DNA of 64,000 nucleotides. It comes from an uncultured Bacteroidales bacterium. Lineage in GTDB: Bacteria; Bacteroidota; Bacteroidia; Bacteroidales; Paludibacteraceae. Below the pieces are notes generated by a model that saw nothing but the letters and a program-made list of their open reading frames with translations, had not been told where the DNA came from and did not search any database. Below are positions 1 to 64,000 of the stretch, one piece after another. A program made the translations under genes and the position numbers. Where the stretch lies: contig CACZZL010000004.1 of NCBI GenBank assembly GCA_902785605.1, positions 1 through 64,000 of the forward strand, given 5' to 3'. Position 1 is the first letter of the stretch. Every line of letters starts with the position of its first letter.

Positions 1-1
1 C

Positions 2-223
2 CACCACGTTATGAAAGCGCGCGGCATAAAAGACGAGACACTCGATACCATCCGCGAATGCGGCATTGACCTCAACCACTGGCTCGAAGGCTTCCGCGAC
101 ACGGAGACTTCCGTTCGCAAGACCGTCAAGACCATTCAGACCCATCCGCTCATTCCCAAGGATATCACCGTCCGCGGTTTTATCATCGACTCCGTTACAG
201 GAGAATTACAAGAGATAAAATAA
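2..223 (+). CDS. Beta-class carbonic anhydrase, C-terminal fragment
   Basis: The gene enters from the left edge, so only about the last 73 residues are visible. The stretch with HHVMKARGI, an HWLEGF segment, TIQTHPLIP and the ending VRGFIIDSVTGELQEI resembles the C-terminus of small beta-carbonic anhydrases (CO2 hydration, zinc enzyme). The zinc-binding Cys/His residues would lie upstream and cannot be checked. An ATG at 11 is internal to the longer frame. The next gene starts 4 nt after the stop, so the two are probably co-transcribed. The family call rests on tail resemblance only. Confidence 0.7.
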   Translation, partial: HHVMKARGIKDETLDTIRECGIDLNHWLEGFRDTETSVRKTVKTIQTHPLIPKDITVRGFIIDSVTGELQEIK

Positions 224-227
224 CTAT

Positions 228-908
228 ATGAAAATTATTTTAACTGGAGCCACAGGTTATGTGGGCGAAGGCGTGATGCTCGAACTGCTGCGCACGCCGC
301 AAGTAGAGAAAGTGCTGTCGGTCGGTCGCCGGTCGGTAAGGATTGACGACTATCCCTTGACCGAATCCGAAAAAGCCAAACTCGAAGAGTATATCATTCC
401 CGATTTCATGGATCTCAAAGCCGGAGACAAGCATTTTGAGGGCTATGATGCTGTCTATTTCATTGCCGGTATCACCTCTATCGGTACGCCGGAGAATGTC
501 TATCGACGTATCTCGTACGACATCCCGACGCATTTCGCAGATATCATGCCGAACAAAGCGCAAATGACCTATATCTACCTCAGTGGCGCAGGCACAGACC
601 CCAACGGCAAACAATGGTGGATGCCAATCAAGGGTGCCACGGAGCAGTATATCAACACGCTCGGTTTCAAGCACGCTTTTGCGTACCGACCGGCATTGAT
701 GCGCTGGGCCAAAGGACAGCGTGGCACCAAGATGCAGAAGATGCAGTACGCCTATATCTGTTTCTATCCGCTCATGCGTCTCTGCGGTCTTGCCAACAAT
801 ATGACCGAAGTGGCGCACTCCATGCTCGCCTGTACTCGCGACGGATACAAACAATTTGTCATTAACCCGAGGGATATAACGAAACTGGCATACCAAAAGA
901 CAATATAA
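228..908 (+). CDS. NAD(P)-binding SDR-type epimerase/dehydratase-like protein
   Basis: A 226-residue cytosolic protein with the Rossmann motif GATGYVG at residues 7-13, the dinucleotide-binding site of extended/atypical short-chain dehydrogenases. A YLSGAG strand lies near residue 117. The usual YxxxK pair is not evident, although a WWMPIKGATEQY segment sits where the active-site helix is expected, so it may be an atypical SDR of the NAD-epimerase type. Substrate unknown. It follows the carbonic anhydrase by 4 nt. Nothing else recognisable lies between its stop and the tRNA terminator at 1014. Confidence 0.75.
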   Translation: MKIILTGATGYVGEGVMLELLRTPQVEKVLSVGRRSVRIDDYPLTESEKAKLEEYIIPDFMDLKAGDKHFEGYDAVYFIAGITSIGTPENVYRRISYDIPTHFADIMPNKAQMTYIYLSGAGTDPNGKQWWMPIKGATEQYINTLGFKHAFAYRPALMRWAKGQRGTKMQKMQYAYICFYPLMRLCGLANNMTEVAHSMLACTRDGYKQFVINPRDITKLAYQKTI

Positions 909-1013
909 TAACTTCAAATATCTTACGCGAGAAATATAACTTTACCAAATATCAAGGTAGCTAAGGGAAACACTCAAGCGGGGCTATCACATGACGAGAA
1001 TATAAATAACACA

Positions 1014-1041
1014 AAAAAGACACCCTAATGGATGTCTTTTT
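1014..1041 (-). terminator. Rho-independent terminator of tRNA-Asp
   Basis: On the minus strand AAAAAGACA pairs with TGTCTTTTT around a 10-nt loop, ending in a T run. It lies 1 nt from the tRNA 3' end, so the tRNA transcript should stop here. Confidence 0.8.
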
Positions 1042-1042
1042 G

Positions 1043-1116
1043 CGGTGCGGACGAGACTCGAACTCGCGACCTACGGCGTGACAGGCCGGTATTCTAACCA
1101 ACTGAACTACCGCACC
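1043..1116 (-). tRNA. tRNA-Asp (anticodon GTC)
   Basis: The minus strand folds as a tRNA. The acceptor stem is GGTGCGG/CCGCACC, the D-arm contains AGTTCAGTTGGTTAGA, and the anticodon stem CGGC/GCCG encloses the loop CTGTCAC with anticodon GTC. The T-arm contains GGTTCGAGTC-type sequence (GAGTTCGAGTC). The discriminator base is G, as expected for tRNA-Asp. The 3' CCA is not encoded and would be added after transcription. A promoter about 150 nt upstream and an immediate terminator suggest a single-tRNA transcript. Confidence 0.95.
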
Positions 1117-1262
1117 TCGTCGAAAGCGGCAATCCATGACTTCGTTGCGATGCAACTCGTGTAATGGTTGCGCTTCCTCCTCTTCGATTTCGAAAGTAAA
1201 CTTTCTCATCGATTCCCTTACGGGTGCTTTGTTAAAGATCACTCTTCTTTCAAAAGCGGGTG

Positions 1263-1294
1263 CAAAGGTACTGCTTTTTTTTGATATGACCAAA
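1263..1294 (-). promoter_or_regulatory. Bacteroidota-type promoter for tRNA-Asp
   Basis: Reading the minus strand, TTTG (1291-1294) is followed after exactly 20 nt by TACCTTTG (1263-1270), the -33/-7 form of Bacteroidota sigma-70. The tRNA begins about 147 nt downstream, so the transcript has a long 5' leader that RNase P would remove. Confidence 0.75.
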
Positions 1295-1344
1295 TTTTTT
1301 GGCAAAAAAATGCACTTACACCCTCATTTTTTTTATAAAGAGAC

Positions 1345-1374
1345 GAAAAAGAGGCCCTTTTGAGCCTCTTTTTC
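1345..1374. terminator. Terminator downstream of the RND efflux operon
   Basis: A perfect 11-bp stem (GAAAAAGAGGC with GCCTCTTTTTC) around an 8-nt loop is flanked by A and T runs, so it can work on both strands. It lies 22 nt beyond the stop of the minus-strand efflux gene. Confidence 0.85.
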
Positions 1375-1396
1375 TAATTTTTGAGATTGTTTGTTG

Positions 1397-4300
1397 TTAT
1401 TTAGTAGCACCCCCGAGGGCGATATAGAGGTCGATGAGACTGATCAGTCCGTTGTATCTATTCGTCATATCGGCGAGTTGCGCGTTGAGGTAATTCTCCT
1501 GCGCAGTAAGTACTTCCAAGTAAGATGCCTTGCCTTTTTTCATCAACTCACAGGTTCCCTGATAGGACTCGCTTTGCGTCGTGAGAAGGCGTTGATAAAG
1601 GCTATCCTGTACTTGGGCACTCTGGCAACGGAAAATAGCGTCATTGACTTCGCTTCCTGCTTTGAGCATGGTCTCCACGTACCGGTTAGCCGCTTCCTCC
1701 TGCTGCAACTTGGCAATCTTGAGGTTGGCTTTCAGTTTGCCGCCGGCAAAGATCGGTTGCGAGAGGCTCAGCGCTGCATTCATCAGTAACTGACCGGGGT
1801 TCGCAACGATACCGCCGTTATTGGTCCATCCGATCAGTCCGGACAAGGAAAGTGCCGGACAGAATGCCGCTTTTGCCATGTTCGTCTGATAGAAAGCCGC
1901 TGCTACGTTCCGTTCCGCCGCACGGACATCCGCACGGTTGCTGAGCCGGGAAGCCGGAACAGGTTCGAGTGTCCATGGAGTAAACGTATAACTGGACCAC
2001 GGCGAACGGGCAATCGTTTGGGGCTCCTCATTGAGCAGCAGGCACATAGAGAGTTCCAACGAGTGGATCTGCTCCAAGAGCTGCTTGCGCTGTATCTGCA
2101 CATTAATGAGCGAAGCTTCCATCTGACCGATAGAAGGTGAATAAGCCTGTCCGTTCTTAACCAAAACGCGCTGAATCTCCAGTACTCGCTGCCAGATCAC
2201 TTCGGTACTGTCAAGGATTACTCCCTGGTAATCCAACAACTGCAGCTGCGTGTACATACGAGCAACCGTAGCAACGAGGTTCGCATGAGCTGCTGCGCGG
2301 TTATCCTCCGCTTGTTCACGAAGTACTTGAGCCTGACGCTTTCTGTTGGTGATGGTTCCGAAGCCTTCCCCTCCCCAGTTGAGAGAGAGTGGTACTTGAT
2401 AAGTCAGAGTAGCCCCTGACGTACCCGCATCTGGCGTATATGTGCCCATAACACCCACGTTTGCCGGCGAGATAGCCAAGGTCGGCAGGAAGCCTAACTT
2501 AGTGGCTCTGAGCCGTGCGTCCGCTTCCTGAATAGCCAGTTTGCGCGAACGATAATCCACGTTGTTCTCCAGCGCCTTGCGGATATGTCCCTGCAGGATC
2601 GGGTCGGTGATATAGGTCTGCCAATTCTCCTCACTCACCGCCGTAATCAAACTGTCTTGCGGTGCTGGCTGCGCAGGTTCGAATTTCTTGAAGATACCGC
2701 AGGAAGAGAGGGTCATAGTGCTGGCAATCAACACAATGATGATTGATGATTTATTATTGATGATTGATGATTTTTTCTCTTCTTCGACGGGTTCGGGGGT
2801 TCCTTGGAAGCGCTCGTGGAGTTTCTGGAATATAATATAGAACGCGGGGACGACGAATACGAGCGCGAGCGTTCCGACTGCCATACCACCTGTCACACCG
2901 ATTGCCAAAGCCCGGTTACCGTTTGCTCCGGCTCCTCCTTCTATGATCAACGGAATCATACCTGCAATCATCGTCACAACGGTCATCAGAATAGGACGCA
3001 AACGATCCTCGCAGGCACCTAGCGCCGCCTCAATGATAGGCATACCCTGTTTGCGTTTCTCAACAGCGAACTCGGTAATCAGAATAGCCGTCTTCGCGAG
3101 CAGACCGATCAACATGATCACACCGGTCTGGAGGTAGATATTATTCTCCTGACCGCAGAGCCAAGAGAAAGCGAACGAACCCATCAGACCGAAAGGCACA
3201 GACAGCAGGACTGCCAGCGGAATGAAGAATGACTCATACAACGAAGCCAAAATCAGATAAATCAACAAGATACAAACGAGGTAGATGAGGGCGGTAAGGT
3301 TAGATTTGCTATTTGCCTGCAACTCGCGGCTCATACCTCCGTACTCGAACGTATAGCCCGTCGGCAGATGTGTCTTTGCTACCTCTTCTATCACTTTCTG
3401 CACATTACTCTCGCTGTAACCGGTGCTCGGTTGCACGGAGCAAGCGATCGACTGATAGAGGTTGAAGCGTTTCTGTGTAGCCGAACCGACAGCCGGCGTA
3501 AGCGTCACAAACTGCGCGATAGGCGCCATCTCGTCGCCTATCTTGACGAAGATATTATTCAGCGACGAAGGATCCAGACGATATTCCGGCGCAGCGCCCG
3601 CCATGACACGATAGACCTTGCCATACTGGTTGAAGTTACTGATATACGCACTACCGCAGTATGCACCGAGCGTGTTCAGAACTACATCCGGGGAGATACC
3701 GGCTCGGTCACACTGCGTAGCATTGACATCGACCTTGTATTTAGGGAAGGACTCGCTGTAGAGCGACATTGCCATCTGCACCTCGGGGTGTTTCTGAAGC
3801 TCAGCGAGGAAGTTATTCACAATATCGTTGAACTGCGACATGTCACCTCCTTGCAGGTCCTCCATCTGGAGATCGATTGCGTTACTATTACCATAACCGG
3901 GAATCTGCGGCATCTGGAACGGAATGACTTGTGCGTCTTTGATATCCTCGCAAGAGAGGTACAGTTTCGCCATCACATAATCGATATAATGCTCGATTCC
4001 CTTACGCTGATCCCAAGGTTTGAGGCGGACGACAAGCGTACCATAGCTCACACCGGTACCGGAGATCAGACCGAAACCGGAGATCTTGGCATAACTCTCC
4101 ACTTCTTCGAGCCGCAGCACGTGTTCCTCTACCTGCGCCATGATCTTATCGGTCTCCACGAGCGGCGAACCGGCTGGAGCTGTGACATCCACCATGATCA
4201 CACCTTGGTCCTCCTGCGGCACAAGTCCGGAAGGCAAAGCACGCATAGCGAGCACCATCGCTACTGCTGCAGCAATGAGCCAAATCCACGCACGATGAGG

Positions 4301-5911
4301 TTTCTGAAGGAACTTAGCCACGCCGTTCTTGTATTTGCCTAAGATAGCGTTATAACCGGCGTCGTACGCTTCTTTCACATATTGTGCGAAGCTTTTCTTT
4401 CCATTCGTCTCTTCTTTCTTAGGCTTGAAAAGGACAGCCGTCAGCGCCGGACAGAGGGTCAGCGCCGAGAGGCAACTGAGTCCCACCGAACTGGCGATCG
4501 TGATACCAAACTGCGTGAAGAACGTACCGCTCGTGCCGGGCATGAAGGTCACGGGGATAAAGACTGCCATGAAGACCAGCGTACAACTGATGACTGCTAC
4601 TGTCACCTCGCTCATGGCGTCTTTCGTAGCCTTGTAAGCCGAGGTATAACCGCTCTCCATCTTCGCCATCACCGCCTCGACGACGACGATGGCATCATCG
4701 ACGACCGTACCGATCGCCAGCACGAGGGCGAAGAGCGTAAGGATATTCAAGGAGAATCCCGCTACTTTCACCACGGCAAACGTACCTAACAGCGATACGA
4801 TGATCGAGATCGACGGAATGAGGGTTGCCTTGAAGTTCTGCAGGAAGAAATACACCACCAGGATGACCAGCAGGATTGCGATGATGAGGGTCTCTACCAC
4901 GTTATGAATAGCTGCATAGAGGAAGTCATCAGAAGTCTGCAAGATTGTGAACTCCAAACCAGCCGGCATGGTCTGTTTAATCTGGTCATAAAGTTCATTA
5001 ATCGCCGCATTGACCTGCGTAGCGTTCGCCCCCGGAGCCTGGTTGATGATGAATGCCACACCGGGTTTGCCGTCCACGCGCGAGGAGAAGCTATAGTTCA
5101 GTGCGCCTAACTCCACGTCCGCTACGTCCCGCAGATGCAGCACATTACCGTTCGAGGTACGCAGAACGATTGACTCGAACTCTTCTATGGATTGAAGACG
5201 ACCTTTGTACTCCAAATTATATTGGTATGTGTTGCCGCTCTGCTCGCCAAGAGCACCGGTAGCCGCCACCATGTTCTGGTTACCGATGGCAGCGAAGATA
5301 TCATTCGGTTCCAACCCATATTGCGCCATCACATCCGGCTTCATCCATATACGCAAGGAATAGGTGTTTCCCAACAACTGCACCGCGCCGACACCCGTCA
5401 CACGCAAGAGACGAGGTTTGACGTTGATGTCGATATAGTTGGCAATGAAGTCCATGTCGAATTTCCCGTCACGGCTGACGAGCGCAGCGATTTGCAGGAT
5501 ATTATTCTGCCGTTTCTCGACCTTTACGCCCACTCGGGTCACCTCCTGCGGAAGTAACCCCAAAGCCGCTGACACACGGTTCTGTACATTGACCGCCGCC
5601 ATGTCCGGGTCGGTTCCCTGCTTGAAATAGACGTTGATATTGACATCACCGGTAGCCGAAGCCTCGGAGGTCATGTACGCCATGTTCTCCACACCGTTCA
5701 CCGCCTCCTCGATAGGCATCACCACGGATTTCATGACCGTGTTGGCATCCGCGCCGGAATAAGAGGTGGAGATCATCACCGTCGGCGGCGCAATGTCCGG
5801 ATATTGTTCTATAGGCAGTGTCTTGAGGCATATAAAGCCCACCAAAGCGATCAGCAGCGATATACACACCGCCATCACTTTTCGATCTACGAATATATTA
5901 CCTTTAGCCAT
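1397..5911 (-). CDS. RND multidrug efflux pump fused to outer-membrane efflux channel
   Basis: A single open frame of 1504 codons encodes two proteins that are normally separate. Residues 1 to about 1045 are an AcrB/MexB-type HAE1 RND transporter: an N-terminal membrane segment, the PxxAPPTV stretch of the porter domain, the paired Asp in VVDDAIVVVE (proton relay) and a second membrane block ending near 'FYIIFQKLHERF'. Residues about 1047-1070 form a basic-then-hydrophobic segment ending in an LSSC lipobox (Cys1071), exactly like a lipoprotein signal peptide that has lost its ATG. Residues 1071-1504 match an OprM/NodT-type outer-membrane factor. The junction is encoded by a five-unit 7-bp array (2738-2772). 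The adaptor gene lies upstream in the same operon. Either a genuine polyprotein, perhaps cut at the internal lipobox, or a base-level assembly error that removed a stop/start. Confidence 0.9.
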   Translation of the reverse strand: MAKGNIFVDRKVMAVCISLLIALVGFICLKTLPIEQYPDIAPPTVMISTSYSGADANTVMKSVVMPIEEAVNGVENMAYMTSEASATGDVNINVYFKQGTDPDMAAVNVQNRVSAALGLLPQEVTRVGVKVEKRQNNILQIAALVSRDGKFDMDFIANYIDINVKPRLLRVTGVGAVQLLGNTYSLRIWMKPDVMAQYGLEPNDIFAAIGNQNMVAATGALGEQSGNTYQYNLEYKGRLQSIEEFESIVLRTSNGNVLHLRDVADVELGALNYSFSSRVDGKPGVAFIINQAPGANATQVNAAINELYDQIKQTMPAGLEFTILQTSDDFLYAAIHNVVETLIIAILLVILVVYFFLQNFKATLIPSISIIVSLLGTFAVVKVAGFSLNILTLFALVLAIGTVVDDAIVVVEAVMAKMESGYTSAYKATKDAMSEVTVAVISCTLVFMAVFIPVTFMPGTSGTFFTQFGITIASSVGLSCLSALTLCPALTAVLFKPKKEETNGKKSFAQYVKEAYDAGYNAILGKYKNGVAKFLQKPHRAWIWLIAAAVAMVLAMRALPSGLVPQEDQGVIMVDVTAPAGSPLVETDKIMAQVEEHVLRLEEVESYAKISGFGLISGTGVSYGTLVVRLKPWDQRKGIEHYIDYVMAKLYLSCEDIKDAQVIPFQMPQIPGYGNSNAIDLQMEDLQGGDMSQFNDIVNNFLAELQKHPEVQMAMSLYSESFPKYKVDVNATQCDRAGISPDVVLNTLGAYCGSAYISNFNQYGKVYRVMAGAAPEYRLDPSSLNNIFVKIGDEMAPIAQFVTLTPAVGSATQKRFNLYQSIACSVQPSTGYSESNVQKVIEEVAKTHLPTGYTFEYGGMSRELQANSKSNLTALIYLVCILLIYLILASLYESFFIPLAVLLSVPFGLMGSFAFSWLCGQENNIYLQTGVIMLIGLLAKTAILITEFAVEKRKQGMPIIEAALGACEDRLRPILMTVVTMIAGMIPLIIEGGAGANGNRALAIGVTGGMAVGTLALVFVVPAFYIIFQKLHERFQGTPEPVEEEKKSSIINNKSSIIIVLIASTMTLSSCGIFKKFEPAQPAPQDSLITAVSEENWQTYITDPILQGHIRKALENNVDYRSRKLAIQEADARLRATKLGFLPTLAISPANVGVMGTYTPDAGTSGATLTYQVPLSLNWGGEGFGTITNRKRQAQVLREQAEDNRAAAHANLVATVARMYTQLQLLDYQGVILDSTEVIWQRVLEIQRVLVKNGQAYSPSIGQMEASLINVQIQRKQLLEQIHSLELSMCLLLNEEPQTIARSPWSSYTFTPWTLEPVPASRLSNRADVRAAERNVAAAFYQTNMAKAAFCPALSLSGLIGWTNNGGIVANPGQLLMNAALSLSQPIFAGGKLKANLKIAKLQQEEAANRYVETMLKAGSEVNDAIFRCQSAQVQDSLYQRLLTTQSESYQGTCELMKKGKASYLEVLTAQENYLNAQLADMTNRYNGLISLIDLYIALGGATK
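2738..2772. repeat. Five-unit heptamer array inside the RND-channel fusion junction
   Basis: Five consecutive 7-bp units: gatgatt four times and tattatt once in the middle. Read on the minus strand it encodes the SSIINNKSSII part of the linker and the start of the embedded signal peptide. Confidence 0.9.
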
Positions 5912-5927
5912 AAATCTCTAATTCAAA

Positions 5928-7013
5928 TTAAAACAACACCTGTTGTCCCTCGTGAACGTTTGCTGCTCCTTTGGCTACGATGGTTTCACCCACTTCGGCG
6001 CCGGAGAGGATGGCGGCACGTACGCCGTCGCCCAGTTCGTCTATCTCGACGATAGCGCTGGTAGCGAGGCTGTCTGCGCCCACTTTATAGACCAGCGCTT
6101 TGTCCTGAATACGCACGATAGCGGTGAGGGGCACTAACATCACATTCTCCCACTCGACAGGCATCACAACGGATCCTTGCATACCGGAGAAGAGTTCGCT
6201 TTCCGGATTGGGGAAGGTGACATAGCAGGTCACGGAACCGGTTTGCTGGTCCACCATACCGGAGAGGCTGGTGATGCGGCCTTTGTGCTTGTACTCGCTG
6301 CCGTCTTTGAAACGGAAAGTGAGCGGCGGAGCGATTTTTACCACTTCGTTCAGCGAACCTAATTCGCTGACCATGGCGTGTACCTGGCTCTCCGTAATGG
6401 AGAAGCTGGCTTCCATCTCGCTCACTCCGGCTACGCGGGTGAGCATCATTCCTTCGGAGATCACGTCGCCGACACGCGGAAGGACATTGCCCACCAAGCC
6501 GTTCACGGGACTCTTGATCGTGCAATAATCCAACTGCAGCTCGGCGTCACGGACAGCCGCCATGGCTTGTGCCACTTGTGCCTCTGCGGACTGAAGGTTA
6601 TTCAGACTTTTGCGCAGGAGGTAATCGCTGATGATACCTTTGTCTGCCAACTCTTTGTTGCTCTCCGCCTCTAATTTGGCGTTCTCGCGGTTGGCAATCG
6701 CGGTTTGCAGATCGGCTTTGGCATGTACCAAGGCGTTCTCGGCTCTACGGCTGTCAATGAGGAAAAGGACATCGCCTTTCTTCACCCGCTGACCGTCTTT
6801 CACGCAGATCGCATCCAAGGTTCCTGTACTACGCGAGACGATGGACACATCGCCTTTACCGCGGATGGCGGCGCTCCAACTCATCGGCGCCGTCACCGTC
6901 TGACGACTCAAAGTAAGCGTCTCAAAACTGGTGTGCTGCTCTTCGGGCAACTTGATACAGCTCGCCAGAACTGCGGCGGCTGCCAACAAAATAGAGAAAT
7001 GTTTTACTTTCAT
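5928..7013 (-). CDS. RND efflux periplasmic adaptor lipoprotein (MFP)
   Basis: A membrane fusion protein of 361 residues that would bridge the RND pump and the outer-membrane channel. The chosen start gives MKVKHFSILLAAAAVLASC, a lipoprotein signal with lipobox LASC. A start 57 nt further upstream would place extra residues before this signal. It has the biotinyl-lipoyl half-motifs (KDGQRVKKGDVLF and IKSPVNGLVGNV), a coiled-coil hairpin between them, and a beta-barrel/membrane-proximal C-terminus. It is the first gene of the operon, 16 nt from the pump. Its promoter is at 7048-7079. Confidence 0.92.
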   Translation of the reverse strand: MKVKHFSILLAAAAVLASCIKLPEEQHTSFETLTLSRQTVTAPMSWSAAIRGKGDVSIVSRSTGTLDAICVKDGQRVKKGDVLFLIDSRRAENALVHAKADLQTAIANRENAKLEAESNKELADKGIISDYLLRKSLNNLQSAEAQVAQAMAAVRDAELQLDYCTIKSPVNGLVGNVLPRVGDVISEGMMLTRVAGVSEMEASFSITESQVHAMVSELGSLNEVVKIAPPLTFRFKDGSEYKHKGRITSLSGMVDQQTGSVTCYVTFPNPESELFSGMQGSVVMPVEWENVMLVPLTAIVRIQDKALVYKVGADSLATSAIVEIDELGDGVRAAILSGAEVGETIVAKGAANVHEGQQVLF

Positions 7014-7047
7014 ATGTGTTTGTATTGATAAATAACTAATTTGCGTG

Positions 7048-7079
7048 CAAAGGTAGTGAATTTTTTGCATATATGCAAA
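7048..7079 (-). promoter_or_regulatory. Promoter of the RND efflux operon
   Basis: On the minus strand TTTG (7076-7079), a 20-nt gap and TACCTTTG (7048-7055). The adaptor start codon is about 35 nt downstream. Confidence 0.8.
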
Positions 7080-7107
7080 TATTTTCCGATTTTTAATAAA
7101 AAACGAT

Positions 7108-7126
7108 GTCCGAATTCAATTCGGAC
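7108..7126. promoter_or_regulatory. 19-bp palindrome, copy 1
   Basis: GTCCGAAT-tca-ATTCGGAC is a perfect dyad with 8-bp arms (9 with the central T/A). It lies between the divergent promoters of the efflux operon and dtd. The same arms recur at 53465-53483 with another centre. It is suggestive of an operator, but no regulator is visible. Confidence 0.55.
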
Positions 7127-7218
7127 GCAATGGACGAAGAAAAAAGGCGGTGTTTGTTTTGACATGACCAGATTTTTTCGCATTTTTTTTGCCAAAAAGT
7201 GTATTTTCTGCATTTTTT

Positions 7219-7250
7219 CTTGGTGATTTCGCATATTTTTAGTAATTTTG
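7219..7250 (+). promoter_or_regulatory. Promoter of dtd
   Basis: CTTG (7219-7222), a 20-nt gap and TAATTTTG (7243-7250). The dtd ATG is only 8 nt beyond the -7 element, so the transcript would have almost no 5' leader. Confidence 0.7.
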
Positions 7251-7258
7251 CAGTCGAA

Positions 7259-7708
7259 ATGAGAGCTATTATACAACGATGTTCGCGTGCGGAGGTGCGC
7301 ATAGACGGCGCGGTAGTGGGATCTATCGGCCGCGGATTTATGATTTTGGTCGGTGTCACGGACGGCGATACGCGTGCGCAGGCGGACCTGTTAGCTAAGA
7401 AGATCGCGCAGATGCGCGTGTTTGAAGACGCGGAAGGGAAGATGAACCTTGCGCTCAAAGAGGTGGACGGTGCCATACTGTCCATTTCGCAGTTCACGCT
7501 CTATGCCGATTGCAAGAAGGGAAATCGACCGTCTTTCATCAAAGCGGCACGACCCGAGACCGCAGCGCCTTTGTACGACTACCTCAACGACGTGCTCCGT
7601 ACGCAGTACGGACTGCACGTGGAGACCGGACAGTTCGGCGCGGACATGAAGGTCGATTTCATCAATGACGGCCCCGTGACGATCTTTCTGGACACGGCAG
7701 AGCTGTAA
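7259..7708 (+). CDS. dtd: D-aminoacyl-tRNA deacylase
   Basis: A cytosolic 149-residue protein of the DTD family that frees D-amino acids (classically D-Tyr) from mischarged tRNA. It shows the family start MRAIIQRCSRAEV, the catalytic-loop motif SQFTLYAD near residue 79 and the C-terminal cross-subunit motif NDGPVTIFL (usually NxGPVT). The full family length is present. The ATG at 7259 is preferred because it gives the conserved N-terminus; an upstream in-frame ATG at 7199 lies before the promoter. It is transcribed divergently from the efflux operon. Confidence 0.95.
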   Translation: MRAIIQRCSRAEVRIDGAVVGSIGRGFMILVGVTDGDTRAQADLLAKKIAQMRVFEDAEGKMNLALKEVDGAILSISQFTLYADCKKGNRPSFIKAARPETAAPLYDYLNDVLRTQYGLHVETGQFGADMKVDFINDGPVTIFLDTAEL

Positions 7709-7732
7709 AATTGTCGAAAATAATGGCATATG

Positions 7733-7764
7733 CTTGCATATGTCATTTTTTTTTTGTACCTTTG
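7733..7764 (+). promoter_or_regulatory. Promoter of the MacAB-TolC-like operon
   Basis: CTTG (7733-7736), a 20-nt gap and TACCTTTG (7757-7764). It lies 25 nt after the dtd stop and 40 nt before the chosen start of the channel gene. Confidence 0.75.
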
Positions 7765-7803
7765 CAGCCGCAAAGGTTTTTAGAACGTATGAATCGATTT
7801 GCT

Positions 7804-9102
7804 ATGAAAAAAATACTCTGTTTTTTGATTCTTTTTCTGCCTGCAGCCGCGTGGGCGGAGGTATATACATTATCGCAATGTATCGACACAGCGTATGCCA
7901 ACAGTATCGACGTGCGAATGGGGCAGTTGACTAATCAGCAGAGACAACTGTTGTATCGCCAGGCGTGGTATAACCTATCCCCGAACATCAGCGGCTATGT
8001 GAACGAATCATTGGGCTTCGGACGCAGTACCGGCGTAGATAATATCATCCGTGCGCAGAACATCGCGAACACGAACATGGGCGTGAGTGCCAGCATCGTG
8101 CTGTTTGACGGATTGGCAATGAAATTCAATATCGATGAGGCCAAAGCCTCTATGCTCGCCAGTGAGGCAAACATGGAAGCCGTGCGGCGTAATCTGGCGC
8201 TCAACATTACCTCCATGTATCTTGAAGTGCTGCTCAAAAAAGAACTGGTAGTCGTGGCAGAGGCGCAGCTCAACGAGACGGAGCTGCAGATGGAGCGCAC
8301 CCGCGCCAAAGTGGAGGCACATCGTCTGCCCGAAGGCGAACTGTATGAGATTCAGGCGCAGTATAGCAAGGAGCAGTACCAATTGCTGCAGGCGAAAAAC
8401 GACTTGCGTATTGCGCTGCTCAACCTGACACAGGCCATGGATATCCCCTACGACGAGGATTTTGATATTATCGTGCCCTCGGAGGAAGAGTTGGAAGGAC
8501 CGCTTTTGCCAGAACGGGAACAAGTATGGCAAACGGCATTGAACAACCGTCCGGAGATCCGCGAAGCGGAATATACGCTGCAGGCCGAACAGACGGCATT
8601 GAAAGGACAGAAAGCGGCATACTCGCCTCAACTGAGTGCACAAGCCGGTGTGTCAACCGGATACTACCATCAGATGGGTGCCAGCAATACCGCGTTCGGC
8701 AAACAGTTGGAAGATAACTTCACGACCAATGTGTCCGTTTCGCTCTCCATTCCTATTTATAATCGCATGCAGACACCCACGCAGGTGAAGAATCAGATGA
8801 TTGCTATCGAGAACGCCCGCTTGAAACTGGAGTTGCAGAAGAAATCGATTCGCAAGGAGATAGACCAGGCGTACTATAATGCTTTAGCAGCGCAGTCCGA
8901 AAAAATGGCAGCGCAGCAAGAGGCGCGCGCTACTGCCGAAGCGGCACGTTATGCCTCGGAGAAATACGATGCAGGGCGCGGTACAATGTACGAGTACAGC
9001 CAAGCCAAGCAAAACCACCTGCAAGCCGTTTCATCCCAACTGCGTGCACGGTATAATTATCTGTTCAAAGTGCGAATTCTTGAATACTACATGGGCTTAT
9101 GA
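7804..9102 (+). CDS. TolC-family outer-membrane efflux channel
   Basis: A 432-residue outer-membrane factor. The start at 7804 gives the signal peptide MKKILCFLILFLPAAAWA; an ATG five codons earlier (7789) is possible. Two long alpha-helical repeats rich in Gln/Ala/Glu follow, as in TolC barrels, with the characteristic N-terminal 'LSQCIDTAYANS' and a similar helix near residue 255. It heads an operon with an ABC ATPase, two MacB-type permeases and a MacA-type adaptor, so it should be the exit duct of that export system. Its stop overlaps the next start (ATGA). Confidence 0.9.
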   Translation: MKKILCFLILFLPAAAWAEVYTLSQCIDTAYANSIDVRMGQLTNQQRQLLYRQAWYNLSPNISGYVNESLGFGRSTGVDNIIRAQNIANTNMGVSASIVLFDGLAMKFNIDEAKASMLASEANMEAVRRNLALNITSMYLEVLLKKELVVVAEAQLNETELQMERTRAKVEAHRLPEGELYEIQAQYSKEQYQLLQAKNDLRIALLNLTQAMDIPYDEDFDIIVPSEEELEGPLLPEREQVWQTALNNRPEIREAEYTLQAEQTALKGQKAAYSPQLSAQAGVSTGYYHQMGASNTAFGKQLEDNFTTNVSVSLSIPIYNRMQTPTQVKNQMIAIENARLKLELQKKSIRKEIDQAYYNALAAQSEKMAAQQEARATAEAARYASEKYDAGRGTMYEYSQAKQNHLQAVSSQLRARYNYLFKVRILEYYMGL

Positions 9103-9761
9103 TCACGTTGCATAATATACATAAATCATACAACATCGGCAAACCGAATGAGTTGCACGTCCTCAAAGGCATTGATCTGGAGATCGCGGATGGCGAACTG
9201 GTGAGTATCATGGGTGCTTCCGGTAGCGGCAAGAGTACGCTGCTCAATATCCTCGGTATCCTGGATAACTACGACCAAGGCGAGTATTACCTGGCCGGCA
9301 GGCTGATTCGCAGTCTGAGCGAGACACAAGCTGCCAAGTTGCGCAATGAACTGATCGGTTTTGTGTTCCAGTCGTTCAACCTGCTCAATTACAAGACCGC
9401 GTTAGAGAACGTGGCGCTGCCGCTGTACTACAAAGGAGTAGGGCGTAAGGAACGTAACAGACGGGCTATGGAGCAGTTGGAGCGCATGGGTTTGGGCGCA
9501 TGGGCAGACCACTTGCCCAACGAGATGTCCGGCGGTCAGAAACAGCGTGTGGCGTTGGCGCGTGCCATCGTTTCGCAGCCGAAGATCCTGCTGGCCGATG
9601 AACCGACCGGCGCGCTGGACTCCAAGACAACGCTCGAGGTAATGGACATCTTCAAACAACTGAACGCAGACGGCATCACGACCATCATCGTTACGCACGA
9701 GCAGAGTGTCGCCGATGCCACCCAGCGTATCATTCATATCAAAGACGGTCTCATCGTCTAA
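9099..9761 (+). CDS. MacB/LolD-type ABC transporter ATP-binding protein
   Basis: A 220-residue ATPase subunit of a type VII (MacB/LolCDE-like) ABC transporter. It has Walker A GASGSGKS near residue 39, the signature MSGGQKQRVALARA near 143, Walker B ILLADEPTGALD near 165 and the H-loop VTHEQ. Unlike MacB of Proteobacteria, the ATPase is a separate polypeptide. It overlaps the channel gene by 4 nt and is followed by a heptamer array and the first permease. Confidence 0.95.
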   Translation: MITLHNIHKSYNIGKPNELHVLKGIDLEIADGELVSIMGASGSGKSTLLNILGILDNYDQGEYYLAGRLIRSLSETQAAKLRNELIGFVFQSFNLLNYKTALENVALPLYYKGVGRKERNRRAMEQLERMGLGAWADHLPNEMSGGQKQRVALARAIVSQPKILLADEPTGALDSKTTLEVMDIFKQLNADGITTIIVTHEQSVADATQRIIHIKDGLIV

Positions 9762-9766
9762 ATTTG

Positions 9767-9801
9767 AAATTATAAATCATAAATCATAAATCACAAATCC
9801 C
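9767..9801. repeat. Five-unit heptamer array between ABC ATPase and permease
   Basis: Five 7-bp units of the form aaatcat (aaattat, aaatcat twice, aaatcac, aaatccc). The array fills the intergenic gap and ends immediately before the TTG start at 9802. It is the reverse complement of the tttatga family at 59716. Confidence 0.88.
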
Positions 9802-11022
9802 TTGAATATCCTCTCGGAAATATGGTCCTCGCTCAGTCATAACCGCTTTCGCACGGCTATGACGGGATTTGCTGTCGCATGGGGTATCTTCATGCTGATC
9901 GTGCTCCTCGGTGCCAGCAGTGGCCTTGCGCACGCGATGCGCTCCGAAGTAGAGGGCGAGATGAAGAACAAGGTGGATATTTATGCCGGATGGGCGACCA
10001 AACCGTATAAGGGCTTGCGAGCGGACAGAAACATCCATTTCTCCGAGCGTGATCTGCTCACTCTTCGTTCTTTACCGTTTGTAGAAAACTTCTCCGCTAT
10101 CTCCGGCTCAATGGGAAACGTGAGTGAGGAAGGCTATACTACCGGTTATATAAACGGTGTGGAGGCGAATTACGGTCGTGCTTTCGGGGTGACCATTCTC
10201 AAAGGACGATTCATTAACGAGATAGACCTGGCGCAGAAACGCAAGGTGTGCGTGGTGGACGAGGCAATCTTGAACGAGTTGGGCGGCAAAGACTTAGTCG
10301 GAAAAACGATCCAAATCAAAGGTATTAACTGTTTGGTGATCGGTGTGAGCGAAAAGAACAGCGGACCGTTCGCCCGTTCCGGTCGGGTCTTTATCCCGCT
10401 TAGCACCTATGATGCCCTTTTCTCACCTGATCACCTATACGACCAAGTCGTATTCTCGGTCAAGGAGGAGTATTACACCAATCATACACCGGATGATTTG
10501 GAGAAGAGCCTGCGCCACTTGTTGTCCCCGTCCATGCTTTTTGACGAGGAAGATGAGAACGCACTATATGTGTCAAATGACAAAAAAGGAAACGCATGGA
10601 TGTCTAAAATCATCCATGGTATCCAGCTGTTTATCCTGATCATAGGTTGGCTGATGCTTGTGTCCGGTGTCGTGGGCGTAAGCAATATCATGCTTGTGTC
10701 GGTGCGCGAACGAACCAAAGAATTCGGTATCCGCAAAGCGATAGGTGCCCCACCGCGCACCATCTTGCTCATGGTCTTGGGAGAGAGTTTGATCATCACA
10801 CTCCTTTTCGGATTCATAGGCGTTTACTTGGGTGCATTGGTGGTGGCGTTGATTGACGCTCTTGTGCCCGAAAGCATGTTCTTTAAGAACCCCTCCGTGG
10901 ATGTGTCCATGATCATCATCGCCTTCGTCACTCTGGTTGTGGCAGGCAGTTTGGCGGGATTGACCCCCGCTATCCGATCCATGCGTATTAAACCGATTGA
11001 AGCATTGAATTACGAGAAATAG
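9802..11022 (+). CDS. MacB-like ABC transporter permease 1
   Basis: A 406-residue inner-membrane permease with a TTG start. It has one N-terminal membrane helix (RTAMTGFAVAWGIFMLIVLLG), a large periplasmic MacB_PCD domain, and three C-terminal helices with the FtsX motif 'VSNIMLVSVRERTKEFGIRKAIGAPPRTI'-like region near residues 290-318. It ends with the typical LTPAIRSMRIKPIEALNYE. The stop overlaps the GTG start of the second permease by 1 nt, implying translational coupling. Substrate unknown; related systems move peptides, macrolides or lipoproteins. Confidence 0.92.
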   Translation: MNILSEIWSSLSHNRFRTAMTGFAVAWGIFMLIVLLGASSGLAHAMRSEVEGEMKNKVDIYAGWATKPYKGLRADRNIHFSERDLLTLRSLPFVENFSAISGSMGNVSEEGYTTGYINGVEANYGRAFGVTILKGRFINEIDLAQKRKVCVVDEAILNELGGKDLVGKTIQIKGINCLVIGVSEKNSGPFARSGRVFIPLSTYDALFSPDHLYDQVVFSVKEEYYTNHTPDDLEKSLRHLLSPSMLFDEEDENALYVSNDKKGNAWMSKIIHGIQLFILIIGWLMLVSGVVGVSNIMLVSVRERTKEFGIRKAIGAPPRTILLMVLGESLIITLLFGFIGVYLGALVVALIDALVPESMFFKNPSVDVSMIIIAFVTLVVAGSLAGLTPAIRSMRIKPIEALNYEK

Positions 11023-12251
11023 TGGATTTCTTTTTGGAAATATGGCAAACGATTAGCAAGAACCGTTCCCGTTCTTTCCTAACAGCGTTCGGCGTGTTCT
11101 GGGGCATGCTGATGTTGATTGTATTGTTGGGCGGAGGAAATGTCCTCACACATATGTTTATGAAAGAGACGGATGGAATCAGCTCTAATGCAGGTATCAT
11201 GTGGTCACAGCCCACATCCATGCCCTATGCCGGTTTTCAAACAGGCAGGTCTTGGGATATCCGAAATGAGGATATAGAGGCTATTCGGGAGAAAGTGAAT
11301 AGTGTCGAGGCAATCGCTCCTTGCATTACCGGAGGTACGATGACCGTTTCTCATGGTGCGCTGCATCACGATTATTCGGTGGAGGGCATAACACCGGACT
11401 TGCGTCTGGCGGAGAATATCAAAGTGGAACTCGGAAGAGACATCAGTGAGATGGATCTAATGGAAAATCGCAAGGTGTGCGTGATCGGTTCGCAGGTGCG
11501 CAAAGTGATTTTTCCGAATGATGAAAATCCCATCGGACAATATATCCTGTGCGGTTCGATGTATGTGCAAGTGGTCGGTGTGCTCAAAGAAGCCACGTCC
11601 GATGCAACCAGTTCGGCGAACGAGCAGGTACATATGCCCTTGACTACCCTGCAGCATATGTTGCAGAAAGGAGATGAGATTCATTATATGCATATCGTTT
11701 CCCGACACGATGTGCCGGCGGAACAGACCCTTGAGCAAGTGGCAACGGTCCTCAAACAGAGGCATCAGATAGCGCCGGATGACAAGAAAGCAGTCGGATA
11801 CTTTGATATGTCTTCTATCTTTAAGGTGCTTAATATCATTACGATGGGTATCTATGCACTCATATGGCTGATCGGACTAGGTACGCTCATCTCCGGCGCG
11901 GTGGGGGTAAGTAACATCATGCTTGTCACTGTGCGCGAACGCACTAAAGAGATAGGAGTCCGCCGTGCAATCGGTGCTTCGCCTTGGCTCATCGCACGTC
12001 AGATATTGGCAGAGAGCGTCACGCTGACCGCTATGGCGGGTGTGATGGGCATCATGACCGGAGTCATTGTGCTTGACATCGTGGAGCGTGTCCTGGCGCA
12101 GATGGAGACCGAGGTTGGTAGCATACAAGTGTCCCTCGATATCGCCATCGTCAGTCTGGTAGTCATCATCCTGGTTGGCGCGCTGGCAGGTTTGATGCCG
12201 GCTCTCCGTGCATTGAAAATCAAACCGATAGAAGCATTGAACGAAGAATAA
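11022..12251 (+). CDS. MacB-like ABC transporter permease 2
   Basis: A 409-residue paralogue of the preceding permease with the same plan: N-terminal helix, periplasmic MacB_PCD domain, three C-terminal helices with VSNIMLVTVRERTKEIGVRRAIG and the ending LKIKPIEALNEE. It starts at GTG inside the previous stop (TAGTG). Two different permeases with one ATPase suggest a heterodimeric transporter. Confidence 0.92.
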   Translation: MDFFLEIWQTISKNRSRSFLTAFGVFWGMLMLIVLLGGGNVLTHMFMKETDGISSNAGIMWSQPTSMPYAGFQTGRSWDIRNEDIEAIREKVNSVEAIAPCITGGTMTVSHGALHHDYSVEGITPDLRLAENIKVELGRDISEMDLMENRKVCVIGSQVRKVIFPNDENPIGQYILCGSMYVQVVGVLKEATSDATSSANEQVHMPLTTLQHMLQKGDEIHYMHIVSRHDVPAEQTLEQVATVLKQRHQIAPDDKKAVGYFDMSSIFKVLNIITMGIYALIWLIGLGTLISGAVGVSNIMLVTVRERTKEIGVRRAIGASPWLIARQILAESVTLTAMAGVMGIMTGVIVLDIVERVLAQMETEVGSIQVSLDIAIVSLVVIILVGALAGLMPALRALKIKPIEALNEE

Positions 12252-12263
12252 AAATACAACAAT

Positions 12264-13373
12264 ATGAAAAAAGCATTCAAATGGATTTTTGTCGGCCTTC
12301 TGGTCGTAGGTGTCCTGGGAACGTTCTTCTTCCTTTGGAAACGGCAACAACCTGCTCCCGTTCAGTACGAGAGTTTGCGGGTTGAGAAACGCAATCTGGA
12401 GAAACAGACCATCGTTACCGGTAAGGTAGAACCGCGCGATGAAGTAGCTATCAAGGCACAGATCAGCGGTATCATCGCCGAACTGTACAAAGAGCCCGGT
12501 CAGACGGTGCAGGTGGGTGAACCGATCGCCCGCATCAAAGTAGTGCCGGAGATGGAAGCTGTCACGACTGCGGAGTCGCGTCTGCGAGTGGCGGAACATA
12601 GCCTCAAGAACCTGCAGCAGGTCTTTCGGCGTGACTCGGTGCTCTTTGCCTCCAATGTCATTTCGCAGGAAGACTACGACAACTCGTTCCTCAATCTAGT
12701 GAAGGCGCAGGAAGAACTGCAGTCTGCCAAGGACAACCTGTCCATTGTCAAAGAAGGTGTGGCTTCATCCGGTGACAAGGGAAACACCATCGTTCGCTCT
12801 ACGGTAGCCGGAACGATTCTGGACGTGCCGGTCAAAGTGGGTAACTCGGTCATCAAAGCCAATACCCTCAACGATGGTACGACCATCGCCTCGGTAGCCG
12901 ATATGAGCGATATGCTCTTTGTTGGACAGATAGACGAGACCGAAGTGGGCAAACTGCATGAAGGAATGCGAATGGAACTCATTATCGGTGCACTCAATGA
13001 CCAGCGATTTGATGCTGTGCTGGAGTATATATCACCTAAAGGAACTGAATCCAACGGAACGATGAAGTTCGAAATCAAAGGTGCTGCCCGGATACCGGAC
13101 TCGGTCTTCATTCGCTCCGGCTACAGTGCCAATGCGCAGATCATTCTTGACAGCCGCACGCAAGTGCTGACCTTGGACGAAGCGGCAGTGCATATCACGC
13201 CGGACAGCACTTATGTGCTGCTGGCTGCTGATTCGACGGGCAAAGAGGTGAACAAGGTGCTGGTGGAGACCGGTATGTCGGACGGTATCTATATTGAGAT
13301 TACCTCCGGACTGACGGAGGGACAGACCGTTCGGGGTAATGCCATTGAGCAGAAACCGGACAACAAGAAGTAA
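12264..13373 (+). CDS. MacA-like periplasmic adaptor (HlyD/MFP family)
   Basis: A 369-residue adaptor with an N-terminal membrane anchor (FKWIFVGLLVVGVLGTFFFLW). Lipoyl half-motifs are KAQISGIIAELYKEPGQTV near residue 67 and RSTVAGTILDVPVKVGN, joined by a helical hairpin. No lipobox is seen, so it is likely anchored by its N-terminal helix. It should link the two permeases to the channel encoded at 7804. It lies 12 nt after the second permease. Confidence 0.92.
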   Translation: MKKAFKWIFVGLLVVGVLGTFFFLWKRQQPAPVQYESLRVEKRNLEKQTIVTGKVEPRDEVAIKAQISGIIAELYKEPGQTVQVGEPIARIKVVPEMEAVTTAESRLRVAEHSLKNLQQVFRRDSVLFASNVISQEDYDNSFLNLVKAQEELQSAKDNLSIVKEGVASSGDKGNTIVRSTVAGTILDVPVKVGNSVIKANTLNDGTTIASVADMSDMLFVGQIDETEVGKLHEGMRMELIIGALNDQRFDAVLEYISPKGTESNGTMKFEIKGAARIPDSVFIRSGYSANAQIILDSRTQVLTLDEAAVHITPDSTYVLLAADSTGKEVNKVLVETGMSDGIYIEITSGLTEGQTVRGNAIEQKPDNKK

Positions 13374-13393
13374 GAACCTGTATATAGAACGCA

Positions 13394-14050
13394 ATGATAC
13401 ACATTGATCATATCAGCAAAGCTTTCGGTAAGCAGCAGGTGTTGCGTGACGTGACGCTGGATATACCGGAAGGGCTGGTGTTGGGTTTGTTGGGTCCTAA
13501 CGGAGCCGGCAAATCGACACTGATGAAGATCCTTATCGGGCTGTGGTCCGCGGACAAGGGTTCGGTGAGTGTGCCCGAGCGGATAGGGTATCTGCCGGAG
13601 AACAATCCGCTGTACGAAGAGATGTACGTGGTGGAGTATCTGCGCTTTATGGCACAGATGACAGGCATTCAGCATTCAGCTGTAAGTGTTCAGACACTCA
13701 TCGAGCGAGTGGGGCTCATACCTGAGCGGCATAAGCATATTCGTGAACTGAGCAAAGGTTATCGTCAGCGTGTCGGCTTGGCACAAGCCTTGTTGGGCGA
13801 CCCGCAACTGCTGATCCTCGATGAACCGACTACCGGTCTCGACCCGAACCAACTCGTTGAGATACGTGCGCTGATACGCGATCTGGGCAAGGAGCGGACC
13901 GTGATCCTATCTACCCATATCATGCAGGAAGTGCGCGAGATGTGCGACCGCGTTGTGATCCTCGACCACGGCGAGATAAAAGCAGATAAAACCATTCAAG
14001 AGATAGCCGATTTGGAAACCCTCTTCCACGAGGCTACCCGTAACCCATAA
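13394..14050 (+). CDS. GldA-like ABC transporter ATP-binding protein, short form
   Basis: A 218-residue ATPase with Walker A GPNGAGKST, signature LSKGYRQRVGLAQALL, Walker B LLILDEPTTGLDP and an H-loop STH. The segment 'IGYLPENNPLYEEMYVVEYLRFMA' closely recalls GldA ATPases of Bacteroidota gliding motility. Such proteins usually have about 80 more C-terminal residues that are missing here. No permease gene is adjacent. Residues about 92-103 (GIQHSAVSVQTL) are encoded by a degenerate heptamer array, and the last codons plus stop lie in a second array. It is 20 nt after the adaptor and could belong to that operon. Confidence 0.75.
   Translation: MIHIDHISKAFGKQQVLRDVTLDIPEGLVLGLLGPNGAGKSTLMKILIGLWSADKGSVSVPERIGYLPENNPLYEEMYVVEYLRFMAQMTGIQHSAVSVQTLIERVGLIPERHKHIRELSKGYRQRVGLAQALLGDPQLLILDEPTTGLDPNQLVEIRALIRDLGKERTVILSTHIMQEVREMCDRVVILDHGEIKADKTIQEIADLETLFHEATRNP
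13666..13700. repeat. Degenerate heptamer array within the GldA-like gene
   Basis: Two identical cattcag units are followed by ctgtaag, tgttcag and acactca, in 7-bp phase. The unit family is the one seen at 63105-63132. Confidence 0.6.
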
Positions 14051-14070
14051 CCCGTAACCCATAACCCATT
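14036..14070. repeat. Five-unit heptamer array before ruvB
   Basis: Five 7-bp units alternating acccgta and acccata, the last acccatt. It contains the last codons and stop of the GldA-like gene and ends 1 nt before the ruvB ATG. Confidence 0.92.
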
Positions 14071-14071
14071 T

Positions 14072-15088
14072 ATGGCAGAATTTGATATACGACAGCAGAT
14101 GAGTGAGAAGGAGCAGGACAATGCCTTGCGTCCTTTGTGCTTCGCGGACTTTGCAGGACAGAGCAAGGTGACCTCCAACCTCAAGATCTTCGTTGAAGCC
14201 GCTAAGATGCGTCACGAGAGTCTCGACCACGTGCTCCTTTTCGGCCCTCCGGGACTCGGCAAAACAACGCTCAGTAACATCATCGCCAATGAGCTGGGCG
14301 TCGGTTTCAAAGTGACCAGCGGTCCGGTGTTGGACAAACCCGGTGACCTGGCAGGACTGCTCACTTCGCTCGAACCGAACGATGTGCTGTTTATCGACGA
14401 GATCCATCGTCTCAGCCCCATCGTGGAGGAGTACCTCTACTCGGCCATGGAGGACTACCGCATTGATATCATGATCGATAAAGGTCCTTCCGCCCGTACG
14501 ATCCAGATTGACCTCAACCATTTCACTCTCATCGGTGCCACCACTCGCTCCGGTCTGTTGACCAGTCCGCTCCGTGCCCGCTTTGGCATCAATTGCCACC
14601 TCGAGTACTACGATGCCGACATATTGGCAGGTATCGTGAAACGTTCGGCGCGTCTGTTGGGTGTGGAGATCAACGAGAAAGCAGCCGGCGAAATAGCCCG
14701 TCGCAGCCGTGGTACGCCCCGTATAGCCAATGCGCTCCTGCGCCGTGTACGCGACTTCGCGCAAGTGAAAGGAGACGGTACCATCGATCTGGAGATCGCT
14801 CAATACGCCCTTGAGGCGCTCAACATAGACACCTTCGGTCTCGATCAGATTGATAACAAGCTGCTGCTCACCATCATCGACAAGTTCCGCGGCGGCCCGG
14901 TTGGCCTCAACACCATCGCCACCGCCATGGGCGAGGATGCCGGTACCATCGAAGATGTGTACGAACCCTATCTCATCAAAGAAGGTTTCATCAAACGTAC
15001 CCCGCGCGGACGCGAAGCGACCATCCTGGCCTACCAGCATCTGGGTAAGACACCCCTCGCTGCCGACGGACAACAATCGATCTTCTAA
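14072..15088 (+). CDS. ruvB: Holliday junction branch-migration DNA helicase RuvB
   Basis: A 338-residue AAA+ motor that drives branch migration of Holliday junctions with RuvA. It has Walker [10 protein letters not shown] near residue 57, Walker B IDEIHR, sensor-1 GATTRSG, and the C-terminal winged-helix DNA-binding domain with RTPRGR. Length is normal for the family. The gene is preceded directly by a heptamer array; no own promoter was recognised. Confidence 0.98.
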
Positions 15089-15095
15089 TCGAAAT

Positions 15096-15110
15096 CTGCC
15101 AAAATGGCAG
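15096..15110 (+). promoter_or_regulatory. CTGCCA-AAA-TGGCAG inverted repeat upstream of grpE
   Basis: A perfect 6-bp inverted repeat with a 3-nt centre in the ruvB-grpE gap. It lies 13 nt upstream of a possible promoter. It could be an operator for the heat-shock pair grpE-dnaJ or a small hairpin after ruvB. Confidence 0.4.
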
Positions 15111-15122
15111 TATACATGCCTT

Positions 15123-15137
15123 TGGCATAGTATTTGA
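15123..15137 (+). promoter_or_regulatory. Possible sigma-54-like promoter for grpE-dnaJ
   Basis: TGGCATAGTATTTGA resembles the sigma-54 form TGGCAC-N5-TTGC in element and spacing, but the final GC is GA, a position usually conserved. No TAnnTTTG element is found in this gap. The grpE ATG is 28 nt downstream. Confidence 0.3.
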
Positions 15138-15165
15138 CGATGCCAAGGTGTAAAACTATGCAATT

Positions 15166-15708
15166 ATGAGTAAGAAAGAGAAAATAGAAGAACAAGTGGA
15201 AGAGCAGGTAGAACAACCTGTTGAGCAACCTGTTGAGGAACAAGTGCAAGAAGAACCGACACCGAGTGTGGAGGAACTGGAGGCACGTATCGCGGAACTG
15301 GAGGACAAGAACCTGCGTATGATGGCGGAGTTCGATAACTACCGTCGCCGTACCAACAAGGAGAAGATTGAGCTCATGGCCACAGCCGGCGAGCGTATCT
15401 TCAAAGAGATGCTGCCGCTGGTGGATGATTTTGAACGGGCTACCGAGGCTATGGCCAAGACCGATGACATCGAGTCCGTACGCGAAGGCATTCGTCTCAT
15501 TCAGCAGAAGTTCATCTCCTTCCTCGACAAACAGGACGTACACGCCATCGAGACCGAAGGCGCGGACTTCAATACCGACGAGCACGAGGCGGTAACCACC
15601 TTCGCAGCCGGTGAAGAGAACAAAGGCAAGGTGATTGACTGCACCCAAAAAGGCTACAAACTTGGCGATAAGGTCATTCGCTTCGCCAAAGTAGTCGTCG
15701 GAGAATAA
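15166..15708 (+). CDS. grpE: Nucleotide exchange factor GrpE
   Basis: A 180-residue co-chaperone that releases ADP from DnaK. The N-terminal 35 residues are an acidic Glu/Gln/Val/Pro low-complexity segment with a 4-residue period (EEQV, EQPV). A long coiled coil follows (LEARIAELEDKNLRMMAEFDNYRRRTNKE), and then the C-terminal beta domain ending GYKLGDKVIRFAKVVVGE. It is followed after 62 nt by dnaJ. dnaK is not in the window. Confidence 0.95.
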   Translation: MSKKEKIEEQVEEQVEQPVEQPVEEQVQEEPTPSVEELEARIAELEDKNLRMMAEFDNYRRRTNKEKIELMATAGERIFKEMLPLVDDFERATEAMAKTDDIESVREGIRLIQQKFISFLDKQDVHAIETEGADFNTDEHEAVTTFAAGEENKGKVIDCTQKGYKLGDKVIRFAKVVVGE

Positions 15709-15726
15709 ACATTAAACCTGACGGTG

Positions 15727-15743
15727 TCCCCGCTAAACGGGGA
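15727..15743 (+). other. Hairpin in the grpE-dnaJ intergenic spacer
   Basis: TCCCCG pairs with CGGGGA around ctaaa. No T run follows, so it is not a typical terminator. It might tune mRNA stability or dnaJ translation. Confidence 0.4.
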
Positions 15744-15770
15744 AACCCTAGACGGAAAGGGCAATTATAA

Positions 15771-16934
15771 ATGGCAGAGAAACGTGATTATTATGAAGTG
15801 CTTGGGGTGGATAAGACCGCAAGCGCAGAGGAGATAAAAAAGGCGTATCGTAAGAAAGCGATACAGTATCACCCGGACAAGAACCCGGGCGATAAGGAAG
15901 CCGAGGAGAAGTTCAAAGAGGCTGCCGAAGCCTATGAAGTGCTGTCTGACCCGCAGAAACGGCAACGCTACGACCAGTTCGGTATGGCCGGTATGCAGGG
16001 TGCAGGCGGATTCAGCGGAGGCGGTATGTCCATGGAGGATATATTCAGCCATTTCGGAGATATATTCGAAGGCGCCGGCTTTGACTTGGGCGATATCGGA
16101 AACATGTTCATGGGCGGTGGCCGCAGTCGCGGACCGCGTGTGCCCCGTGGCAGTGACCTGCGCGGACGTGTCAGTTTGACACTCGAAGAGATAGCGACGG
16201 GCTGCGAGAAGAAACTCAAAGTGCGCCGGTTGATAGAGTGTAAGGACTGTCACGGCACCGGTAGCTCTGACGGTACCACCGAGACCTGTCCGATCTGTAA
16301 AGGTGCAGGCCGCGTCACTCGTCAGCAACGTGGTATCTTCGGTATGATGCAAGTGCAGACCGAGTGTAGCAACTGCGGCGGCGAAGGACGTGTGATCAAG
16401 AACAAGTGTCCGAAATGCGGCGGACAAGGTGTCGTACGCGAAGAGGATGTGATCACCGTCGCCATTCCGGCAGGCGTAGCAGGCGGTATGCAACTCACCG
16501 TACAGGGCAAGGGTAACGCCGCTCCGCGTGGTGGTGTGCCGGGGGACCTGCTTGTCATGATCGAAGAACAGGAGCACAAGAACTTCGTTCGGCAGGGTAG
16601 TGACATCATTTACAACCTGCTGCTCGACATGCCGACCGCTATTCTCGGCGGACAAGTGCAGATACCGACACTCTCCGGCGATGTGAAGATCACCATCACA
16701 CCGGGTACCCAACCCGGTAAGGTGCTGCGGATGCGAGGCAAAGGACTGCCGCGTATCGACCAGTACGGACGCCGATACGGTGAAGGAGACCTGCTCATCA
16801 ACGTAGGTGTCTACGTCCCGGAGAAACTGAGCAAGGATGAGCGCAAGCTCATTGAGCAACTCCAGAACAGTCCGAACGTGGTGCCCGGTAGCGGTAATAA
16901 GAAGAGTTTCTTCCAAAACCTGTTCGGCGGCTGA
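15771..16934 (+). CDS. dnaJ: Chaperone protein DnaJ
   Basis: A 387-residue Hsp40 with all classical parts. The J domain carries HPD (YHPDKNPGD) near residue 34. A Gly/Phe-rich linker is at about 70-115. Four CxxCxGxG zinc motifs follow ([32 protein letters not shown]) at about 155-225, and then the substrate-binding C-terminal domains. It acts with DnaK and the GrpE encoded just upstream. Its stop overlaps the next gene's ATG by 1 nt. Confidence 0.98.
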
Positions 16935-19357
16935 TGAAACGACGCTGGCTCATAGCGTTCCTGGTATGCCTTAGTACGATGGCTCGTGCTGAGGCATTTC
17001 CTGTTTTTGGTGTGGACACCGTGAGCAGCGCTTTCTTCCGAGATTGGTACCAGACGACCGACCTTGGGCATTACCTCGATAACAGCAACCCCTATACGGT
17101 CTATGAGACCGAGACGACCGGCGAATGGAACCTCGGTGACCGCAATGTGTTCTCCGTTGCCGGTAACTCGTTCAAGAACACCCGATTCCGGCTCAACGGC
17201 ATGCGTATCGACAGCCGTACCATGCCCGGACACACCATGGTGCATACGCAGATGGACCGCACATCCTTGGCGCTCGACTACCACAACGGGGAACTGATTT
17301 TCCGGGACGACAGTGCCCAGCGGCAGCAGATTCGCCTGACCGGAAACATCGGTAACTTAGGCGGCATCTCGCCCGGTACCCGCCAACTGATCAACCTCTT
17401 CCACTCCTCCGGCGAGGAGCGCACGATGGACAGCCGACCGATGGACATGCGCAACCATATCCTCGGTGCCGGCACACTCGAGGCTACCTTCCGCATCGGC
17501 TCGTACTACCAACACGCGTACGTGACTTACGGACAACGTGCCATCACCGCATTTGACCACACCGGCATCAGCGGAATGAACACATCCGACTACTACACTG
17601 CCCAACTGGATGGCGAGCTGCCGCTCAACCTGCATTATTTCCTGGTGACGCAGGGCCGCTCCGATTATGGTTCGGAGTTTCTCTATAACGCGAACGAGCA
17701 AGCCACCATGCGTGCTTACCAAGCCGGTTTGTATTATGCGCATGGACCCTTGGTGGTCGGTATGAGTTATGAACTGCAGCAGCTCCGGCACAACGAGCTC
17801 TCTTTCTCCCGTAACCTGTTCGATCACGATGGTGAGGCGTTTGACCCGTGGTATGCGGACGGGCGTTTGCACAGCATCAACCTCTCTGTGCAGTACGATC
17901 AACCGCTTTTACCTTGGCTGCGCATCCACGCAGAGGGCTATAACTCCTTGCTTCATTTCCGCCCGACTTCGGACCCATGGTCCAATGCGGTCTATACGCA
18001 GTCTATCTCCGACCCGACACCCACACCCCTCTATACCTATTCGTGGCAATCCTCGCCCTTCACCGGCGGTCTGCTGGAGAACGAAGCGATGGTGATCGCA
18101 GCGCATGACTTCGGCAACGGGCTGCGGCTGTACGGGCATGTGGGGGTGTCCTTGGACGGAATCGTCTTAGGGCATGGCCGTTCGGTGGTCACTCCCAACT
18201 GGCTGGCCAAGGTGGCATTGGATTATCAGCCGGTAGGATGGTTCCGCTTCGGCCTGTCGGTCAGCCATCATCGTATGTCCTATACCTGGGATGAACTGAG
18301 TTACCTGAGCCGCGACTACCTGAACGGTGAGATACGCTATGCGGACAACACGCTCTTGGCGACCACCGGTAGTGCGTACCACACGCCCGATAAGCAGCTG
18401 TGGATGCACCAACCTTCCTACGCCGTACTCGATCTGCCGATCCAATTCACCTTCGGCAAGTCGCATCGCCATGAGTTCGCGCTGCTCAACTCCATCCGCA
18501 AGTACTACAACACCTGGTTCACGGACTATACGGACGGCTTGGATGCCAACATGGTGCAGCAAGGGGATTTCTATTTCCTGCGGGAGGGCGCCAAACAGTA
18601 CACCGTCACCACTCAGCCGCTGGATCTCATGTCCGCGCGCGTGGGCGGGCGTACTCCTTATTATATGTCGAATACGGTGCGTTATACCTACAACGGCCGC
18701 AAATGGTACGTGATGGTCAGTTGGCAGAGTTACCTCATGGCAGGCCTGAGCACCCTCGGGAACGGTCCGCTGCATAATAACATCGGTGTGCTCGCCGAGA
18801 GTTCGGCCAACCCCAATACCTATATGGCATTGAGCGAGGGGTCCAAACCCTATCAGGGTAACTGCCGCTTGAACCAGGATAAATCGTTCATCTTACGTCT
18901 TCAGGTAACCTATAATGCATGTAAGTATTTCTCTATCGGGCTGAATGGTAAGTTCAAGGACGGTCAGGCTTTCTCCACCTTCACCGCCAAGCCACAAACC
19001 ATCAACGGACATGAGCAGATCGCGCTCATACACTCCGATGCCAAAGGTATTAACATGGCGAATAATGCATTCGGAAAACGGGAGGACGCTTTCTTTAATA
19101 TCGAATTGAAAGCAACAGGAAGATGGTGGGTGCGCGAGATCCCGATGTCGCTCGAAGTGCTATGCTACAACATCTATGACTTCGGCACAGCGCTCACCGA
19201 ATACACATTCGATGATTACAATCACCCGACCTATCCTCATTGGACGGTGGAGCGCGGCATAGCGTCCATGAAAGACAGCCGCACTTCAATGAGTCTCTGT
19301 ATTCCCCGCGGTCTGCTCGTCACGCTCCGCGTCGGATTGGAGAAAGATCACAATTAA
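16934..19357 (+). CDS. Outer-membrane beta-barrel protein, TonB-receptor-like
   Basis: An 807-residue protein with signal peptide [19 protein letters not shown]. Most of the sequence is alternating aromatic/polar strands typical of a large outer-membrane barrel (for example GLYYAHGPLVVGMSYELQQL, RVGGRTPYYMSNTVRYTYNG). The early part (GEWNLGDRNVFSVAGNSFKNTRFRLNGMRID-type region) resembles a TonB-dependent receptor plug, but no TonB box was recognised. Substrate unknown. It starts inside the dnaJ stop (ATGA-type overlap). Its last 72 nt overlap the convergent O-antigen ligase gene. Confidence 0.6.
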   Translation: MKRRWLIAFLVCLSTMARAEAFPVFGVDTVSSAFFRDWYQTTDLGHYLDNSNPYTVYETETTGEWNLGDRNVFSVAGNSFKNTRFRLNGMRIDSRTMPGHTMVHTQMDRTSLALDYHNGELIFRDDSAQRQQIRLTGNIGNLGGISPGTRQLINLFHSSGEERTMDSRPMDMRNHILGAGTLEATFRIGSYYQHAYVTYGQRAITAFDHTGISGMNTSDYYTAQLDGELPLNLHYFLVTQGRSDYGSEFLYNANEQATMRAYQAGLYYAHGPLVVGMSYELQQLRHNELSFSRNLFDHDGEAFDPWYADGRLHSINLSVQYDQPLLPWLRIHAEGYNSLLHFRPTSDPWSNAVYTQSISDPTPTPLYTYSWQSSPFTGGLLENEAMVIAAHDFGNGLRLYGHVGVSLDGIVLGHGRSVVTPNWLAKVALDYQPVGWFRFGLSVSHHRMSYTWDELSYLSRDYLNGEIRYADNTLLATTGSAYHTPDKQLWMHQPSYAVLDLPIQFTFGKSHRHEFALLNSIRKYYNTWFTDYTDGLDANMVQQGDFYFLREGAKQYTVTTQPLDLMSARVGGRTPYYMSNTVRYTYNGRKWYVMVSWQSYLMAGLSTLGNGPLHNNIGVLAESSANPNTYMALSEGSKPYQGNCRLNQDKSFILRLQVTYNACKYFSIGLNGKFKDGQAFSTFTAKPQTINGHEQIALIHSDAKGINMANNAFGKREDAFFNIELKATGRWWVREIPMSLEVLCYNIYDFGTALTEYTFDDYNHPTYPHWTVERGIASMKDSRTSMSLCIPRGLLVTLRVGLEKDHN

Positions 19358-20551
19358 TCCGACTGCCCACAGCGCTATGCCGCAAAAGCGGCCGAACATA
19401 CAATCTGTGAACATATTCAGCACGAATAGGGTCGTGAAGAGGATGGCGGTTTGCCGTCCTTTCTTTTGTGCGCAAAGCGGAATAGAGAGCCATGCTAACA
19501 GAAATAGCAATAAACCGCCTATACCGATTTCCATCAGTTCCTCCAGATATTGGTTATGACTATGGTACTGTTTGTATGCATAATGGTCAAACTGCGCATC
19601 GGCATACCGTTCTGCCATATAGTGCTTGCTTTGGCCTGCACCTAACCCGTACGCGAGATAATCTTCAGGATGTTGCAAAGCAGCTCCCCATATATTAAAC
19701 CGGATGTCGTGGTCGTAGCTCATCTGCCGCATCTCGGTGATGTCGCGTAGCTCGAACTGTTGCATGCGAGGATGATACTTGAGCAACCCGATGCCTAACA
19801 GCACACCTATTGCTACTACACCTATCCCATATAACCACCGGTGAGACGCTTTGGGAAGAGCGAACAGAACCAGTATGGATAACAGCACGACTGCGGTGAT
19901 AATGGACTGACGTGAACCGGTTAAAGGAATGGCGGACAGCATGATAGCTGCCGTAGGAAGGAGAACTTTTAACTGTTTTCGGTAGAGATAGAACGCACTG
20001 ACTACACCTGCCAACTCCACGCTGCATAGGAACAGACGATGCTTGAAATGGGAGATATTTTCGGACAAATAAGACCACCAAGTCGGCTGATCTTTCCATT
20101 CTTCTTCCAAGGGGATATAGGACAGCCATTCAGGATGATGGTAGAGACATATCATCCAGCAGAGGTATAGCGGTACTGCGGCTACACAACTGAAAACGAG
20201 TACTTTCCCTATCTGTCGTGTCTTGTAATGTTCGTTCAGACCCCATATACTTACCGGCACGAGTAGCGCGAACGTCATGTATCGCTCCATCTGCCATGAC
20301 CATGCATTGAGGTCGGCAGACCATAGACCGGACACGGCTTTCCAGACATACCATGCTCCGAAAAGGAGGAAGGGAATGCTCCTTTTGGATAAGCGATTCG
20401 GTTTGTTGAGCCAACGGCCTTCTAAGAACCAAGTGATGATCCAGAGTACACACGCATAGCGCAGCACCAGTTGCGGGAATGGCAACAGCGCTACTACAAC
20501 CAGAAACAGGGTGTAGTTCACTCGTCCTATGATGTCTCTATACTTGTTCAT
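19286..20551 (-). CDS. O-antigen ligase/polymerase family membrane protein
   Basis: A 421-residue inner-membrane protein with about ten hydrophobic segments. A large periplasmic loop near residues 285-335 contains YGLGAGQSKHYM and the motif HSHNQYLEELMEIGIGGLL, characteristic of the Wzy/WaaL (Wzy_C) family that joins O-antigen or similar glycans to lipid A-core. It is the last gene of a long minus-strand envelope operon and overlaps the upstream glycosyltransferase-kinase gene by 14 nt. Its 3' end overlaps the convergent barrel gene by 72 nt. Confidence 0.85.
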   Translation of the reverse strand: MNKYRDIIGRVNYTLFLVVVALLPFPQLVLRYACVLWIITWFLEGRWLNKPNRLSKRSIPFLLFGAWYVWKAVSGLWSADLNAWSWQMERYMTFALLVPVSIWGLNEHYKTRQIGKVLVFSCVAAVPLYLCWMICLYHHPEWLSYIPLEEEWKDQPTWWSYLSENISHFKHRLFLCSVELAGVVSAFYLYRKQLKVLLPTAAIMLSAIPLTGSRQSIITAVVLLSILVLFALPKASHRWLYGIGVVAIGVLLGIGLLKYHPRMQQFELRDITEMRQMSYDHDIRFNIWGAALQHPEDYLAYGLGAGQSKHYMAERYADAQFDHYAYKQYHSHNQYLEELMEIGIGGLLLFLLAWLSIPLCAQKKGRQTAILFTTLFVLNMFTDCMFGRFCGIALWAVGLIVIFLQSDAERDEQTAGNTETH

Positions 20552-21845
20552 AACCTTCCTGTAAATAGTTTAATCCTTCTTTCCCGATTCGCGCCAACCG
20601 TGTAAAGGGCTTGTAACCCATCGGTTTGTGCCGGCGGATACGGTTCAAATCAATCACTTCTATCTTACTGCCGTCCTCGTTAAACAGGATATTTCCCTGC
20701 GAATAGTCGCGATGCCATATGCCGCGTCGGTGCAGTTCCGCGGTAAATCGTCCGATAGCCAATAATAGCTGTGAGCGGTGCGGGAAATCCGGGTTGTCAA
20801 TCAGTTCCTTGAAGGTATGTGTGCACTCGGATTGCCGACAAGCATACCAACTCTCCCGCAGGATCCCGCATACCCGCACTTCCCGATAGGCAATAGGCGC
20901 AGGTGTCAAAGTCCCTAACCGTTGTGCGTTCTCATAGCTACGCCGTGCTTTGCTCTTGCCGAAAAGGCCGTACCATAAGCCGCGTAGTATATTCGGTGTT
21001 CGGAACTGCTTCACCACCACGCCTTCTGTCAATCGCAGTATATTCCGTCGTGCGTCAATGATTTCCCCTTCCGTCCAGCGGTCAAAATCACCCACTTGTG
21101 TCACGGAGCGGAACCGGTTCAGGAACTTACTCCACGACCGATGGTAATGCAGCGGACCGCCTAAGTACCGCTCCATATAGGCGGTGTGGAGCCGGTTCAT
21201 CGCATCCACGATAGCGCGTTTCTGTTTCTTGGCCGTGTGACGGCGTGAACCGGGAAGAACGCGGTAGTATAAACCTGTTTCGTTCAACCGCACATATCGG
21301 CCGCCTAACTCAAACAGACTAATCCAGAAACTCCAATCTTCCCGATAGATCTCTTCGGTACAGAACCCGCCGACGATGAACCAATCTTGCTTGCGGAACA
21401 GACTGCTGATGTGAATCATGTTCTTCCGGGCTAACAATTCATAGGAGAATGCCGGCAGTTTCCATTCGCCGCTCTTGGCTCCGAAAAACTCCGCACGACA
21501 GCCTATCACGCGCACATCGTCCGCTATCTGTTCCACCGCATGTTCGATATAGGTCGGACTGATCTTATCATCGGCATCCACGGGTAAAATCCATTCGCCT
21601 TGCGCTTCACGGATCGCGTGATTGCGTGCGGCACTGACCCCCGCATTGGAATGATGCAGCACGCGCACTTCCGCATGATGTGCCGCAAAACGTTGCGCTA
21701 CCCGCAGACTCTCATCCGTAGAGCCGTCATCGACAACCACCACTTCGATGGGGCGATAGGTCGATGCTACAATGCTCTCTAACGCTTCCTCAATATACGG
21801 GGCAGCGTTATACAAGGGAACTATGACGGATACTAACGGTTTCAT
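20538..21845 (-). CDS. Glycosyltransferase family 2 fused to a WaaP/Kdo-kinase-like domain
   Basis: A 435-residue two-domain protein. Residues 1 to about 225 are a GT-A family 2 glycosyltransferase with VVDDGST (38-43), metal-binding DAD (90-92) and a YRED segment (168-171) where the catalytic acid is expected. Residues about 260-435 look like a lipopolysaccharide kinase of the protein-kinase fold: VVVKQF with candidate ATP lysine K279, catalytic loop HRDYSQGN (378-385) and IDLNR (398-402) in place of the metal-binding DFG. The protein could add a core sugar and phosphorylate it. It overlaps the GT2 gene upstream by 4 nt. Confidence 0.85.
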   Translation of the reverse strand: MKPLVSVIVPLYNAAPYIEEALESIVASTYRPIEVVVVDDGSTDESLRVAQRFAAHHAEVRVLHHSNAGVSAARNHAIREAQGEWILPVDADDKISPTYIEHAVEQIADDVRVIGCRAEFFGAKSGEWKLPAFSYELLARKNMIHISSLFRKQDWFIVGGFCTEEIYREDWSFWISLFELGGRYVRLNETGLYYRVLPGSRRHTAKKQKRAIVDAMNRLHTAYMERYLGGPLHYHRSWSKFLNRFRSVTQVGDFDRWTEGEIIDARRNILRLTEGVVVKQFRTPNILRGLWYGLFGKSKARRSYENAQRLGTLTPAPIAYREVRVCGILRESWYACRQSECTHTFKELIDNPDFPHRSQLLLAIGRFTAELHRRGIWHRDYSQGNILFNEDGSKIEVIDLNRIRRHKPMGYKPFTRLARIGKEGLNYLQEGYEQV

Positions 21846-22549
21846 ATCTTATCGCGACCTTGGGTCAGTTTGCGCCAATAATAGAGCAGCGGGTTTGTAT
21901 ATTTGAGCCGCTTCCACGGACGACTCGAATGCGGTTGGTGTAGTACGGAATTCGTGATCTGCAAGATATTGACGAACCCCATTTGTCGTGCTTGATGACT
22001 GATAAACACATCGTACCAGTTCTTCTCCGGATCGAGTTGCGCGAAGTCATATGCCTGCAAAAAGGCCTTGGTCAATAGTGTGCAGCAGAAAGAGAGCCGT
22101 TTCTTACATTCCCCGTCTTGCGTCCACCCTTTTGCGTATTCGTAGGGAAAATTAACCTGTCCCTGCTCGTCTACTGTCACGGCTGCCACCATACCGACTT
22201 TCGACTTTCGACTAGCCACCATCATCTTATCTATCGTTCCCGGTCGTACGGTCACATCGCTCTCTACGATGACCAGATCTTGTCCGTTCTGAAGAGCTTT
22301 GCGTTGAGCGTCAATCAGTACCCAGCGGTAGTTGGGGGACGGGTGATCGATGTGCGCACTGATATGCACGACCTCAATGCCTAACTCGCTCTGTAACGCA
22401 TCTAACCGTGCGGCATTCTCAGCTGTGGAGTGATCGTCATAGACGCACAGCGTATAACCGCTCTCTGTGATCGCGCGGATCGCTTGCTCTGCCGTCTCCA
22501 ACGAATCTTTCACCGGCATGATGATATGTACCATTTGGTCCTTTACCAT
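21842..22549 (-). CDS. Glycosyltransferase family 2 protein
   Basis: A 235-residue cytosolic GT-A fold enzyme. It has an HIIMPVKD start, CVYDDHST (nucleotide-sugar site) near residue 36 and IVESDVTV near 94 as the DxD-like metal site. The C-terminal basic stretch RPWKRLKYTNPLLYYWRKL could contact the membrane. The sugar donor is not identifiable. SRKSKVG at about residues 113-119 is encoded by three cgacttt-like repeats (22195-22213). It overlaps the Wzi gene by 7 nt and the GT2-kinase gene by 4 nt. Confidence 0.8.
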   Translation of the reverse strand: MVKDQMVHIIMPVKDSLETAEQAIRAITESGYTLCVYDDHSTAENAARLDALQSELGIEVVHISAHIDHPSPNYRWVLIDAQRKALQNGQDLVIVESDVTVRPGTIDKMMVASRKSKVGMVAAVTVDEQGQVNFPYEYAKGWTQDGECKKRLSFCCTLLTKAFLQAYDFAQLDPEKNWYDVFISHQARQMGFVNILQITNSVLHQPHSSRPWKRLKYTNPLLYYWRKLTQGRDKI

Positions 22550-23994
22550 GTACCCATTATTCCTTTCTTTGTAATAACAATCTGTCCTCCGAAACTGTTA
22601 CCGAACTGCGTACCGATGTCGGCTCCTAAGCGCAGTCCAAAGTCCATTCCCCATGCTTGCGGTACGTGTTTGTACACTTCCAACAGCAGCGCGGTGTTTG
22701 TGCTGAGTAGCGCACGGCTGGTGTTGTCATTGCCGTAATTGCGGGCATACGAAGCCTTGATGCGGTATCGGAATCCGTAGATGTCGCCTCGCACACCGAT
22801 GTGGTGTACGCGTACGCGGCTGTTGAGCGTGTGAACGGTGCCATCCGTATTGTACAGCGGCGAAGTGATGTAGGGCGTGCCCATGGAGCGGTAGAAATAG
22901 TTCCATCCGTTTTTAAACACGCTGTTTTGGTAGTAACAGTCATTACCGGCATAGCATAAACCGTCTCGGTCATGCCACGGACCACTCTGATCCGTCGTAT
23001 TGAGAAACTCGTACGTCACTCCTTGGATGAACGGCCAACGGGTCTGTTTCATGCATACTCCCCATAACCCGTCCGCGAGGTTCTTGCCCATCCCGATGAA
23101 AGCGAAGTTGTCTTCAAAGAAATTCTGCCAATACGCACTCACCTCCCATCCTTGTCCCTTGCCGGTGAGCATGAGTTGCTGACTACCCACATGGTTGCCT
23201 TGCGCGTTCTGTTGGTCGTTATACATGACCCCTCCGCTGTGTGCGGTCAACACATTGATAAAATCATGCCATCCGCTGCCAATATCACCATAGACAGGAC
23301 TGATACCTCCCCATTCGGCAGCATGATGGAACTCGTAACTGATATTCACCGGTAACTTACCACCAAAGCGCACGGCTGCGAACTTATGATGTACATAACT
23401 GCCGCGCATATAGATGTTATCCGCCATCCACGCATGCGTAAAACCGCCTTTCAATTCGAAATAACCGTAACAACCGGGGAAAGGTACGTACTTGTCAATG
23501 CCGATCGTGATATGCGGCAGGGGTTGCGCATTGCCCGAGAAAATGAGTGAACCCATACCAAGCAAGCTGTCCTGCGTCTCATAGATCATCGGCTTGATGC
23601 CTGCCGTGATATCAAAGATATACAGCCTTACATGCGCGTAGAGTTGATTGAAATAGCCGGTTCCGGTTTTCGGGTACTCCACGCGTCCTGTCAGTTGCAC
23701 ACCGAAGTCGTAGTCCCACCATCGTTCGGGATGTACTGCTTCCTTATAGATACCGGCTGTGAGGTTTCCGGAGAACGGACTGCTGCTCACATCGCCGTTG
23801 GTGTTGCTCGTGAGTAAGAACGGGGCATACGGACCACTCGAAGCGAGTGCACTGACCCCGGCCATCCAGCGCAAGGTGTCCTCTCCTGCGCACACATTGT
23901 CCCGGAGGCCCGTCGGCCACCAGTCCCAACTCAACTCGCGGGCACTCATACTCGCGCTGAGTAGCAGCACTATGAATAGGATCTTACTCTTCAA
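22543..23994 (-). CDS. Wzi-family capsule assembly outer-membrane protein
   Basis: A 483-residue protein with signal peptide MKSKILFIVLLLSASMSA and beta-barrel strand patterns throughout. The central segment GCYGYFELKGGFTHAWMADN followed by SYVHHKFAAVRFGGKLPVNISYEFHHAAEWGG is the conserved core of Bacteroidota Wzi proteins, which help attach capsule to the surface. Surrounding LPS and glycan genes support the role. It overlaps the neighbours by 7 and 11 nt. Confidence 0.85.
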   Translation of the reverse strand: MKSKILFIVLLLSASMSARELSWDWWPTGLRDNVCAGEDTLRWMAGVSALASSGPYAPFLLTSNTNGDVSSSPFSGNLTAGIYKEAVHPERWWDYDFGVQLTGRVEYPKTGTGYFNQLYAHVRLYIFDITAGIKPMIYETQDSLLGMGSLIFSGNAQPLPHITIGIDKYVPFPGCYGYFELKGGFTHAWMADNIYMRGSYVHHKFAAVRFGGKLPVNISYEFHHAAEWGGISPVYGDIGSGWHDFINVLTAHSGGVMYNDQQNAQGNHVGSQQLMLTGKGQGWEVSAYWQNFFEDNFAFIGMGKNLADGLWGVCMKQTRWPFIQGVTYEFLNTTDQSGPWHDRDGLCYAGNDCYYQNSVFKNGWNYFYRSMGTPYITSPLYNTDGTVHTLNSRVRVHHIGVRGDIYGFRYRIKASYARNYGNDNTSRALLSTNTALLLEVYKHVPQAWGMDFGLRLGADIGTQFGNSFGGQIVITKKGIMGTW

Positions 23995-24961
23995 ACCAAT
24001 ATAACTTATCTGTTATTTCCCATTCTTCTGTTTCGCCTAACCCTATATACACCCGTTTGCCGACAGCAAAGCACACATGGTTAAACAAGCCTTCCGGCAG
24101 GATGGCTACATAATGCCAAGTGTCCGTCTGCGGATCATATCGCCGAATATCGCGCAGCACTTCTCCGGTGGTATTGGCTCCTCCATAGTGGAGTCCGCCG
24201 CATAGATAAATAGCATCCTTCGTGGCAGTTGATTTCGCCAAGGTGCGCGTTCGTCCGGGCACAGCCGCACGACGTTCCCATGATGTGCCATCCACCAACT
24301 CGGCCCACCAGTCCAGACTGTTGCCGTAATAACCCGTGCCCATGAAATGCCGACCCTGGCACGTGCAACCTGTACCTCCGAACGAGCGGGTGGGGTAACC
24401 GTGGAAAGAGACATTCACATCAATGGAATCCCATCGGTTGGTGGCAATATCGTAGCGGAACATGTCGCGGCGGTAGTTCCAGCAGAAACCGTATCCGACA
24501 TATAGTTCGCCTTGCCCGACGAACGAGGTGGCGCAGTCGGTGTAGAAATTGGGATAGTCCGCCAACTGTGTCCATTGTTGCGTAGCCGGTTCGTAGGACC
24601 ACCAATCCCGCAGATACGAGGTGTCTTTGCTATACCGTCCCAGAAAACCCAAACCGAGATAGACCGTTCCTTCATGTACACAAGCGGTCGCATTAACGCG
24701 CGGCGTGAGAGGAGTAGCACCTAAGTTCTCCCATGTGTCCGTCTCCGGGATGTAACACCAGAGATCATTGAGAGATGTTCCGGCACTGTCTCTACCGGCG
24801 AAGACATATGCCTTGTCTCCTACCACAAAACCGGTAGCACTGGCTCGCGGGGAAGGCATCGCAGCACAGGTATGCAGCGTCACTTCCACTTCGGGCCTCT
24901 CGCTACAGGCCACAAGCGACACCGCCATCAAAAATACTATGTACCATTTACTGTTTACCAT
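23984..24961 (-). CDS. Kelch-repeat surface lipoprotein
   Basis: A 325-residue lipoprotein: signal [19 protein letters not shown] with lipobox LVAC, then about six beta-propeller blades with motifs such as AYVFAGRD...LNDLWCYIPETDTWENLG and IYLCGGLHYGG...IRRYDPQTDTW. Kelch propellers usually bind partners rather than catalyse. Its neighbours are the LtaS-like phosphotransferase and Wzi. The start codon lies within a heptamer array and overlaps the upstream gene by 14 nt. Confidence 0.85.
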   Translation of the reverse strand: MVNSKWYIVFLMAVSLVACSERPEVEVTLHTCAAMPSPRASATGFVVGDKAYVFAGRDSAGTSLNDLWCYIPETDTWENLGATPLTPRVNATACVHEGTVYLGLGFLGRYSKDTSYLRDWWSYEPATQQWTQLADYPNFYTDCATSFVGQGELYVGYGFCWNYRRDMFRYDIATNRWDSIDVNVSFHGYPTRSFGGTGCTCQGRHFMGTGYYGNSLDWWAELVDGTSWERRAAVPGRTRTLAKSTATKDAIYLCGGLHYGGANTTGEVLRDIRRYDPQTDTWHYVAILPEGLFNHVCFAVGKRVYIGLGETEEWEITDKLYWFEE

Positions 24962-24970
24962 TTATTACTA
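24936..24970. repeat. Five-unit heptamer array at the LtaS-like/Kelch junction
   Basis: Units actatgt, accattt, actgttt, accattt, attacta in 7-bp phase. The array contains both the stop of the upstream gene and the ATG of the Kelch gene, so it encodes C-terminal and N-terminal residues in two frames. Confidence 0.8.
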
Positions 24971-26858
24971 ACTCATCTTTCACTATTCGGTGAATATATT
25001 GCTGGATATAGGCTTTCAAATAGTCCACCATCGGGGCAATGCGTTCAGGTCCAATCGTATGGACAATGTTTGTATGCAGGCACGGGTCCTCGCGGTAGTC
25101 GTACACCGCTACCACCTGTTCACCATCGAATTGCACCAGCAGGCTGTCCGAGAAAATCTGGAACAGCGGTGCGTTGTAACACACGGCATATGAATGGTCC
25201 TTGATGGTCGTCAGCGCGTCTTCGCCGAATGCCACAAAAGGTTCATCATAGTCCACATACATCAGCACAGACGGCATGATATCCGTTTGGCTGACCACTT
25301 CCTCTCGAACCCCGTGTAGATACGGGCTGTTGGGGTGGTAGAACGCAATCGGCACTTCGTACAAGCCTTTCGCGTTCGTGTACTCGGGGGTCTCTAACTC
25401 ATTCGTATGGTCCGCCGTGATGACAAACAGCGTGTGTTCGTACCACGGTTGTCGGCGGACGGTCTCGAAGAACCGTCGCAGCGCGTGATCCGTGTACCCG
25501 ATGGTCTGATGAATAGGCAGTGTCCCTTTCGGGAACGAGTCCTGGTACTGCTTGGGCACCTTGAACGGATGATGGCTCGAAGCGGTGAACACCGCTGTCA
25601 TAAACGGTTCTTGCATCGAGTTCATCGTTTCCGCATAGTACTGCAGGAACGGCTCGTCCCAGATGGCCCATGTGCCGTCAAAATCGTCACGGTTGCCGTA
25701 TTCGTCCATGCCGTAATACGCATCAAAGCCCGCACTCCGGGCATAGGCTTGAAAACCCATACTGCCGTTTGGCGCACCGTGGAAGAACGCCGTGCTGTAC
25801 CCTTTGCGTTTGAGACAGTCTGCGATTGACGAGACGTGATTGGTTGAATAGGGGGTGACGATATACGGTTCAATCAAACTCGGTATAGACGACAGAATAG
25901 ACGGCATGGCATCAATGCTCTTGCGTCCCGATGCAAAGCTGTGCTCAAAAGTGAGCGATTGGTGCATCAGACTGTCCAGGAACGGTGCATAGGTTGGGAT
26001 ATACTCTGTACTGAACGACTCCAGGATGATTACTACGATATTGTCCGTCGGCCCGCTGTAATAACCATACGCCCAAGGTATATGTTCGGGGTTCATGTGT
26101 CGCGGCAGTTCCTCTTGCGAGAAATACTGCGGCTCTACATAGCGTGTGTTCTCCAGCGATTTCATCAGCGAGAACGGGGTGTTCAGTACCAACGCCGTCT
26201 CCCGCGGGTCGTTGACATACTGCATCGCATTGCTGATGGTGATAGGACGTGTGTAGCGCCCGAAACCGCCGCGGATACCAATGACACCCATATAGACCGT
26301 CACAACCAATATCAAACACTCCCGTACATAGTACGTCCACGGCATCTTCTCTTCAATCACAAAGCTCTTGCGTGCGACCCAATAGAGGATGACCAGCACG
26401 GCCAGGGCCGTTAAGGTCACGTACCAGTACTGAATCAAGCCTTGCCCCGCAATGCGCAGCAGGTTGTCTTCGTTCACGAATTCGGAAAAGAACGTACAAG
26501 TCGTTCTGCGATCGGTGAAACGAATGTAAACGATGTCGATTGCATTGACAAGGAGTCCGATAGCATTCGGAATCCAAAAGAGCCAGAACAAGGTCTTCTG
26601 AAAAGCGGCGTTTTGCCGCCAGCGTGCAGGGAAGGGGAGTAGGATGCCTATCAGATACAGGGAACTGAGGTACAGCACGGCGGTTAAGTCAAATCGGATA
26701 CCGCCTGCCATCATCTCCAATAGATGGGCACCGCTCACGTTCGGAAACATGGACCCGTTCACCGCGTAGCAAAAAAGGCGCATACCACTATATAGCGCCA
26801 TGACCAGCAGTATATTACAAACTGCTACGCTCCACGGATGTCTCCAAAGTCCTTTCAC
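24948..26858 (-). CDS. LtaS-like sulfatase-fold phosphoglycerol/phosphoethanolamine transferase
   Basis: A 636-residue inner-membrane protein. Five N-terminal membrane helices (residues 1 to about 200) precede an extracytoplasmic alkaline-phosphatase/sulfatase domain. Visible metal and nucleophile motifs are [10 protein letters not shown] near 280, [14 protein letters not shown] with a candidate Ser nucleophile near 317, and TADHTN (Asp-His) near 487. LtaS-like enzymes move glycerol-phosphate or phosphoethanolamine onto lipids or glycans. Within an LPS gene run a glycan-decorating role is likely, but this is inferred. Confidence 0.85.
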
Positions 26859-27598
26859 ACTTCTTTACTTCTTCTCTTCAACTCGAAGTCGCGTCCTAAG
26901 TAGTTCTGTCGTACGATGGGGTTGGCAGCTAACTCTTCCGGCGTGCCGTGGAAAAGGATCTTACCTTCAAACAGCAGGTACGCGCGGTCGGTGATCATCA
27001 GCGTCTCATCCACGTTGTGGTCCGTAATGAGAATGCCGATGTTCTTATCCTTGAGTCGCCATACGACGTCTTGAATCTCCTGTACCGCAATCGGGTCCAC
27101 ACCCGCGAACGGTTCGTCCAACATCACGAACTTAGGCTCTATCGCCAAACAACGGGCGATCTCCGTACGGCGTCGCTCACCACCGCTCAAACGGTCACCG
27201 AGGTTCTTCCGCACATGTGCCAGGTTGAACTCTTTAATCAGTTGCTCCAGTTTCTCTTTTTGGTACTCCTTGCTGAAATCCGTCAACTCTAACACCGAGC
27301 GGATATTGTCCTCTACGGTCATCTTGCGGAACACGCTCGCCTCCTGCGGCAGATAGCCGATACCCATCTTCGCCCGTTTGTACATAGGGTAGGAGGTGAT
27401 GTCCTTGTCGTTAAGAAAAATCTTACCGTTGTTGGCAGCCACGAGACCGGTTGTCATGTAGAACGTAGTTGTCTTGCCGGCTCCGTTAGGACCCAACAAA
27501 CCGACTATCTCGCCTTGCTCCAGCTCGATAGAGACATCATTGACAACCGTTCGCTTGCCGTATTTCTTAATCAGATGTTCTGTTCTTAGTTTATCCAT
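26855..27598 (-). CDS. lptB: LPS export ABC transporter ATP-binding protein LptB
   Basis: A 247-residue ATPase of the Lpt bridge that extracts LPS from the inner membrane. It has Walker [10 protein letters not shown], signature [16 protein letters not shown], Walker [14 protein letters not shown] and H-loop [10 protein letters not shown], which are LptB signatures. The ATG at 27598 gives the conserved [19 protein letters not shown] start; a frame extension upstream has no family support. It overlaps xth by 13 nt and the LtaS-like gene by 4 nt. Confidence 0.93.
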
Positions 27599-28347
27599 AG
27601 TGCAACTGGACAATGGTCCGAATGGACTGCTTCGGTTAGTATTTTGCCGTCTTTCAACTTTCCTCTCAGACTCTCTGTCACCCATAAATAGTCAATGCGC
27701 CAGCCTACATTACGGGCACGTGCTCCGGCGCGCCAGCTCCACCAGCTGTAGCGTTCGGCACTCTGGTCGAACACGCGGAATGAGTCCACGAGTCCGCTGG
27801 CTTCCCATCGGTCCATCCATTCGCGCTCTTCCGGCAAGAATCCCGACACACCGATCTGACGTTCTGGGTGGTTGATGTCAATCGGCTTGTGGCAGATATT
27901 GTAGTCACCGCAGATGACGAGGTTGGGGCGCTCTTTGCGCAGTTCTTTCACCCACACCAGGAAATCCTCCAGAAACTCCATCTTGAAGTCCTGACGCACA
28001 TCGCCTGTTGTGCCACTCGGGATATACGCATCCACTATTGTGATGTCGCCGAAGTCTGCGCGGAGCACACGCCCCTCGCGATCGTACTTCGGGTTACCCA
28101 TGCCGACAACGACCTTGTCCGGTTCCTGCTTGCAGAAAATAGCCACGCCCGAGTACCCTTTCTTCTCGGCGGAGTGGATGTAACTGCGATAGCCTAACTC
28201 CTGCATCGCCATCACATCAATCTGTTCCGGCTGCGCCTTGCTCTCCTGAATGCAGAACACATCCGGATCTTCGCTCTTCAGCCACTCCAACAAACCTTTG
28301 TTGATGGCGGAGCGAATACCGTTGAGATTATAACTAATGATTTTCAT
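27586..28347 (-). CDS. xth: Exodeoxyribonuclease III (AP endonuclease)
   Basis: A 253-residue EEP-fold nuclease for base-excision repair. Motifs in order: [17 protein letters not shown] with the metal-binding Glu, [15 protein letters not shown] with Asp/Asn, WRIDYLWVT and the catalytic SDHCPV at the C-terminus. The length is typical. It sits in the envelope operon, overlapping the M6 peptidase gene by 14 nt and lptB by 13 nt, so its expression is presumably coupled. Confidence 0.96.
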
Positions 28348-29887
28348 GAATCAATCGACCGTTCAGGTCGTACGTATTGTTATTGCGAATAATCAGTACT
28401 TGTCCGTCGCGCAGCACTTTCTGCGCATGCACTTCGGTGTCCGGAGTGTTCTCTATTCCTTCCGTCCAGCCACCGTTGTAGAGGAACGTGATTGTACCAT
28501 CCAGCGTGCGTTTGATGTCCTCTATCTCATGTCCTTCAAAGTCATACCACTGCGTTGCACCCTTCGGGAACAGATCGGTAGTTGCACCATAGGAAGAGGT
28601 GTTCTTTTTGGCTTCAATGATATCGACACCCAGGTTGCCGGACGTGTTGTTCACCGTGTTCTGTGACCATTTGGTGGCGCTATATTGTACTTTGGTGATC
28701 ATCATTCCGTATCCGGGCAGGTACTTGTCCCAACCAGCTTTGGTACGGGACTCCAGCAGATAGAACGTCTTCGGTTGCGGATTCAGTCCGTCCAGGTTGT
28801 GTGCATCTCCGTCGCACAGCAGCAAGGCCTCTTTGTACTTATCCAACAGTCGCAGCGTCACATTCTCCGGTTCGGTCAGCACACGCGGCGTGATCCAGCC
28901 CATGAACCAGCGCTCGTAAGCGGAGTAGCAGGGTGGTGTGTTGCCGTCATTGAGGTACGGACCGTAGTCCATGATGTCCCACTCGCACATCGTGCGATGC
29001 GAAGCGTTGTTGGTTGCGTAGAAATCAGGCAGACCCATCACGTGGCTGAACTCGTGGCAGAACGTACCGATACCGCAGCGTTCGCCGCTTTGACCGTCTA
29101 TCTCATTCAGACAGCAGTAGTGGTCCACGGTCTTGCCGTTTAACGTGATCTGCATGCCGGTATAACTCAGTTCGTACTGGTGCGGCCAAATGGTAGTGGC
29201 TGCTCCGCCGTCCGCTTCGCCTTTGCCGGCATAGAGAACAACAATCCAATCGACATAGCCGTCGTTGTTGCTGTCGTATTTGCTGAAATCAGCTCCTGCA
29301 TCGGCAGCCAATTGACATGCCTCGCGCACCATCTCGTCCGGGTGCTTGTCGTTGCCGCTCCAATCATTGGAGCCGTAGTAACTCGCATTCCTGCTTACCG
29401 TCACAGGGCCTACGACATCAATCTCCATATCGTACTCTCCCCAGCTCTGGTCGTAGAAATACTGGTGAATGGAACCCGTTGCTCCATTGTACGTGTAGTC
29501 CTCGCCCATGGCCCATTCTGTCATATCTTTGTTGGTCTGTTGGAACTCTTTGTCTTGGAAACTAACCAGAATGATGATACCTCTCGGTGCTAACAGACGG
29601 TCGGTTCCCGTCTCTTGTTTGGCACGACGTGCTTTGGCCATGCGGCTTTGACCTTTTGCCTTTAGCCTTTCGCCTTTACGCTCCTCGCTCATAGGTAGGA
29701 GCGTCTCTTCGTCTAACCAGTTTCCATTCGCATCCGTGATGTAATGGAAGGTCTCATCTCCGTTCAGGAACACGGTCTGTTCGGTTCCGTCTGCTGCTGT
29801 CCGGACAACACCACCACGGCGTGCCGGTACGGCTATCGCACTCACTGCGACAGCGCATAGTGCTACTATGCCCACTAATTTCCTCAT
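28334..29887 (-). CDS. Secreted M6-family metallopeptidase with C-terminal tail
   Basis: A 517-residue exported zinc peptidase. Signal peptide [19 protein letters not shown], then a propeptide-like region with [20 protein letters not shown]. Catalytic motif [13 protein letters not shown] (HExxHxxGxxD) lies near residue 247, and [25 protein letters not shown] is the usual M6 calcium/active-site segment. The C-terminus [22 protein letters not shown] matches the tail shared by six exported proteins here. Residues around 70-81 (Lys/Arg/Gly-rich) are encoded by a heptamer array. A TTG 32 nt upstream could extend the frame but spoils the signal peptide. Confidence 0.9.
29646..29680. repeat. Five-unit heptamer array inside the M6 peptidase gene
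   Basis: Units ctttgac, cttttgc, ctttagc, ctttcgc, ctttacg in 7-bp phase within the coding region between prodomain and catalytic domain. Confidence 0.85.
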
Positions 29888-29918
29888 AAAAATATAATTT
29901 AAAATTTCAATCTTCAAT

Positions 29919-30263
29919 TCACAACGCTTTCTTCACGCCGTGCTTCTCCAACCACCGTTGTTCGCACTTGCAGCGTTTGTCGGCATTATGTGCCTTGCGG
30001 CAACTGATGACCACTTTGCCCTTGCGGTTAGTCTTTACGTACTTCAGCCAGCCTTTGTTATTCTCTTTGATCTGCCAGCCGTCTTCGGTCATCATCCAAT
30101 GCATATGTTCGTCTCCGCGCAGGTAGGTGCGCAGCGTGTCTCCGTTCGGTTGAACGCGCTCAATGATCCCGCGATAAGCAGGCACTTTGGCCGGGCCGTC
30201 TGCGTAGCAGACCCCAACCCCCATCATAGCCATTACGGCTATCATCCAAACAATCTTTTTCAT
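29919..30263 (-). CDS. Small secreted protein resembling a free-standing M6 prodomain
   Basis: A 114-residue protein with signal peptide MKKIVWMIAVMAMMGVGVCYA. The rest (VPAYRGIIERVQPNGDTLRTYLRGDEHMHWMMTEDGWQI-like region) matches the layout of the N-terminal prodomains of the two M6 peptidases in this window (VPARRG...[28 protein letters not shown]...VQVIGDEFYHYTINRDG). It then ends with a Lys/Cys-rich tail and no peptidase domain. It lies 31 nt upstream of an M6 gene in the same operon. A role as chaperone or inhibitor of that peptidase is inferred only. Confidence 0.7.
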   Translation of the reverse strand: MKKIVWMIAVMAMMGVGVCYADGPAKVPAYRGIIERVQPNGDTLRTYLRGDEHMHWMMTEDGWQIKENNKGWLKYVKTNRKGKVVISCRKAHNADKRCKCEQRWLEKHGVKKAL

Positions 30264-30280
30264 TTTCGTATAGTATTAAA

Positions 30281-30315
30281 TCTGTATTCTGTGTTTTGTG
30301 TTCTGTCAGCTGTTG
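30281..30315. repeat. Five-unit heptamer array at the 3' end of mlaF
   Basis: Units tctgtat, tctgtgt, tttgtgt, tctgtca, gctgttg. The array includes the mlaF stop and its last codons and extends into the 42-nt gap before the prodomain-like gene. Confidence 0.82.
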
Positions 30316-31067
30316 GCTGCCGTCCGTACTTTCTTGAACAGTTCGCTGGCAAACACGAAATCGTTCAGTGCTTCGTTGTCGCTATCCATGATCTCGTGTC
30401 GGGATCCCTGCCACTCTTTCTTGCCGTCTTTGAGGAACAGCACATTGTCGCCGATCTCCATGATGGAGTTCATGTCATGGCTGTTGACGATCGTACAAAT
30501 ATTGAACTCGCGTGTGATATCGTGTATCAGTGCATCAATTACCAGACTCGTTTTCGGATCCAGGCCTGAGTTGGGTTCGTCGCAGAACAGATACTTGGGT
30601 TCGAGCACGATGGCGCGCGCGATAGCCACACGTTTCTGTTGACCACCGGAGATCTCGCTCGGCAGCAAGTTCCACACTTTCTCCGGCATCTCCACGCGCC
30701 TTAAGCAGAACTCTGCCCGCGCGCGTATCTCCTCTTTCGTCTTGTGCGAGAACATCTCCATCGGGAACAGTACGTTCTCCATGACGGTCATGGAGTCAAA
30801 CAGCGCTGAACCCTGAAACAGCATGCCCACTTCGCGGTGGAGCAGGCGGATGTCTTTGTTGCGCATCTCCGCCAAGTCCCTTCCGTCGTACAGGATCTGT
30901 CCGCTGTCCAGCGGGTGTAACCCGATCAGGCACTTCATCAGCACGGTCTTACCCGAGCCCGATTGACCGATGATCATGTTGACCTCCCCGTCTTTCATCC
31001 GGGTGCTCACATGGTTCAGTACCACTTCCCCGTCGAACGACTTCACTATGTCTTTAACTTCAATCAT
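30306..31067 (-). CDS. mlaF: Phospholipid-transport ABC ATP-binding protein MlaF-like
   Basis: A 253-residue ATPase for the Mla lipid-asymmetry transporter. It has Walker A GQSGSGKT, signature ISGGQQKRVAIARA, Walker B YLFCDEPNSGLDP and the MlaF-typical STRMKDGEVNMIIG start region. It overlaps the MlaE-type permease gene by 4 nt. An MlaD-type substrate-binding gene is not in the immediate neighbourhood. Confidence 0.9.
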   Translation of the reverse strand: MIEVKDIVKSFDGEVVLNHVSTRMKDGEVNMIIGQSGSGKTVLMKCLIGLHPLDSGQILYDGRDLAEMRNKDIRLLHREVGMLFQGSALFDSMTVMENVLFPMEMFSHKTKEEIRARAEFCLRRVEMPEKVWNLLPSEISGGQQKRVAIARAIVLEPKYLFCDEPNSGLDPKTSLVIDALIHDITREFNICTIVNSHDMNSIMEIGDNVLFLKDGKKEWQGSRHEIMDSDNEALNDFVFASELFKKVRTAANS

Positions 31068-31801
31068 AAGAGCAGTTTGGATAAAATGAGGTCTAAAAAC
31101 AAAATCATGATATTGGAGTTCACTACGGCACTCGTGCTGGCACGTCCGACATCGAGCGCACCGCCTCTGACGTTATAGCCGTAGTAACTGGCCATGCTGG
31201 TGATCACAAATGCAAAAACGAGCGCTTTGATGATGGCGTACCAGATGAAGTAGGGGTTGAACGCATATTGTACACCGATTAGGTAGTCGTGTACGGTGAT
31301 GATGTCGGTGAACGCGCCTACTGCCCAGCCGCCTACGAGGCCGGCTGTGGTGGAGATGATGAACAGGAACGGCATCATGCTCATGAACGCCAATATCTTG
31401 GGCAGAATGAGATAATTGGCACTGTTCACACCCATGATCTCCATGGCATCGATCTGCTCGGTGATACGCATGGTACCGATCTCGGATGCGATGTTAGAGC
31501 CCACTTTTCCGGCGAGAATGAGACACAAGATGGTGCTCGAGAACTCCAACAATAAGGTATCACGCGTCAGCAGACCTGTGATATAGGTCGGCAATAACGG
31601 GTTCTCCGTGTTGGTCTTCGCCTGAATAGTGAGAATGGCACCGATGAAAACGGAGATCAGCAGCACAATAGGCAGCGACTGCAAGCCCTGCTTCTCCAAC
31701 TCACGACTGTACTGCCGCCAGAACATACGCTGCCGATCCGGTAAGCGCAGCACGCGACCCATCAGAAGCATGTATTCCCCTATGTGTTGAAAGATATGCA
31801 T
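31064..31801 (-). CDS. mlaE: Phospholipid-transport permease MlaE-like
   Basis: A 245-residue inner-membrane protein of the MlaE family with about five hydrophobic segments. It has the family-typical stretch AGKVGSNIASEIGTMRITEQIDAMEIMGVNS-like region near residues 106-136. It pairs with the overlapping mlaF. It is the first gene of a long minus-strand operon with a recognisable promoter 26 nt upstream. Confidence 0.93.
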   Translation of the reverse strand: MHIFQHIGEYMLLMGRVLRLPDRQRMFWRQYSRELEKQGLQSLPIVLLISVFIGAILTIQAKTNTENPLLPTYITGLLTRDTLLLEFSSTILCLILAGKVGSNIASEIGTMRITEQIDAMEIMGVNSANYLILPKILAFMSMMPFLFIISTTAGLVGGWAVGAFTDIITVHDYLIGVQYAFNPYFIWYAIIKALVFAFVITSMASYYGYNVRGGALDVGRASTSAVVNSNIMILFLDLILSKLLL

Positions 31802-31826
31802 ATTACTCCAACTTACAAAAAGCGTG

Positions 31827-31858
31827 CAAATTTACTACAAATTTCGCACATATGCAAG
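31827..31858 (-). promoter_or_regulatory. Promoter of the envelope operon starting with mlaE
   Basis: On the minus strand CTTG (31855-31858), a 20-nt gap and TAAATTTG (31827-31834). It may drive twelve overlapping or closely spaced genes down to 19286. Confidence 0.7.
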
Positions 31859-31922
31859 ATTTTTACTAAAAATTAGTAAAATAGTTGCAATTTTGCAATA
31901 AATACAACATTAAAAACACAAA

Positions 31923-31949
31923 AAGAGCACCTCGCGAAGAGATGCTCTT
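31923..31949 (-). terminator. Terminator of the SGNH esterase gene
   Basis: On the minus strand AAGAGCATCTC pairs with GAGGTGCTCTT (one T-G wobble) around TTCGC, followed by TTTGTGTTTTT. It lies about 130 nt after the esterase stop, and the 11-bp array lies in between. Confidence 0.85.
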
Positions 31950-31980
31950 GAAAATGTTGCATTTCGGAATTGGGGTCACA

Positions 31981-32035
31981 TCGGACTCACATCGGAGTCA
32001 AGTCGGAGGCAAGTCGGAGGCAAGTCGGAGGCAAG
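31981..32035. repeat. Five-unit 11-bp tandem array
   Basis: TCGGA recurs at 31981, 31992, 32003, 32014 and 32025, exactly 11 bp apart; the last three units are identical (tcggaggcaag). Weaker units extend either side. It lies between the esterase stop (32077) and its terminator, so it would be in the 3' untranslated RNA. Confidence 0.93.
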
Positions 32036-32076
32036 TCCTACCCAATTTGAGTGCAATTTCACGTGCTATAAATGTC

Positions 32077-33969
32077 TTATTTGACCACTACACCCTGTGC
32101 GTTGTAGATCACGCCGTTCTTCTCAATGAAGAGTTGTCCATTCTCAATAACCTTTGTACATTGTACATGGTCACCTTGTACATGGTCCAATGCCTCTTGC
32201 GGATCTACAGGTTCTTGGGTGGGATCAAAAGCGAGACCTTCGATTTGGACATTGCGCATACAGATATACTTGCCACTCTTTGCTTCTCCTAAGTTGTGCC
32301 AAGGCAGAACGCGAATATGGAGCGTCTCGCCGGCAGGGATCGTGAGGGTAGGTGTCAATTCCAAGTGCTCGATCTCTAAATTGGTCATGTTTACCTTCTC
32401 AGCGATTGTCTGCACGTCTGTGAAATCGGCTCCAAAACCGGTGTTGATATGGTAACACATGGTAGAGGTACTGTGTGCGGCGATGTCTAAAGATATCTTG
32501 GTGACACGTACTTCCATGGTACTTGGAGCCGTGAGAGCAAAGTCAATATAACGCGTAGCGTTCTCATCGATCTCATTAGCCGGCCAAGCCGTCTTGGAGC
32601 CTCCGTCGTCGGCATTGTGAAGACGTACGAGCGTGATACCGGTTTCGTCGCCTTGCGTGAAGTCGGACTTCGTGTCGGCAGCCATCATGTGGTTCAAGGA
32701 GCAATTAGCAGCTACAGGACCTTGAACGGTCGCATTGGTTACGGTTGCTTTGTCAGCAATCGGCCACAAGGCACTCACCGCACTACCTCCATCAAGCGAG
32801 ATGATGTTAGCCGTTACAGGCACGGTTAACTGCGTGTTTCCGGAGGTAATGGTGATCGTGTTGTTTTGTGCGCCTTGACCTGTGTACGATACGCGTACGA
32901 ATACTTTTTGGAACAAGGTACTACCTTGGTAATTAACGGTTGCACTTTGACTATAGTTCGTTTTGTCAGCTGAGATCGTAAGGTCTCCGTCGCATGTGAT
33001 GGTTACCGAACCTGCTGCCGGCTCCAAACCAAAACCGGTGATCAACAGCTCTTTGTTCTGCTGCACGCCGCTATATACTTCGCCGAAATCCAATGCAGTC
33101 GGGTTAGCCGAGATAGAGGTGGGAATGCTGATATGATCTGCCAAAATGCTAGCCTCTTTCATCAGTTGCGCAGCTTGGCGCGCGATGAGGTTAGCACCCA
33201 TGGTGTTGGTGTGAGTCTTGTCGCCTTCGCAGAAAAGGAGGTTCAGACACTGTGTCTCTCCATAGGAGAGGTAGAGATCGCGGGTGGCTTGCATCAGGTC
33301 AATGAACGGCACGTTTTTCTCCTGGGCAACGATCTTCATGGCCTCTACGTAGTCCATCGAATGGTCATCGGCCGGTACGGATTGGTTCTCGTATAGCACG
33401 CCGTTCTCGATCTTGGAGAACTTATCGCCGAGGTCGTGACGGCCGTTACGTTTGATGTCTCCGTTAGCGAAATAAGCGCGGCAGATAGGTGCAACGAGGA
33501 TGGGGTTCACGCCGAGTGCGCGTGCTTCGTCAATGAACAAACGCAGGTAGTCGCGATAAGTGGTCTGCGGGTTCGTACCGCGTGCATCGGTAGGAGCCGG
33601 AAGGCTGTTGTCTGTGCAATATTGCGCGTACTCCAGGTTATCCATACCATAAGTCACGGTGCCTTCGTCGTTATGGGCAAACTGAATGATGAGGTAGTCA
33701 CCGGCACTCATCTGCGATTTGACGGAAGCCCAATAGGCTGCGCCGGTATAGAATCCGCGCGTGTCAGCGCCCGATTTACCACGGTTATTGACGGTCACAA
33801 AAGCGGGGTCAAGGAACGAACCAAGGTACATACACCAACCGCGTTTATCGGTTGTGTTCTCGTCGTACTCGGCCATCGTGGAGTCACCGATAGTATGCAC
33901 TTTGATAGCTCCGTTCATGGTGAGTAAGCTCATGGCTCCTACCATCAAAAGGGAAAGGAATTTTTTCAT
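32077..33969 (-). CDS. Secreted SGNH/GDSL esterase (CE12-like, pectin acetylesterase type) with C-terminal tail
   Basis: A 630-residue exported enzyme. Signal peptide MKKFLSLLMVGAMSLLTMNG. The first about 275 residues are an SGNH hydrolase: block I GDSTM near residue 28 (Ser nucleophile), NRGKSGAD, IIQFAHND (Asn) and GDKTHTNTMGA (Asp-x-x-His). GDST and this order recall rhamnogalacturonan acetylesterases. A DUF1573-like/Ig-like stretch (FGEVYSGVQQNKELLITG) and a carbohydrate-binding-like domain follow. The end TKVIENGQLFIEKNGVIYNAQG is the shared tail. It fits the GH28/DUF4861 pectin genes at 53.5-56.1 kb. Confidence 0.85.
   Translation of the reverse strand: MKKFLSLLMVGAMSLLTMNGAIKVHTIGDSTMAEYDENTTDKRGWCMYLGSFLDPAFVTVNNRGKSGADTRGFYTGAAYWASVKSQMSAGDYLIIQFAHNDEGTVTYGMDNLEYAQYCTDNSLPAPTDARGTNPQTTYRDYLRLFIDEARALGVNPILVAPICRAYFANGDIKRNGRHDLGDKFSKIENGVLYENQSVPADDHSMDYVEAMKIVAQEKNVPFIDLMQATRDLYLSYGETQCLNLLFCEGDKTHTNTMGANLIARQAAQLMKEASILADHISIPTSISANPTALDFGEVYSGVQQNKELLITGFGLEPAAGSVTITCDGDLTISADKTNYSQSATVNYQGSTLFQKVFVRVSYTGQGAQNNTITITSGNTQLTVPVTANIISLDGGSAVSALWPIADKATVTNATVQGPVAANCSLNHMMAADTKSDFTQGDETGITLVRLHNADDGGSKTAWPANEIDENATRYIDFALTAPSTMEVRVTKISLDIAAHSTSTMCYHINTGFGADFTDVQTIAEKVNMTNLEIEHLELTPTLTIPAGETLHIRVLPWHNLGEAKSGKYICMRNVQIEGLAFDPTQEPVDPQEALDHVQGDHVQCTKVIENGQLFIEKNGVIYNAQGVVVK
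32096..32139. repeat. 44-bp direct repeat, copy 1 (C-terminal tail code)
   Basis: Identical to 34054-34097. It encodes the middle of the shared C-terminal tail (GQLFIEKNGVIYNAQ). Codons around it differ, so identity at every third position suggests recent copying or gene conversion. Confidence 0.9.
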
Positions 33970-33985
33970 AATTCTGTAAAAAAAT

Positions 33986-34020
33986 AATAAGAGGGCCCGT
34001 TATGCGCGCGCCCTCTTATT
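33986..34020 (-). terminator. Terminator between two tail-bearing secreted genes
   Basis: An 11-bp perfect stem (AATAAGAGGGC with GCCCTCTTATT) around a GC-rich loop, followed on the minus strand by a long T run. It lies directly after the gene stopping at 34035. Confidence 0.9.
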
Positions 34021-34034
34021 TGTGTGAATGAGAA

Positions 34035-35921
34035 TTATTTTACGATAGCGCCTTGTGCGTTGTAGATCACGCCGTTCTTCTCAATGAAGAGTTGTCCGTT
34101 TTCGAAGAACTTAACAGATTTAACCTCAGCATCGGTGTTATCAATACCGGTAGCGATATCGCCAAACGTAGCTGCAACAGTTACATCCTCTGCAGGCATC
34201 GTGAAGCTGATCGGAGCGCCCGGAGCCGTTTGTACCATCTGGGTGCCGTTATAGGTGAGGCTATTCAGGGCGTATCCTTCGTTGGAGGTGATATTCATTA
34301 CAACTTCCTCATTCGGGAAAGCGATCGTCCAACCGGTAACGGTACCACCTTCGCCGATGTTATAAGTGATCGGGTACATCCAAGTATTGATCGGCTCGTC
34401 AATCATGATCTGCTTGATAACAACGGTCTTGTCAGTGGTCGTCTGGAGCTTAACGAGCTTCTCCACCATGATCGGGAATGCCAGATCAGCGATCTTATTG
34501 TCGGTCGGAGCCAAACGCATTGTATCATTTCCGGCGATTGCCAAAACATCAGCAGCTACATAACCGAACTTAATGCGGATGGTCGTACCCGGCAGTACGT
34601 TGCAAGCGAGGTAGCCGCCAGTTTTCTTGATCTTCAGACCGAGGTACGGTTCGTTACGAGCTGCTCCCTTATCATTATTGAGCGAATCCAGAGCGTCGAT
34701 AGTTTTGTAATCGTAGAAGTTCGCATCCAGAGCGGACTTAACATCATAGCTCTTACCGTTATTTATAACCATTCCCTCGAAATCAATCGATTGAGCATAA
34801 GCCTTGGAGAACTTAGCGTAGAAAGTAACATCTGCAGAAATGACTTCGGCAGCCATAGATTCAACCTTTTGGGTCAATTCAGCGTCTTTGTACCATCCGC
34901 CGAAGGTTGCAAGAGGCATGGTCTCATATTGTGCGTATTCTGCCGGATTTCCGTTAGCCGCAACGATTTCAGTACCCAGAACTTGCTCGCCATACATGTA
35001 GGTAACGGTGCGGCTGGCAGCTATTGAAGTATATACATAGTATGAGTTACCATTGATCGTAGCAGAAGCACCCCATGTAGTAGTTGCTGGCTGGGAGGTT
35101 ACTTCAATGACTTCGTCACTCTCTTTAGTGGTCTGGTCATCGTAGGTGATAACGATATGCTTAGTGAACTTAACGACCGGAGCGGTAACATACGCATCCG
35201 TAAGGAAAAGATACGTGTTTGATACTAGAGAGGCGAGAGCAGTTGCGCTGATAGCTACGTCGTTAATAGTAACGGCCGTTAAGCTCTCTTCGGTAGAAAC
35301 GATGGTCTTGGTTACGGCCTTGAATCCGATAGCATAGTAGTTGCTGTTACCTGCACTTGAACCACCTGTTCCGGTGTCTTCTGCGCGAACTACTATCATG
35401 TATTCTTTGGTAGCATCGAGTTCGTTAAGAGCAATGACTGCCATAGTTGAAGACTCCATGCTAATGGATTTTGTAGGAGTAGCAGGTGCTTCTCCGTTCG
35501 TCAACTCATATGCCTCAAGGAATACGGTACGTTTTTTATTAGAACCGCTCTTCACTAAAGCAGCAACATCCGTTGTATTAGTAATGCGATAATAGTACGG
35601 ACCTTTCTGACCTTGACGGACGGTAGCTACTTTACCATCATTAGTGGTCCAAGCACTTTGTGCAGGGAACGGGTCTGTAGCATCCCAACTACCGTCAGTA
35701 GAACCTCCGGCATCTTTTGCAGCCCACGTTTGTGCGTTTGATTGATAAATCTCATACGGAGAGAAGCAAACCCAATCTCCATTGACGATTGCTGCTGGAG
35801 CATACTTACCCGCCCATCCTTCGGTCGGAACATCTGTCGGATCCAATGTGGTAGTAGGGACTACTGCCCACAAGCTAAAGCTTGCTAATACAGCAGCGGC
35901 TAATGTGAAAATCTTTTTCAT
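34035..35921 (-). CDS. Secreted protein of unknown function with InlB-like repeat and C-terminal tail
   Basis: A 628-residue protein with signal peptide MKKIFTLAAAVLASFSLWA. No enzyme motif recognised. The middle contains an InlB/Listeria-Bacteroides type repeat (FGGWYKDAELTQKVESM...VTFYAKFSKAYA). A later 'EGGTVTGWTIAFPNEEVVMNITSNEGYALNSLTYNG...FTMPAEDVTVAATFG' block resembles Bacterial repeat domains of surface proteins. It ends VKFFENGQLFIEKNGVIYNAQGAIVK, almost identical to the esterase tail. It has its own promoter (36004-36035) and terminator. Confidence 0.8.
   Translation of the reverse strand: MKKIFTLAAAVLASFSLWAVVPTTTLDPTDVPTEGWAGKYAPAAIVNGDWVCFSPYEIYQSNAQTWAAKDAGGSTDGSWDATDPFPAQSAWTTNDGKVATVRQGQKGPYYYRITNTTDVAALVKSGSNKKRTVFLEAYELTNGEAPATPTKSISMESSTMAVIALNELDATKEYMIVVRAEDTGTGGSSAGNSNYYAIGFKAVTKTIVSTEESLTAVTINDVAISATALASLVSNTYLFLTDAYVTAPVVKFTKHIVITYDDQTTKESDEVIEVTSQPATTTWGASATINGNSYYVYTSIAASRTVTYMYGEQVLGTEIVAANGNPAEYAQYETMPLATFGGWYKDAELTQKVESMAAEVISADVTFYAKFSKAYAQSIDFEGMVINNGKSYDVKSALDANFYDYKTIDALDSLNNDKGAARNEPYLGLKIKKTGGYLACNVLPGTTIRIKFGYVAADVLAIAGNDTMRLAPTDNKIADLAFPIMVEKLVKLQTTTDKTVVIKQIMIDEPINTWMYPITYNIGEGGTVTGWTIAFPNEEVVMNITSNEGYALNSLTYNGTQMVQTAPGAPISFTMPAEDVTVAATFGDIATGIDNTDAEVKSVKFFENGQLFIEKNGVIYNAQGAIVK
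34054..34097. repeat. 44-bp direct repeat, copy 2 (C-terminal tail code)
   Basis: Identical to 32096-32139; see that entry. Confidence 0.9.
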
Positions 35922-36003
35922 GTGTTTTTTTGTTTTTGTTTTTGTTAAACGAAAAAATTGGTTTTTTATAGTGTTTTGATAACTATACTTTGCAATTCGG
36001 GTA

Positions 36004-36035
36004 CAAAAGTACTACTTTTTACGCACATACGCAAA
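36004..36035 (-). promoter_or_regulatory. Promoter of the 628-residue secreted protein gene
   Basis: On the minus strand TTTG (36032-36035), a 20-nt gap and TACTTTTG (36004-36011). The 313-nt divergent spacer (35922-36234) holds this promoter, the one at 36156 and T-rich sequence next to the minus-strand start; no other gene is seen there. Confidence 0.8.
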
Positions 36036-36155
36036 TATATTAGGTGGAAAAATTGATTTTCGGCAAATTCCGTCAATTTTTACACATTCAAAATGTCGAA
36101 GAAATAGTTCGGTAATAGAAACTTGCAACATTATGTCATTTTTTTATGCTGTAAA

Positions 36156-36187
36156 TTTGCGTATATCAGAAAAAAGCAGTAACTTTG
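36156..36187 (+). promoter_or_regulatory. Promoter of the second M6 peptidase gene
   Basis: TTTG (36156-36159), a 20-nt gap and TAACTTTG (36180-36187). The chosen ATG is 47 nt downstream. Confidence 0.8.
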
Positions 36188-36234
36188 CACGCTTTTACGA
36201 AGCGAACTGTATAATAAATTTAATAGGAATACAC

Positions 36235-38601
36235 ATGAAGAGGATTGCAATTGTTGCAGTATTGTGCAGTCTGGTGATGGCTGCTAACGCTGTTCCCGCG
36301 CGTCGTGGATGGCAAACACGCACGCAAGCAGATGGTACAACCATCGAAGTGCAGGTGATTGGTGATGAGTTTTACCACTACACGATTAATCGTGACGGTA
36401 AACAGGTACGTGAGATCAACGGCATGTATGTCGAAATAGGCGAGGCTCCTGCGCCCGCAGTTGCGAAAGCACGCCGTGCGAAAGGTGTTGCTCGCCGTCA
36501 GCGTAAGGATATCGGTACCGAACCGAACATGGCACCGAAGGGAGTGGTTATCTTGGCGAACTTCAGCAACAAGAGCATGCAGAGCGGTCACACGCAGGCT
36601 ACGTTCAATGAGCTGTGTAACTCGCTGAACTGTACGGTTAATGGAGGCTATCCGTCTGCAGGTCAGTATTTTGCAGATCAGAGTAACGGATCTTATCGTC
36701 CGCAGTTTGATGTGTTTGGTCCGGTGACCTTGAGTCGCAATGTGGCTTATTACGGAACAGATAATGATACAGGCAATCCTGATGATGACGAAGGCGATGA
36801 CCAGCACGCAACCGATGCTGTTGTTGAAGCTTGCCGCTTGGCCAATGAGCAATATACGATCAATTGGGCTGACTATGATTCGAACAATGACGGCTATGTG
36901 GACTTTGTCTATGTGATCTATGCCGGTAAGGGTCAGGCCGATGGCGGTACGTCGGAGACCATTTGGCCGCATAACTGGGAAGTAAGTTCTGCTATCAGCT
37001 CCGGTTATTGCACCTATTCGAACGCGCAGCGTACGCTTGGTGGTAAGAAGATCGAGAACTATGCAATGTCGAGTGAGTTGTCCGGTAGTGCGTTGGGAGG
37101 TATCGGTACGCTCTGCCATGAGTTCGGTCACGTAATGGGTCTGCCCGATTTCTATGACACCAAATACGGTACCAACTATGAGAGCAGCCTGACTCCGAAC
37201 GACTGGGATGTAATGGATGGAGGTGCCTATAATGGTGATGGTCATTGTCCTCCGTACTACAGCCCATGGGAGAAAGAGTTCTTCGGCTGGCACACGACCA
37301 TTAACTTGGGCAACGAAGGCCAGAACGTAACGCTCTATGCGAACGGTACGCAGAACTATCAGGCTTATCAGATTAATTCGAGTGGCAGTTATGTAGGTCC
37401 GACCACTGCCGGTGTACGTTATTATATTGAGAACCGCCAGGCACAAGGTTGGGACGCTCCGTTGACCGGTCACGGTATGCTGATTTGGAAGGTGAACTTC
37501 AATGCCACCAAATGGACGAACAACGAGCCGAACAACACAGCGAACAACCCGTACTACACCGTTGTTTCGGCTTCCGGAAACAAGATCGGATGGGACGGTA
37601 GCACGGACAACTGTCCGAAGAATACTTTCCCGGGAACGAAGAAAGTGACCTCTTGGAACGAAGTGAGCGGCAAGCCGCTGTTGAACATTGCGGAGAGCAA
37701 TCAGGTGGTTACGTTGACCTATATTGAGGAACCGAGTATTGTAACCGATCCGTTCAATGTGCAGTTCATGGCGTTTGGCAAACTGTATGAGACCGTACAG
37801 AGTACGGGTAAGCTGGTGTTGCCGGCAACGGATCCCGTAGCTTGTGCTGATGGACGCGTATTCGTAGGTTGGTGCAGCCAGGCTAATTACAGCAGCCAGA
37901 CCACCGCTCCGACGTTTGCGAAAGCAGGCGATGTAGTAGCAGAAGGCGCTGTTTTCTATGCGGTATTCGCTGATCAAGAAGGTGAAGGAAGTGCTGAAAC
38001 AACTTGGGATCTGGTGACCAATGCTTCCTCGCTCAATGCAGGCGATGTGCTGGTTATGGCTTGCAGTTCAAAGGGCTTTACTGCCGGTGATATATCTAAT
38101 CAAATCATGGCTTCCGTAGAATCGACCTTTAGCAGCAACAAAAACCAAATTACATCGCTTGGCAGTGAGACGGTTGAATTGACGTTAGGCGGTAGTACGG
38201 GCGCTTGGACATTGAGTTCTACTAGCGGTTTGTTAGGCGCAACTGCAGTGAAGAAACTGGCTTGGGGTAGCGGTACAACGACTTGGAGTATCAGTATCTC
38301 CGGTGACGACGCTACGATTCAAAGTACTACAGAGAGTTACGGCCGTTTCCTGTACAATGTGAACAGCCCGCGCTTTACGACCTATTCTTCCAACACCAGC
38401 GCTTCGATGTTGTTGCCGCAATTGTATCGCAAGACAGGCGGTGGTGCCTCGTATAGCAATTACAGCACAGCTTGTACGAGCGGAACGGGTGTTGAGCAGG
38501 TAGAAGTAGCTCCTGCAGCACAGAAAGTGATCCGCGACGGTCAGTTGGTTATCATTCGCGGTGAGGAGGTTTATACCGTTACCGGTTTGCGCGTTCAATA
38601 A
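36235..38601 (+). CDS. Secreted M6-family metallopeptidase, large form, with C-terminal tail
   Basis: A 788-residue exported zinc peptidase. Signal MKRIAIVAVLCSLVMAANA (start chosen because it lies after the promoter), prodomain with VIGDEFYHYTINRDGK, catalytic [14 protein letters not shown] near residue 298 and the M6 segment [25 protein letters not shown]. After the catalytic domain come an InlB-like repeat (FVGWCSQANY...) and a beta-rich domain (about residues 590-740). The tail is QKVIRDGQLVIIRGEEVYTVTGLRVQ. It is followed after 3 nt by a small secreted protein gene. Confidence 0.92.
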   Translation: MKRIAIVAVLCSLVMAANAVPARRGWQTRTQADGTTIEVQVIGDEFYHYTINRDGKQVREINGMYVEIGEAPAPAVAKARRAKGVARRQRKDIGTEPNMAPKGVVILANFSNKSMQSGHTQATFNELCNSLNCTVNGGYPSAGQYFADQSNGSYRPQFDVFGPVTLSRNVAYYGTDNDTGNPDDDEGDDQHATDAVVEACRLANEQYTINWADYDSNNDGYVDFVYVIYAGKGQADGGTSETIWPHNWEVSSAISSGYCTYSNAQRTLGGKKIENYAMSSELSGSALGGIGTLCHEFGHVMGLPDFYDTKYGTNYESSLTPNDWDVMDGGAYNGDGHCPPYYSPWEKEFFGWHTTINLGNEGQNVTLYANGTQNYQAYQINSSGSYVGPTTAGVRYYIENRQAQGWDAPLTGHGMLIWKVNFNATKWTNNEPNNTANNPYYTVVSASGNKIGWDGSTDNCPKNTFPGTKKVTSWNEVSGKPLLNIAESNQVVTLTYIEEPSIVTDPFNVQFMAFGKLYETVQSTGKLVLPATDPVACADGRVFVGWCSQANYSSQTTAPTFAKAGDVVAEGAVFYAVFADQEGEGSAETTWDLVTNASSLNAGDVLVMACSSKGFTAGDISNQIMASVESTFSSNKNQITSLGSETVELTLGGSTGAWTLSSTSGLLGATAVKKLAWGSGTTTWSISISGDDATIQSTTESYGRFLYNVNSPRFTTYSSNTSASMLLPQLYRKTGGGASYSNYSTACTSGTGVEQVEVAPAAQKVIRDGQLVIIRGEEVYTVTGLRVQ

Positions 38602-38604
38602 TTG

Positions 38605-39141
38605 ATGCGAAATATCCTGAAACATAGCGTTTTTGCATGCTTGTTGGTGATCTGTGCGGCTTATTGCCGCGCAGAACTGACAGGCCATACGCATGACTTT
38701 AACGAAATGTTGAAGGGTACTCCTACGTTGACGTTTACCGGCACTACGTACGGTGCAGCGTCTATTCCGCCTGTCTTGGCGTACCAAGGTGCTGGAGGAG
38801 GGGCATTTGCTGTTGAATCAAGCCTCTATGTGTTTAAATTGGCGAGTAAAGGCAGTACGTTGGAGACGCTGTCGGCAGTAGAGGATTTGACGAGATTTGA
38901 GATAATGCGCAATTCTACCACTGACACCTCGCTGAAGTTTTATATCTCTTCGGACGATGGTGAGAATTGGACCGAAGTGTCGGAAGGAATAATACCTAGG
39001 GGCAATAGCATGGAGGTGCCGATGCCGGCAAAAGGGAACTATCGGATTAAGATCGAGCGAACGAGCAAGGCTCCAATAAACATCCAGGCTGTGGTCTATT
39101 ACACCGATCCCTGTAACTGTTTGCGCGTAGTGAACGAATGA
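38605..39141 (+). CDS. Small secreted protein of unknown function
   Basis: A 178-residue protein with signal peptide (NILKHSVFACLLVICAAYCRA). The mature part is beta-rich and polar (SLKFYISSDDGENWTEVSEGIIPRGNSMEVPMPAKGNYRIKIERTS) and looks like a small jelly-roll or Ig-like domain. It resembles the beta-rich domain of large secreted proteins such as the 788-residue peptidase just upstream. No tail motif. It lies 3 nt after the peptidase and overlaps the S26-like gene by 4 nt, so the four genes 36235-39899 are probably one operon. Confidence 0.65.
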   Translation: MRNILKHSVFACLLVICAAYCRAELTGHTHDFNEMLKGTPTLTFTGTTYGAASIPPVLAYQGAGGGAFAVESSLYVFKLASKGSTLETLSAVEDLTRFEIMRNSTTDTSLKFYISSDDGENWTEVSEGIIPRGNSMEVPMPAKGNYRIKIERTSKAPINIQAVVYYTDPCNCLRVVNE

Positions 39142-39599
39142 CGGTAGAAAACGATATATTGATCCCGTTTCAGGCGCAGTTGCTCAGCGAGCAGAAAGAG
39201 GTGCTTTTTACTCCGGCTGGCGTGAGTATGCGGCCGTTCATAGAGGGTGGCAAGGACAGTGTGGTGCTCAAGTCTGTAACGGCAGAGCCGCAAGTGGGGG
39301 ATCTTATCCTGGCAAGTGTGGCGACACCGAACGGAGGAAAGACCTATGTGCTGCATCGTTTAATCCGCATACAATCAGGTGAGAAGGGTAAAGTCTATAT
39401 CTTGCAGGGCGACGGAAACTTGGTGGGCGAGGAGACCTGTAGCCGCGAGGATATCATCGGCCGTGTGACAGCGATTCAAACCCCTTCCGGAAGCCGCAAA
39501 TGCCTGACCAGGGGGCGAATATGGTATCACTTGCTGCCTGTTCGCAAATGGCTGCTTAAGATTTATCGTCATACGGTGTTGGTATGGTGTTATAATTAA
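39138..39599 (+). CDS. S24/S26-like (signal-peptidase-type) serine protease-like protein
   Basis: A 153-residue protein with the LexA/signal-peptidase fold layout. GVSMRPFI near residue 28 provides the Ser nucleophile; VGDLILAS follows; YVLHRLIRI near residue 71 places His-Arg where the general base lies, as in Ser-His SipW/archaeal signal peptidases; VYILQGDGN and the IIGRV motif complete it. There is no N-terminal membrane helix, but the C-terminal segment with WLLKIYRHTVLVWCY could touch the membrane. It precedes a PqqD-like gene by 33 nt. What it cleaves, if anything, is unknown. Confidence 0.75.
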   Translation: MTVENDILIPFQAQLLSEQKEVLFTPAGVSMRPFIEGGKDSVVLKSVTAEPQVGDLILASVATPNGGKTYVLHRLIRIQSGEKGKVYILQGDGNLVGEETCSREDIIGRVTAIQTPSGSRKCLTRGRIWYHLLPVRKWLLKIYRHTVLVWCYN

Positions 39600-39628
39600 T
39601 TTTTAATTCGTAATTTTTAATTTTTAAT
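39594..39628. repeat. Five-unit heptamer array between the S26-like and PqqD-like genes
   Basis: Units of the form ttttaat (aattaat, ttttaat, tcgtaat, ttttaat twice) starting in the last codons of the upstream gene and ending just before the next ATG. Confidence 0.8.
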
Positions 39629-39632
39629 TTCA

Positions 39633-39899
39633 ATGCATACAATCGACGGTTTTAAACTGCGTAAATTAGGCAACGAGTACATTTTGGTAGGAGAATCGAT
39701 GTCGCTGATCAATTTCAATAAGATGATCACGCTCAACGAGACGGCGGCTTTCCTTTGGCAGCAAGCGGAGCAGGGTGAGTTTGATGCGAATAAGTTGTGC
39801 AAGGCATTGTGTGCGGAGTATGAAGTGGAGCCGGCTCAGGCGCTCCTGGATGTAGAGGCGACTCTGAAAGCCTGGAAAGAAGCAGGAGTTATTGAGTAA
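39633..39899 (+). CDS. PqqD-family (RiPP recognition element) protein
   Basis: An 88-residue protein with the PqqD winged-helix layout: three-strand start (FKLRKLGNEYILVGE), NKMITLNETAAFLWQQAEQG, then helices with LCAEYEVEPAQALLDVEATLKAWKEAGVIE. In peptide-modification clusters such proteins bind the leader of a precursor peptide. No radical SAM, cyclase or nucleotidyltransferase gene is in the window. It shares its operon with the S26-like protein. Confidence 0.85.
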   Translation: MHTIDGFKLRKLGNEYILVGESMSLINFNKMITLNETAAFLWQQAEQGEFDANKLCKALCAEYEVEPAQALLDVEATLKAWKEAGVIE

Positions 39900-39911
39900 G
39901 GGACAAAAGAC

Positions 39912-39944
39912 TGATTTTTAAGAATCGGCTACACCTTATTATTA
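39912..39944 (+). repeat. 33-bp intergenic repeat, copy 1
   Basis: Matches 44388-44420 at 32 of 33 positions (core AAGAATCGGCTA). In both copies it is followed by 15-20 nt of alternating purine-pyrimidine CG/CA-rich DNA and then a promoter. Confidence 0.9.
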
Positions 39945-39972
39945 ATCGTGCGCGTACGCGTACGATTTTTTT
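39944..39972 (+). terminator. Terminator after the PqqD-like gene
   Basis: AATCGTGCGCG pairs with CGCGTACGATT (one G-T wobble) followed by six or seven T. The T run abuts the -33 element of the next promoter. Confidence 0.75.
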
Positions 39973-40000
39973 GTTATATCAAAAAAAAGTAGTAATTTTG
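39970..40000 (+). promoter_or_regulatory. Promoter of the 1423-residue secreted protein gene
   Basis: TTTG (39970-39973), a 19-nt gap and TAATTTTG (39993-40000). The ATG is 57 nt downstream. Confidence 0.78.
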
Positions 40001-40057
40001 CGCGTTTTTTGGTACGAATTTTAAGAATAACAAAAAATAGATTTAATAAATTAAGGT

Positions 40058-43000
40058 ATGAAAAAAATCTTTACATTATTTTTAATTGCTCTGCTTGGTA
40101 TGGGTCAGGCTTGGGCAATTTCTAAAACTCAATTGACCGTAAACATCAACGGTAACGGTCAAATCGCCGTGAATACCTCTGCGGCGCAACCTTCCGGTTG
40201 GTCCTCTACGAGTGTGACCAAGGATCAGAGTCATGGGGGTGTAGCACTTTGGGAACCGGATACCTATTATATCTGGGTGAACCCGAATAGTGGCTATTAT
40301 TGCTCGGGCGTTAGTGAATGTACGTGGGATAACAACGGTTATTACACGATTACATTTACAGGTAGTACCGGTACTACCAAAAAGACCGTTACGGCTACTT
40401 TTGTTGGTAACTCGTACACCTTGACTTTTGACGGCAACGGCGCTACTGGTGGTACGATGGCGAACCAGAATTTTGTCTATGGTACCGCGCAGAACATTCG
40501 TTCGAACGCCTTCGAGCGTGCTTTCACGGTAACATACAATGCCAATGAGGGCGAGTGCGCTGAGACCTCGGCGAATGCTAACGCTGCGTTTGCAGGATGG
40601 GCAAAGAGCGCTAATGGCGAGGTTGTTTATGCAAATCAACAATCTTTGAGCACTCCGACACCGCTTCCTTCGCACAACAGCACGATTAATCTGTTTGCTA
40701 AATGGAATGAGGCAACGGTCGTTCTGCCGGAAGTAAGCCGTGAGGGTCTGTTGTTTGACGGTTGGTATAACGGCGATGTATGGGCAGGAAATATCGGTGA
40801 TACGTATGTAGTTACCGCTGATGCTGAGTTAACGGCTCATTGGGCAGCGAAACGTACGCCTGTTTTTGTGCTGGACAAGACAGAGATTGAGTTGGACCAG
40901 ACAGCCCAACTGACGATGAGTAATGTCAATAACCCTGCTATTGAGATTAATCCTACGGGCATTGTGTCTTACGATGCAGAGAGCGGTGTATTAACCGGTA
41001 TCGGTGTGGGTGAAGTGACGATCACGGCTACCCAACAAGAAACGGATGAGTTGTCGTATAAGCAGGAAGAGTTGACGCTGAATGTAACCAAGAAAACGGC
41101 ATCGTTGTCGGTGCTGCTGAACGGTATTGAGCAGAACAGCGTTGTTATTTATCAAGGTAAGACGACGACCGTATCGTTCAATAAAGTATCGGACGCTGAG
41201 GTGGTAGTGGAAGCTATCAGCGGAGCGCAGCATGCTTCGTATTACGACGGTGTGCTGACAGCCGGTGAGATTGGTACGGCTACATTCCGCGCAACACTGC
41301 CGGAAACGGATACGTACAAGAGCACGTATGTTGATTTTACGGTTGAGACGCAAAAAGACCCGGTTCACCTGCCGATGGATTTCACACAGGCTTTGTGGAA
41401 TAACCCGAACATTAAGGTAGGTACGAATAATAGCGTAGAGTGGGATGGCGATAATGGTATTCACCTTGGTGACGGCGGAGGCGGTGGTCTGACGTACAAC
41501 GATAAATGGGTAACGATTCATTTTGTGGGTGTCCCCGATAAGTTGTCCTTCGAATATAGTTATGATTATAGGCAAGATTGGGCTAAACCGTCGGCTGTAT
41601 TTACGGGCCAAACGGCAGATCCGAACAAGATGTATTTCCTGTTTGTGGAGGAGAGTGCGGATAACAACACTTGGACTGCACTGACTTGGCAGGATACGGA
41701 TCCATTCCGTAACTCTTGGAAGCAATCGGGTGCTTTGCAGTTGAAGAAGACGACGCGTTACGTGCGTCTCCACTATAATGCGAACCTCGGTGCATACTAT
41801 CGCAATATCCATATCTCGGAGTTGAAGTATGTAGATGATCCGGTTCCGGCAAGTGTGGACTTCGGTACGAAGATCATTTACAGTGGTGAAGAAAGTGCAA
41901 CTGTGAATGTGAACTGGTGTAACATTGCACCGCTGAGTGTGACTTGTACCAACCCGAAATTCACGGTTAGCCCTTCGAGTTTTGCGAACTACGATCAGTA
42001 TGGTTCTCAGGCTATTACGATTGGATATACCCACACCGATGAGGTAGGTGATTTCAGCGGTGAGGTTGTTATCAGTAACGGTAACGATACGTATACGAAG
42101 ACTATTCCGGTACATGCACAGACGACCAAGCGTATTCAGACGATTAACTGGAACGCAGACCTGGAGGGTACCGGTTTTGCAATGAACGTAGGTGAGCAAT
42201 ATCCGGACGAGGTGATCACAGTGATTGCTACCGCACAGAACGGTGGACAGGTTGTATTTACGTCCAGCGACAACGATATCATCGAGGTAGTGGATGACAC
42301 GATCTTGGTGGCTAAGGCTGTTGGTACAGCAGAAATCACGGCTTATCAGGCAGGTGACAATGAGTACGCAGAAGTAACGGATACGAAGACCTTCACCGTA
42401 ACGATGCTGCAGAAGCAGACCATCACATGGGAGCAGAACCTCTACGGTCTGTTAACCACCAGTGATCCGGTTGAGTTGACGGCTGAGGCTACAAGCGGCA
42501 TGGAGATCACGTATGTATCGGCTGATGAGAGCGTTGTACGTGTAGAAGGTAATGTGCTGTATGTAGTAGGTGAGGGCGAGACCTATATCACTGCTACGCA
42601 GGCAGGTGGATTGGATTCGCTGGATGTAGAGTGGTTGGAAGTAAGCGCAGTGAACTACGTGATCGTTCGCAACCCTGCATCACAGTGTAACGAGATGGCA
42701 ATGACGCAGGCTTCGCTGGAGTTGAATGCCGATCATCTGTCGCAAGAGTTTGCTTTGGTTGGTGTTCCGGCAGGTTTGACCTTCACTGCTAAGCACGGTG
42801 AGAAGAGCACCCAGTGGGGTACCGGCGCAAGTTATGCTACCTTGGTAGTAGAGCAATATTCGTTCAGAAACGGTGTTTGGGATTGGTATCAGGTATTTAA
42901 CCAAGTTGTAGGTACAGATGCAGCCAATTACGGCGAGTTTGCATTGGACGAGTCGGCTACGAAGATTCGTTTTGCAACCGGTGAGCGTGCGACGAACCAT

Positions 43001-44329
43001 ACGATCACGAACATCCGTGTGCCGCGTAAGAAGTTCATGCGTGCAGATGTAACGGCTATCGATGAGGAAGCAGAAGCGAATGCGATCTGGCAGAAGACGA
43101 TCACTGTCAGCCACTCGAACATCGACCTGATGACCGTTTCGACGGCTCGTGGTGTGGTTAGCCTGAATACAGCTACGCTGGGCGAGGGTTGTGGTGACTT
43201 CGGCGACGACGCATTCATTGCATCCTTTACGACGACACAGAAGGGTATTGAGTACCTGGATACGATCATTGTTACCGATGGTAAGGCACAGCCGACCACG
43301 TTGCTGATTCCTGTACGTCTGGTAAGTACCGGTTTGAAGCAGCATATTAGCGACTTTGTATTGCCGAAAACGTGTCTGACAACGGATGAAGTGGAAGTGT
43401 TGCCGACAACGGCTACGAGTGATCTGGAGGTTGTTTACCTCAGCTCGGATAGCACGATTGCTTATGTAGAGAATAACCAACTGGTGATCCTCTCTGCAGG
43501 TCCGGTACAAATCATTGCTTACCAGGCAGGTGACGAGCGTTTCAACGAGGCTTCGCTCGCTAAGATGATTGAGATTCAACTGACTCCGAGTCAGATCATT
43601 GAGGCTCCTACGGCTACGGAGATGGCTATCGGCGCTCCGCTGAGCATGTCTCAACTCCAAGGCGGTTTGGCTTCTGTAGAGGGTACGTTCGCTTGGCAGA
43701 ACCCGGATCAGATTATGAACGAGGGTGGATTTGCTACGGTAGTGTTCACTCCGACGCTGAGCAATATCTATGCTCCTGCAACGGCAGAAGTACTGGTGCC
43801 GGTTGTGGAAAACCCGACTATTTATGTCGAGTACACGGCAGAGTTCTGCGAAGGCGATTCTATCGAACTTTACGGCGAGATGATGGAGGCTGTAGCAACC
43901 GAAGAGGGTGAGCCGATTGAGCTCACGTTCGAAGGCGCTAACCAGTACGGCGGTGACTCGATCGTTTACCTGACCATTATTGTACATCAGGCTGAGATGG
44001 TGGAGCTTTATGACACCATGTATATTGGTGACACGCTGCGTGTAGAACCGGGTGTTTGGACCGAGAGCGAGTATCAGATGGTACTGGATCAAGCTGAGTA
44101 TCCGATGGACGCAGAGAACGAGTTCGAGTTAGTTCAGCATACCCAGACCGAGTTCGGCTGTGATAAGACCATTGTATGGTATGTCAAAGTCACGAAGAAG
44201 CCGGTAGGAACAGGCATTGAGGATGTACAAAGTGACGATGTACAATGTACAAAGATACTGCGTGACGGTGTGATTTATATCCGCCGAGATGGCAAAGAAT
44301 ACACCATCACAGGATTGGAAGTGAAGTAA
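40058..44329 (+). CDS. Giant secreted repeat protein (1423 residues) with C-terminal tail
   Basis: Signal peptide MKKIFTLFLIALLGMGQAWA. Residues about 24-260 form a unit shared with the 2183-residue protein at 46642 (LTVNINGNGQIAVNT..., YYIWVNPNSGYYCSGVSEC, then InlB-type repeats with AFAGWAKSANG and LFDGWYNGDVWAG). Several BIG2-like Ig modules follow (for example VFTSSDNDIIEVVDDTILVAKAVGTAEITAYQAGDN and similar near 800 and 1130), plus interspersed beta-sandwich regions. The tail is TKILRDGVIYIRRDGKEYTITGLEVK, preceded by a TGTACAA-type microrepeat. No catalytic motif is seen. An adhesive or structural surface role is inferred. It has its own promoter and terminator. Confidence 0.85.
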   Translation: MKKIFTLFLIALLGMGQAWAISKTQLTVNINGNGQIAVNTSAAQPSGWSSTSVTKDQSHGGVALWEPDTYYIWVNPNSGYYCSGVSECTWDNNGYYTITFTGSTGTTKKTVTATFVGNSYTLTFDGNGATGGTMANQNFVYGTAQNIRSNAFERAFTVTYNANEGECAETSANANAAFAGWAKSANGEVVYANQQSLSTPTPLPSHNSTINLFAKWNEATVVLPEVSREGLLFDGWYNGDVWAGNIGDTYVVTADAELTAHWAAKRTPVFVLDKTEIELDQTAQLTMSNVNNPAIEINPTGIVSYDAESGVLTGIGVGEVTITATQQETDELSYKQEELTLNVTKKTASLSVLLNGIEQNSVVIYQGKTTTVSFNKVSDAEVVVEAISGAQHASYYDGVLTAGEIGTATFRATLPETDTYKSTYVDFTVETQKDPVHLPMDFTQALWNNPNIKVGTNNSVEWDGDNGIHLGDGGGGGLTYNDKWVTIHFVGVPDKLSFEYSYDYRQDWAKPSAVFTGQTADPNKMYFLFVEESADNNTWTALTWQDTDPFRNSWKQSGALQLKKTTRYVRLHYNANLGAYYRNIHISELKYVDDPVPASVDFGTKIIYSGEESATVNVNWCNIAPLSVTCTNPKFTVSPSSFANYDQYGSQAITIGYTHTDEVGDFSGEVVISNGNDTYTKTIPVHAQTTKRIQTINWNADLEGTGFAMNVGEQYPDEVITVIATAQNGGQVVFTSSDNDIIEVVDDTILVAKAVGTAEITAYQAGDNEYAEVTDTKTFTVTMLQKQTITWEQNLYGLLTTSDPVELTAEATSGMEITYVSADESVVRVEGNVLYVVGEGETYITATQAGGLDSLDVEWLEVSAVNYVIVRNPASQCNEMAMTQASLELNADHLSQEFALVGVPAGLTFTAKHGEKSTQWGTGASYATLVVEQYSFRNGVWDWYQVFNQVVGTDAANYGEFALDESATKIRFATGERATNHTITNIRVPRKKFMRADVTAIDEEAEANAIWQKTITVSHSNIDLMTVSTARGVVSLNTATLGEGCGDFGDDAFIASFTTTQKGIEYLDTIIVTDGKAQPTTLLIPVRLVSTGLKQHISDFVLPKTCLTTDEVEVLPTTATSDLEVVYLSSDSTIAYVENNQLVILSAGPVQIIAYQAGDERFNEASLAKMIEIQLTPSQIIEAPTATEMAIGAPLSMSQLQGGLASVEGTFAWQNPDQIMNEGGFATVVFTPTLSNIYAPATAEVLVPVVENPTIYVEYTAEFCEGDSIELYGEMMEAVATEEGEPIELTFEGANQYGGDSIVYLTIIVHQAEMVELYDTMYIGDTLRVEPGVWTESEYQMVLDQAEYPMDAENEFELVQHTQTEFGCDKTIVWYVKVTKKPVGTGIEDVQSDDVQCTKILRDGVIYIRRDGKEYTITGLEVK

Positions 44330-44347
44330 TTTACGCTGATTAATATG

Positions 44348-44382
44348 TAAGCGGTGCAGAGGACTCTGTACCGCTTATTTTT
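44348..44382 (+). terminator. Terminator of the 1423-residue protein gene
   Basis: TAAGCGGTGCAGAG pairs with CTCTGTACCGCTTA (one wobble) and is followed by TTTTTG. Confidence 0.92.
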
Positions 44383-44387
44383 GTATA

Positions 44388-44420
44388 TGATTTTTAAGAA
44401 TCGGCTATACCTTATTATTA
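44388..44420 (+). repeat. 33-bp intergenic repeat, copy 2
   Basis: See 39912-39944; one C/T difference. It is followed by a (CGCA)-like alternating tract. Confidence 0.9.
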
Positions 44421-44444
44421 TTCGCACGCACGCACACGTAAAAA

Positions 44445-44476
44445 TTTGCACAAATCAAAGATTTGTATTAATTTTG
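44445..44476 (+). promoter_or_regulatory. Promoter of the RhuM/Bro-N gene pair
   Basis: TTTG (44445-44448), a 20-nt gap and TAATTTTG (44469-44476). The TTG start is 60 nt downstream. Confidence 0.75.
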
Positions 44477-44536
44477 CACGCTATTTTGAGGCTAAAGATT
44501 TAGAATTTGTGCATAAAATCTTAAAAATCGTCAATT

Positions 44537-45553
44537 TTGCAAAGTACACTTGACAAATATAACTCACAGGGCGAGATAGTGATCTATCAGACGGATGACG
44601 GCAAGGCATCGTTGGATGTTATGCTGGAGAATGAAACCGTTTGGTTGACGCAAAAGCAGATGGCGCTGCTATTTGAGACGACTCCTCAAAATATTACGAT
44701 GCATATTGGTAATATTTTTAAAGAAGGAGAGTTGACCTTAGAGGCAACATGTAAGGAATTCTTACAAGTTCAAATAGAGGGCTCCCGAGAGATACGGCGC
44801 TCTACGAGATTTTACAACCTCGACGTCATCATCGCAGTAGGTTATCGGGTGCGCAGCCAGCGAGGCACACAGTTCCGCAAATGGGCGACCGAGCGACTGA
44901 AGGAGTATATTGTTAAGGGCTTTACGATTGATGCAGAACGGCTGAAAGGCAATGCCGGCGGACAATACTGGTACGACCTGTTAGCGACTATTAAAGATAT
45001 CCGCTCGTCGGAGAAAGTGCTCTATCGTCAGGTGTTGGACTTGTATGCAACGAGTGTGGACTATGATGCCAAGGCAGAGGATACGATATTGTTCTTTAAG
45101 ATGGTACAGAACAAGTTGCATTATGCCACGCACGGACAAACGGCTTCGGAGTTGATCTATCATCGTGCAGACGCAGAACAGCCGTTTATGGGTTTGACAA
45201 CCTTCAAGGGAACGCACCCGACGCAGGCAGATGTAGTGATCGCGAAGAACTATTTGAGCGAAGAGGAGTTGAGGAAGTTGAACAACATGGTATCGGGTTA
45301 TTTTGATTTCGCGGAGAACAGAGCTATTGAGCATATCCCGACGACCATGCGTGAGTACAGAGAACTGTTGGATCGAATCCTTTCGGCAAACGGATCGCCG
45401 GTATTGGATAATGCAGGAAGCATCTCGGCAGACGAAGCACGTGCGAAAGCAATCGCGGAATACCGCAAGTACCAAGTTCGCGCCCTCACGCCGGTAGAAC
45501 AAGCCTACTACGCTTCGTTAAAAGCGATAGAGGCAACAACTAAGAAGAAATAA
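44537..45553 (+). CDS. RhuM-family protein
   Basis: A 338-residue protein of the RhuM (virulence-protein-like) family: GEIVIYQTDDGKASLDVMLENETVWLTQKQMALLFETTPQNITMHIGNIF with a helix-turn-helix-like stretch, then YNLDVIIAVGYRVRSQRGTQFRKWATERLKEYI, the family hallmark. It starts at TTG; no in-frame ATG precedes the conserved GEIVIYQ region. Biochemical function is not established; such genes are common as cargo in genomic islands and near defence loci. A Bro-N gene follows after 8 nt. Confidence 0.88.
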   Translation: MQSTLDKYNSQGEIVIYQTDDGKASLDVMLENETVWLTQKQMALLFETTPQNITMHIGNIFKEGELTLEATCKEFLQVQIEGSREIRRSTRFYNLDVIIAVGYRVRSQRGTQFRKWATERLKEYIVKGFTIDAERLKGNAGGQYWYDLLATIKDIRSSEKVLYRQVLDLYATSVDYDAKAEDTILFFKMVQNKLHYATHGQTASELIYHRADAEQPFMGLTTFKGTHPTQADVVIAKNYLSEEELRKLNNMVSGYFDFAENRAIEHIPTTMREYRELLDRILSANGSPVLDNAGSISADEARAKAIAEYRKYQVRALTPVEQAYYASLKAIEATTKKK

Positions 45554-45561
45554 TAAGCAAT

Positions 45562-46419
45562 ATGCCGCAACAGGAAGCCATAAAACTATTCGAGCAAGCG
45601 AAGATACGCACCGTTTGGGATGAGGACCAAGAGAAATGGTTCTTCTCCATTATTGATGTGATTGCTGTGCTGACGGAGAGTGAAAATCCTCGTAAGTATT
45701 GGAGTGTTTTAAAGACTCGTCTTAAAAATGAGGGAAGTGAGTTGGCTACAAATTGTAGTCAACTGAAATTGCAAGCTGCTGACGGGAAGAGATATTTGAC
45801 AGATGTAGCGGATACAGAGCAGGTGTTGCGACTCATACAATCGATTCCGAGCAAGAAAGCAGAGCCGTTCAAATTGTGGCTGGCGCGAGTAGGGCAAGAG
45901 CGTTTGAATCAACTGCAAGATCCAGAATTAAGTATTCAGCAGGCCTTGCGAGATTATAAACGTCTCGGGTATTCGGACAACTGGATCAATCAGCGCCTGA
46001 AGAGTATTGAGATCCGCAAGGACTTGACAGACGAGTGGGATCAGCACGGTGTGCAAGAAGGGCAAGAATATGCAACGTTGACAGATATTATCTATCAAGC
46101 ATGGTCGGGAAAGACAGCGCGGCAGTACAAGAAGTTTAAGGGGCTGAAGAAAGAGAACTTGCGCGACAATATGACCAATGAGGAATTAGTGCTGAATATG
46201 TTAGCAGAATTGTCTGCGACAAGTATCACGAGAGCGCGTGACCCGCAAACGCTCGATGAAAACAAACAATGTGCAGCTGAGGGAGGAGATGTAGCGAGAG
46301 TTGCACGAGAAGAATTAGAGGCCAAGACAGGCAGAGATGTGGTAAGTCCGCTGAGCGCAAAACGCTTCTTTGAAGGTCAAGAGCCGAAATTAGAATTGGA
46401 AGACAAAGAAGAGGATTAG
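45562..46419 (+). CDS. Bro-N/antirepressor-like domain protein
   Basis: A 285-residue protein. Residues about 15-115 resemble the Bro-N DNA-binding domain of phage antirepressors (VWDEDQEKWFFSIIDVIAVLTES...YWSVLKTRL, LQAADGKRYLTDVADTEQVLRLIQSIPS). A conserved helical part follows (WLARVGQERLNQLQDPELSIQQALRDYKRLGYSDNWINQRL). No signal peptide. It forms a pair with the RhuM gene; both are isolated among secreted-protein genes. A regulatory role is inferred from the domain only. Confidence 0.8.
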   Translation: MPQQEAIKLFEQAKIRTVWDEDQEKWFFSIIDVIAVLTESENPRKYWSVLKTRLKNEGSELATNCSQLKLQAADGKRYLTDVADTEQVLRLIQSIPSKKAEPFKLWLARVGQERLNQLQDPELSIQQALRDYKRLGYSDNWINQRLKSIEIRKDLTDEWDQHGVQEGQEYATLTDIIYQAWSGKTARQYKKFKGLKKENLRDNMTNEELVLNMLAELSATSITRARDPQTLDENKQCAAEGGDVARVAREELEAKTGRDVVSPLSAKRFFEGQEPKLELEDKEED

Positions 46420-46468
46420 TCCAAAAGGACCAAAAATGATCCCAAAAATGAAGATGTCGCAATGTCGT

Positions 46469-46555
46469 TTTGACACTTTGACACTTTCGGAAAGGAGAAA
46501 ATGAAGATAAGAAGCTGTGAAACAACGAAATAGATAAAAGTGTCAAAGTGTCAAA
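46469..46555. repeat. 19-bp inverted repeat with 49-bp spacer
   Basis: 46469-46487 is the exact reverse complement of 46537-46555. Each arm is made of the 8-bp unit aaagtgtc or its complement; the right arm continues to a third unit. It lies between the Bro-N gene and the giant protein gene and could fold into a stable RNA hairpin. Confidence 0.88.
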
Positions 46556-46576
46556 GTGTCACGACAAAAATTGATG

Positions 46577-46603
46577 TTTGCCAACTTTGCCAACTTTGCC
46601 ACA
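46577..46603. repeat. Three-unit 9-bp array
   Basis: tttgccaac occurs twice, then tttgccaca, about 40 nt upstream of the giant gene start. No TAnnTTTG promoter was found in this gap. Confidence 0.75.
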
Positions 46604-46641
46604 ACAAAAATATAACAACGTAATTTAAGGTATAGAAAGAT

Positions 46642-49600
46642 ATGAAAAATTTTTACAAAGTAAGTAATACTATCGAAAACGGATCGAGAATGGACCGTAA
46701 ACGGACCGTAGTTGGACCGATGAAGGACCGAGTAAAGTCTAGGATTAGTCCGATAAACCACCGACTTTGGACCGTAATTGCCCCGATGTTGCTTGTGCTC
46801 TGCACCCTTTTCGGCGTGAATGAGATGGCGTGGGGATATGCAGCTTCAAAACTTACTGTCAAAGTAAGCGGACAAGGTCAAGTTGCTGTTACAACTTCAT
46901 CTACTCAGCCCGGTTCTTCGAGTTATTCGTCAACACCTGCATCAGATGACCAATCAGATTTGGGAATCTTATCAACGCATACATATTATGTTTGGGTTAA
47001 GCCTAATGAAGGTTATCGTTGTACTGGTGTAAGTGACTGCAGTTGGAATGATGCTGGCTATTATACAATATCAATTACCGGACGAACGAGTCAAGTAAAA
47101 AAAGAAGTAACAGCCACGTTTGTTGGTAATTCCTATACTATTTCTTTTGCCGGAAATAGTAATACGAGCGGTACGATGTCTGGTCAGAGCGGCTTTGTGT
47201 ATGGAACACCTAAGACATTAAGTACGAATACATTCGGTCGTGCCTATACGGTTACTTATGATGCTAATGGTGGTAGTTGTGGAACGAGTTCTGCAACGGC
47301 AACCTATACTTTTAATGGCTGGAAATCAAGCGATGGAACATCCTATGCGGACAAAGCAAGTGTATCTACGTTTAGTCCAACACCGGCTCATGGTGCGACG
47401 GTTACATTAACTGCACAATGGACAAGTGCTTCTGTGACCTTGCCGAGTGCGACAAAGGATGGAGCTGTGTTGGAAGGTTGGTATGTCGGATCTATTGCAG
47501 AAGGAAATAAGATTACTACAGCAACCTATACGCCGACAGCAAATGTAAAGTTGGTGGCTAATTGGATTAATAAGTATGATTTTGAAATAACGGGTGACGA
47601 CTATACGATCAATAACGAGGCTTGGAATAAGACAGAGGCATTTAACTTTGTTCATGCCGATGAGAATCATATGACCACAACTATCGAGAAGACAGATGTG
47701 ATTAGTTATGATAGAGCAAAAAATACCATTACTGCGTTGAAGATTGGTACGTCGAAGATTACTTTTACCCAAAATACATCTACCACGGTTAATAATGGTA
47801 CTATAGAGTATACAATCACAGTAGATAGTGTGGCTAATACATTGACTGCGTCTCCGTCTTATACTTGCTATGTGGATACTGCTAATTTTGCGAATATTAT
47901 TTCGAACAAAAATAGCAACGCTACCGTAACAACGACCAGTACGGCTGCGTCAATTGCATATTATAATGTTAGTGAGAACAAGATTTATGTTCCTAATAGC
48001 GAGGCAAAGTCATTCACGGATACGACCGTTACAATCCACATTAAACAAGCTGCTACTGGAAAGTATAAGGCTGTAGATAAAGCTATTACATTGACTGTCA
48101 AGAAACGTTTGAATACGCTCTATGCAAATGGAAGTGACAATTATAGCGTAGATATGTATGTGGATAGAACGCAGAATGTAACGCTGACGGCAATGAATAC
48201 GGATTATTCGGGAAGTCCGATAAGTGTGGAGCAGATAAATGCTGCTGATTCGGCAATTGCTAAGTATGTATATTCGCAAGCATCTCATTCCGGTACTGTA
48301 ACATCAAGACAATTTATCAATAGTAGTACCAAATGGCGCTTTACACAGCCGGAGAACTACAAGTATCTGGCAGGATGCGATACTTTCACGGTTGTTGTAA
48401 AGAAACTGGCGGAGGCAACGGATTGCTATGTGCTGGATGATGAGAATACATATAATTGGGGTACATATGGCGAAAAAGAATATAATTTCACCGAGCGAGG
48501 TGTGAAGTTATTTTACGAAATACAACGTACCGCGATATTAGGATTTACGGATAATGTGGCATGGAATCTTTATTATTATGACGCGCAAGGAAATGAATTG
48601 AAGAAAATCTCTTTATCTGTAAGTAATAAAGATAAATGGTATAGTTTTACAGAAGATACATATTTTTCCGACAAAGTTCGTTCTGTGAAATTTGCATCTG
48701 AAGGTGGAGCTGCCGGTAATCACTTTGTCCGTAATGTAAAAGTTACTCGCGAGACATGGCTTAATGTTGGTACGGACAATTCTGCAATCAATGGAACTCT
48801 GACGATTAATAAGAAAGCGGATGGTGTGAGTGCTATCTATCCTGGCGAGAAGGGGCAAAAGAGTACGACTGTATATTGGAGCATAGCAAATGGTGGTAAC
48901 CTGAAGATTAAGTGCGATGATCCGCGATTCTCGTTTAGCCAGAGTACTATTACGGGAGTGGATTGCAACTCGGGAACAACGGCTATTACTGTGTATTATT
49001 CCGATACTGTTGTCGGCACTGCGACGGCTACCGCCACGGTATACAACGACGTATACAACCAGACGTTCACCGTCAAAGGTATCATCGAGAAGGCTAAGCA
49101 ACCTGTGACTTGGAACTATAATGTGGTTCGCTACAACGATACAATTACAGATGCAGTATCTGCGACTGTTAGTCCGGTGACTTATGAGTCTGCGAATCCG
49201 AATATTATTAAGGTTATCAAAGATAACTTGAATCAGAATACTATATTGGTAGCAGTAGATACGGGTACCGTAAACATCACTGCTCACGTTCCGGGCAATG
49301 CTTATTATGCAGCAGTTGATACGGTACACGCTATCAAGGTGACGATGAAGCAACTCCAAACAATCGTTTGGAATCAGTCCCTCTTTGATTTAGAGTTGGG
49401 CGGTGACAATAGAACGCTTACGGCTACGGCCACTTCTGATGTAGAAGGATGTATATCTACTCGTTTGGTAGAATATGTCTCCAGTGATCCTGACGTGGTT
49501 TATATAGCGCCAGGTACTAATGTGTTGCAGATTAAAGGTGTTGGAACTACTACAGTTACTGCTTTCCAACGAGGTGGTTGGGATGTTGATGGTCATGACT

Positions 49601-52600
49601 ATGATAGTATCGCTACGCAGAAGACGGCTATCGTACGTGATCCGAATGCTCCGTGCGAAAGTTATATCTATCAACAAACATCCGAATATAAATTTGATTT
49701 AGGAGCCAATGCTCTTAATAAGCAGACAGTATCAAGTACCCCGGAAATTGACCTTAATGGCATGATTGCTGACACATGTACGTTCCGTTACAAAGGAGAA
49801 CAAAGAGGAACGTTTAAAGTGTTTAATGGAACAATGAAAGTTGAGCAATATGTTATGGTGGGTAGTTCCAGACAATGGGTAGAGGCAAAAACACTGGCTA
49901 AACCAACTGAGTTTAACAACCATTATTATAAAGATACAGTTGTCTTTAGACGCGATGCTACAAAGGTCCGCTTCAAGGTATTTGATGGATATGGAAACCA
50001 TTACTATACTGACTGTCGGATCAAACAAGCTCGTTTCATAGAGACGACGACTCCTACAAAGTTCACTCTTAATGTTGGACAGACGCAAGATCAAACGATT
50101 TACTTGAGCTATTCGAATGTGGTAGGTAATATATCTTTCACTCTGGGTCAAGGAGAAAACTCGTCGTTCTCGGTTAACCGTACAATCATAACTGACACCT
50201 GTGGTGGACACGCAAAGAATGTAGCCGTAGTAATTACCTATAATCCGCAACATGAGGTACAAAATGAACAGGATGTATTAACTATCTCTGACGGAACTAC
50301 AAGTTGTGAGGTTATATTGAAAGGTTCTGCTACTCGTGTAGGTAGAACTATCACATGGAATCACACGGACGTTCGGTCTATCTATACGGTCGAAAAAGAT
50401 ACGTTGATAGCAGAGGCAAGAACCTCACTGAATGCGTTGGCAGGAACGGTAGAATTTACCTATGTTAACAATACATCAACGGCGAATGGAAGTATAGATG
50501 CCAATAATATATTGTCATTTACCAGTGCCGGAACGGCTTATGTGGTAGCTAACACTCCAAACCACGATTATTATTTCCCTGCGGCTACTGTTGGTCCGAA
50601 GCGGTGGGATGTAGCCCTTACTCCGACGGAGGTGGTAGAAGTTCCGACGATCGGTAGTGTTGTCAGCGGAACCGCACTGAGCGATATTACTGTTTCGGGC
50701 GGTACAGCACGAGATATCATTAATCATGGTTCTGTTTCCGGAACATTTACTGTACAGAACGGTAATGTGACAGATGTTGGACCCAACAATCCGGTGACGG
50801 TTAAGTTTACTCCGGAAGATGGAACGATGTATGATATGTGCACGTACAATATGTATATTGAAGTGACTCAGCGGCCGGCAACAGATGAAGAGATTGGTAC
50901 GGTGACGGCAGGTCATATCACTTTTGGAGAGAAGTTGAGCGATGCTGTACTGAGCATGAGCGGTACGCTGAATGGTCATGGCACACTTGTGATGACAGAC
51001 CCGCAGAAGGATGAGGTAAAGGATGTAGATACGTACGAGAACTTGAAGGTTCTGTTCACTCCGGGTAACACGAACATTGCTCCGAAAGAGTTGACGGTTT
51101 CGGTAACGGTGGATAAGGCTAATCCTGCAGTAACACCTCAGGCAACTGACATTACTTATGGACAACCCATCAGCGCTTCTAACATTACTACAGCAAGCGG
51201 AGATGTAGCCGGTAGTTGGGCATGGGCCGTAGATGATACGCAAGTATTGAGTGTCGGAGACCATGTGCTGAAAGCTAACTTTACTTCGGATAGTGCGAAC
51301 TACAATAACCTGAGCAATGTAGATGTAACGCTGAAGGTGAAGAAGATCGAGAAACTGGAGGTAGAAGTTCCGTTGAGTTTCTGTGCCGGCGGATCGGAGA
51401 CGTTCCATGGTGAGACCTATACGACAGCCGGAACGGACCAGATAAATGCCGTAGGCGCAACGCGTGACACGATCTATAATGTGACCGTGACTGTTCTGCA
51501 ACCTACGACGGGTACAGATAGCAAAACTATTACTGTAGGTGATAATGAAAGTTGGCACGAAATAGACCTGTCCGGTTATGCAGTAGGTTCGCACGAAGTA
51601 GAATACCATACAACGAATGTGGCAGGTTGTGACTCGACCGTAACGCTGTCGCTGACGGTAAATGCCGTTGTTCCGGTAGGACCGAACACGTTTACTGGTA
51701 ATGGCGAGTGGGAGAACCCGAGCAACTGGAGTACAGGTATAGTACCTACGACGGCTGAGCCTGATATTATTGTAGTTGGTCAACTGGTGATCAACGAAGA
51801 AAAGACAATCGGCGGTTTGACCATTATGCCGACCGGTGGTGTGACCATCGTGGATGACGGTAAACTGACCGTCAATGGTACTACGACCACTCAGACAGGC
51901 GGATATGGAGATCTGTATGTAGCGAACGGTGGTGAAGTAGAAGTGGCAGGAAGCCTAACAGTACGTGATTTGATTGTTGAGGCTTCGATTGGTACTTCGG
52001 AAGGTAATGCTGAGAGCGGTCAAGTGGCAAGTGCCGAGAACATCGTTTACACGAATGCGTACATAGACATCAACATGGATCCGAGTGGTGTATTGGATGA
52101 TACCAAATGGTACGGATTCACCATTCCGTTCGCAGTGGATGCCTATAATGGTGTATCGCGCTTGGAAGGAAGTACTTTCCAACAATGTGGATATGGTGTT
52201 CATTACATGATAGCTGAGTATGACGCAAACAAGCGTCTGAATACAGGTAACGGATGGAAGTTCATTGGCGGAAATACGCTTAACGCAGGACAATTCTATC
52301 TCTTCACCGTGGAAGGTTCGTACAATACCTATCGTTTCAAGGCATCGGGAAGTAGCTACACACCTGCAGCAGCTGCTTCGCTGAACGTCAACGGTCCTAC
52401 GACCAATTATGACGCGAACTGGAACGGTGTGGGTAACTCCACTTTACAGCACGTGACGGCAAGCTATTATGGCGGCGAATACGTGCAGGTATTTATGAAC
52501 GGTCAAGATGCTTATAAGACGGTATCTACCAATGACGCGAACTTCGTAGTAGGCTGTCCGTTCTTTATTCAGGCGAAAGAGGCAACTACGTTGTTGTTGA

Positions 52601-53193
52601 GTGGGGAGAATACTTTGGTGGATAAGTACTATGCTCCGCGTCGTATGCAGGCAGAGGCAACCGCAGTATCCCGCATCAACTTGAGCGCAACGGATGGCGG
52701 TTACTCCGACCAGATCTATTTCAGCGCCGTTGACAAGGAACAAGATGCTTACATCATTGGTCAGGATCTGTCGAAGGCAGGAGAGAGTAAGGTAGTTCCG
52801 CAGTTGTGGATGGCTCAATACAACCAGAAGCTGAGTGTGCACGAGGCAGCATGGAATGGTGACCAAGCAACTTGTCCGCTGGGTATCTATGTGCCGAAGA
52901 GCGGAGAGTTCGTTCTGACGGCTACACAGCCTGAGGATGGCACGCAAATCTACTTGACTGAGAATGGTGCACCGATTTGGGATCTGACCATGTCCGAGTA
53001 TGTTCTGTCGCTGGAGAAGGGCAACACAAGCTCGTACGGCTTGATGATTGTTCGTGCTCCGCAAGTAACGACCGGCGTGGAGGATGTACAAGGTGCAGGC
53101 GCAGAAGTTCGCAAGGTCATCATCGACAATACGATGTATATTATTACGCCGGAAGGTACAATGTTTAATGTAATTGGAAAAAAAGTACAATAA
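46642..53193 (+). CDS. Giant secreted repeat protein (2183 residues) with C-terminal tail
   Basis: The largest gene of the window. A long N-terminal leader of about 64 residues: a basic stretch (RMDRKRTVVGPMKDRVKSR) before a hydrophobic segment (TVIAPMLLVLCTLFG) ending near NEMAWGYA. Most of this leader is encoded by an 11-bp array. Residues about 68-305 match the first unit of the 1423-residue protein, including InlB-type repeats. Many Ig-like/BIG2 and MBG-like modules follow (near 900-960, 1300-1560), then a late region (about 1700-1990: NTFTGNGEWENPSNWSTGIVPTT) with a parallel-beta-like segment. The tail is RKVIIDNTMYIITPEGTMFNVIGKKVQ. Likely a surface adhesin or scaffold; no enzyme motif seen. 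Confidence 0.85.
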   Translation: MKNFYKVSNTIENGSRMDRKRTVVGPMKDRVKSRISPINHRLWTVIAPMLLVLCTLFGVNEMAWGYAASKLTVKVSGQGQVAVTTSSTQPGSSSYSSTPASDDQSDLGILSTHTYYVWVKPNEGYRCTGVSDCSWNDAGYYTISITGRTSQVKKEVTATFVGNSYTISFAGNSNTSGTMSGQSGFVYGTPKTLSTNTFGRAYTVTYDANGGSCGTSSATATYTFNGWKSSDGTSYADKASVSTFSPTPAHGATVTLTAQWTSASVTLPSATKDGAVLEGWYVGSIAEGNKITTATYTPTANVKLVANWINKYDFEITGDDYTINNEAWNKTEAFNFVHADENHMTTTIEKTDVISYDRAKNTITALKIGTSKITFTQNTSTTVNNGTIEYTITVDSVANTLTASPSYTCYVDTANFANIISNKNSNATVTTTSTAASIAYYNVSENKIYVPNSEAKSFTDTTVTIHIKQAATGKYKAVDKAITLTVKKRLNTLYANGSDNYSVDMYVDRTQNVTLTAMNTDYSGSPISVEQINAADSAIAKYVYSQASHSGTVTSRQFINSSTKWRFTQPENYKYLAGCDTFTVVVKKLAEATDCYVLDDENTYNWGTYGEKEYNFTERGVKLFYEIQRTAILGFTDNVAWNLYYYDAQGNELKKISLSVSNKDKWYSFTEDTYFSDKVRSVKFASEGGAAGNHFVRNVKVTRETWLNVGTDNSAINGTLTINKKADGVSAIYPGEKGQKSTTVYWSIANGGNLKIKCDDPRFSFSQSTITGVDCNSGTTAITVYYSDTVVGTATATATVYNDVYNQTFTVKGIIEKAKQPVTWNYNVVRYNDTITDAVSATVSPVTYESANPNIIKVIKDNLNQNTILVAVDTGTVNITAHVPGNAYYAAVDTVHAIKVTMKQLQTIVWNQSLFDLELGGDNRTLTATATSDVEGCISTRLVEYVSSDPDVVYIAPGTNVLQIKGVGTTTVTAFQRGGWDVDGHDYDSIATQKTAIVRDPNAPCESYIYQQTSEYKFDLGANALNKQTVSSTPEIDLNGMIADTCTFRYKGEQRGTFKVFNGTMKVEQYVMVGSSRQWVEAKTLAKPTEFNNHYYKDTVVFRRDATKVRFKVFDGYGNHYYTDCRIKQARFIETTTPTKFTLNVGQTQDQTIYLSYSNVVGNISFTLGQGENSSFSVNRTIITDTCGGHAKNVAVVITYNPQHEVQNEQDVLTISDGTTSCEVILKGSATRVGRTITWNHTDVRSIYTVEKDTLIAEARTSLNALAGTVEFTYVNNTSTANGSIDANNILSFTSAGTAYVVANTPNHDYYFPAATVGPKRWDVALTPTEVVEVPTIGSVVSGTALSDITVSGGTARDIINHGSVSGTFTVQNGNVTDVGPNNPVTVKFTPEDGTMYDMCTYNMYIEVTQRPATDEEIGTVTAGHITFGEKLSDAVLSMSGTLNGHGTLVMTDPQKDEVKDVDTYENLKVLFTPGNTNIAPKELTVSVTVDKANPAVTPQATDITYGQPISASNITTASGDVAGSWAWAVDDTQVLSVGDHVLKANFTSDSANYNNLSNVDVTLKVKKIEKLEVEVPLSFCAGGSETFHGETYTTAGTDQINAVGATRDTIYNVTVTVLQPTTGTDSKTITVGDNESWHEIDLSGYAVGSHEVEYHTTNVAGCDSTVTLSLTVNAVVPVGPNTFTGNGEWENPSNWSTGIVPTTAEPDIIVVGQLVINEEKTIGGLTIMPTGGVTIVDDGKLTVNGTTTTQTGGYGDLYVANGGEVEVAGSLTVRDLIVEASIGTSEGNAESGQVASAENIVYTNAYIDINMDPSGVLDDTKWYGFTIPFAVDAYNGVSRLEGSTFQQCGYGVHYMIAEYDANKRLNTGNGWKFIGGNTLNAGQFYLFTVEGSYNTYRFKASGSSYTPAAAASLNVNGPTTNYDANWNGVGNSTLQHVTASYYGGEYVQVFMNGQDAYKTVSTNDANFVVGCPFFIQAKEATTLLLSGENTLVDKYYAPRRMQAEATAVSRINLSATDGGYSDQIYFSAVDKEQDAYIIGQDLSKAGESKVVPQLWMAQYNQKLSVHEAAWNGDQATCPLGIYVPKSGEFVLTATQPEDGTQIYLTENGAPIWDLTMSEYVLSLEKGNTSSYGLMIVRAPQVTTGVEDVQGAGAEVRKVIIDNTMYIITPEGTMFNVIGKKVQ
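46670..46790. repeat. 11-bp tandem array (about eleven units) encoding a protein leader
   Basis: Units begin every 11 bp from 46670 to 46780. The clearest are at 46681, 46692, 46703, 46714, 46725, 46747 and 46769, with core GGACCG or a near match; weaker ones are at 46670, 46736, 46758 and 46780. As 11 is not a multiple of 3, the peptide is not itself repetitive. Confidence 0.88.
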
Positions 53194-53195
53194 AA

Positions 53196-53227
53196 TTTGC
53201 GTATTCCAAATAATTGTTGTATCTTTG
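53196..53227 (+). promoter_or_regulatory. Promoter of the 44-residue peptide gene
   Basis: TTTG (53196-53199), a 20-nt gap and TATCTTTG (53220-53227), 39 nt before the ATG. It begins 2 nt after the stop of the giant gene. Confidence 0.8.
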
Positions 53228-53266
53228 CACAGTTTTTTGAAAAAAGCATAAATTAGAATAACGAGA

Positions 53267-53401
53267 ATGATGCAGAAACGCGGTTATATTATTCCGGAAG
53301 TGATAGTGGAGAGCTGTTGCACCCGCGAGTGCTTGATGTTTTTAGATGTATCCAACGCACCTAACACTGCTCCCAAGCGTCGTACTACGGAAGTGTTCTA
53401 A
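53267..53401 (+). CDS. Small Cys-containing peptide of 44 residues
   Basis: A short frame starting ATGATG: an N-terminal GYIIPEVIVES segment, then CCTREC with three Cys, LMFLDVSN, and a basic/Thr-rich end (APKRRTTEVF). Its own promoter and strong terminator show it is a real transcription unit. From memory, Bacteroidota genomes hold many unannotated small peptides beginning with a Tyr-x-x-Pro-Glu-like motif, but function is unknown. No signal peptide. It could be a precursor peptide for the PqqD/S26-like proteins 13 kb upstream; this is speculation. Confidence 0.7.
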   Translation: MMQKRGYIIPEVIVESCCTRECLMFLDVSNAPNTAPKRRTTEVF

Positions 53402-53419
53402 CGAATGTGAAGATATGTA

Positions 53420-53446
53420 AAAAGGCTGCAAATCGCAGCCTTTTTT
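53420..53446 (+). terminator. Terminator of the 44-residue peptide gene
   Basis: AAAAGGCTGC pairs with GCAGCCTTTT around AAATC, followed by further T. Confidence 0.93.
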
Positions 53447-53464
53447 CGTGTCGTGCGGGTGGAT

Positions 53465-53483
53465 GTCCGAATACTATTCGGAC
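53465..53483. promoter_or_regulatory. 19-bp palindrome, copy 2
   Basis: GTCCGAAT-act-ATTCGGAC, the same arms as 7108-7126, also preceded by gat and followed by g. It lies 14 nt beyond the stop of the minus-strand DUF4861 gene. Confidence 0.55.
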
Positions 53484-53496
53484 GAAACAGACGCTG

Positions 53497-54579
53497 TTAT
53501 TTTAACCCTTTTGCCCATTTGCGAAGATAGACAATCCACTCTGTTGCGTTGGTAGCAACGGGGTGGTTTTCTTTGGTGGCACCGCAGACGGTGAGGTAGA
53601 AGTGGGCTGTCGCACACATTGGTGATTGGTGATTGGAGATGGGTGATTGTTTCAGGATACACAACAGATTCTGCTTGTCGTGGACGATGTCACCGGCGTA
53701 AGGGTAGGGGATGAAGACGGCGAGGCCGACGGTCTCTTTGGCGTACTTGGCGGAGTCGTTCACGGGCCAATCGGTGCCCCAACTTGCGAGGAGAACACCA
53801 TTCGGCAGATAGACGACACTCGTATCACATCCTCCCTTGGCAGGGATGGTCTGCACGCCGGTACAGAGACCGGAGAGGGTGTCGGAGAGAGACACATCGC
53901 AACGGAGATCGCGGTGGCCGGCTAACATGGTGTATTGGACGGAGAGGTCCAATAGTTGAGAGTTTAATATTGAGAGTTGAGAGAAGTCGTTTAGTTGAGA
54001 GTTATTAAGTGGTACTTGCCAGCCTTTGACGGCGACCTCGATGGTGGCACTATTCTTTGTTTGTGAGACGATGCGCTGGGAGCGTTCTGCGACGGGATCA
54101 ATGTGGACCATCTTGGTGCCGTTCCAGTACTTGACAGAGCCGACACCGACTGTTCCGCTCACGCGGAGGATATCATCGCCGTAGCCGAGGGCGAGAAGGC
54201 TGTCGTTGGGGTACCAGTGACTTTGAGCGAGTTCGAGCTGCGGCTTGCGTTTGCAGTAGGGATCGATGGTCTGCTTCTTATCGAAATAGATGCGGTAGGC
54301 CATCCATTCGGACTCTACGGCGACACCGTGGTGATGCAATTGGTGGTACGTATCTACCGCAGGGTCGGCTGTCCATTCGGTGATGGGGTAGCAGTGCCGC
54401 ATCTTTGTGCCCTCGTAGAGCACGGCGTAGCCAGAACGGACAGAGTCCGCGGGGGTACCAATCTTCCAAAAGGAAGTCGCTATGCGCGGCTGGCATGCCG
54501 CGCATAGCAGAGCTATTATCGAGATGAAGAGACCTCGAGATCTCGAGATTTCGATGGATTTATTAGTTGATCTTGACAT
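53497..54579 (-). CDS. DUF4861-family lipoprotein, pectin-associated
   Basis: A 360-residue lipoprotein (hydrophobic GLFISIIALLCAAC; lipobox CAAC). The body resembles DUF4861 proteins found in Bacteroidota pectin loci: RHCYPITEWTADPAVDTYHQLHHHGVAVESEWMAYRIYFDKKQTIDPY, and HRDLRCDVSLSD with a late GTDWPVNDSAKYAKETVGLAV. Its catalytic role is not established to my knowledge. The neighbouring GH28 gene (17-nt overlap) supports pectin work. Three microarrays lie in its code: at the signal peptide (8-bp units), at NNSQLNDFSQLSILNSQ (7-bp) and at SPISNHQSPMC (7-bp). They give low-complexity peptides that look like insertions. Confidence 0.65.
   Translation of the reverse strand: MSRSTNKSIEISRSRGLFISIIALLCAACQPRIATSFWKIGTPADSVRSGYAVLYEGTKMRHCYPITEWTADPAVDTYHQLHHHGVAVESEWMAYRIYFDKKQTIDPYCKRKPQLELAQSHWYPNDSLLALGYGDDILRVSGTVGVGSVKYWNGTKMVHIDPVAERSQRIVSQTKNSATIEVAVKGWQVPLNNSQLNDFSQLSILNSQLLDLSVQYTMLAGHRDLRCDVSLSDTLSGLCTGVQTIPAKGGCDTSVVYLPNGVLLASWGTDWPVNDSAKYAKETVGLAVFIPYPYAGDIVHDKQNLLCILKQSPISNHQSPMCATAHFYLTVCGATKENHPVATNATEWIVYLRKWAKGLK
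53617..53651. repeat. Five-unit heptamer array in the DUF4861 gene (3' part)
   Basis: Units cattggt, gattggt, gattgga, gatgggt, gattgtt in 7-bp phase, encoding the Ser/Pro/Asn/His stretch near residue 315. Confidence 0.88.
53955..53989. repeat. Heptamer array in the DUF4861 gene (middle)
   Basis: Units gttgaga, gtttaat, attgaga, gttgaga, gaagtcg; a further gttgaga at 53994 is out of 7-bp phase by 4. Confidence 0.75.
54515..54554. repeat. Five-unit 8-bp array at the DUF4861 signal peptide
   Basis: Units attatcga, gatgaaga, gacctcga, gatctcga, gatttcga in 8-bp phase, encoding part of the signal peptide just downstream of the GH28 stop. Confidence 0.75.
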
Positions 54580-56101
54580 TCTCTACGGTCGGGGCAAGTG
54601 AGAACGCTTCGCCCTTGGTGCAGTGGATGTGCACGTTGTTGATGATCAGGCCGTTGGTCTGACGGAAGAGTGCACCTTCGGTGGCGTTCATGATGATGTT
54701 GGTCAGCGTCACGTTCTGGATCTTCATCTCCGGTAAGCCGTTGAAATAGATTGCGCGTTGGATATTAGCACCTTTGACATCCTCAATGACGATGTTGCGG
54801 AATGCCGGCGTCTCTTCGCTCACTTCCGGAGCCTCGGCGTTCATGCGTGCAGCCAGTTCCTCTTCGGTCTCTTCGCCGGCACCTTTACCGCCGTAGAAGA
54901 GGTCAAACAGCAGACCTTCGTTCGGGATATTGACCATGTTGACATGGTTGATGTAGATGTTCTCCACGATGCCGCCGCGGCCACGGGTTGATTTGAAACG
55001 CAGACCGACATCGGTTCCGATATAGAGGTTGTTGCTGACTTGTACGTTCTTGATGCCGCCGGACATCTCCGAGCCGCACACGAAACCGCCGTGTCCGTGA
55101 TAAACGACGCAGTCATCGACAACCACGTTCTCTGTCGGGATACCGCGATCACGACCGGGTTTGTTCTTTCCGGACTTCATACAGATTGCATCGTCGCCTA
55201 CGTCAAACGAGCAGCGGCTGATGACTACGTTCTTGCAGCTCTCTACATCCACACCGTCGCCGTTCTGGCTGTACCACGGGTTGCGGACGTTGAGGTCGCG
55301 CATGATAAGGTTCTCGCAGCACATGGGGTGGAGGTTCCACGCGGGGCTGTTCTCAAACGTCACGCCTTCGAGCAGGATGTTCTTACATCCTACGAAATGG
55401 AGCAGGACCGGGCGAAGGAACGACTTGACTTCGTTCCAGAGGCTGTCATCGGTGATGACGGGCACGTTCTGGTCTTCGCAATAACTCTGCGCGAGCACCG
55501 ATGCCTCATCCGGATACCATACGTCGTTCACAACCACACCGCCTTTCTCCTTGAGGTGTTTCTTCCACTGTGCAGGAGCCATTTTGTTTTTCTTGAGCGG
55601 ACGCCACCAATCGCCGTTGCCGTTGAATGTGCCGTGACCGGTGATGGCGATGTTCTCTGCGTTGAACGCGTTGAGCGGGCTGTTGCAGCGCTTGGTCGGG
55701 ATACCTTCAAACCAGGTGTCGTAGATCTCGTACTGGTCCAGGTCATGGGTGAACTGCACGAAACAGTTCTTCTCCGTGTACAGACGCACGTTAGATTTGA
55801 GCGTGATCGGACCGGTCGTGTAGAGACCTTCGGGGATGATGACGGTACCGCCTCCTGCTTGAGTGCAGGCATCGATCGCCTGTTGGATAGCCTCGGTAGA
55901 GAGGTTCACTCCCGTAGGATCGGCTCCGTAGGCCAGCACGTCGTAGGTGCGACCCGGGAAAGAGGGGAGTTTCACTTGCGGCATCTCGAACGATGCGGCT
56001 TTTGTCAGCGCGTCAATGTCGCCTTGCTTGGTTGTTTGGTACTCTGCCGAACAGGCACTTACGAGTGCTGCAGCCAGCAGCAAGAATGTTAGTTTTCGCA
56101 T
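54563..56101 (-). CDS. Glycoside hydrolase family 28 polygalacturonase-like lipoprotein
   Basis: A 512-residue lipoprotein (MRKLTFLLLAAALVSAC) with a right-handed parallel beta-helix. GH28 catalytic motifs are present in order: QNGDGVDVESC near residue 280, DVGDDAICMKSG near 300, YHGHGGFVCGSE near 328 and LRFKSTRGRGG (R-x-K) near 357. The start VLAYGADPTGVNLSTEAIQQAIDAC is the usual Pectate_lyase_3-like beginning. It should cut pectic galacturonans at the cell surface or in the periplasm. It overlaps truA by 13 nt and DUF4861 by 17 nt. Confidence 0.93.
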   Translation of the reverse strand: MRKLTFLLLAAALVSACSAEYQTTKQGDIDALTKAASFEMPQVKLPSFPGRTYDVLAYGADPTGVNLSTEAIQQAIDACTQAGGGTVIIPEGLYTTGPITLKSNVRLYTEKNCFVQFTHDLDQYEIYDTWFEGIPTKRCNSPLNAFNAENIAITGHGTFNGNGDWWRPLKKNKMAPAQWKKHLKEKGGVVVNDVWYPDEASVLAQSYCEDQNVPVITDDSLWNEVKSFLRPVLLHFVGCKNILLEGVTFENSPAWNLHPMCCENLIMRDLNVRNPWYSQNGDGVDVESCKNVVISRCSFDVGDDAICMKSGKNKPGRDRGIPTENVVVDDCVVYHGHGGFVCGSEMSGGIKNVQVSNNLYIGTDVGLRFKSTRGRGGIVENIYINHVNMVNIPNEGLLFDLFYGGKGAGEETEEELAARMNAEAPEVSEETPAFRNIVIEDVKGANIQRAIYFNGLPEMKIQNVTLTNIIMNATEGALFRQTNGLIINNVHIHCTKGEAFSLAPTVENVKIN

Positions 56102-56841
56102 AAGTAACTATTTTTAGGATAAATGATTTCTACTAAGGACAGACCTTCTGCGGGAGCCGAGTGCCCTGCGCGGCATCGGTCGTGTGCCGCGATGATGTCC
56201 GCCAGTTGTGCGGGAGTCATTCTGCCTTTTCCAACCTCAAAGAGTGTTCCGACGACAGCGCGTACCATGTTTCGCAAGAACCGGTCGGCGGTGATGACGA
56301 AGTACCATTCGGTATCCGACTCCTGCACCCATTTCGCTTCGCGCACATCGCAGATGGTCGTTTTGACATCCGTGTGGGTGCGGCAGAAGGACGCGAAGTC
56401 CTGTTTGCCGAGCAGCGCCTGTGCCGCGTTGTTCATTGCCTCGAAGTTCAGGCCTGCTGCCACGCGTGTGTGGTTGACGCAGAGGAACGGATCCTTGCGT
56501 GTGGTGATGCGGTAGCGGTAGGTACGCGCCGTGGCATCAAAACGTGCGTGTGCATCGTCGTTCACGCGCTGGATGTTGCGTACGGCGATCGATGCCGGCA
56601 GCAGGTTATTGAGTCGGCTGCCAAAGTTGGCGGGCAGCGGTTTGGCAAAATCAAAATGCGCCACCATGTGCTCGGCGTGCACCCCTGCGTCAGTACGACC
56701 GGCGAAAGTGAGGGCAACGGGTTCGCGCAAGATCGTGGCGAACGCGGCTTCCATCTCTGCCTGCACTGTGTTTCCGTTCGGCTGCGTCTGCGAGCCGTGG
56801 AAATGGGTTCCGTCATATGCAAAGGTTATAAAATAGCGCAT
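56089..56841 (-). CDS. truA: tRNA pseudouridine(38-40) synthase TruA
   Basis: A 250-residue enzyme that converts U38-U40 of tRNA anticodon arms. It shows the catalytic Asp motif AGRTDAGVHAEH near residue 52, the N-terminal FAYDGTHFHGSQ and the C-terminal RFLRNMVRAVVGTLFEVGKG. The family length is normal. It is followed by an overlapping GH28 gene, an unusual partner. Upstream lies the heptamer-rich spacer after the flippase gene. Confidence 0.97.
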   Translation of the reverse strand: MRYFITFAYDGTHFHGSQTQPNGNTVQAEMEAAFATILREPVALTFAGRTDAGVHAEHMVAHFDFAKPLPANFGSRLNNLLPASIAVRNIQRVNDDAHARFDATARTYRYRITTRKDPFLCVNHTRVAAGLNFEAMNNAAQALLGKQDFASFCRTHTDVKTTICDVREAKWVQESDTEWYFVITADRFLRNMVRAVVGTLFEVGKGRMTPAQLADIIAAHDRCRAGHSAPAEGLSLVEIIYPKNSYLCEN

Positions 56842-56848
56842 TATGATG

Positions 56849-56880
56849 TACGATTTACAAATTTACGATGTACGATTTAT
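56849..56880. repeat. 32-bp direct repeat, copy 1, in a tacgatt-rich array
   Basis: Identical to 58385-58416. TACGAT recurs at 56849, 56864, 56871, 56882 and 56898, with the same spacings (15, 7, 11, 16) as the copy on the other side of the flippase gene. The array includes the flippase stop codon and encodes its last residues (QIVNSLNRK). Confidence 0.93.
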
Positions 56881-58373
56881 TTACGATTTAACGAATTTAC
56901 GATTTGGTCGTTGACCTCAGGTGAAAGTTTTGCTTTGTAAGCAATGAGGGCTCCGCTGCCGAGAATGACTACGGAGCGGAGGATGCTGTCGAGCCAGATG
57001 TTCATGGTCGGCAGATAGGTCTGCCATGCCCAGTTGAGCGCGAACAGGACGACAACGAGGGCCAGGATAGCCCACCATTTGCGGTCGATGATGTGCACGC
57101 GGCAGAGCGGTACGACAGTAGCAATGATAAGCAGGTAATACAGTCCGTAGGACAACATGTTACTCCACGCTGCGCCTTCCATTCCGTACAGCGGAACGAG
57201 GTAGTTGTTGAGCAGCAGCGCACTCACGGTCAGTAGCAACGACAGCAACAGACTGAACGCATAGAAACGTGAGTACGTGAGCAGCGTGAAACAGATAGAG
57301 AATGTCGCCAAAACCAATTGGCTCACACCCAGGATCAGCACGACATACTTTGCGGTGGCATAGGTCGTGCCGTTTGGTAAGATATGGAAAATGAGGTCGA
57401 TATTCACCCACATTGCCAGCAGAATGAACCCACCGATGAGGAGCATGTTACGCGTCACCTGACTAACGAGATGCGAACACTCGTCGCGGTTCTGCTCCTT
57501 GATGGCTCGTGCCAGTTGCGGAGAGGCGATCGCAGCTACCGAACGGTTCGGCACGCTGACCATGACCGCCATGTAGGTTGCGATTGCGAAGATACCGGTG
57601 TTGTCCAGACCCATCTTAGCGGTGACGAAGAAGGAGGAGAGGGTAGGCGCTAACACCGTCGTGACAGCAGAGATGATCAGAAAACCGGTGTACACCAGGT
57701 ATTTACGTACGATATCGCGGTGTGCCCGCAAGTAGGACCAATCCGGTCGTAGGTTGATTCGCTTGAGCGAGAAGAAGTAGCAGAGGTTAATGACGGCAGC
57801 CAACGAATAGTTGACGCATATACCGATGACCAATCCGTCAATGGAGAGGAAGTCGAACGCGTAGAGCAGGTATATTGCCAGCAGTCCGACGCGTACGATC
57901 AGTTCGCGCACCGCACGAGGCACGACGATGTGCATCAGCACGTTGCATGTCGATTCGCAGATCGTTTGATAGAGCATGAAGAACGCCAGCGGGAGTACGA
58001 AATAGTAGTACTCCACGAAGAGCGGCGATTTGTCTCCGAACCATGCGCCTAAGGGTACACGACATGCCCAGTAGATGATGGCGAACAGCAGGAAACCGAT
58101 GAACGGAACGACTAGTGCCCAAAAGAAGAAACCATGGTCCTCTTCGCTGTCTTTCTCGCGGAAATACGGATAGAAACGGATGATGCTGGCGTTGGTGCCC
58201 AGTTGGGCGAGGCCGACGAACAGCGTAGCGGCATCAATAAGCACTCGTGCCAACCCGATTTCCTCGGTAGTGAGGAAACGGGTTAACACGAAGAACGTGG
58301 TGACAATGCCAACGGCAATGCCCAGATAGGTCACTATCGTACCACGTATCGATTGCTTAGCGATGACGCCCAC
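56877..58373 (-). CDS. Polysaccharide flippase (Wzx/MurJ-type, MATE-like fold)
   Basis: A 498-residue inner-membrane protein with about 12-14 hydrophobic segments, starting GVIAKQSIRGTIVTYLGIAVGIVTTFFV, typical of the polysaccharide-biosynthesis (oligosaccharide flippase) family. It probably flips a lipid-linked glycan unit across the inner membrane. Its C-terminal tail NDQIVNSLNRK is encoded by the junction array and may not be conserved. The gene is flanked on both sides by the same 32-bp repeat. A second flippase of similar size is 2.6 kb away. Confidence 0.85.
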   Translation of the reverse strand: MGVIAKQSIRGTIVTYLGIAVGIVTTFFVLTRFLTTEEIGLARVLIDAATLFVGLAQLGTNASIIRFYPYFREKDSEEDHGFFFWALVVPFIGFLLFAIIYWACRVPLGAWFGDKSPLFVEYYYFVLPLAFFMLYQTICESTCNVLMHIVVPRAVRELIVRVGLLAIYLLYAFDFLSIDGLVIGICVNYSLAAVINLCYFFSLKRINLRPDWSYLRAHRDIVRKYLVYTGFLIISAVTTVLAPTLSSFFVTAKMGLDNTGIFAIATYMAVMVSVPNRSVAAIASPQLARAIKEQNRDECSHLVSQVTRNMLLIGGFILLAMWVNIDLIFHILPNGTTYATAKYVVLILGVSQLVLATFSICFTLLTYSRFYAFSLLLSLLLTVSALLLNNYLVPLYGMEGAAWSNMLSYGLYYLLIIATVVPLCRVHIIDRKWWAILALVVVLFALNWAWQTYLPTMNIWLDSILRSVVILGSGALIAYKAKLSPEVNDQIVNSLNRK

Positions 58374-58384
58374 CTTATTAAATT

Positions 58385-58416
58385 TACGATTTACAAATTT
58401 ACGATGTACGATTTAT
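58385..58416. repeat. 32-bp direct repeat, copy 2, in a tacgatt-rich array
   Basis: See 56849-56880. TACGAT occurs at 58385, 58400, 58407, 58418 and 58434. It fills the 89-nt gap between the flippase start and the FKBP gene stop. Confidence 0.93.
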
Positions 58417-58462
58417 GTACGATTTTGTTTATGTACGATTTGCGCGGCGTGTCCTTCGTACT

Positions 58463-59716
58463 TTATTTGATTTCCAATAACTCAACCGTGAAGATGAGGG
58501 TGGAGAACGGCGGGATGGAAGCACCGGCACCGCGCTCACCGTAAGCCAGATCGTACGGGATGAACAGTTTGTACTTGGAACCTACCGGCATGAGTTGCAG
58601 ACCTTCGGTCCAGCCTTTGATCACACCGTTGAGCGGGAACTCAATCGGCTCGCCGCGCTGGTAGCTGCTGTCGAAGACAGTACCGTCGAGGAGTGTACCT
58701 TCATAGTGTACCTTCACCGTCGAAGTAGCACTCGGTTTAGCACCCTTACCCTGAACCAGTACTTCGTACTGCAGACCGGACTCAGTTACCTGAACCCCCT
58801 CACGCAGTGCGTTCTCTGCCAGGAAACGTGCACCTTCCTCTTTGGTAGCACCGTAGCGCAGATCGTTGATCACTCTGTCAACGTACAGGTTAGCATCCTG
58901 CATCGTCATCTGCTCGGTGTACTGGTACAGACCGTTGATGAAACCTTGTTTGATCAGCTCGTAGTTGGTCTCCAGACCTTCGATACCGAGCAGACCTTGC
59001 GGCTCTTGCTCGCGGATGGCATTACCAATGTTCTTGGCCATGTTAACCATCTGCGGGTTGCGAACGTTCGCTTTGAGGCCCTTGTTCACGTTCTCAATGA
59101 ACTCATCGATCGGTTTGTTGGAGGTGGTGTCGGTATCAATGATGTAGTTCTTGATCTGCGCACCGTTCATCATACCGAACGCGTAGTTAAGCGAGTCGTT
59201 CTCGCTCTTGAGCTCGACCGTCTTAGCCTTGTTCGGGCACTTAGCCAGAATAGCTTTGCCTTCTGCTTTCTCGTCCGAAGAGCTGGATTGGAAACAAGCC
59301 ATGAGGAACATCTCAGCGTCCGTCTCGTTCATGACGGTGGTGTCCTCGTAGAGAGCGTTCACGAGTCCTTGGAAGAAGAGTTTCTCGTTGAGAATCCATG
59401 ACGGGTTCTCTGCCAGGCCTTCTTTCTCGAAGTTCTTAACGGTGGTACCCAGCTGATAACCGGCTTTCTGCAGTTCGGTCAGCTCTTCGTCTTTGTCCAG
59501 ATAAGCGTTCTCGAGTGCGTCGATAAACTCCGTTACTGCCTCGTCGCTGCTGTCGTTGGCGAGGTAATAGGTCTTGATCTGCAGACCGTTAAGCAGACCG
59601 AGTGCGTAGTTCACCGAGTCGGTTTGGTTGTTGAGGACTGCGTCCTGCGCTTTGTAACTGTTGCCGCAGGAAATCATTGCCAGTGCGGCCAACAAAAAGA
59701 TACTTGATTTTCTCAT
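58463..59716 (-). CDS. FKBP-type peptidyl-prolyl isomerase lipoprotein, long form
   Basis: A 417-residue lipoprotein ([11 protein letters not shown] lipobox) with two FKBP_N-like helical dimerisation regions ([17 protein letters not shown] near 36 and [17 protein letters not shown] near 178). One C-terminal FKBP catalytic domain runs from about 320 to 417 ([65 protein letters not shown]). It would fold periplasmic or outer-membrane proteins at the surface. It follows a second FKBP gene with a nearly identical catalytic domain, indicating duplication. Confidence 0.93.
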
Positions 59717-59750
59717 TTCAAATTTATGATTTATGATTTATGATTTTTGA
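59716..59750. repeat. Five-unit heptamer array between the two FKBP genes
   Basis: Units tttcaaa, tttatga three times, tttttga. It fills the whole 35-nt gap between the stop of one FKBP gene and the ATG of the next. Confidence 0.93.
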
Positions 59751-59751
59751 A

Positions 59752-60336
59752 TTACTCGATTCCTAACAGTTCTACGGTGAAGATGAGGGCAGCGTAGGGC
59801 GGGATAGAAGCTCCGGCACCGCGCTCGCCGTAAGCCAGTTGGTACGGGATGAAGAACTTGTACTTCGAGCCGATCGACATGAGTTGCAGACCTTCGGTCC
59901 AACCCTTGATCACGCCGTTGAGCGGGAACGTGATGGATTCGCCGCGACGGTAGCTGCTGTCGAAGACAGTGCCGTCAATGAGGGTACCTTCGTAGTGTAC
60001 ACGTACGGTGTCGGTTGCTTTGGGTTTCTGACCTAACGAGGGTTCGAGGATCTCGTACTGCAAACCGCTGGCGGTCGTCTTGACGCCTTCGCGTTTTGCG
60101 TTCTCAGCCAAGAACTTCTCGCCTTCTGCTTTGGCAGCGCCGGCTACTTTGGCTTCCAACTCCTGGAAGAACTGATTCAATACTTGTTGTGCCTCTTGGT
60201 AGGTGATCTTCGGCTGTGCGTGTGTCAGCACATCTTCGATGCCGGCTGCGAGATCCTGATAGTTCAGTTTCTCCACACCGCTACCCATGAGGTTTTGTCC
60301 CATAGAGAGACCTAATGCATAACTGATTTTGTCCAT
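59752..60336 (-). CDS. FKBP-type peptidyl-prolyl isomerase (FklB/Mip-like), short form
   Basis: A 194-residue protein with an N-terminal helical FKBP_N region (ISYALGLSMGQNLM) and C-terminal FKBP catalytic domain ([67 protein letters not shown]). No signal peptide, so it is probably cytosolic. It lies 8 nt after ribE and 35 nt before its lipoprotein paralogue. Confidence 0.92.
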   Translation of the reverse strand: MDKISYALGLSMGQNLMGSGVEKLNYQDLAAGIEDVLTHAQPKITYQEAQQVLNQFFQELEAKVAGAAKAEGEKFLAENAKREGVKTTASGLQYEILEPSLGQKPKATDTVRVHYEGTLIDGTVFDSSYRRGESITFPLNGVIKGWTEGLQLMSIGSKYKFFIPYQLAYGERGAGASIPPYAALIFTVELLGIE

Positions 60337-60344
60337 TTTATTTG

Positions 60345-60968
60345 TTATTTTTGATTTAATATTGTCGCATAGCGGGAGAGGTACTTGCCGAGGATATCGA
60401 ACTCGATATTAACCACGGTGCCCTCTTGAATATATTTGAAATTGGTGTTCTCGTGTGTGTACGGGATAATGCACACGGACACGTAGCCTTTGTTGCCTTG
60501 TATGTCGGGTTCGCAGACCGTGAGGCTGACGCCGTTGATGGTGACCGAACCCTTGTCCACGCAGAAATAGCCGCGCTCGATCATCTCGCGTGAACTGTTG
60601 TACTCAAAGCGGTAGTACCAACTGCCGTCGGTTTCGCGGGCTTCGATACAACGTGCTACTTGATCGACGTGTCCCTGCACGATGTGTCCGTCGAGTCGTC
60701 CTCCCATGAGCATGGAGCGCTCCACGTTGACAAAGTCACCGACTTGGAGCAAGTCCAGATTGGTCAGACGCAGGGTCTCCTGCATGGCCGTGACGGTGTA
60801 CAGGTCACCTTCTATTTTTACAACCGTCAGGCACACGCCGTTGTGCGCAATCGATTGATCGATGCTGAGGGCTTCGCCAAACGGGTTGCGAAGGGTGAAG
60901 TGTTTATTGGTTTGCTCGGTCTCAATGCGCACGACCTGAGCTATTGTTTCTACGATTCCTGAGAACAT
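60345..60968 (-). CDS. ribE: Riboflavin synthase, alpha subunit
   Basis: A 207-residue enzyme that makes riboflavin from two 6,7-dimethyl-8-ribityllumazine molecules. The start MFSGIVETIAQV is the family signature, which selects the ATG at 60968. There are two lumazine-binding repeats, with SIAHNGVCLTV near residue 41 and SVTINGVSLTV near 145, and MGGRLDGHIVQGHVD in the middle. No FMN riboswitch-like sequence is seen upstream; the 29-nt gap to the flippase stop is a heptamer array. Confidence 0.96.
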   Translation of the reverse strand: MFSGIVETIAQVVRIETEQTNKHFTLRNPFGEALSIDQSIAHNGVCLTVVKIEGDLYTVTAMQETLRLTNLDLLQVGDFVNVERSMLMGGRLDGHIVQGHVDQVARCIEARETDGSWYYRFEYNSSREMIERGYFCVDKGSVTINGVSLTVCEPDIQGNKGYVSVCIIPYTHENTNFKYIQEGTVVNIEFDILGKYLSRYATILNQK

Positions 60969-60975
60969 AAAACTA

Positions 60976-61010
60976 TTTATGATTTCAAATTTCAAATTTA
61001 TGATTTCTTA
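60976..61010. repeat. Five-unit heptamer array between the flippase and ribE genes
   Basis: Units tttatga, tttcaaa twice, tttatga, tttctta. It contains the stop codon of the flippase. It shares an 18-bp identical stretch with the array at 59716. Confidence 0.92.
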
Positions 61011-62449
61011 AAGTATTTTCCTACTACCGGCAGCCCGGAAAGCGGGAAGTCCTTGCGGGTAAGAACAACGACATAGAGGGAGATTAGTATAGTACCGATA
61101 CCCATCATCGCCCAAGTGTTGCTGATCACCCAAATACGCAGGCTGTAATAAACGGCGAGCAGCGCAATCGTCAGTACGGTATAGAGACCGATACTCTTGA
61201 GGTCGTACGGGATGGGTGCTTTGCGTTGTCCGATGAAATAGGACAGCAACATGATCACGAAATAGCATACCAGACTGCTGCCGCAACTTGCCCAATAGCC
61301 GATGAGCGGAACACCCACTACTTGCAGTACGAGCGTGATCACCAGACCGATGAGCGAGAAATACGCGCCCCACTTGGTCTCATCCGTCAGTTTGTACCAG
61401 AACGAGAGGTTGAAATAGATACCCTGGAACACATAGGTCCACAGTACGACCGGAACGATCTGCAGTCCCTCCCAGTAGTCGGAGGAGATGATGAACTTGA
61501 ATATGTCCAGGTAGAAGATGACACCGAGCAGAATGAGATACGAGAAGATGACGTAGTACTTCATCGCGTCTGCGTACGCTTCGACTGACTGCCGGTCTTT
61601 GTGCTTAGCGAACACGAACGGCTCGTAGGCGTAACGGAAGGCTTGGGTGAACATCATCATGACCATGGCCACCTTGAAGCATGCACCGTAGATACCGAGT
61701 TGCGTTTGTGCGTCGTCTCCGCTGTACAGATACGGGAAGAGGATTCGGTCGAGCGTCTGGTTCATGATACCCGCTACACCCAGTACCAATAGCGGCAAGG
61801 AGTAACGCAACATATCTCTGAGCACAGATCCGTCGAATCGACCTCCTCGCGGTAAGGTGAACGGCAGCAGACACAGCGTCTGAATGGTTGTTGCGAGGAT
61901 GTTACTGAGGAAGACGTAGAAGACGTCGTTCCGTTTTAATACCACTAAGAACAGAAGGTTGAATCCGATGTTGAGCAGCACGAACAGTAATTTCAGTACC
62001 GCAAAACGAATCGGTCGTTTCTGGTAACGCAGGTACGCAAACGGGATGCACGCAAACGCATCCACGGCGACCGTAGCGAACATCATTGCCACGAACTCCG
62101 AATGGTCCGCATAGCCCATCAGACTCGCTAAAGGCTGGCGGAAAAGAACGACCAGTACCGTGAACAGCGTACTGCTGGCAAGCAGTGTCAGGTAGGCGGT
62201 TTTATAGACACTCTTGGCATCGTAGTCCTCTCGGTTGGCGAAGCGGAAGAAGCCCGTCTCCATGCCATAAGTCAGGAGCACAAGCAGGAGGGCCGTCCAG
62301 GCATAGATATTGGTCACTATACCGTAATCAGCCGTGCGCGCCAGCGCGTACGTGTAGAGCGGTACGAGCAAGTAATTCAGGAACTTACCGATGATACTGC
62401 TCAATCCATAGATGGCGGTGTCCTTCGCCAAGGATTTCATTTCACTCAT
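60998..62449 (-). CDS. Polysaccharide biosynthesis flippase, second copy
   Basis: A 483-residue inner-membrane protein with about 12-14 membrane segments. It starts MKSLAKDTAIYGLSSIIGKFLNYLLVPLYTYAL, typical of Bacteroidota polysaccharide flippases, and carries ETGFFRFANRE in the first cytosolic loop region. It probably translocates a lipid-linked oligosaccharide. It differs strongly in sequence from the flippase at 56877. It overlaps rsmI by 8 nt. Confidence 0.88.
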   Translation of the reverse strand: MSEMKSLAKDTAIYGLSSIIGKFLNYLLVPLYTYALARTADYGIVTNIYAWTALLLVLLTYGMETGFFRFANREDYDAKSVYKTAYLTLLASSTLFTVLVVLFRQPLASLMGYADHSEFVAMMFATVAVDAFACIPFAYLRYQKRPIRFAVLKLLFVLLNIGFNLLFLVVLKRNDVFYVFLSNILATTIQTLCLLPFTLPRGGRFDGSVLRDMLRYSLPLLVLGVAGIMNQTLDRILFPYLYSGDDAQTQLGIYGACFKVAMVMMMFTQAFRYAYEPFVFAKHKDRQSVEAYADAMKYYVIFSYLILLGVIFYLDIFKFIISSDYWEGLQIVPVVLWTYVFQGIYFNLSFWYKLTDETKWGAYFSLIGLVITLVLQVVGVPLIGYWASCGSSLVCYFVIMLLSYFIGQRKAPIPYDLKSIGLYTVLTIALLAVYYSLRIWVISNTWAMMGIGTILISLYVVVLTRKDFPLSGLPVVGKYFKKS

Positions 62450-63107
62450 TGCCTGCTACACAAATTACGATTTCCCCTTTGGGTGGGGTGGTTTTGAAAT
62501 GTTGTATCAATTCTGCCAGGGTGCCGCGCACGGTTTCTTCATGCACCTTACTGATCTCACGGGTGACAGACGCTTTGCGTTCTTCGGTACAAACAGCGGC
62601 TAACTGCTCCAGAGTCTTGACAAGCCGGAAGGGCGATTCGTAGATGATGAACGTCTCGTCCAAAGCTGCCAAGTACTGCAGACGGGTCTGACGACCTTTC
62701 TTCTGCGGCAGGAACCCTTCAAAATAGAAGTGGTTGTTGGGCAGTCCGCTGTCCACCAATGCCGGCACGAAGGCCGTAGCCCCGGGCAGACACTGGATCT
62801 CAATATCCGCTTCCGAAGCAGCTCTGACCAGGAAGAAGCCCGGGTCGCTGATAGCCGGCGTACCGGCATCGGAGATGAGGGCGATGTTTGCTCCAGCTTT
62901 GAGCCGCTCTACGATATCGGCGCTCGTCTCGTGCTCGTTGAACTTATGATGGCTCTTGAGCGGGGTGTGGATATCGAAATGCTGCAGCAGCACGCCACTG
63001 GTGCGTGTGTCTTCGGCCAGTATCAAATCAACCGATTTGAGTACTTCTATAGCGCGGAACGTCATGTCCTGCAAGTTGCCGACCGGTGTGGGAACGATGT
63101 ATAGCAT
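62442..63107 (-). CDS. rsmI: 16S rRNA (cytidine1402-2'-O)-methyltransferase RsmI
   Basis: A 221-residue SAM-dependent methyltransferase of the tetrapyrrole-methylase fold. It shows VPTPVGNLQDMTFRAIEVL near the start, ILAEDTRTSGVLLQHF, SDAGTPAISDPG near residue 81, GATAFVPALVDSGLP and the C-terminal GEIVICVAG. Full length lacks only the C-terminal extension present in some bacteria. Its start lies within a heptamer array. Confidence 0.95.
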   Translation of the reverse strand: MLYIVPTPVGNLQDMTFRAIEVLKSVDLILAEDTRTSGVLLQHFDIHTPLKSHHKFNEHETSADIVERLKAGANIALISDAGTPAISDPGFFLVRAASEADIEIQCLPGATAFVPALVDSGLPNNHFYFEGFLPQKKGRQTRLQYLAALDETFIIYESPFRLVKTLEQLAAVCTEERKASVTREISKVHEETVRGTLAELIQHFKTTPPKGEIVICVAGNE

Positions 63108-63132
63108 TCAGTATTCAGTGTTCAGTGTTCAG
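63105..63132. repeat. Four-unit heptamer array upstream of rsmI
   Basis: Units cattcag, tattcag, tgttcag twice, covering the rsmI start codon and, on the other side, the stop and last codons of the coiled-coil gene. Confidence 0.9.
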
Positions 63133-63707
63133 CCAAATCTCCGGTGCAGGGTTACAAGGAACTGTTGGTAGGTGCTGCTCTCAGCGTCCCAGCCGAACTG
63201 ACCAATGTATTGCAGGGCCTCGTCGAACGAACCCAGTTCATTGAGCTCGGTCAGCGTGCGTTGCATCAACTCGGCGTTCTGGCCGAACAACTCACGTTGG
63301 TACAGGAAACGGTCGCCGAGCGAGATGGCCTGACGGATATCATCGACCGGCTTACCGTACAGCATCGCCTTTGGCGAAGCGGGTTCTTCCTTCGGCTCCT
63401 CTTTAACAGGCTCCTCTACAACCGGAGCAGGTTCTTCTACTACCGGCTGAGGCTCTTCTTTTACCGGCTTCTCGACGATCACCTCTTTGATGACCTCTAC
63501 CGGTTTTTCCACCACCACTTCCTTGATGACTTCGACCGGTTTCTCCACGATCTTCTCTACCACTTGCGGCTCGGCAGCGGGGCGGCTCTTGAGTTCTTCC
63601 ACTTCCGCCTCCAGCGATGCGATCACCGCTTCGTTGGTTTGTTGCGCCTCTTCCAACGCGGCAATGCGCGCTTCGAGAGACTCAAAGTATTTGATTACTT
63701 CTTCCAT
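63129..63707 (-). CDS. Coiled-coil/Pro-Glu-Val repeat protein of unknown function
   Basis: A 192-residue protein. Residues 1-42 form a coiled coil (EEVIKYFESLEARIAALEEAQQTNEAVIASLEAEVEEL). Residues about 48-110 are charged repeats built on EKPVEVIKEV with a 12-residue period, likely extended. The C-terminal 75 residues (DDIRQAISLGDRFLYQRELFGQNAELMQRTLTELNEL) form a conserved-looking helical domain. No signal peptide or membrane segment. The function is not recognised. Confidence 0.7.
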   Translation of the reverse strand: MEEVIKYFESLEARIAALEEAQQTNEAVIASLEAEVEELKSRPAAEPQVVEKIVEKPVEVIKEVVVEKPVEVIKEVIVEKPVKEEPQPVVEEPAPVVEEPVKEEPKEEPASPKAMLYGKPVDDIRQAISLGDRFLYQRELFGQNAELMQRTLTELNELGSFDEALQYIGQFGWDAESSTYQQFLVTLHRRFG

Positions 63708-63710
63708 GTC

Positions 63711-63745
63711 AATGGTACATTGTAAATGAATAGATGGTAAATTAC
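63711..63745. repeat. Five-unit heptamer array at the transporter/coiled-coil gene junction
   Basis: Units aatggta, cattgta, aatgaat, agatggt, aaattac, from 4 nt upstream of the coiled-coil gene start to the stop codon of the transporter. Degenerate but in phase. Confidence 0.65.
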
Positions 63746-64000
63746 TTTGTTGCGTCTTCCAGTTTACGCATAATTGCGAACATGAAGATAGCAGCTACCA
63801 GACATACTCCCAAGAATACGCACCAAACGGCCCAAACAGGAATATTGCCCCACAAATAACCGCCTACACCAACCAGTTTGTTACCGATGGCGGTAGCTAC
63901 GAACCAACCACCCATCATCAAACCTTTGTATTTGGGAGGTGCCACTTTGCTGACAAACGAAATACCCATCGGGCTGAGCAACAACTCAGCGAAGGTTAAA
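63742..64000 (-). CDS. POT-family (proton-dependent oligopeptide) transporter, C-terminal fragment
   Basis: The visible 85 residues (LTFAELLLSPMGISFVSKVAPPKYKG, then MMGGWFVATAIGNKLVG and two more hydrophobic segments) match the last membrane helices of bacterial di/tripeptide symporters. E-L-x-x-S-P-M-G is a POT hallmark near the C-terminal bundle. The gene continues beyond the right edge. It would take up peptides made by the secreted peptidases. Confidence 0.85.
   Translation of the reverse strand, partial: LTFAELLLSPMGISFVSKVAPPKYKGLMMGGWFVATAIGNKLVGVGGYLWGNIPVWAVWCVFLGVCLVAAIFMFAIMRKLEDATK

Follow-up and report, generated by a model that had tools for sequence, protein, structure and literature searches.

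Why do short tandem arrays of seven-nucleotide units stand at so many gene junctions in this DNA of an uncultured Bacteroidales bacterium, and do they belong to the junctions or to the genome as a whole? The window, that is the whole stretch of 64,000 nucleotides that was analysed, comprises the opening 64 kb of contig 4 in the source genome (G000). Ten heptamer arrays at gene junctions had been cited in it by an earlier note, and each cited stretch was scored by its self-identity at lag 7 and compared with dinucleotide shuffles of the whole window (Table 1). Period 7 was found in nine of the ten, strong in six, moderate in two and weak in one. The tenth, 63711-63745, was no better than shuffled sequence, since an equally good score was reached at 2490 positions of the window and at about 1956 per shuffle. 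Eight of the nine lie at junctions as described and the ninth (2738) lies in a gene; junctions as the sole target were therefore not upheld. Tandem-repeat finding with TRF gave more heptamer arrays in the window than had been listed, for example the three marked in Table 1. Genes were called with a home-made caller, the starts of which are uncertain, and starts in relatives were extrapolated.

Table 1. Heptamer arrays in the window. Identity is self-identity at lag 7; the shuffle column gives equal-or-better positions per dinucleotide shuffle.
Position	Strand	Unit	Identity	Per shuffle	Setting
2738..2772	-	AATCATC (sense)	24/28, strong	0.0	in frame in one 1504-aa gene (1397-5911, minus), read as the linker KSSIINNKSSII from AcrB to OEP domain
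9767..9801	+	AAATTAT/AAATCAT/AAATCAC	25/28, strong	0.0	ABC ATPase gene (9099-9761) on one side, MacB/FtsX permease gene on the other
14036..14070	+	ACCCATA/ACCCGTA	24/28, strong	0.0	covers stop of ABC ATPase gene (13394-14050), reaches ruvB (14072)
24936..24970	-	TACCATT-like, degenerate	18/28, weak	1.7	TRF score 32; sulfatase/kelch gene junction, where two ORFs overlap
30281..30315	-	TCTGTGT	20/28, moderate	0.1	overlaps stop of ABC ATPase gene (30306-31067)
39594..39630	+	TTAATTT	22/28, strong	0.0	from stop of 39138-39599 to just short of PqqD-like gene (39633)
53618..53649	-	ATTGGTG, 4.6 copies			TRF; inside ORF 53497-54579
56841..56905	-	TAAATCG/TACATCG, degenerate, 9.3 copies			TRF; junction; below ungapped threshold
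58382..58415	-	ATTTACG, degenerate			TRF; within gap 58374-58462
59716..59750	-	AAATCAT (plus AAATTTG)	24/28, strong	0.0	fills 35-nt gap between two FKBP-type isomerase genes
60976..61010	-	AAATCAT/AAATTTG, mixed	20/28, moderate	0.1	overlies stop of polysaccharide-transporter gene (60998-62449)
63105..63132	-	CTGAACA/CTGAATA/CTGAATG	19/21, strong	0.0	from stop of 63129-63707 through to start codon of methylase gene
63711..63745	-		12/28	about 1956	cited array without support

The array at 2738..2772 was considered as the cause of the AcrB-OEP fusion and rejected, as array-free congeners also have the fusion. In the mixed AAATCAT/AAATTTG family, TAAATTTG may resemble a Bacteroidetes promoter box.

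The arrays of the window were set in the context of the source genome (2.08 Mb in 28 contigs), of which 464 kb were scanned, window included, and of related genomes, with one genome per species throughout the comparisons. In 400 kb of G000 outside the window, lag 7 had 43 self-matching segments and lag 14 had 25, against 0 to 5 for each of the remaining lags between 4 and 15, and dinucleotide shuffles gave about none. At a slightly lower threshold the genus yielded 145 lag-7 segments in 1.41 Mb, a sum that takes in 8,190 unreadable (N) bases of G004 and G008, and the next lag, lag 14 apart, was 11 with 35 segments. DNA of other families (480 kb from 15 genomes) contained three lag-7 segments. 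Density varied within the genus, from 61 segments in 464 kb of G000 and 14 in 100 kb of G007 to 2 in 80 kb of G017, and the array-poor congeners G020 and G024 had 1 in 39 kb and 0 in 40 kb, respectively. An array was detected in 80 of 408 gaps of 20-300 nt in eight congeners and in none of 108 such gaps in five other-family samples. When array-bearing gaps were removed, the residual lag-7 signal was small (0.289 vs 0.280 at other lags). A scan of named genomes for (AAATCAT)3 returned at least 119 stretches from many phyla. At 80 such loci among the matches listed, the sequence outside the match gave 85 at lag 7, 58 at lag 14 and 17 at the next lag, 12; these loci were array-selected and thus form no unbiased survey.

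In G000, 32 of the 51 arrays had a non-coding midpoint, compared with 12.7% for random placement, one lay at a gene end and 18 inside called genes. Of what had been claimed from the window, the recurrence of unit families was upheld, and so was the concentration of arrays between genes, which went beyond chance and held across the 464 kb of G000. A list of 104 arrays was drawn from non-random stretches of eight congeners, some picked for a pattern match or an orthologue there; 69 of these arrays were non-coding, and the density by midpoint was twelvefold higher in non-coding than in coding DNA (43.1 vs 3.6 per 100 kb). In having tandem 7-nt units beyond chance expectation that are mainly intergenic, the arrays agree with the heptanucleotide type of simple sequence repeat. 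Their units were diverse, with 27 distinct consensus units among 36 non-genic G000 arrays.

Most arrays were 21-35 nt long (median 31), and the commonest length bin, 28-34 nt, held 35 of 78 arrays outside genes. Counted by whole units from two upwards, there were 42, 28, 25, 7 and 1 arrays, roughly level from two to four units and then dropping sharply; shuffles gave 8.0 and 0.3 for two and three whole units. Exact two-copy 7-mers in gaps also exceeded expectation (42 vs 11.6). An excess of two copies was present at lags 8, 9, 10 and 11 as well, which indicates that 7 is special in growth beyond two copies more than in birth.

Orthologous junctions and enzyme loops differ in their units, or have none, across sister species. 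For junctions, 111 comparisons were made at 47 junctions with six congeners. Both species had an array in 5 comparisons, one species in 27 (16 junctions) and neither in 79. The comparison of orthologous junctions, as suggested by the earlier note, revealed arrays that were mostly not kept, 27 of 32 comparisons with an array having it in only one species. In the discordant pairs the gap was longer on the array side by a median of 22 nt (20 of 27 positive, P=0.011, with comparisons at the same junction being non-independent). Some arrays sit where the genes of relatives overlap; the genes flanking the array at 39594..39630, for instance, have a 14-nt overlap in G003 and G006. The closest species were poorly resolved in gene trees built for one transporter and one methylase, so that gain and loss of arrays were not polarised.

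The junctions of the window illustrate this turnover. Before ruvB, three species have three different units, ACCCATA in G000, CCAATMA in G003 and TAAATTG in G002. At the junction of 56841..56905, G003 has an array of AAATCAA units and no array was detected for G006, and the junction at 60976 has an ACAAATC array in G007 and none detected in ten other congeners. Between the two FKBP-type isomerase genes, G000 and G006 share the unit family, and their arrays of 35 and 28 nt are exactly one unit apart, the single hint of a copy number that changes by slippage. The gap before the methylase gene is 21 nt, or three heptamers, in G000 and in G003, where it is made of CTGAAAA/CTGAATA units; it is 0 in G002, G004 and G006 and -1 in G015, and it varies in other congeners too, reaching 46 nt with an AATTTTT array in G001. 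Even the junction of 63711..63745 carries an AGGTGAA array in G015, and its gaps are at most 4 nt in G002, G003, G004 and G006.

The 18 G000 arrays inside called genes were assessed by family comparison for seven protein stretches and for the AcrB-OEP and M6-peptidase-like genes of the window, and those examined proved to lie in conserved proteins. Isoleucine-tRNA ligase (IleRS), the beta chain of phenylalanine-tRNA ligase (PheRS-beta), PreA and dihydrolipoyl dehydrogenase were identified above the NCBIfam cut-off. A glycogen synthase family protein was assigned by its Pfam match, with no NCBIfam match at 1e-20. For Mfd, mfd was the best family for both halves searched, each half scoring below the whole-protein cut-off. 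The coding arrays translate in frame, giving for example the peptide KLKIKNEKLKI.

Orthologues were compared for IleRS, PheRS-beta and Mfd. In the IleRS loop a lag-7 signal was present in 6 of 18 congeners, with differing units, and in 0 of 10 other-family genomes. The units were AAATTAA in G000 and G004, four copies of AGTCGAA in G007 and ATYGCCA in G014; G018 and G011 gave weak signals. G002 has AAATTAA units in decayed form, as judged by eye, and G003, G006 and G016 have a plain loop of 8 residues. The loops of the other families measure 21-23 residues in nine of ten genomes and 17 in one. The PheRS-beta loop carries AATTAAA in G000 and G006 and TTCAGAA in G003 and G015, and five of the nine genomes showed no signal. 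In Mfd the stretch QLSAISHQLS aligns to relatives without a gap, which indicates that coding arrays are not all insertions. We interpret the arrays as the outcome of a process that acts across the genome and persists at any site with free length or sequence.

Unrelated loci were found to share the order of variant units. Among the 1275 pairs of the 51 G000 arrays, 11 pairs have a stretch of 24 nt or more in common whose sequence is not purely periodic, and these involve 14 arrays in five groups. The corresponding null, which keeps the variation pattern of each array and draws independent stop-codon seeds, gave a mean of 0.19 pairs and a maximum of 2 in 200 simulations, with mutational hot spots lying outside the model and pairs within a group being non-independent. 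No flank match within 400 nt was found in any of the 11 pairs; in two of them a junction array has its partner inside the glycogen synthase family gene. Identical stretches of 33 nt occur at C1:2451 and C3:29180 (AGTTGAA twice, AGTTTAA twice, and on) and at C2:10110 and C3:58272, and one of 32 nt at C2:59204 and C3:82228. From the window, the array at 9767 has 28 nt in common with C1:113581 and that at 14036 has 27 nt in common with C2:6094.

Two composites of variant units were followed through 41 genomes, 25 of the genus and 16 of other families. The composite AAATCATAAATTTGAAATCATAAAT, made of two units differing at three positions and scanned at no more than one mismatch, was present in 10 of the 25 genus genomes and absent from 15, with 44 matches at about 30 places in G006, 13 in G022 and 3 in G000. 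It had no match in the 16 other-family genomes, and its reversed control had none in all 41. One-base variants of this composite formed what look like subfamilies, one variant recurring at six places in G006 and another at three. The second composite matched exactly at just its two G000 places of origin; at no more than two mismatches its reversed control matched too (composite vs control, 19 vs 6 in G000 and 14 vs 8 in G006), and one two-mismatch match was found in G033, a genome of another family. Judged from the sequences, the identical runs at unrelated places point to arrays being copied from site to site in the genome, and not to a task that they perform at gene junctions.

The reading that we prefer, with a probability of about 0.52, is a fast-turnover bloom of heptanucleotide repeats, which would grow by slippage, be copied from one locus to another and be tolerated where length is free. 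Arrays would lengthen and shorten by replication slippage in steps of 7 nt. Ectopic template switching or gene conversion may carry array sequence to other loci, with the copying presumably taking place between arrays or at short microhomologies. Since 7 cannot be divided by 3, selection would purge arrays from most coding sequence, and gaps, the surroundings of stop codons and length-tolerant loops would keep theirs. The enrichment at junctions would then be the product of a filter and not of a target, and a dedicated junction role would be unnecessary. The earlier proposal that heptamers are inserted or expanded by some mechanism is retained in spirit; its restriction to junctions is given up. 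What speaks against a bloom by plain slippage is the sharp drop after four units, since free slippage predicts a longer tail. The uneven density within the genus, the two-copy excess at lags 8 to 11, the less clean second composite and the lack of the first one in 15 genus genomes also weigh against the preferred reading. Lost mismatch repair was considered as the cause of the bloom and rejected, because G000 has both a MutS_I and a MutL domain, found in 38 and 37 of the 41 genomes, respectively. A Y-family polymerase domain was detected in 34 of the 41 genomes, G000 included.

Slippage might also act purely locally, by tandem duplication of a 7-mer that the site had beforehand and that often overlaps a stop or start codon, and families would then recur as junctions look alike. 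Polymerase slippage is a published idea (Mrazek 2007, as cited in PMC4679880 and PMC4692102), and the excess of exact two-copy 7-mers in gaps agrees with local birth. A fitting seed was seen in one case, an AAATGGT array of G007, where the G000 form of the junction contains ATGGTAA. Recurrence of units within one mismatch among 30 codirectional G000 arrays (36 pairs) also did not exceed the level of random 7-mers that include a stop codon (34.5), and identical units over the 66 codirectional arrays of all sampled congeners (32 pairs), above the stop null of 14.9 (P=0.01), were not clearly above the start-codon null of 19.7 (P=0.06). Identical units among the 30 G000 arrays, however, amounted to 14 pairs against 4.2 under the stop-seed null, a value reached in 0 of 200 draws. 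In 26 discordant comparisons, units resembled the array-free orthologue hardly more than they resembled control junctions (5.69 vs 5.48 of 7 positions, a comparison of weak power at this divergence). Together with the 11 pairs sharing non-periodic runs, this makes a purely local origin doubtful.

A second alternative is a genus-specific mobile or templated system that writes ready-made arrays of about 32 nt into junctions and loops of essential enzymes, much like a miniature element without inverted repeats; the insertion step would fall to a putative integrase or reverse transcriptase, for example. Such a system would account for the 32-33 nt that are identical at unrelated loci with unrelated flanks, for the G006 subfamilies with shared one-base variants and for the concentration of lengths at 28-34 nt with the drop past four whole units. 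Units that are not clearly seeded locally, and arrays in enzyme loops and at junctions whose genes overlap in relatives, would fit as well. We nevertheless hold it to be unlikely, as neither a target duplication nor a constant end was established, unrelated unit families coexist in large number, and length and phase vary among arrays of one family. If true, it would give rise to new intergenic spacers and peptide loops and would part genes that overlap.

A function of the arrays at the junctions themselves was assessed through gene orientation, stop codons and RNA folding. Arrays numbered 66 between codirectional genes (365 gaps), 6 between convergent genes (30) and 5 between divergent genes (32), where the gaps counted are those of 15-300 nt and the arrays are not restricted to these lengths. 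The upstream stop was overlapped or no more than 7 nt away in 44 of the 66 codirectional arrays, compared with 47% for random placement, and the called downstream start was equally near in just 25. The similar rates per gap across orientations and the proximity to stops indicate that the pattern tracks gene ends and not operons. As 7 leaves a remainder of 1 on division by 3, stop codons within an array would fall in all frames, and multi-frame stop insulation was considered. Over all codirectional arrays, stop codons were in excess on the sense strand relative to the antisense strand (P=0.0016), with 205 sense stops against a column-permuted mean of 177.1 (P=0.016). The 36 arrays lying wholly past the stop showed no sense-stop bias (sense more in 14, antisense more in 14, P=0.49), and their antisense stops were slightly high (75 vs 60.0, P=0.042). 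Insulation was rejected, since the strand bias stems from 30 arrays that extend over the stop codon of the upstream gene, which has to be there. The ten window arrays folded no better as RNA than shuffles (z from -1.18 to 1.46). The structural or translation-coupling role suggested by the earlier note thus found no support in the folding, in the stops past the upstream gene, in the convergent gaps or in the in-frame arrays. That the arrays are kept as functional elements of junctions, be it as stop-codon insulators, coupling spacers or regulator sites, is highly improbable in spite of their closeness to upstream stops and of the translational regulation proposed for TAACTGA arrays (MacGregor 2015, PMC4679880), because sister species mostly do not share them and the same kind of array occurs inside enzymes.

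Dispersed repeats that enter genes are known from other bacteria. Rickettsia palindromic elements, which are palindromic and longer, are dispersed between genes and in frame in housekeeping proteins. The present arrays resemble them as short dispersed elements that are also found in frame in protein genes, and differ in lacking palindrome and folding, the ten arrays of the window being unstructured tandem heptamers.

Heptamer repeats as such have a longer record; their over-abundance in bacteria has been described since 2007, and slippage has been proposed. According to Mrazek (2007), as cited in PMC4679880 and PMC4692102, 7-nt units are over-represented among long repeats in many bacteria and are the commonest long repeats in most surveyed genomes; the available text of these two papers contains no demonstrated mechanism. 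The present arrays differ from the long simple sequence repeats described there in being short, degenerate and of many families, in the unit order common to different loci and in their additional in-frame occurrence within core enzymes. TAACTGA direct repeats have been reported from Beggiatoaceae, cyanobacteria and five Bacteroidetes (MacGregor 2015, PMC4679880). A counterpart in Bacteroidetes is thus published, where the earlier note knew of none described in Bacteroidales. By the available account these repeats are similar in having mostly 2-6 heptamer copies between genes, overlapping stops and lying near starts, with some in ORFs, and their mobility was considered without a mechanism. One unit was followed there, whereas here 27 units were found in 36 arrays, together with mixed arrays and differing units at orthologous sites. 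The TAACTGA unit itself was found in 0 of the 104 arrays of the eight sampled congeners, in any rotation or strand, and no doublet of it was found in the sampled DNA. In Xanthomonas and Nostoc, G-rich quadruplex-forming heptamers of the GGGNATC type were described (Rehm 2015, PMC4692102), which likewise lie between genes, often codirectional, and near the upstream ORF. In the part of that paper available, 90% of repeats lay between the same ORFs in two species, whereas the present arrays are diverse, mostly AT-rich and of high turnover. The available text of PMC3372288 and PMC4060949 adds nothing on Bacteroidetes heptamers. In the literature, mostly without subscription papers, no report was found in which loci share their unit order or in which an aminoacyl-tRNA synthetase carries a heptamer array in frame. 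With respect to these sources as available, the new part is the shared unit order and the in-frame dispersal; heptamer repeats as such were already known (Mrazek 2007, MacGregor 2015).

For the genus, two dozen congeners provide differing arrays at the same junctions and loops, and the order of units serves as a fingerprint by which copying can be traced. This set makes it testable why the period is 7 and whether arrays move. In-frame arrays occur in IleRS, PheRS-beta, Mfd and the glycogen synthase family protein, which suggests that they are a source of loop evolution; they also warn against taking such arrays as operon signals.

Several congeners encode the AcrB-OEP fusion in a single open reading frame, and the linker, which carries an in-frame heptamer array in the window gene, is highly variable in length. 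In five congeners (G001, G002, G003, G009, and G015) the best matches to this gene were two separate ORFs each. Within the mfd gene of the window's own genome, the heptamer arrays were located at residues ~65, ~108, ~220, and ~887, and the array at residue ~108 aligned with relatives without gaps.

Tandem repeats with other unit lengths were also found in the window. Several congeners, G009 and G002 among them, showed a second, lesser peak of self-matching at an offset of 11 nt. The 8-, 8-, and 9-bp arrays sit immediately upstream of a 2183-aa ORF (46642-53193). A Pfam search at 1e-5 returned no match for the ORF containing the 21- and 36-bp repeats, and its match to several relatives was confined to the C-terminal part.

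Features and their coordinates (window positions unless marked C3, a stretch of the same genome outside the window)
Feature	Position	Strand	Remark
AcrB-OEP fusion gene	1397-5911	minus	1504 aa
11-bp tandem array	31976-32037		unit TCGGAGGCAAG, 4.2 copies
Three perfect short arrays	46469-46601		units 8, 8, 9 bp
21-bp and 36-bp tandem repeats	63407-63552		inside ORF 63129-63707
mfd gene (G000, own genome)	C3:78229-81447 (loci L028/L029)		four heptamer arrays in one gene

Some junctions and linkers have a short GACCGCTNNCGCT-like element adjoining their heptamer arrays (loci L066, L288, and L291; samples of the congeners G006, G007, and G002). Strict matches to it numbered 0 in the own-genome sample, three in that of G006, and two each in those of G007 and G002.
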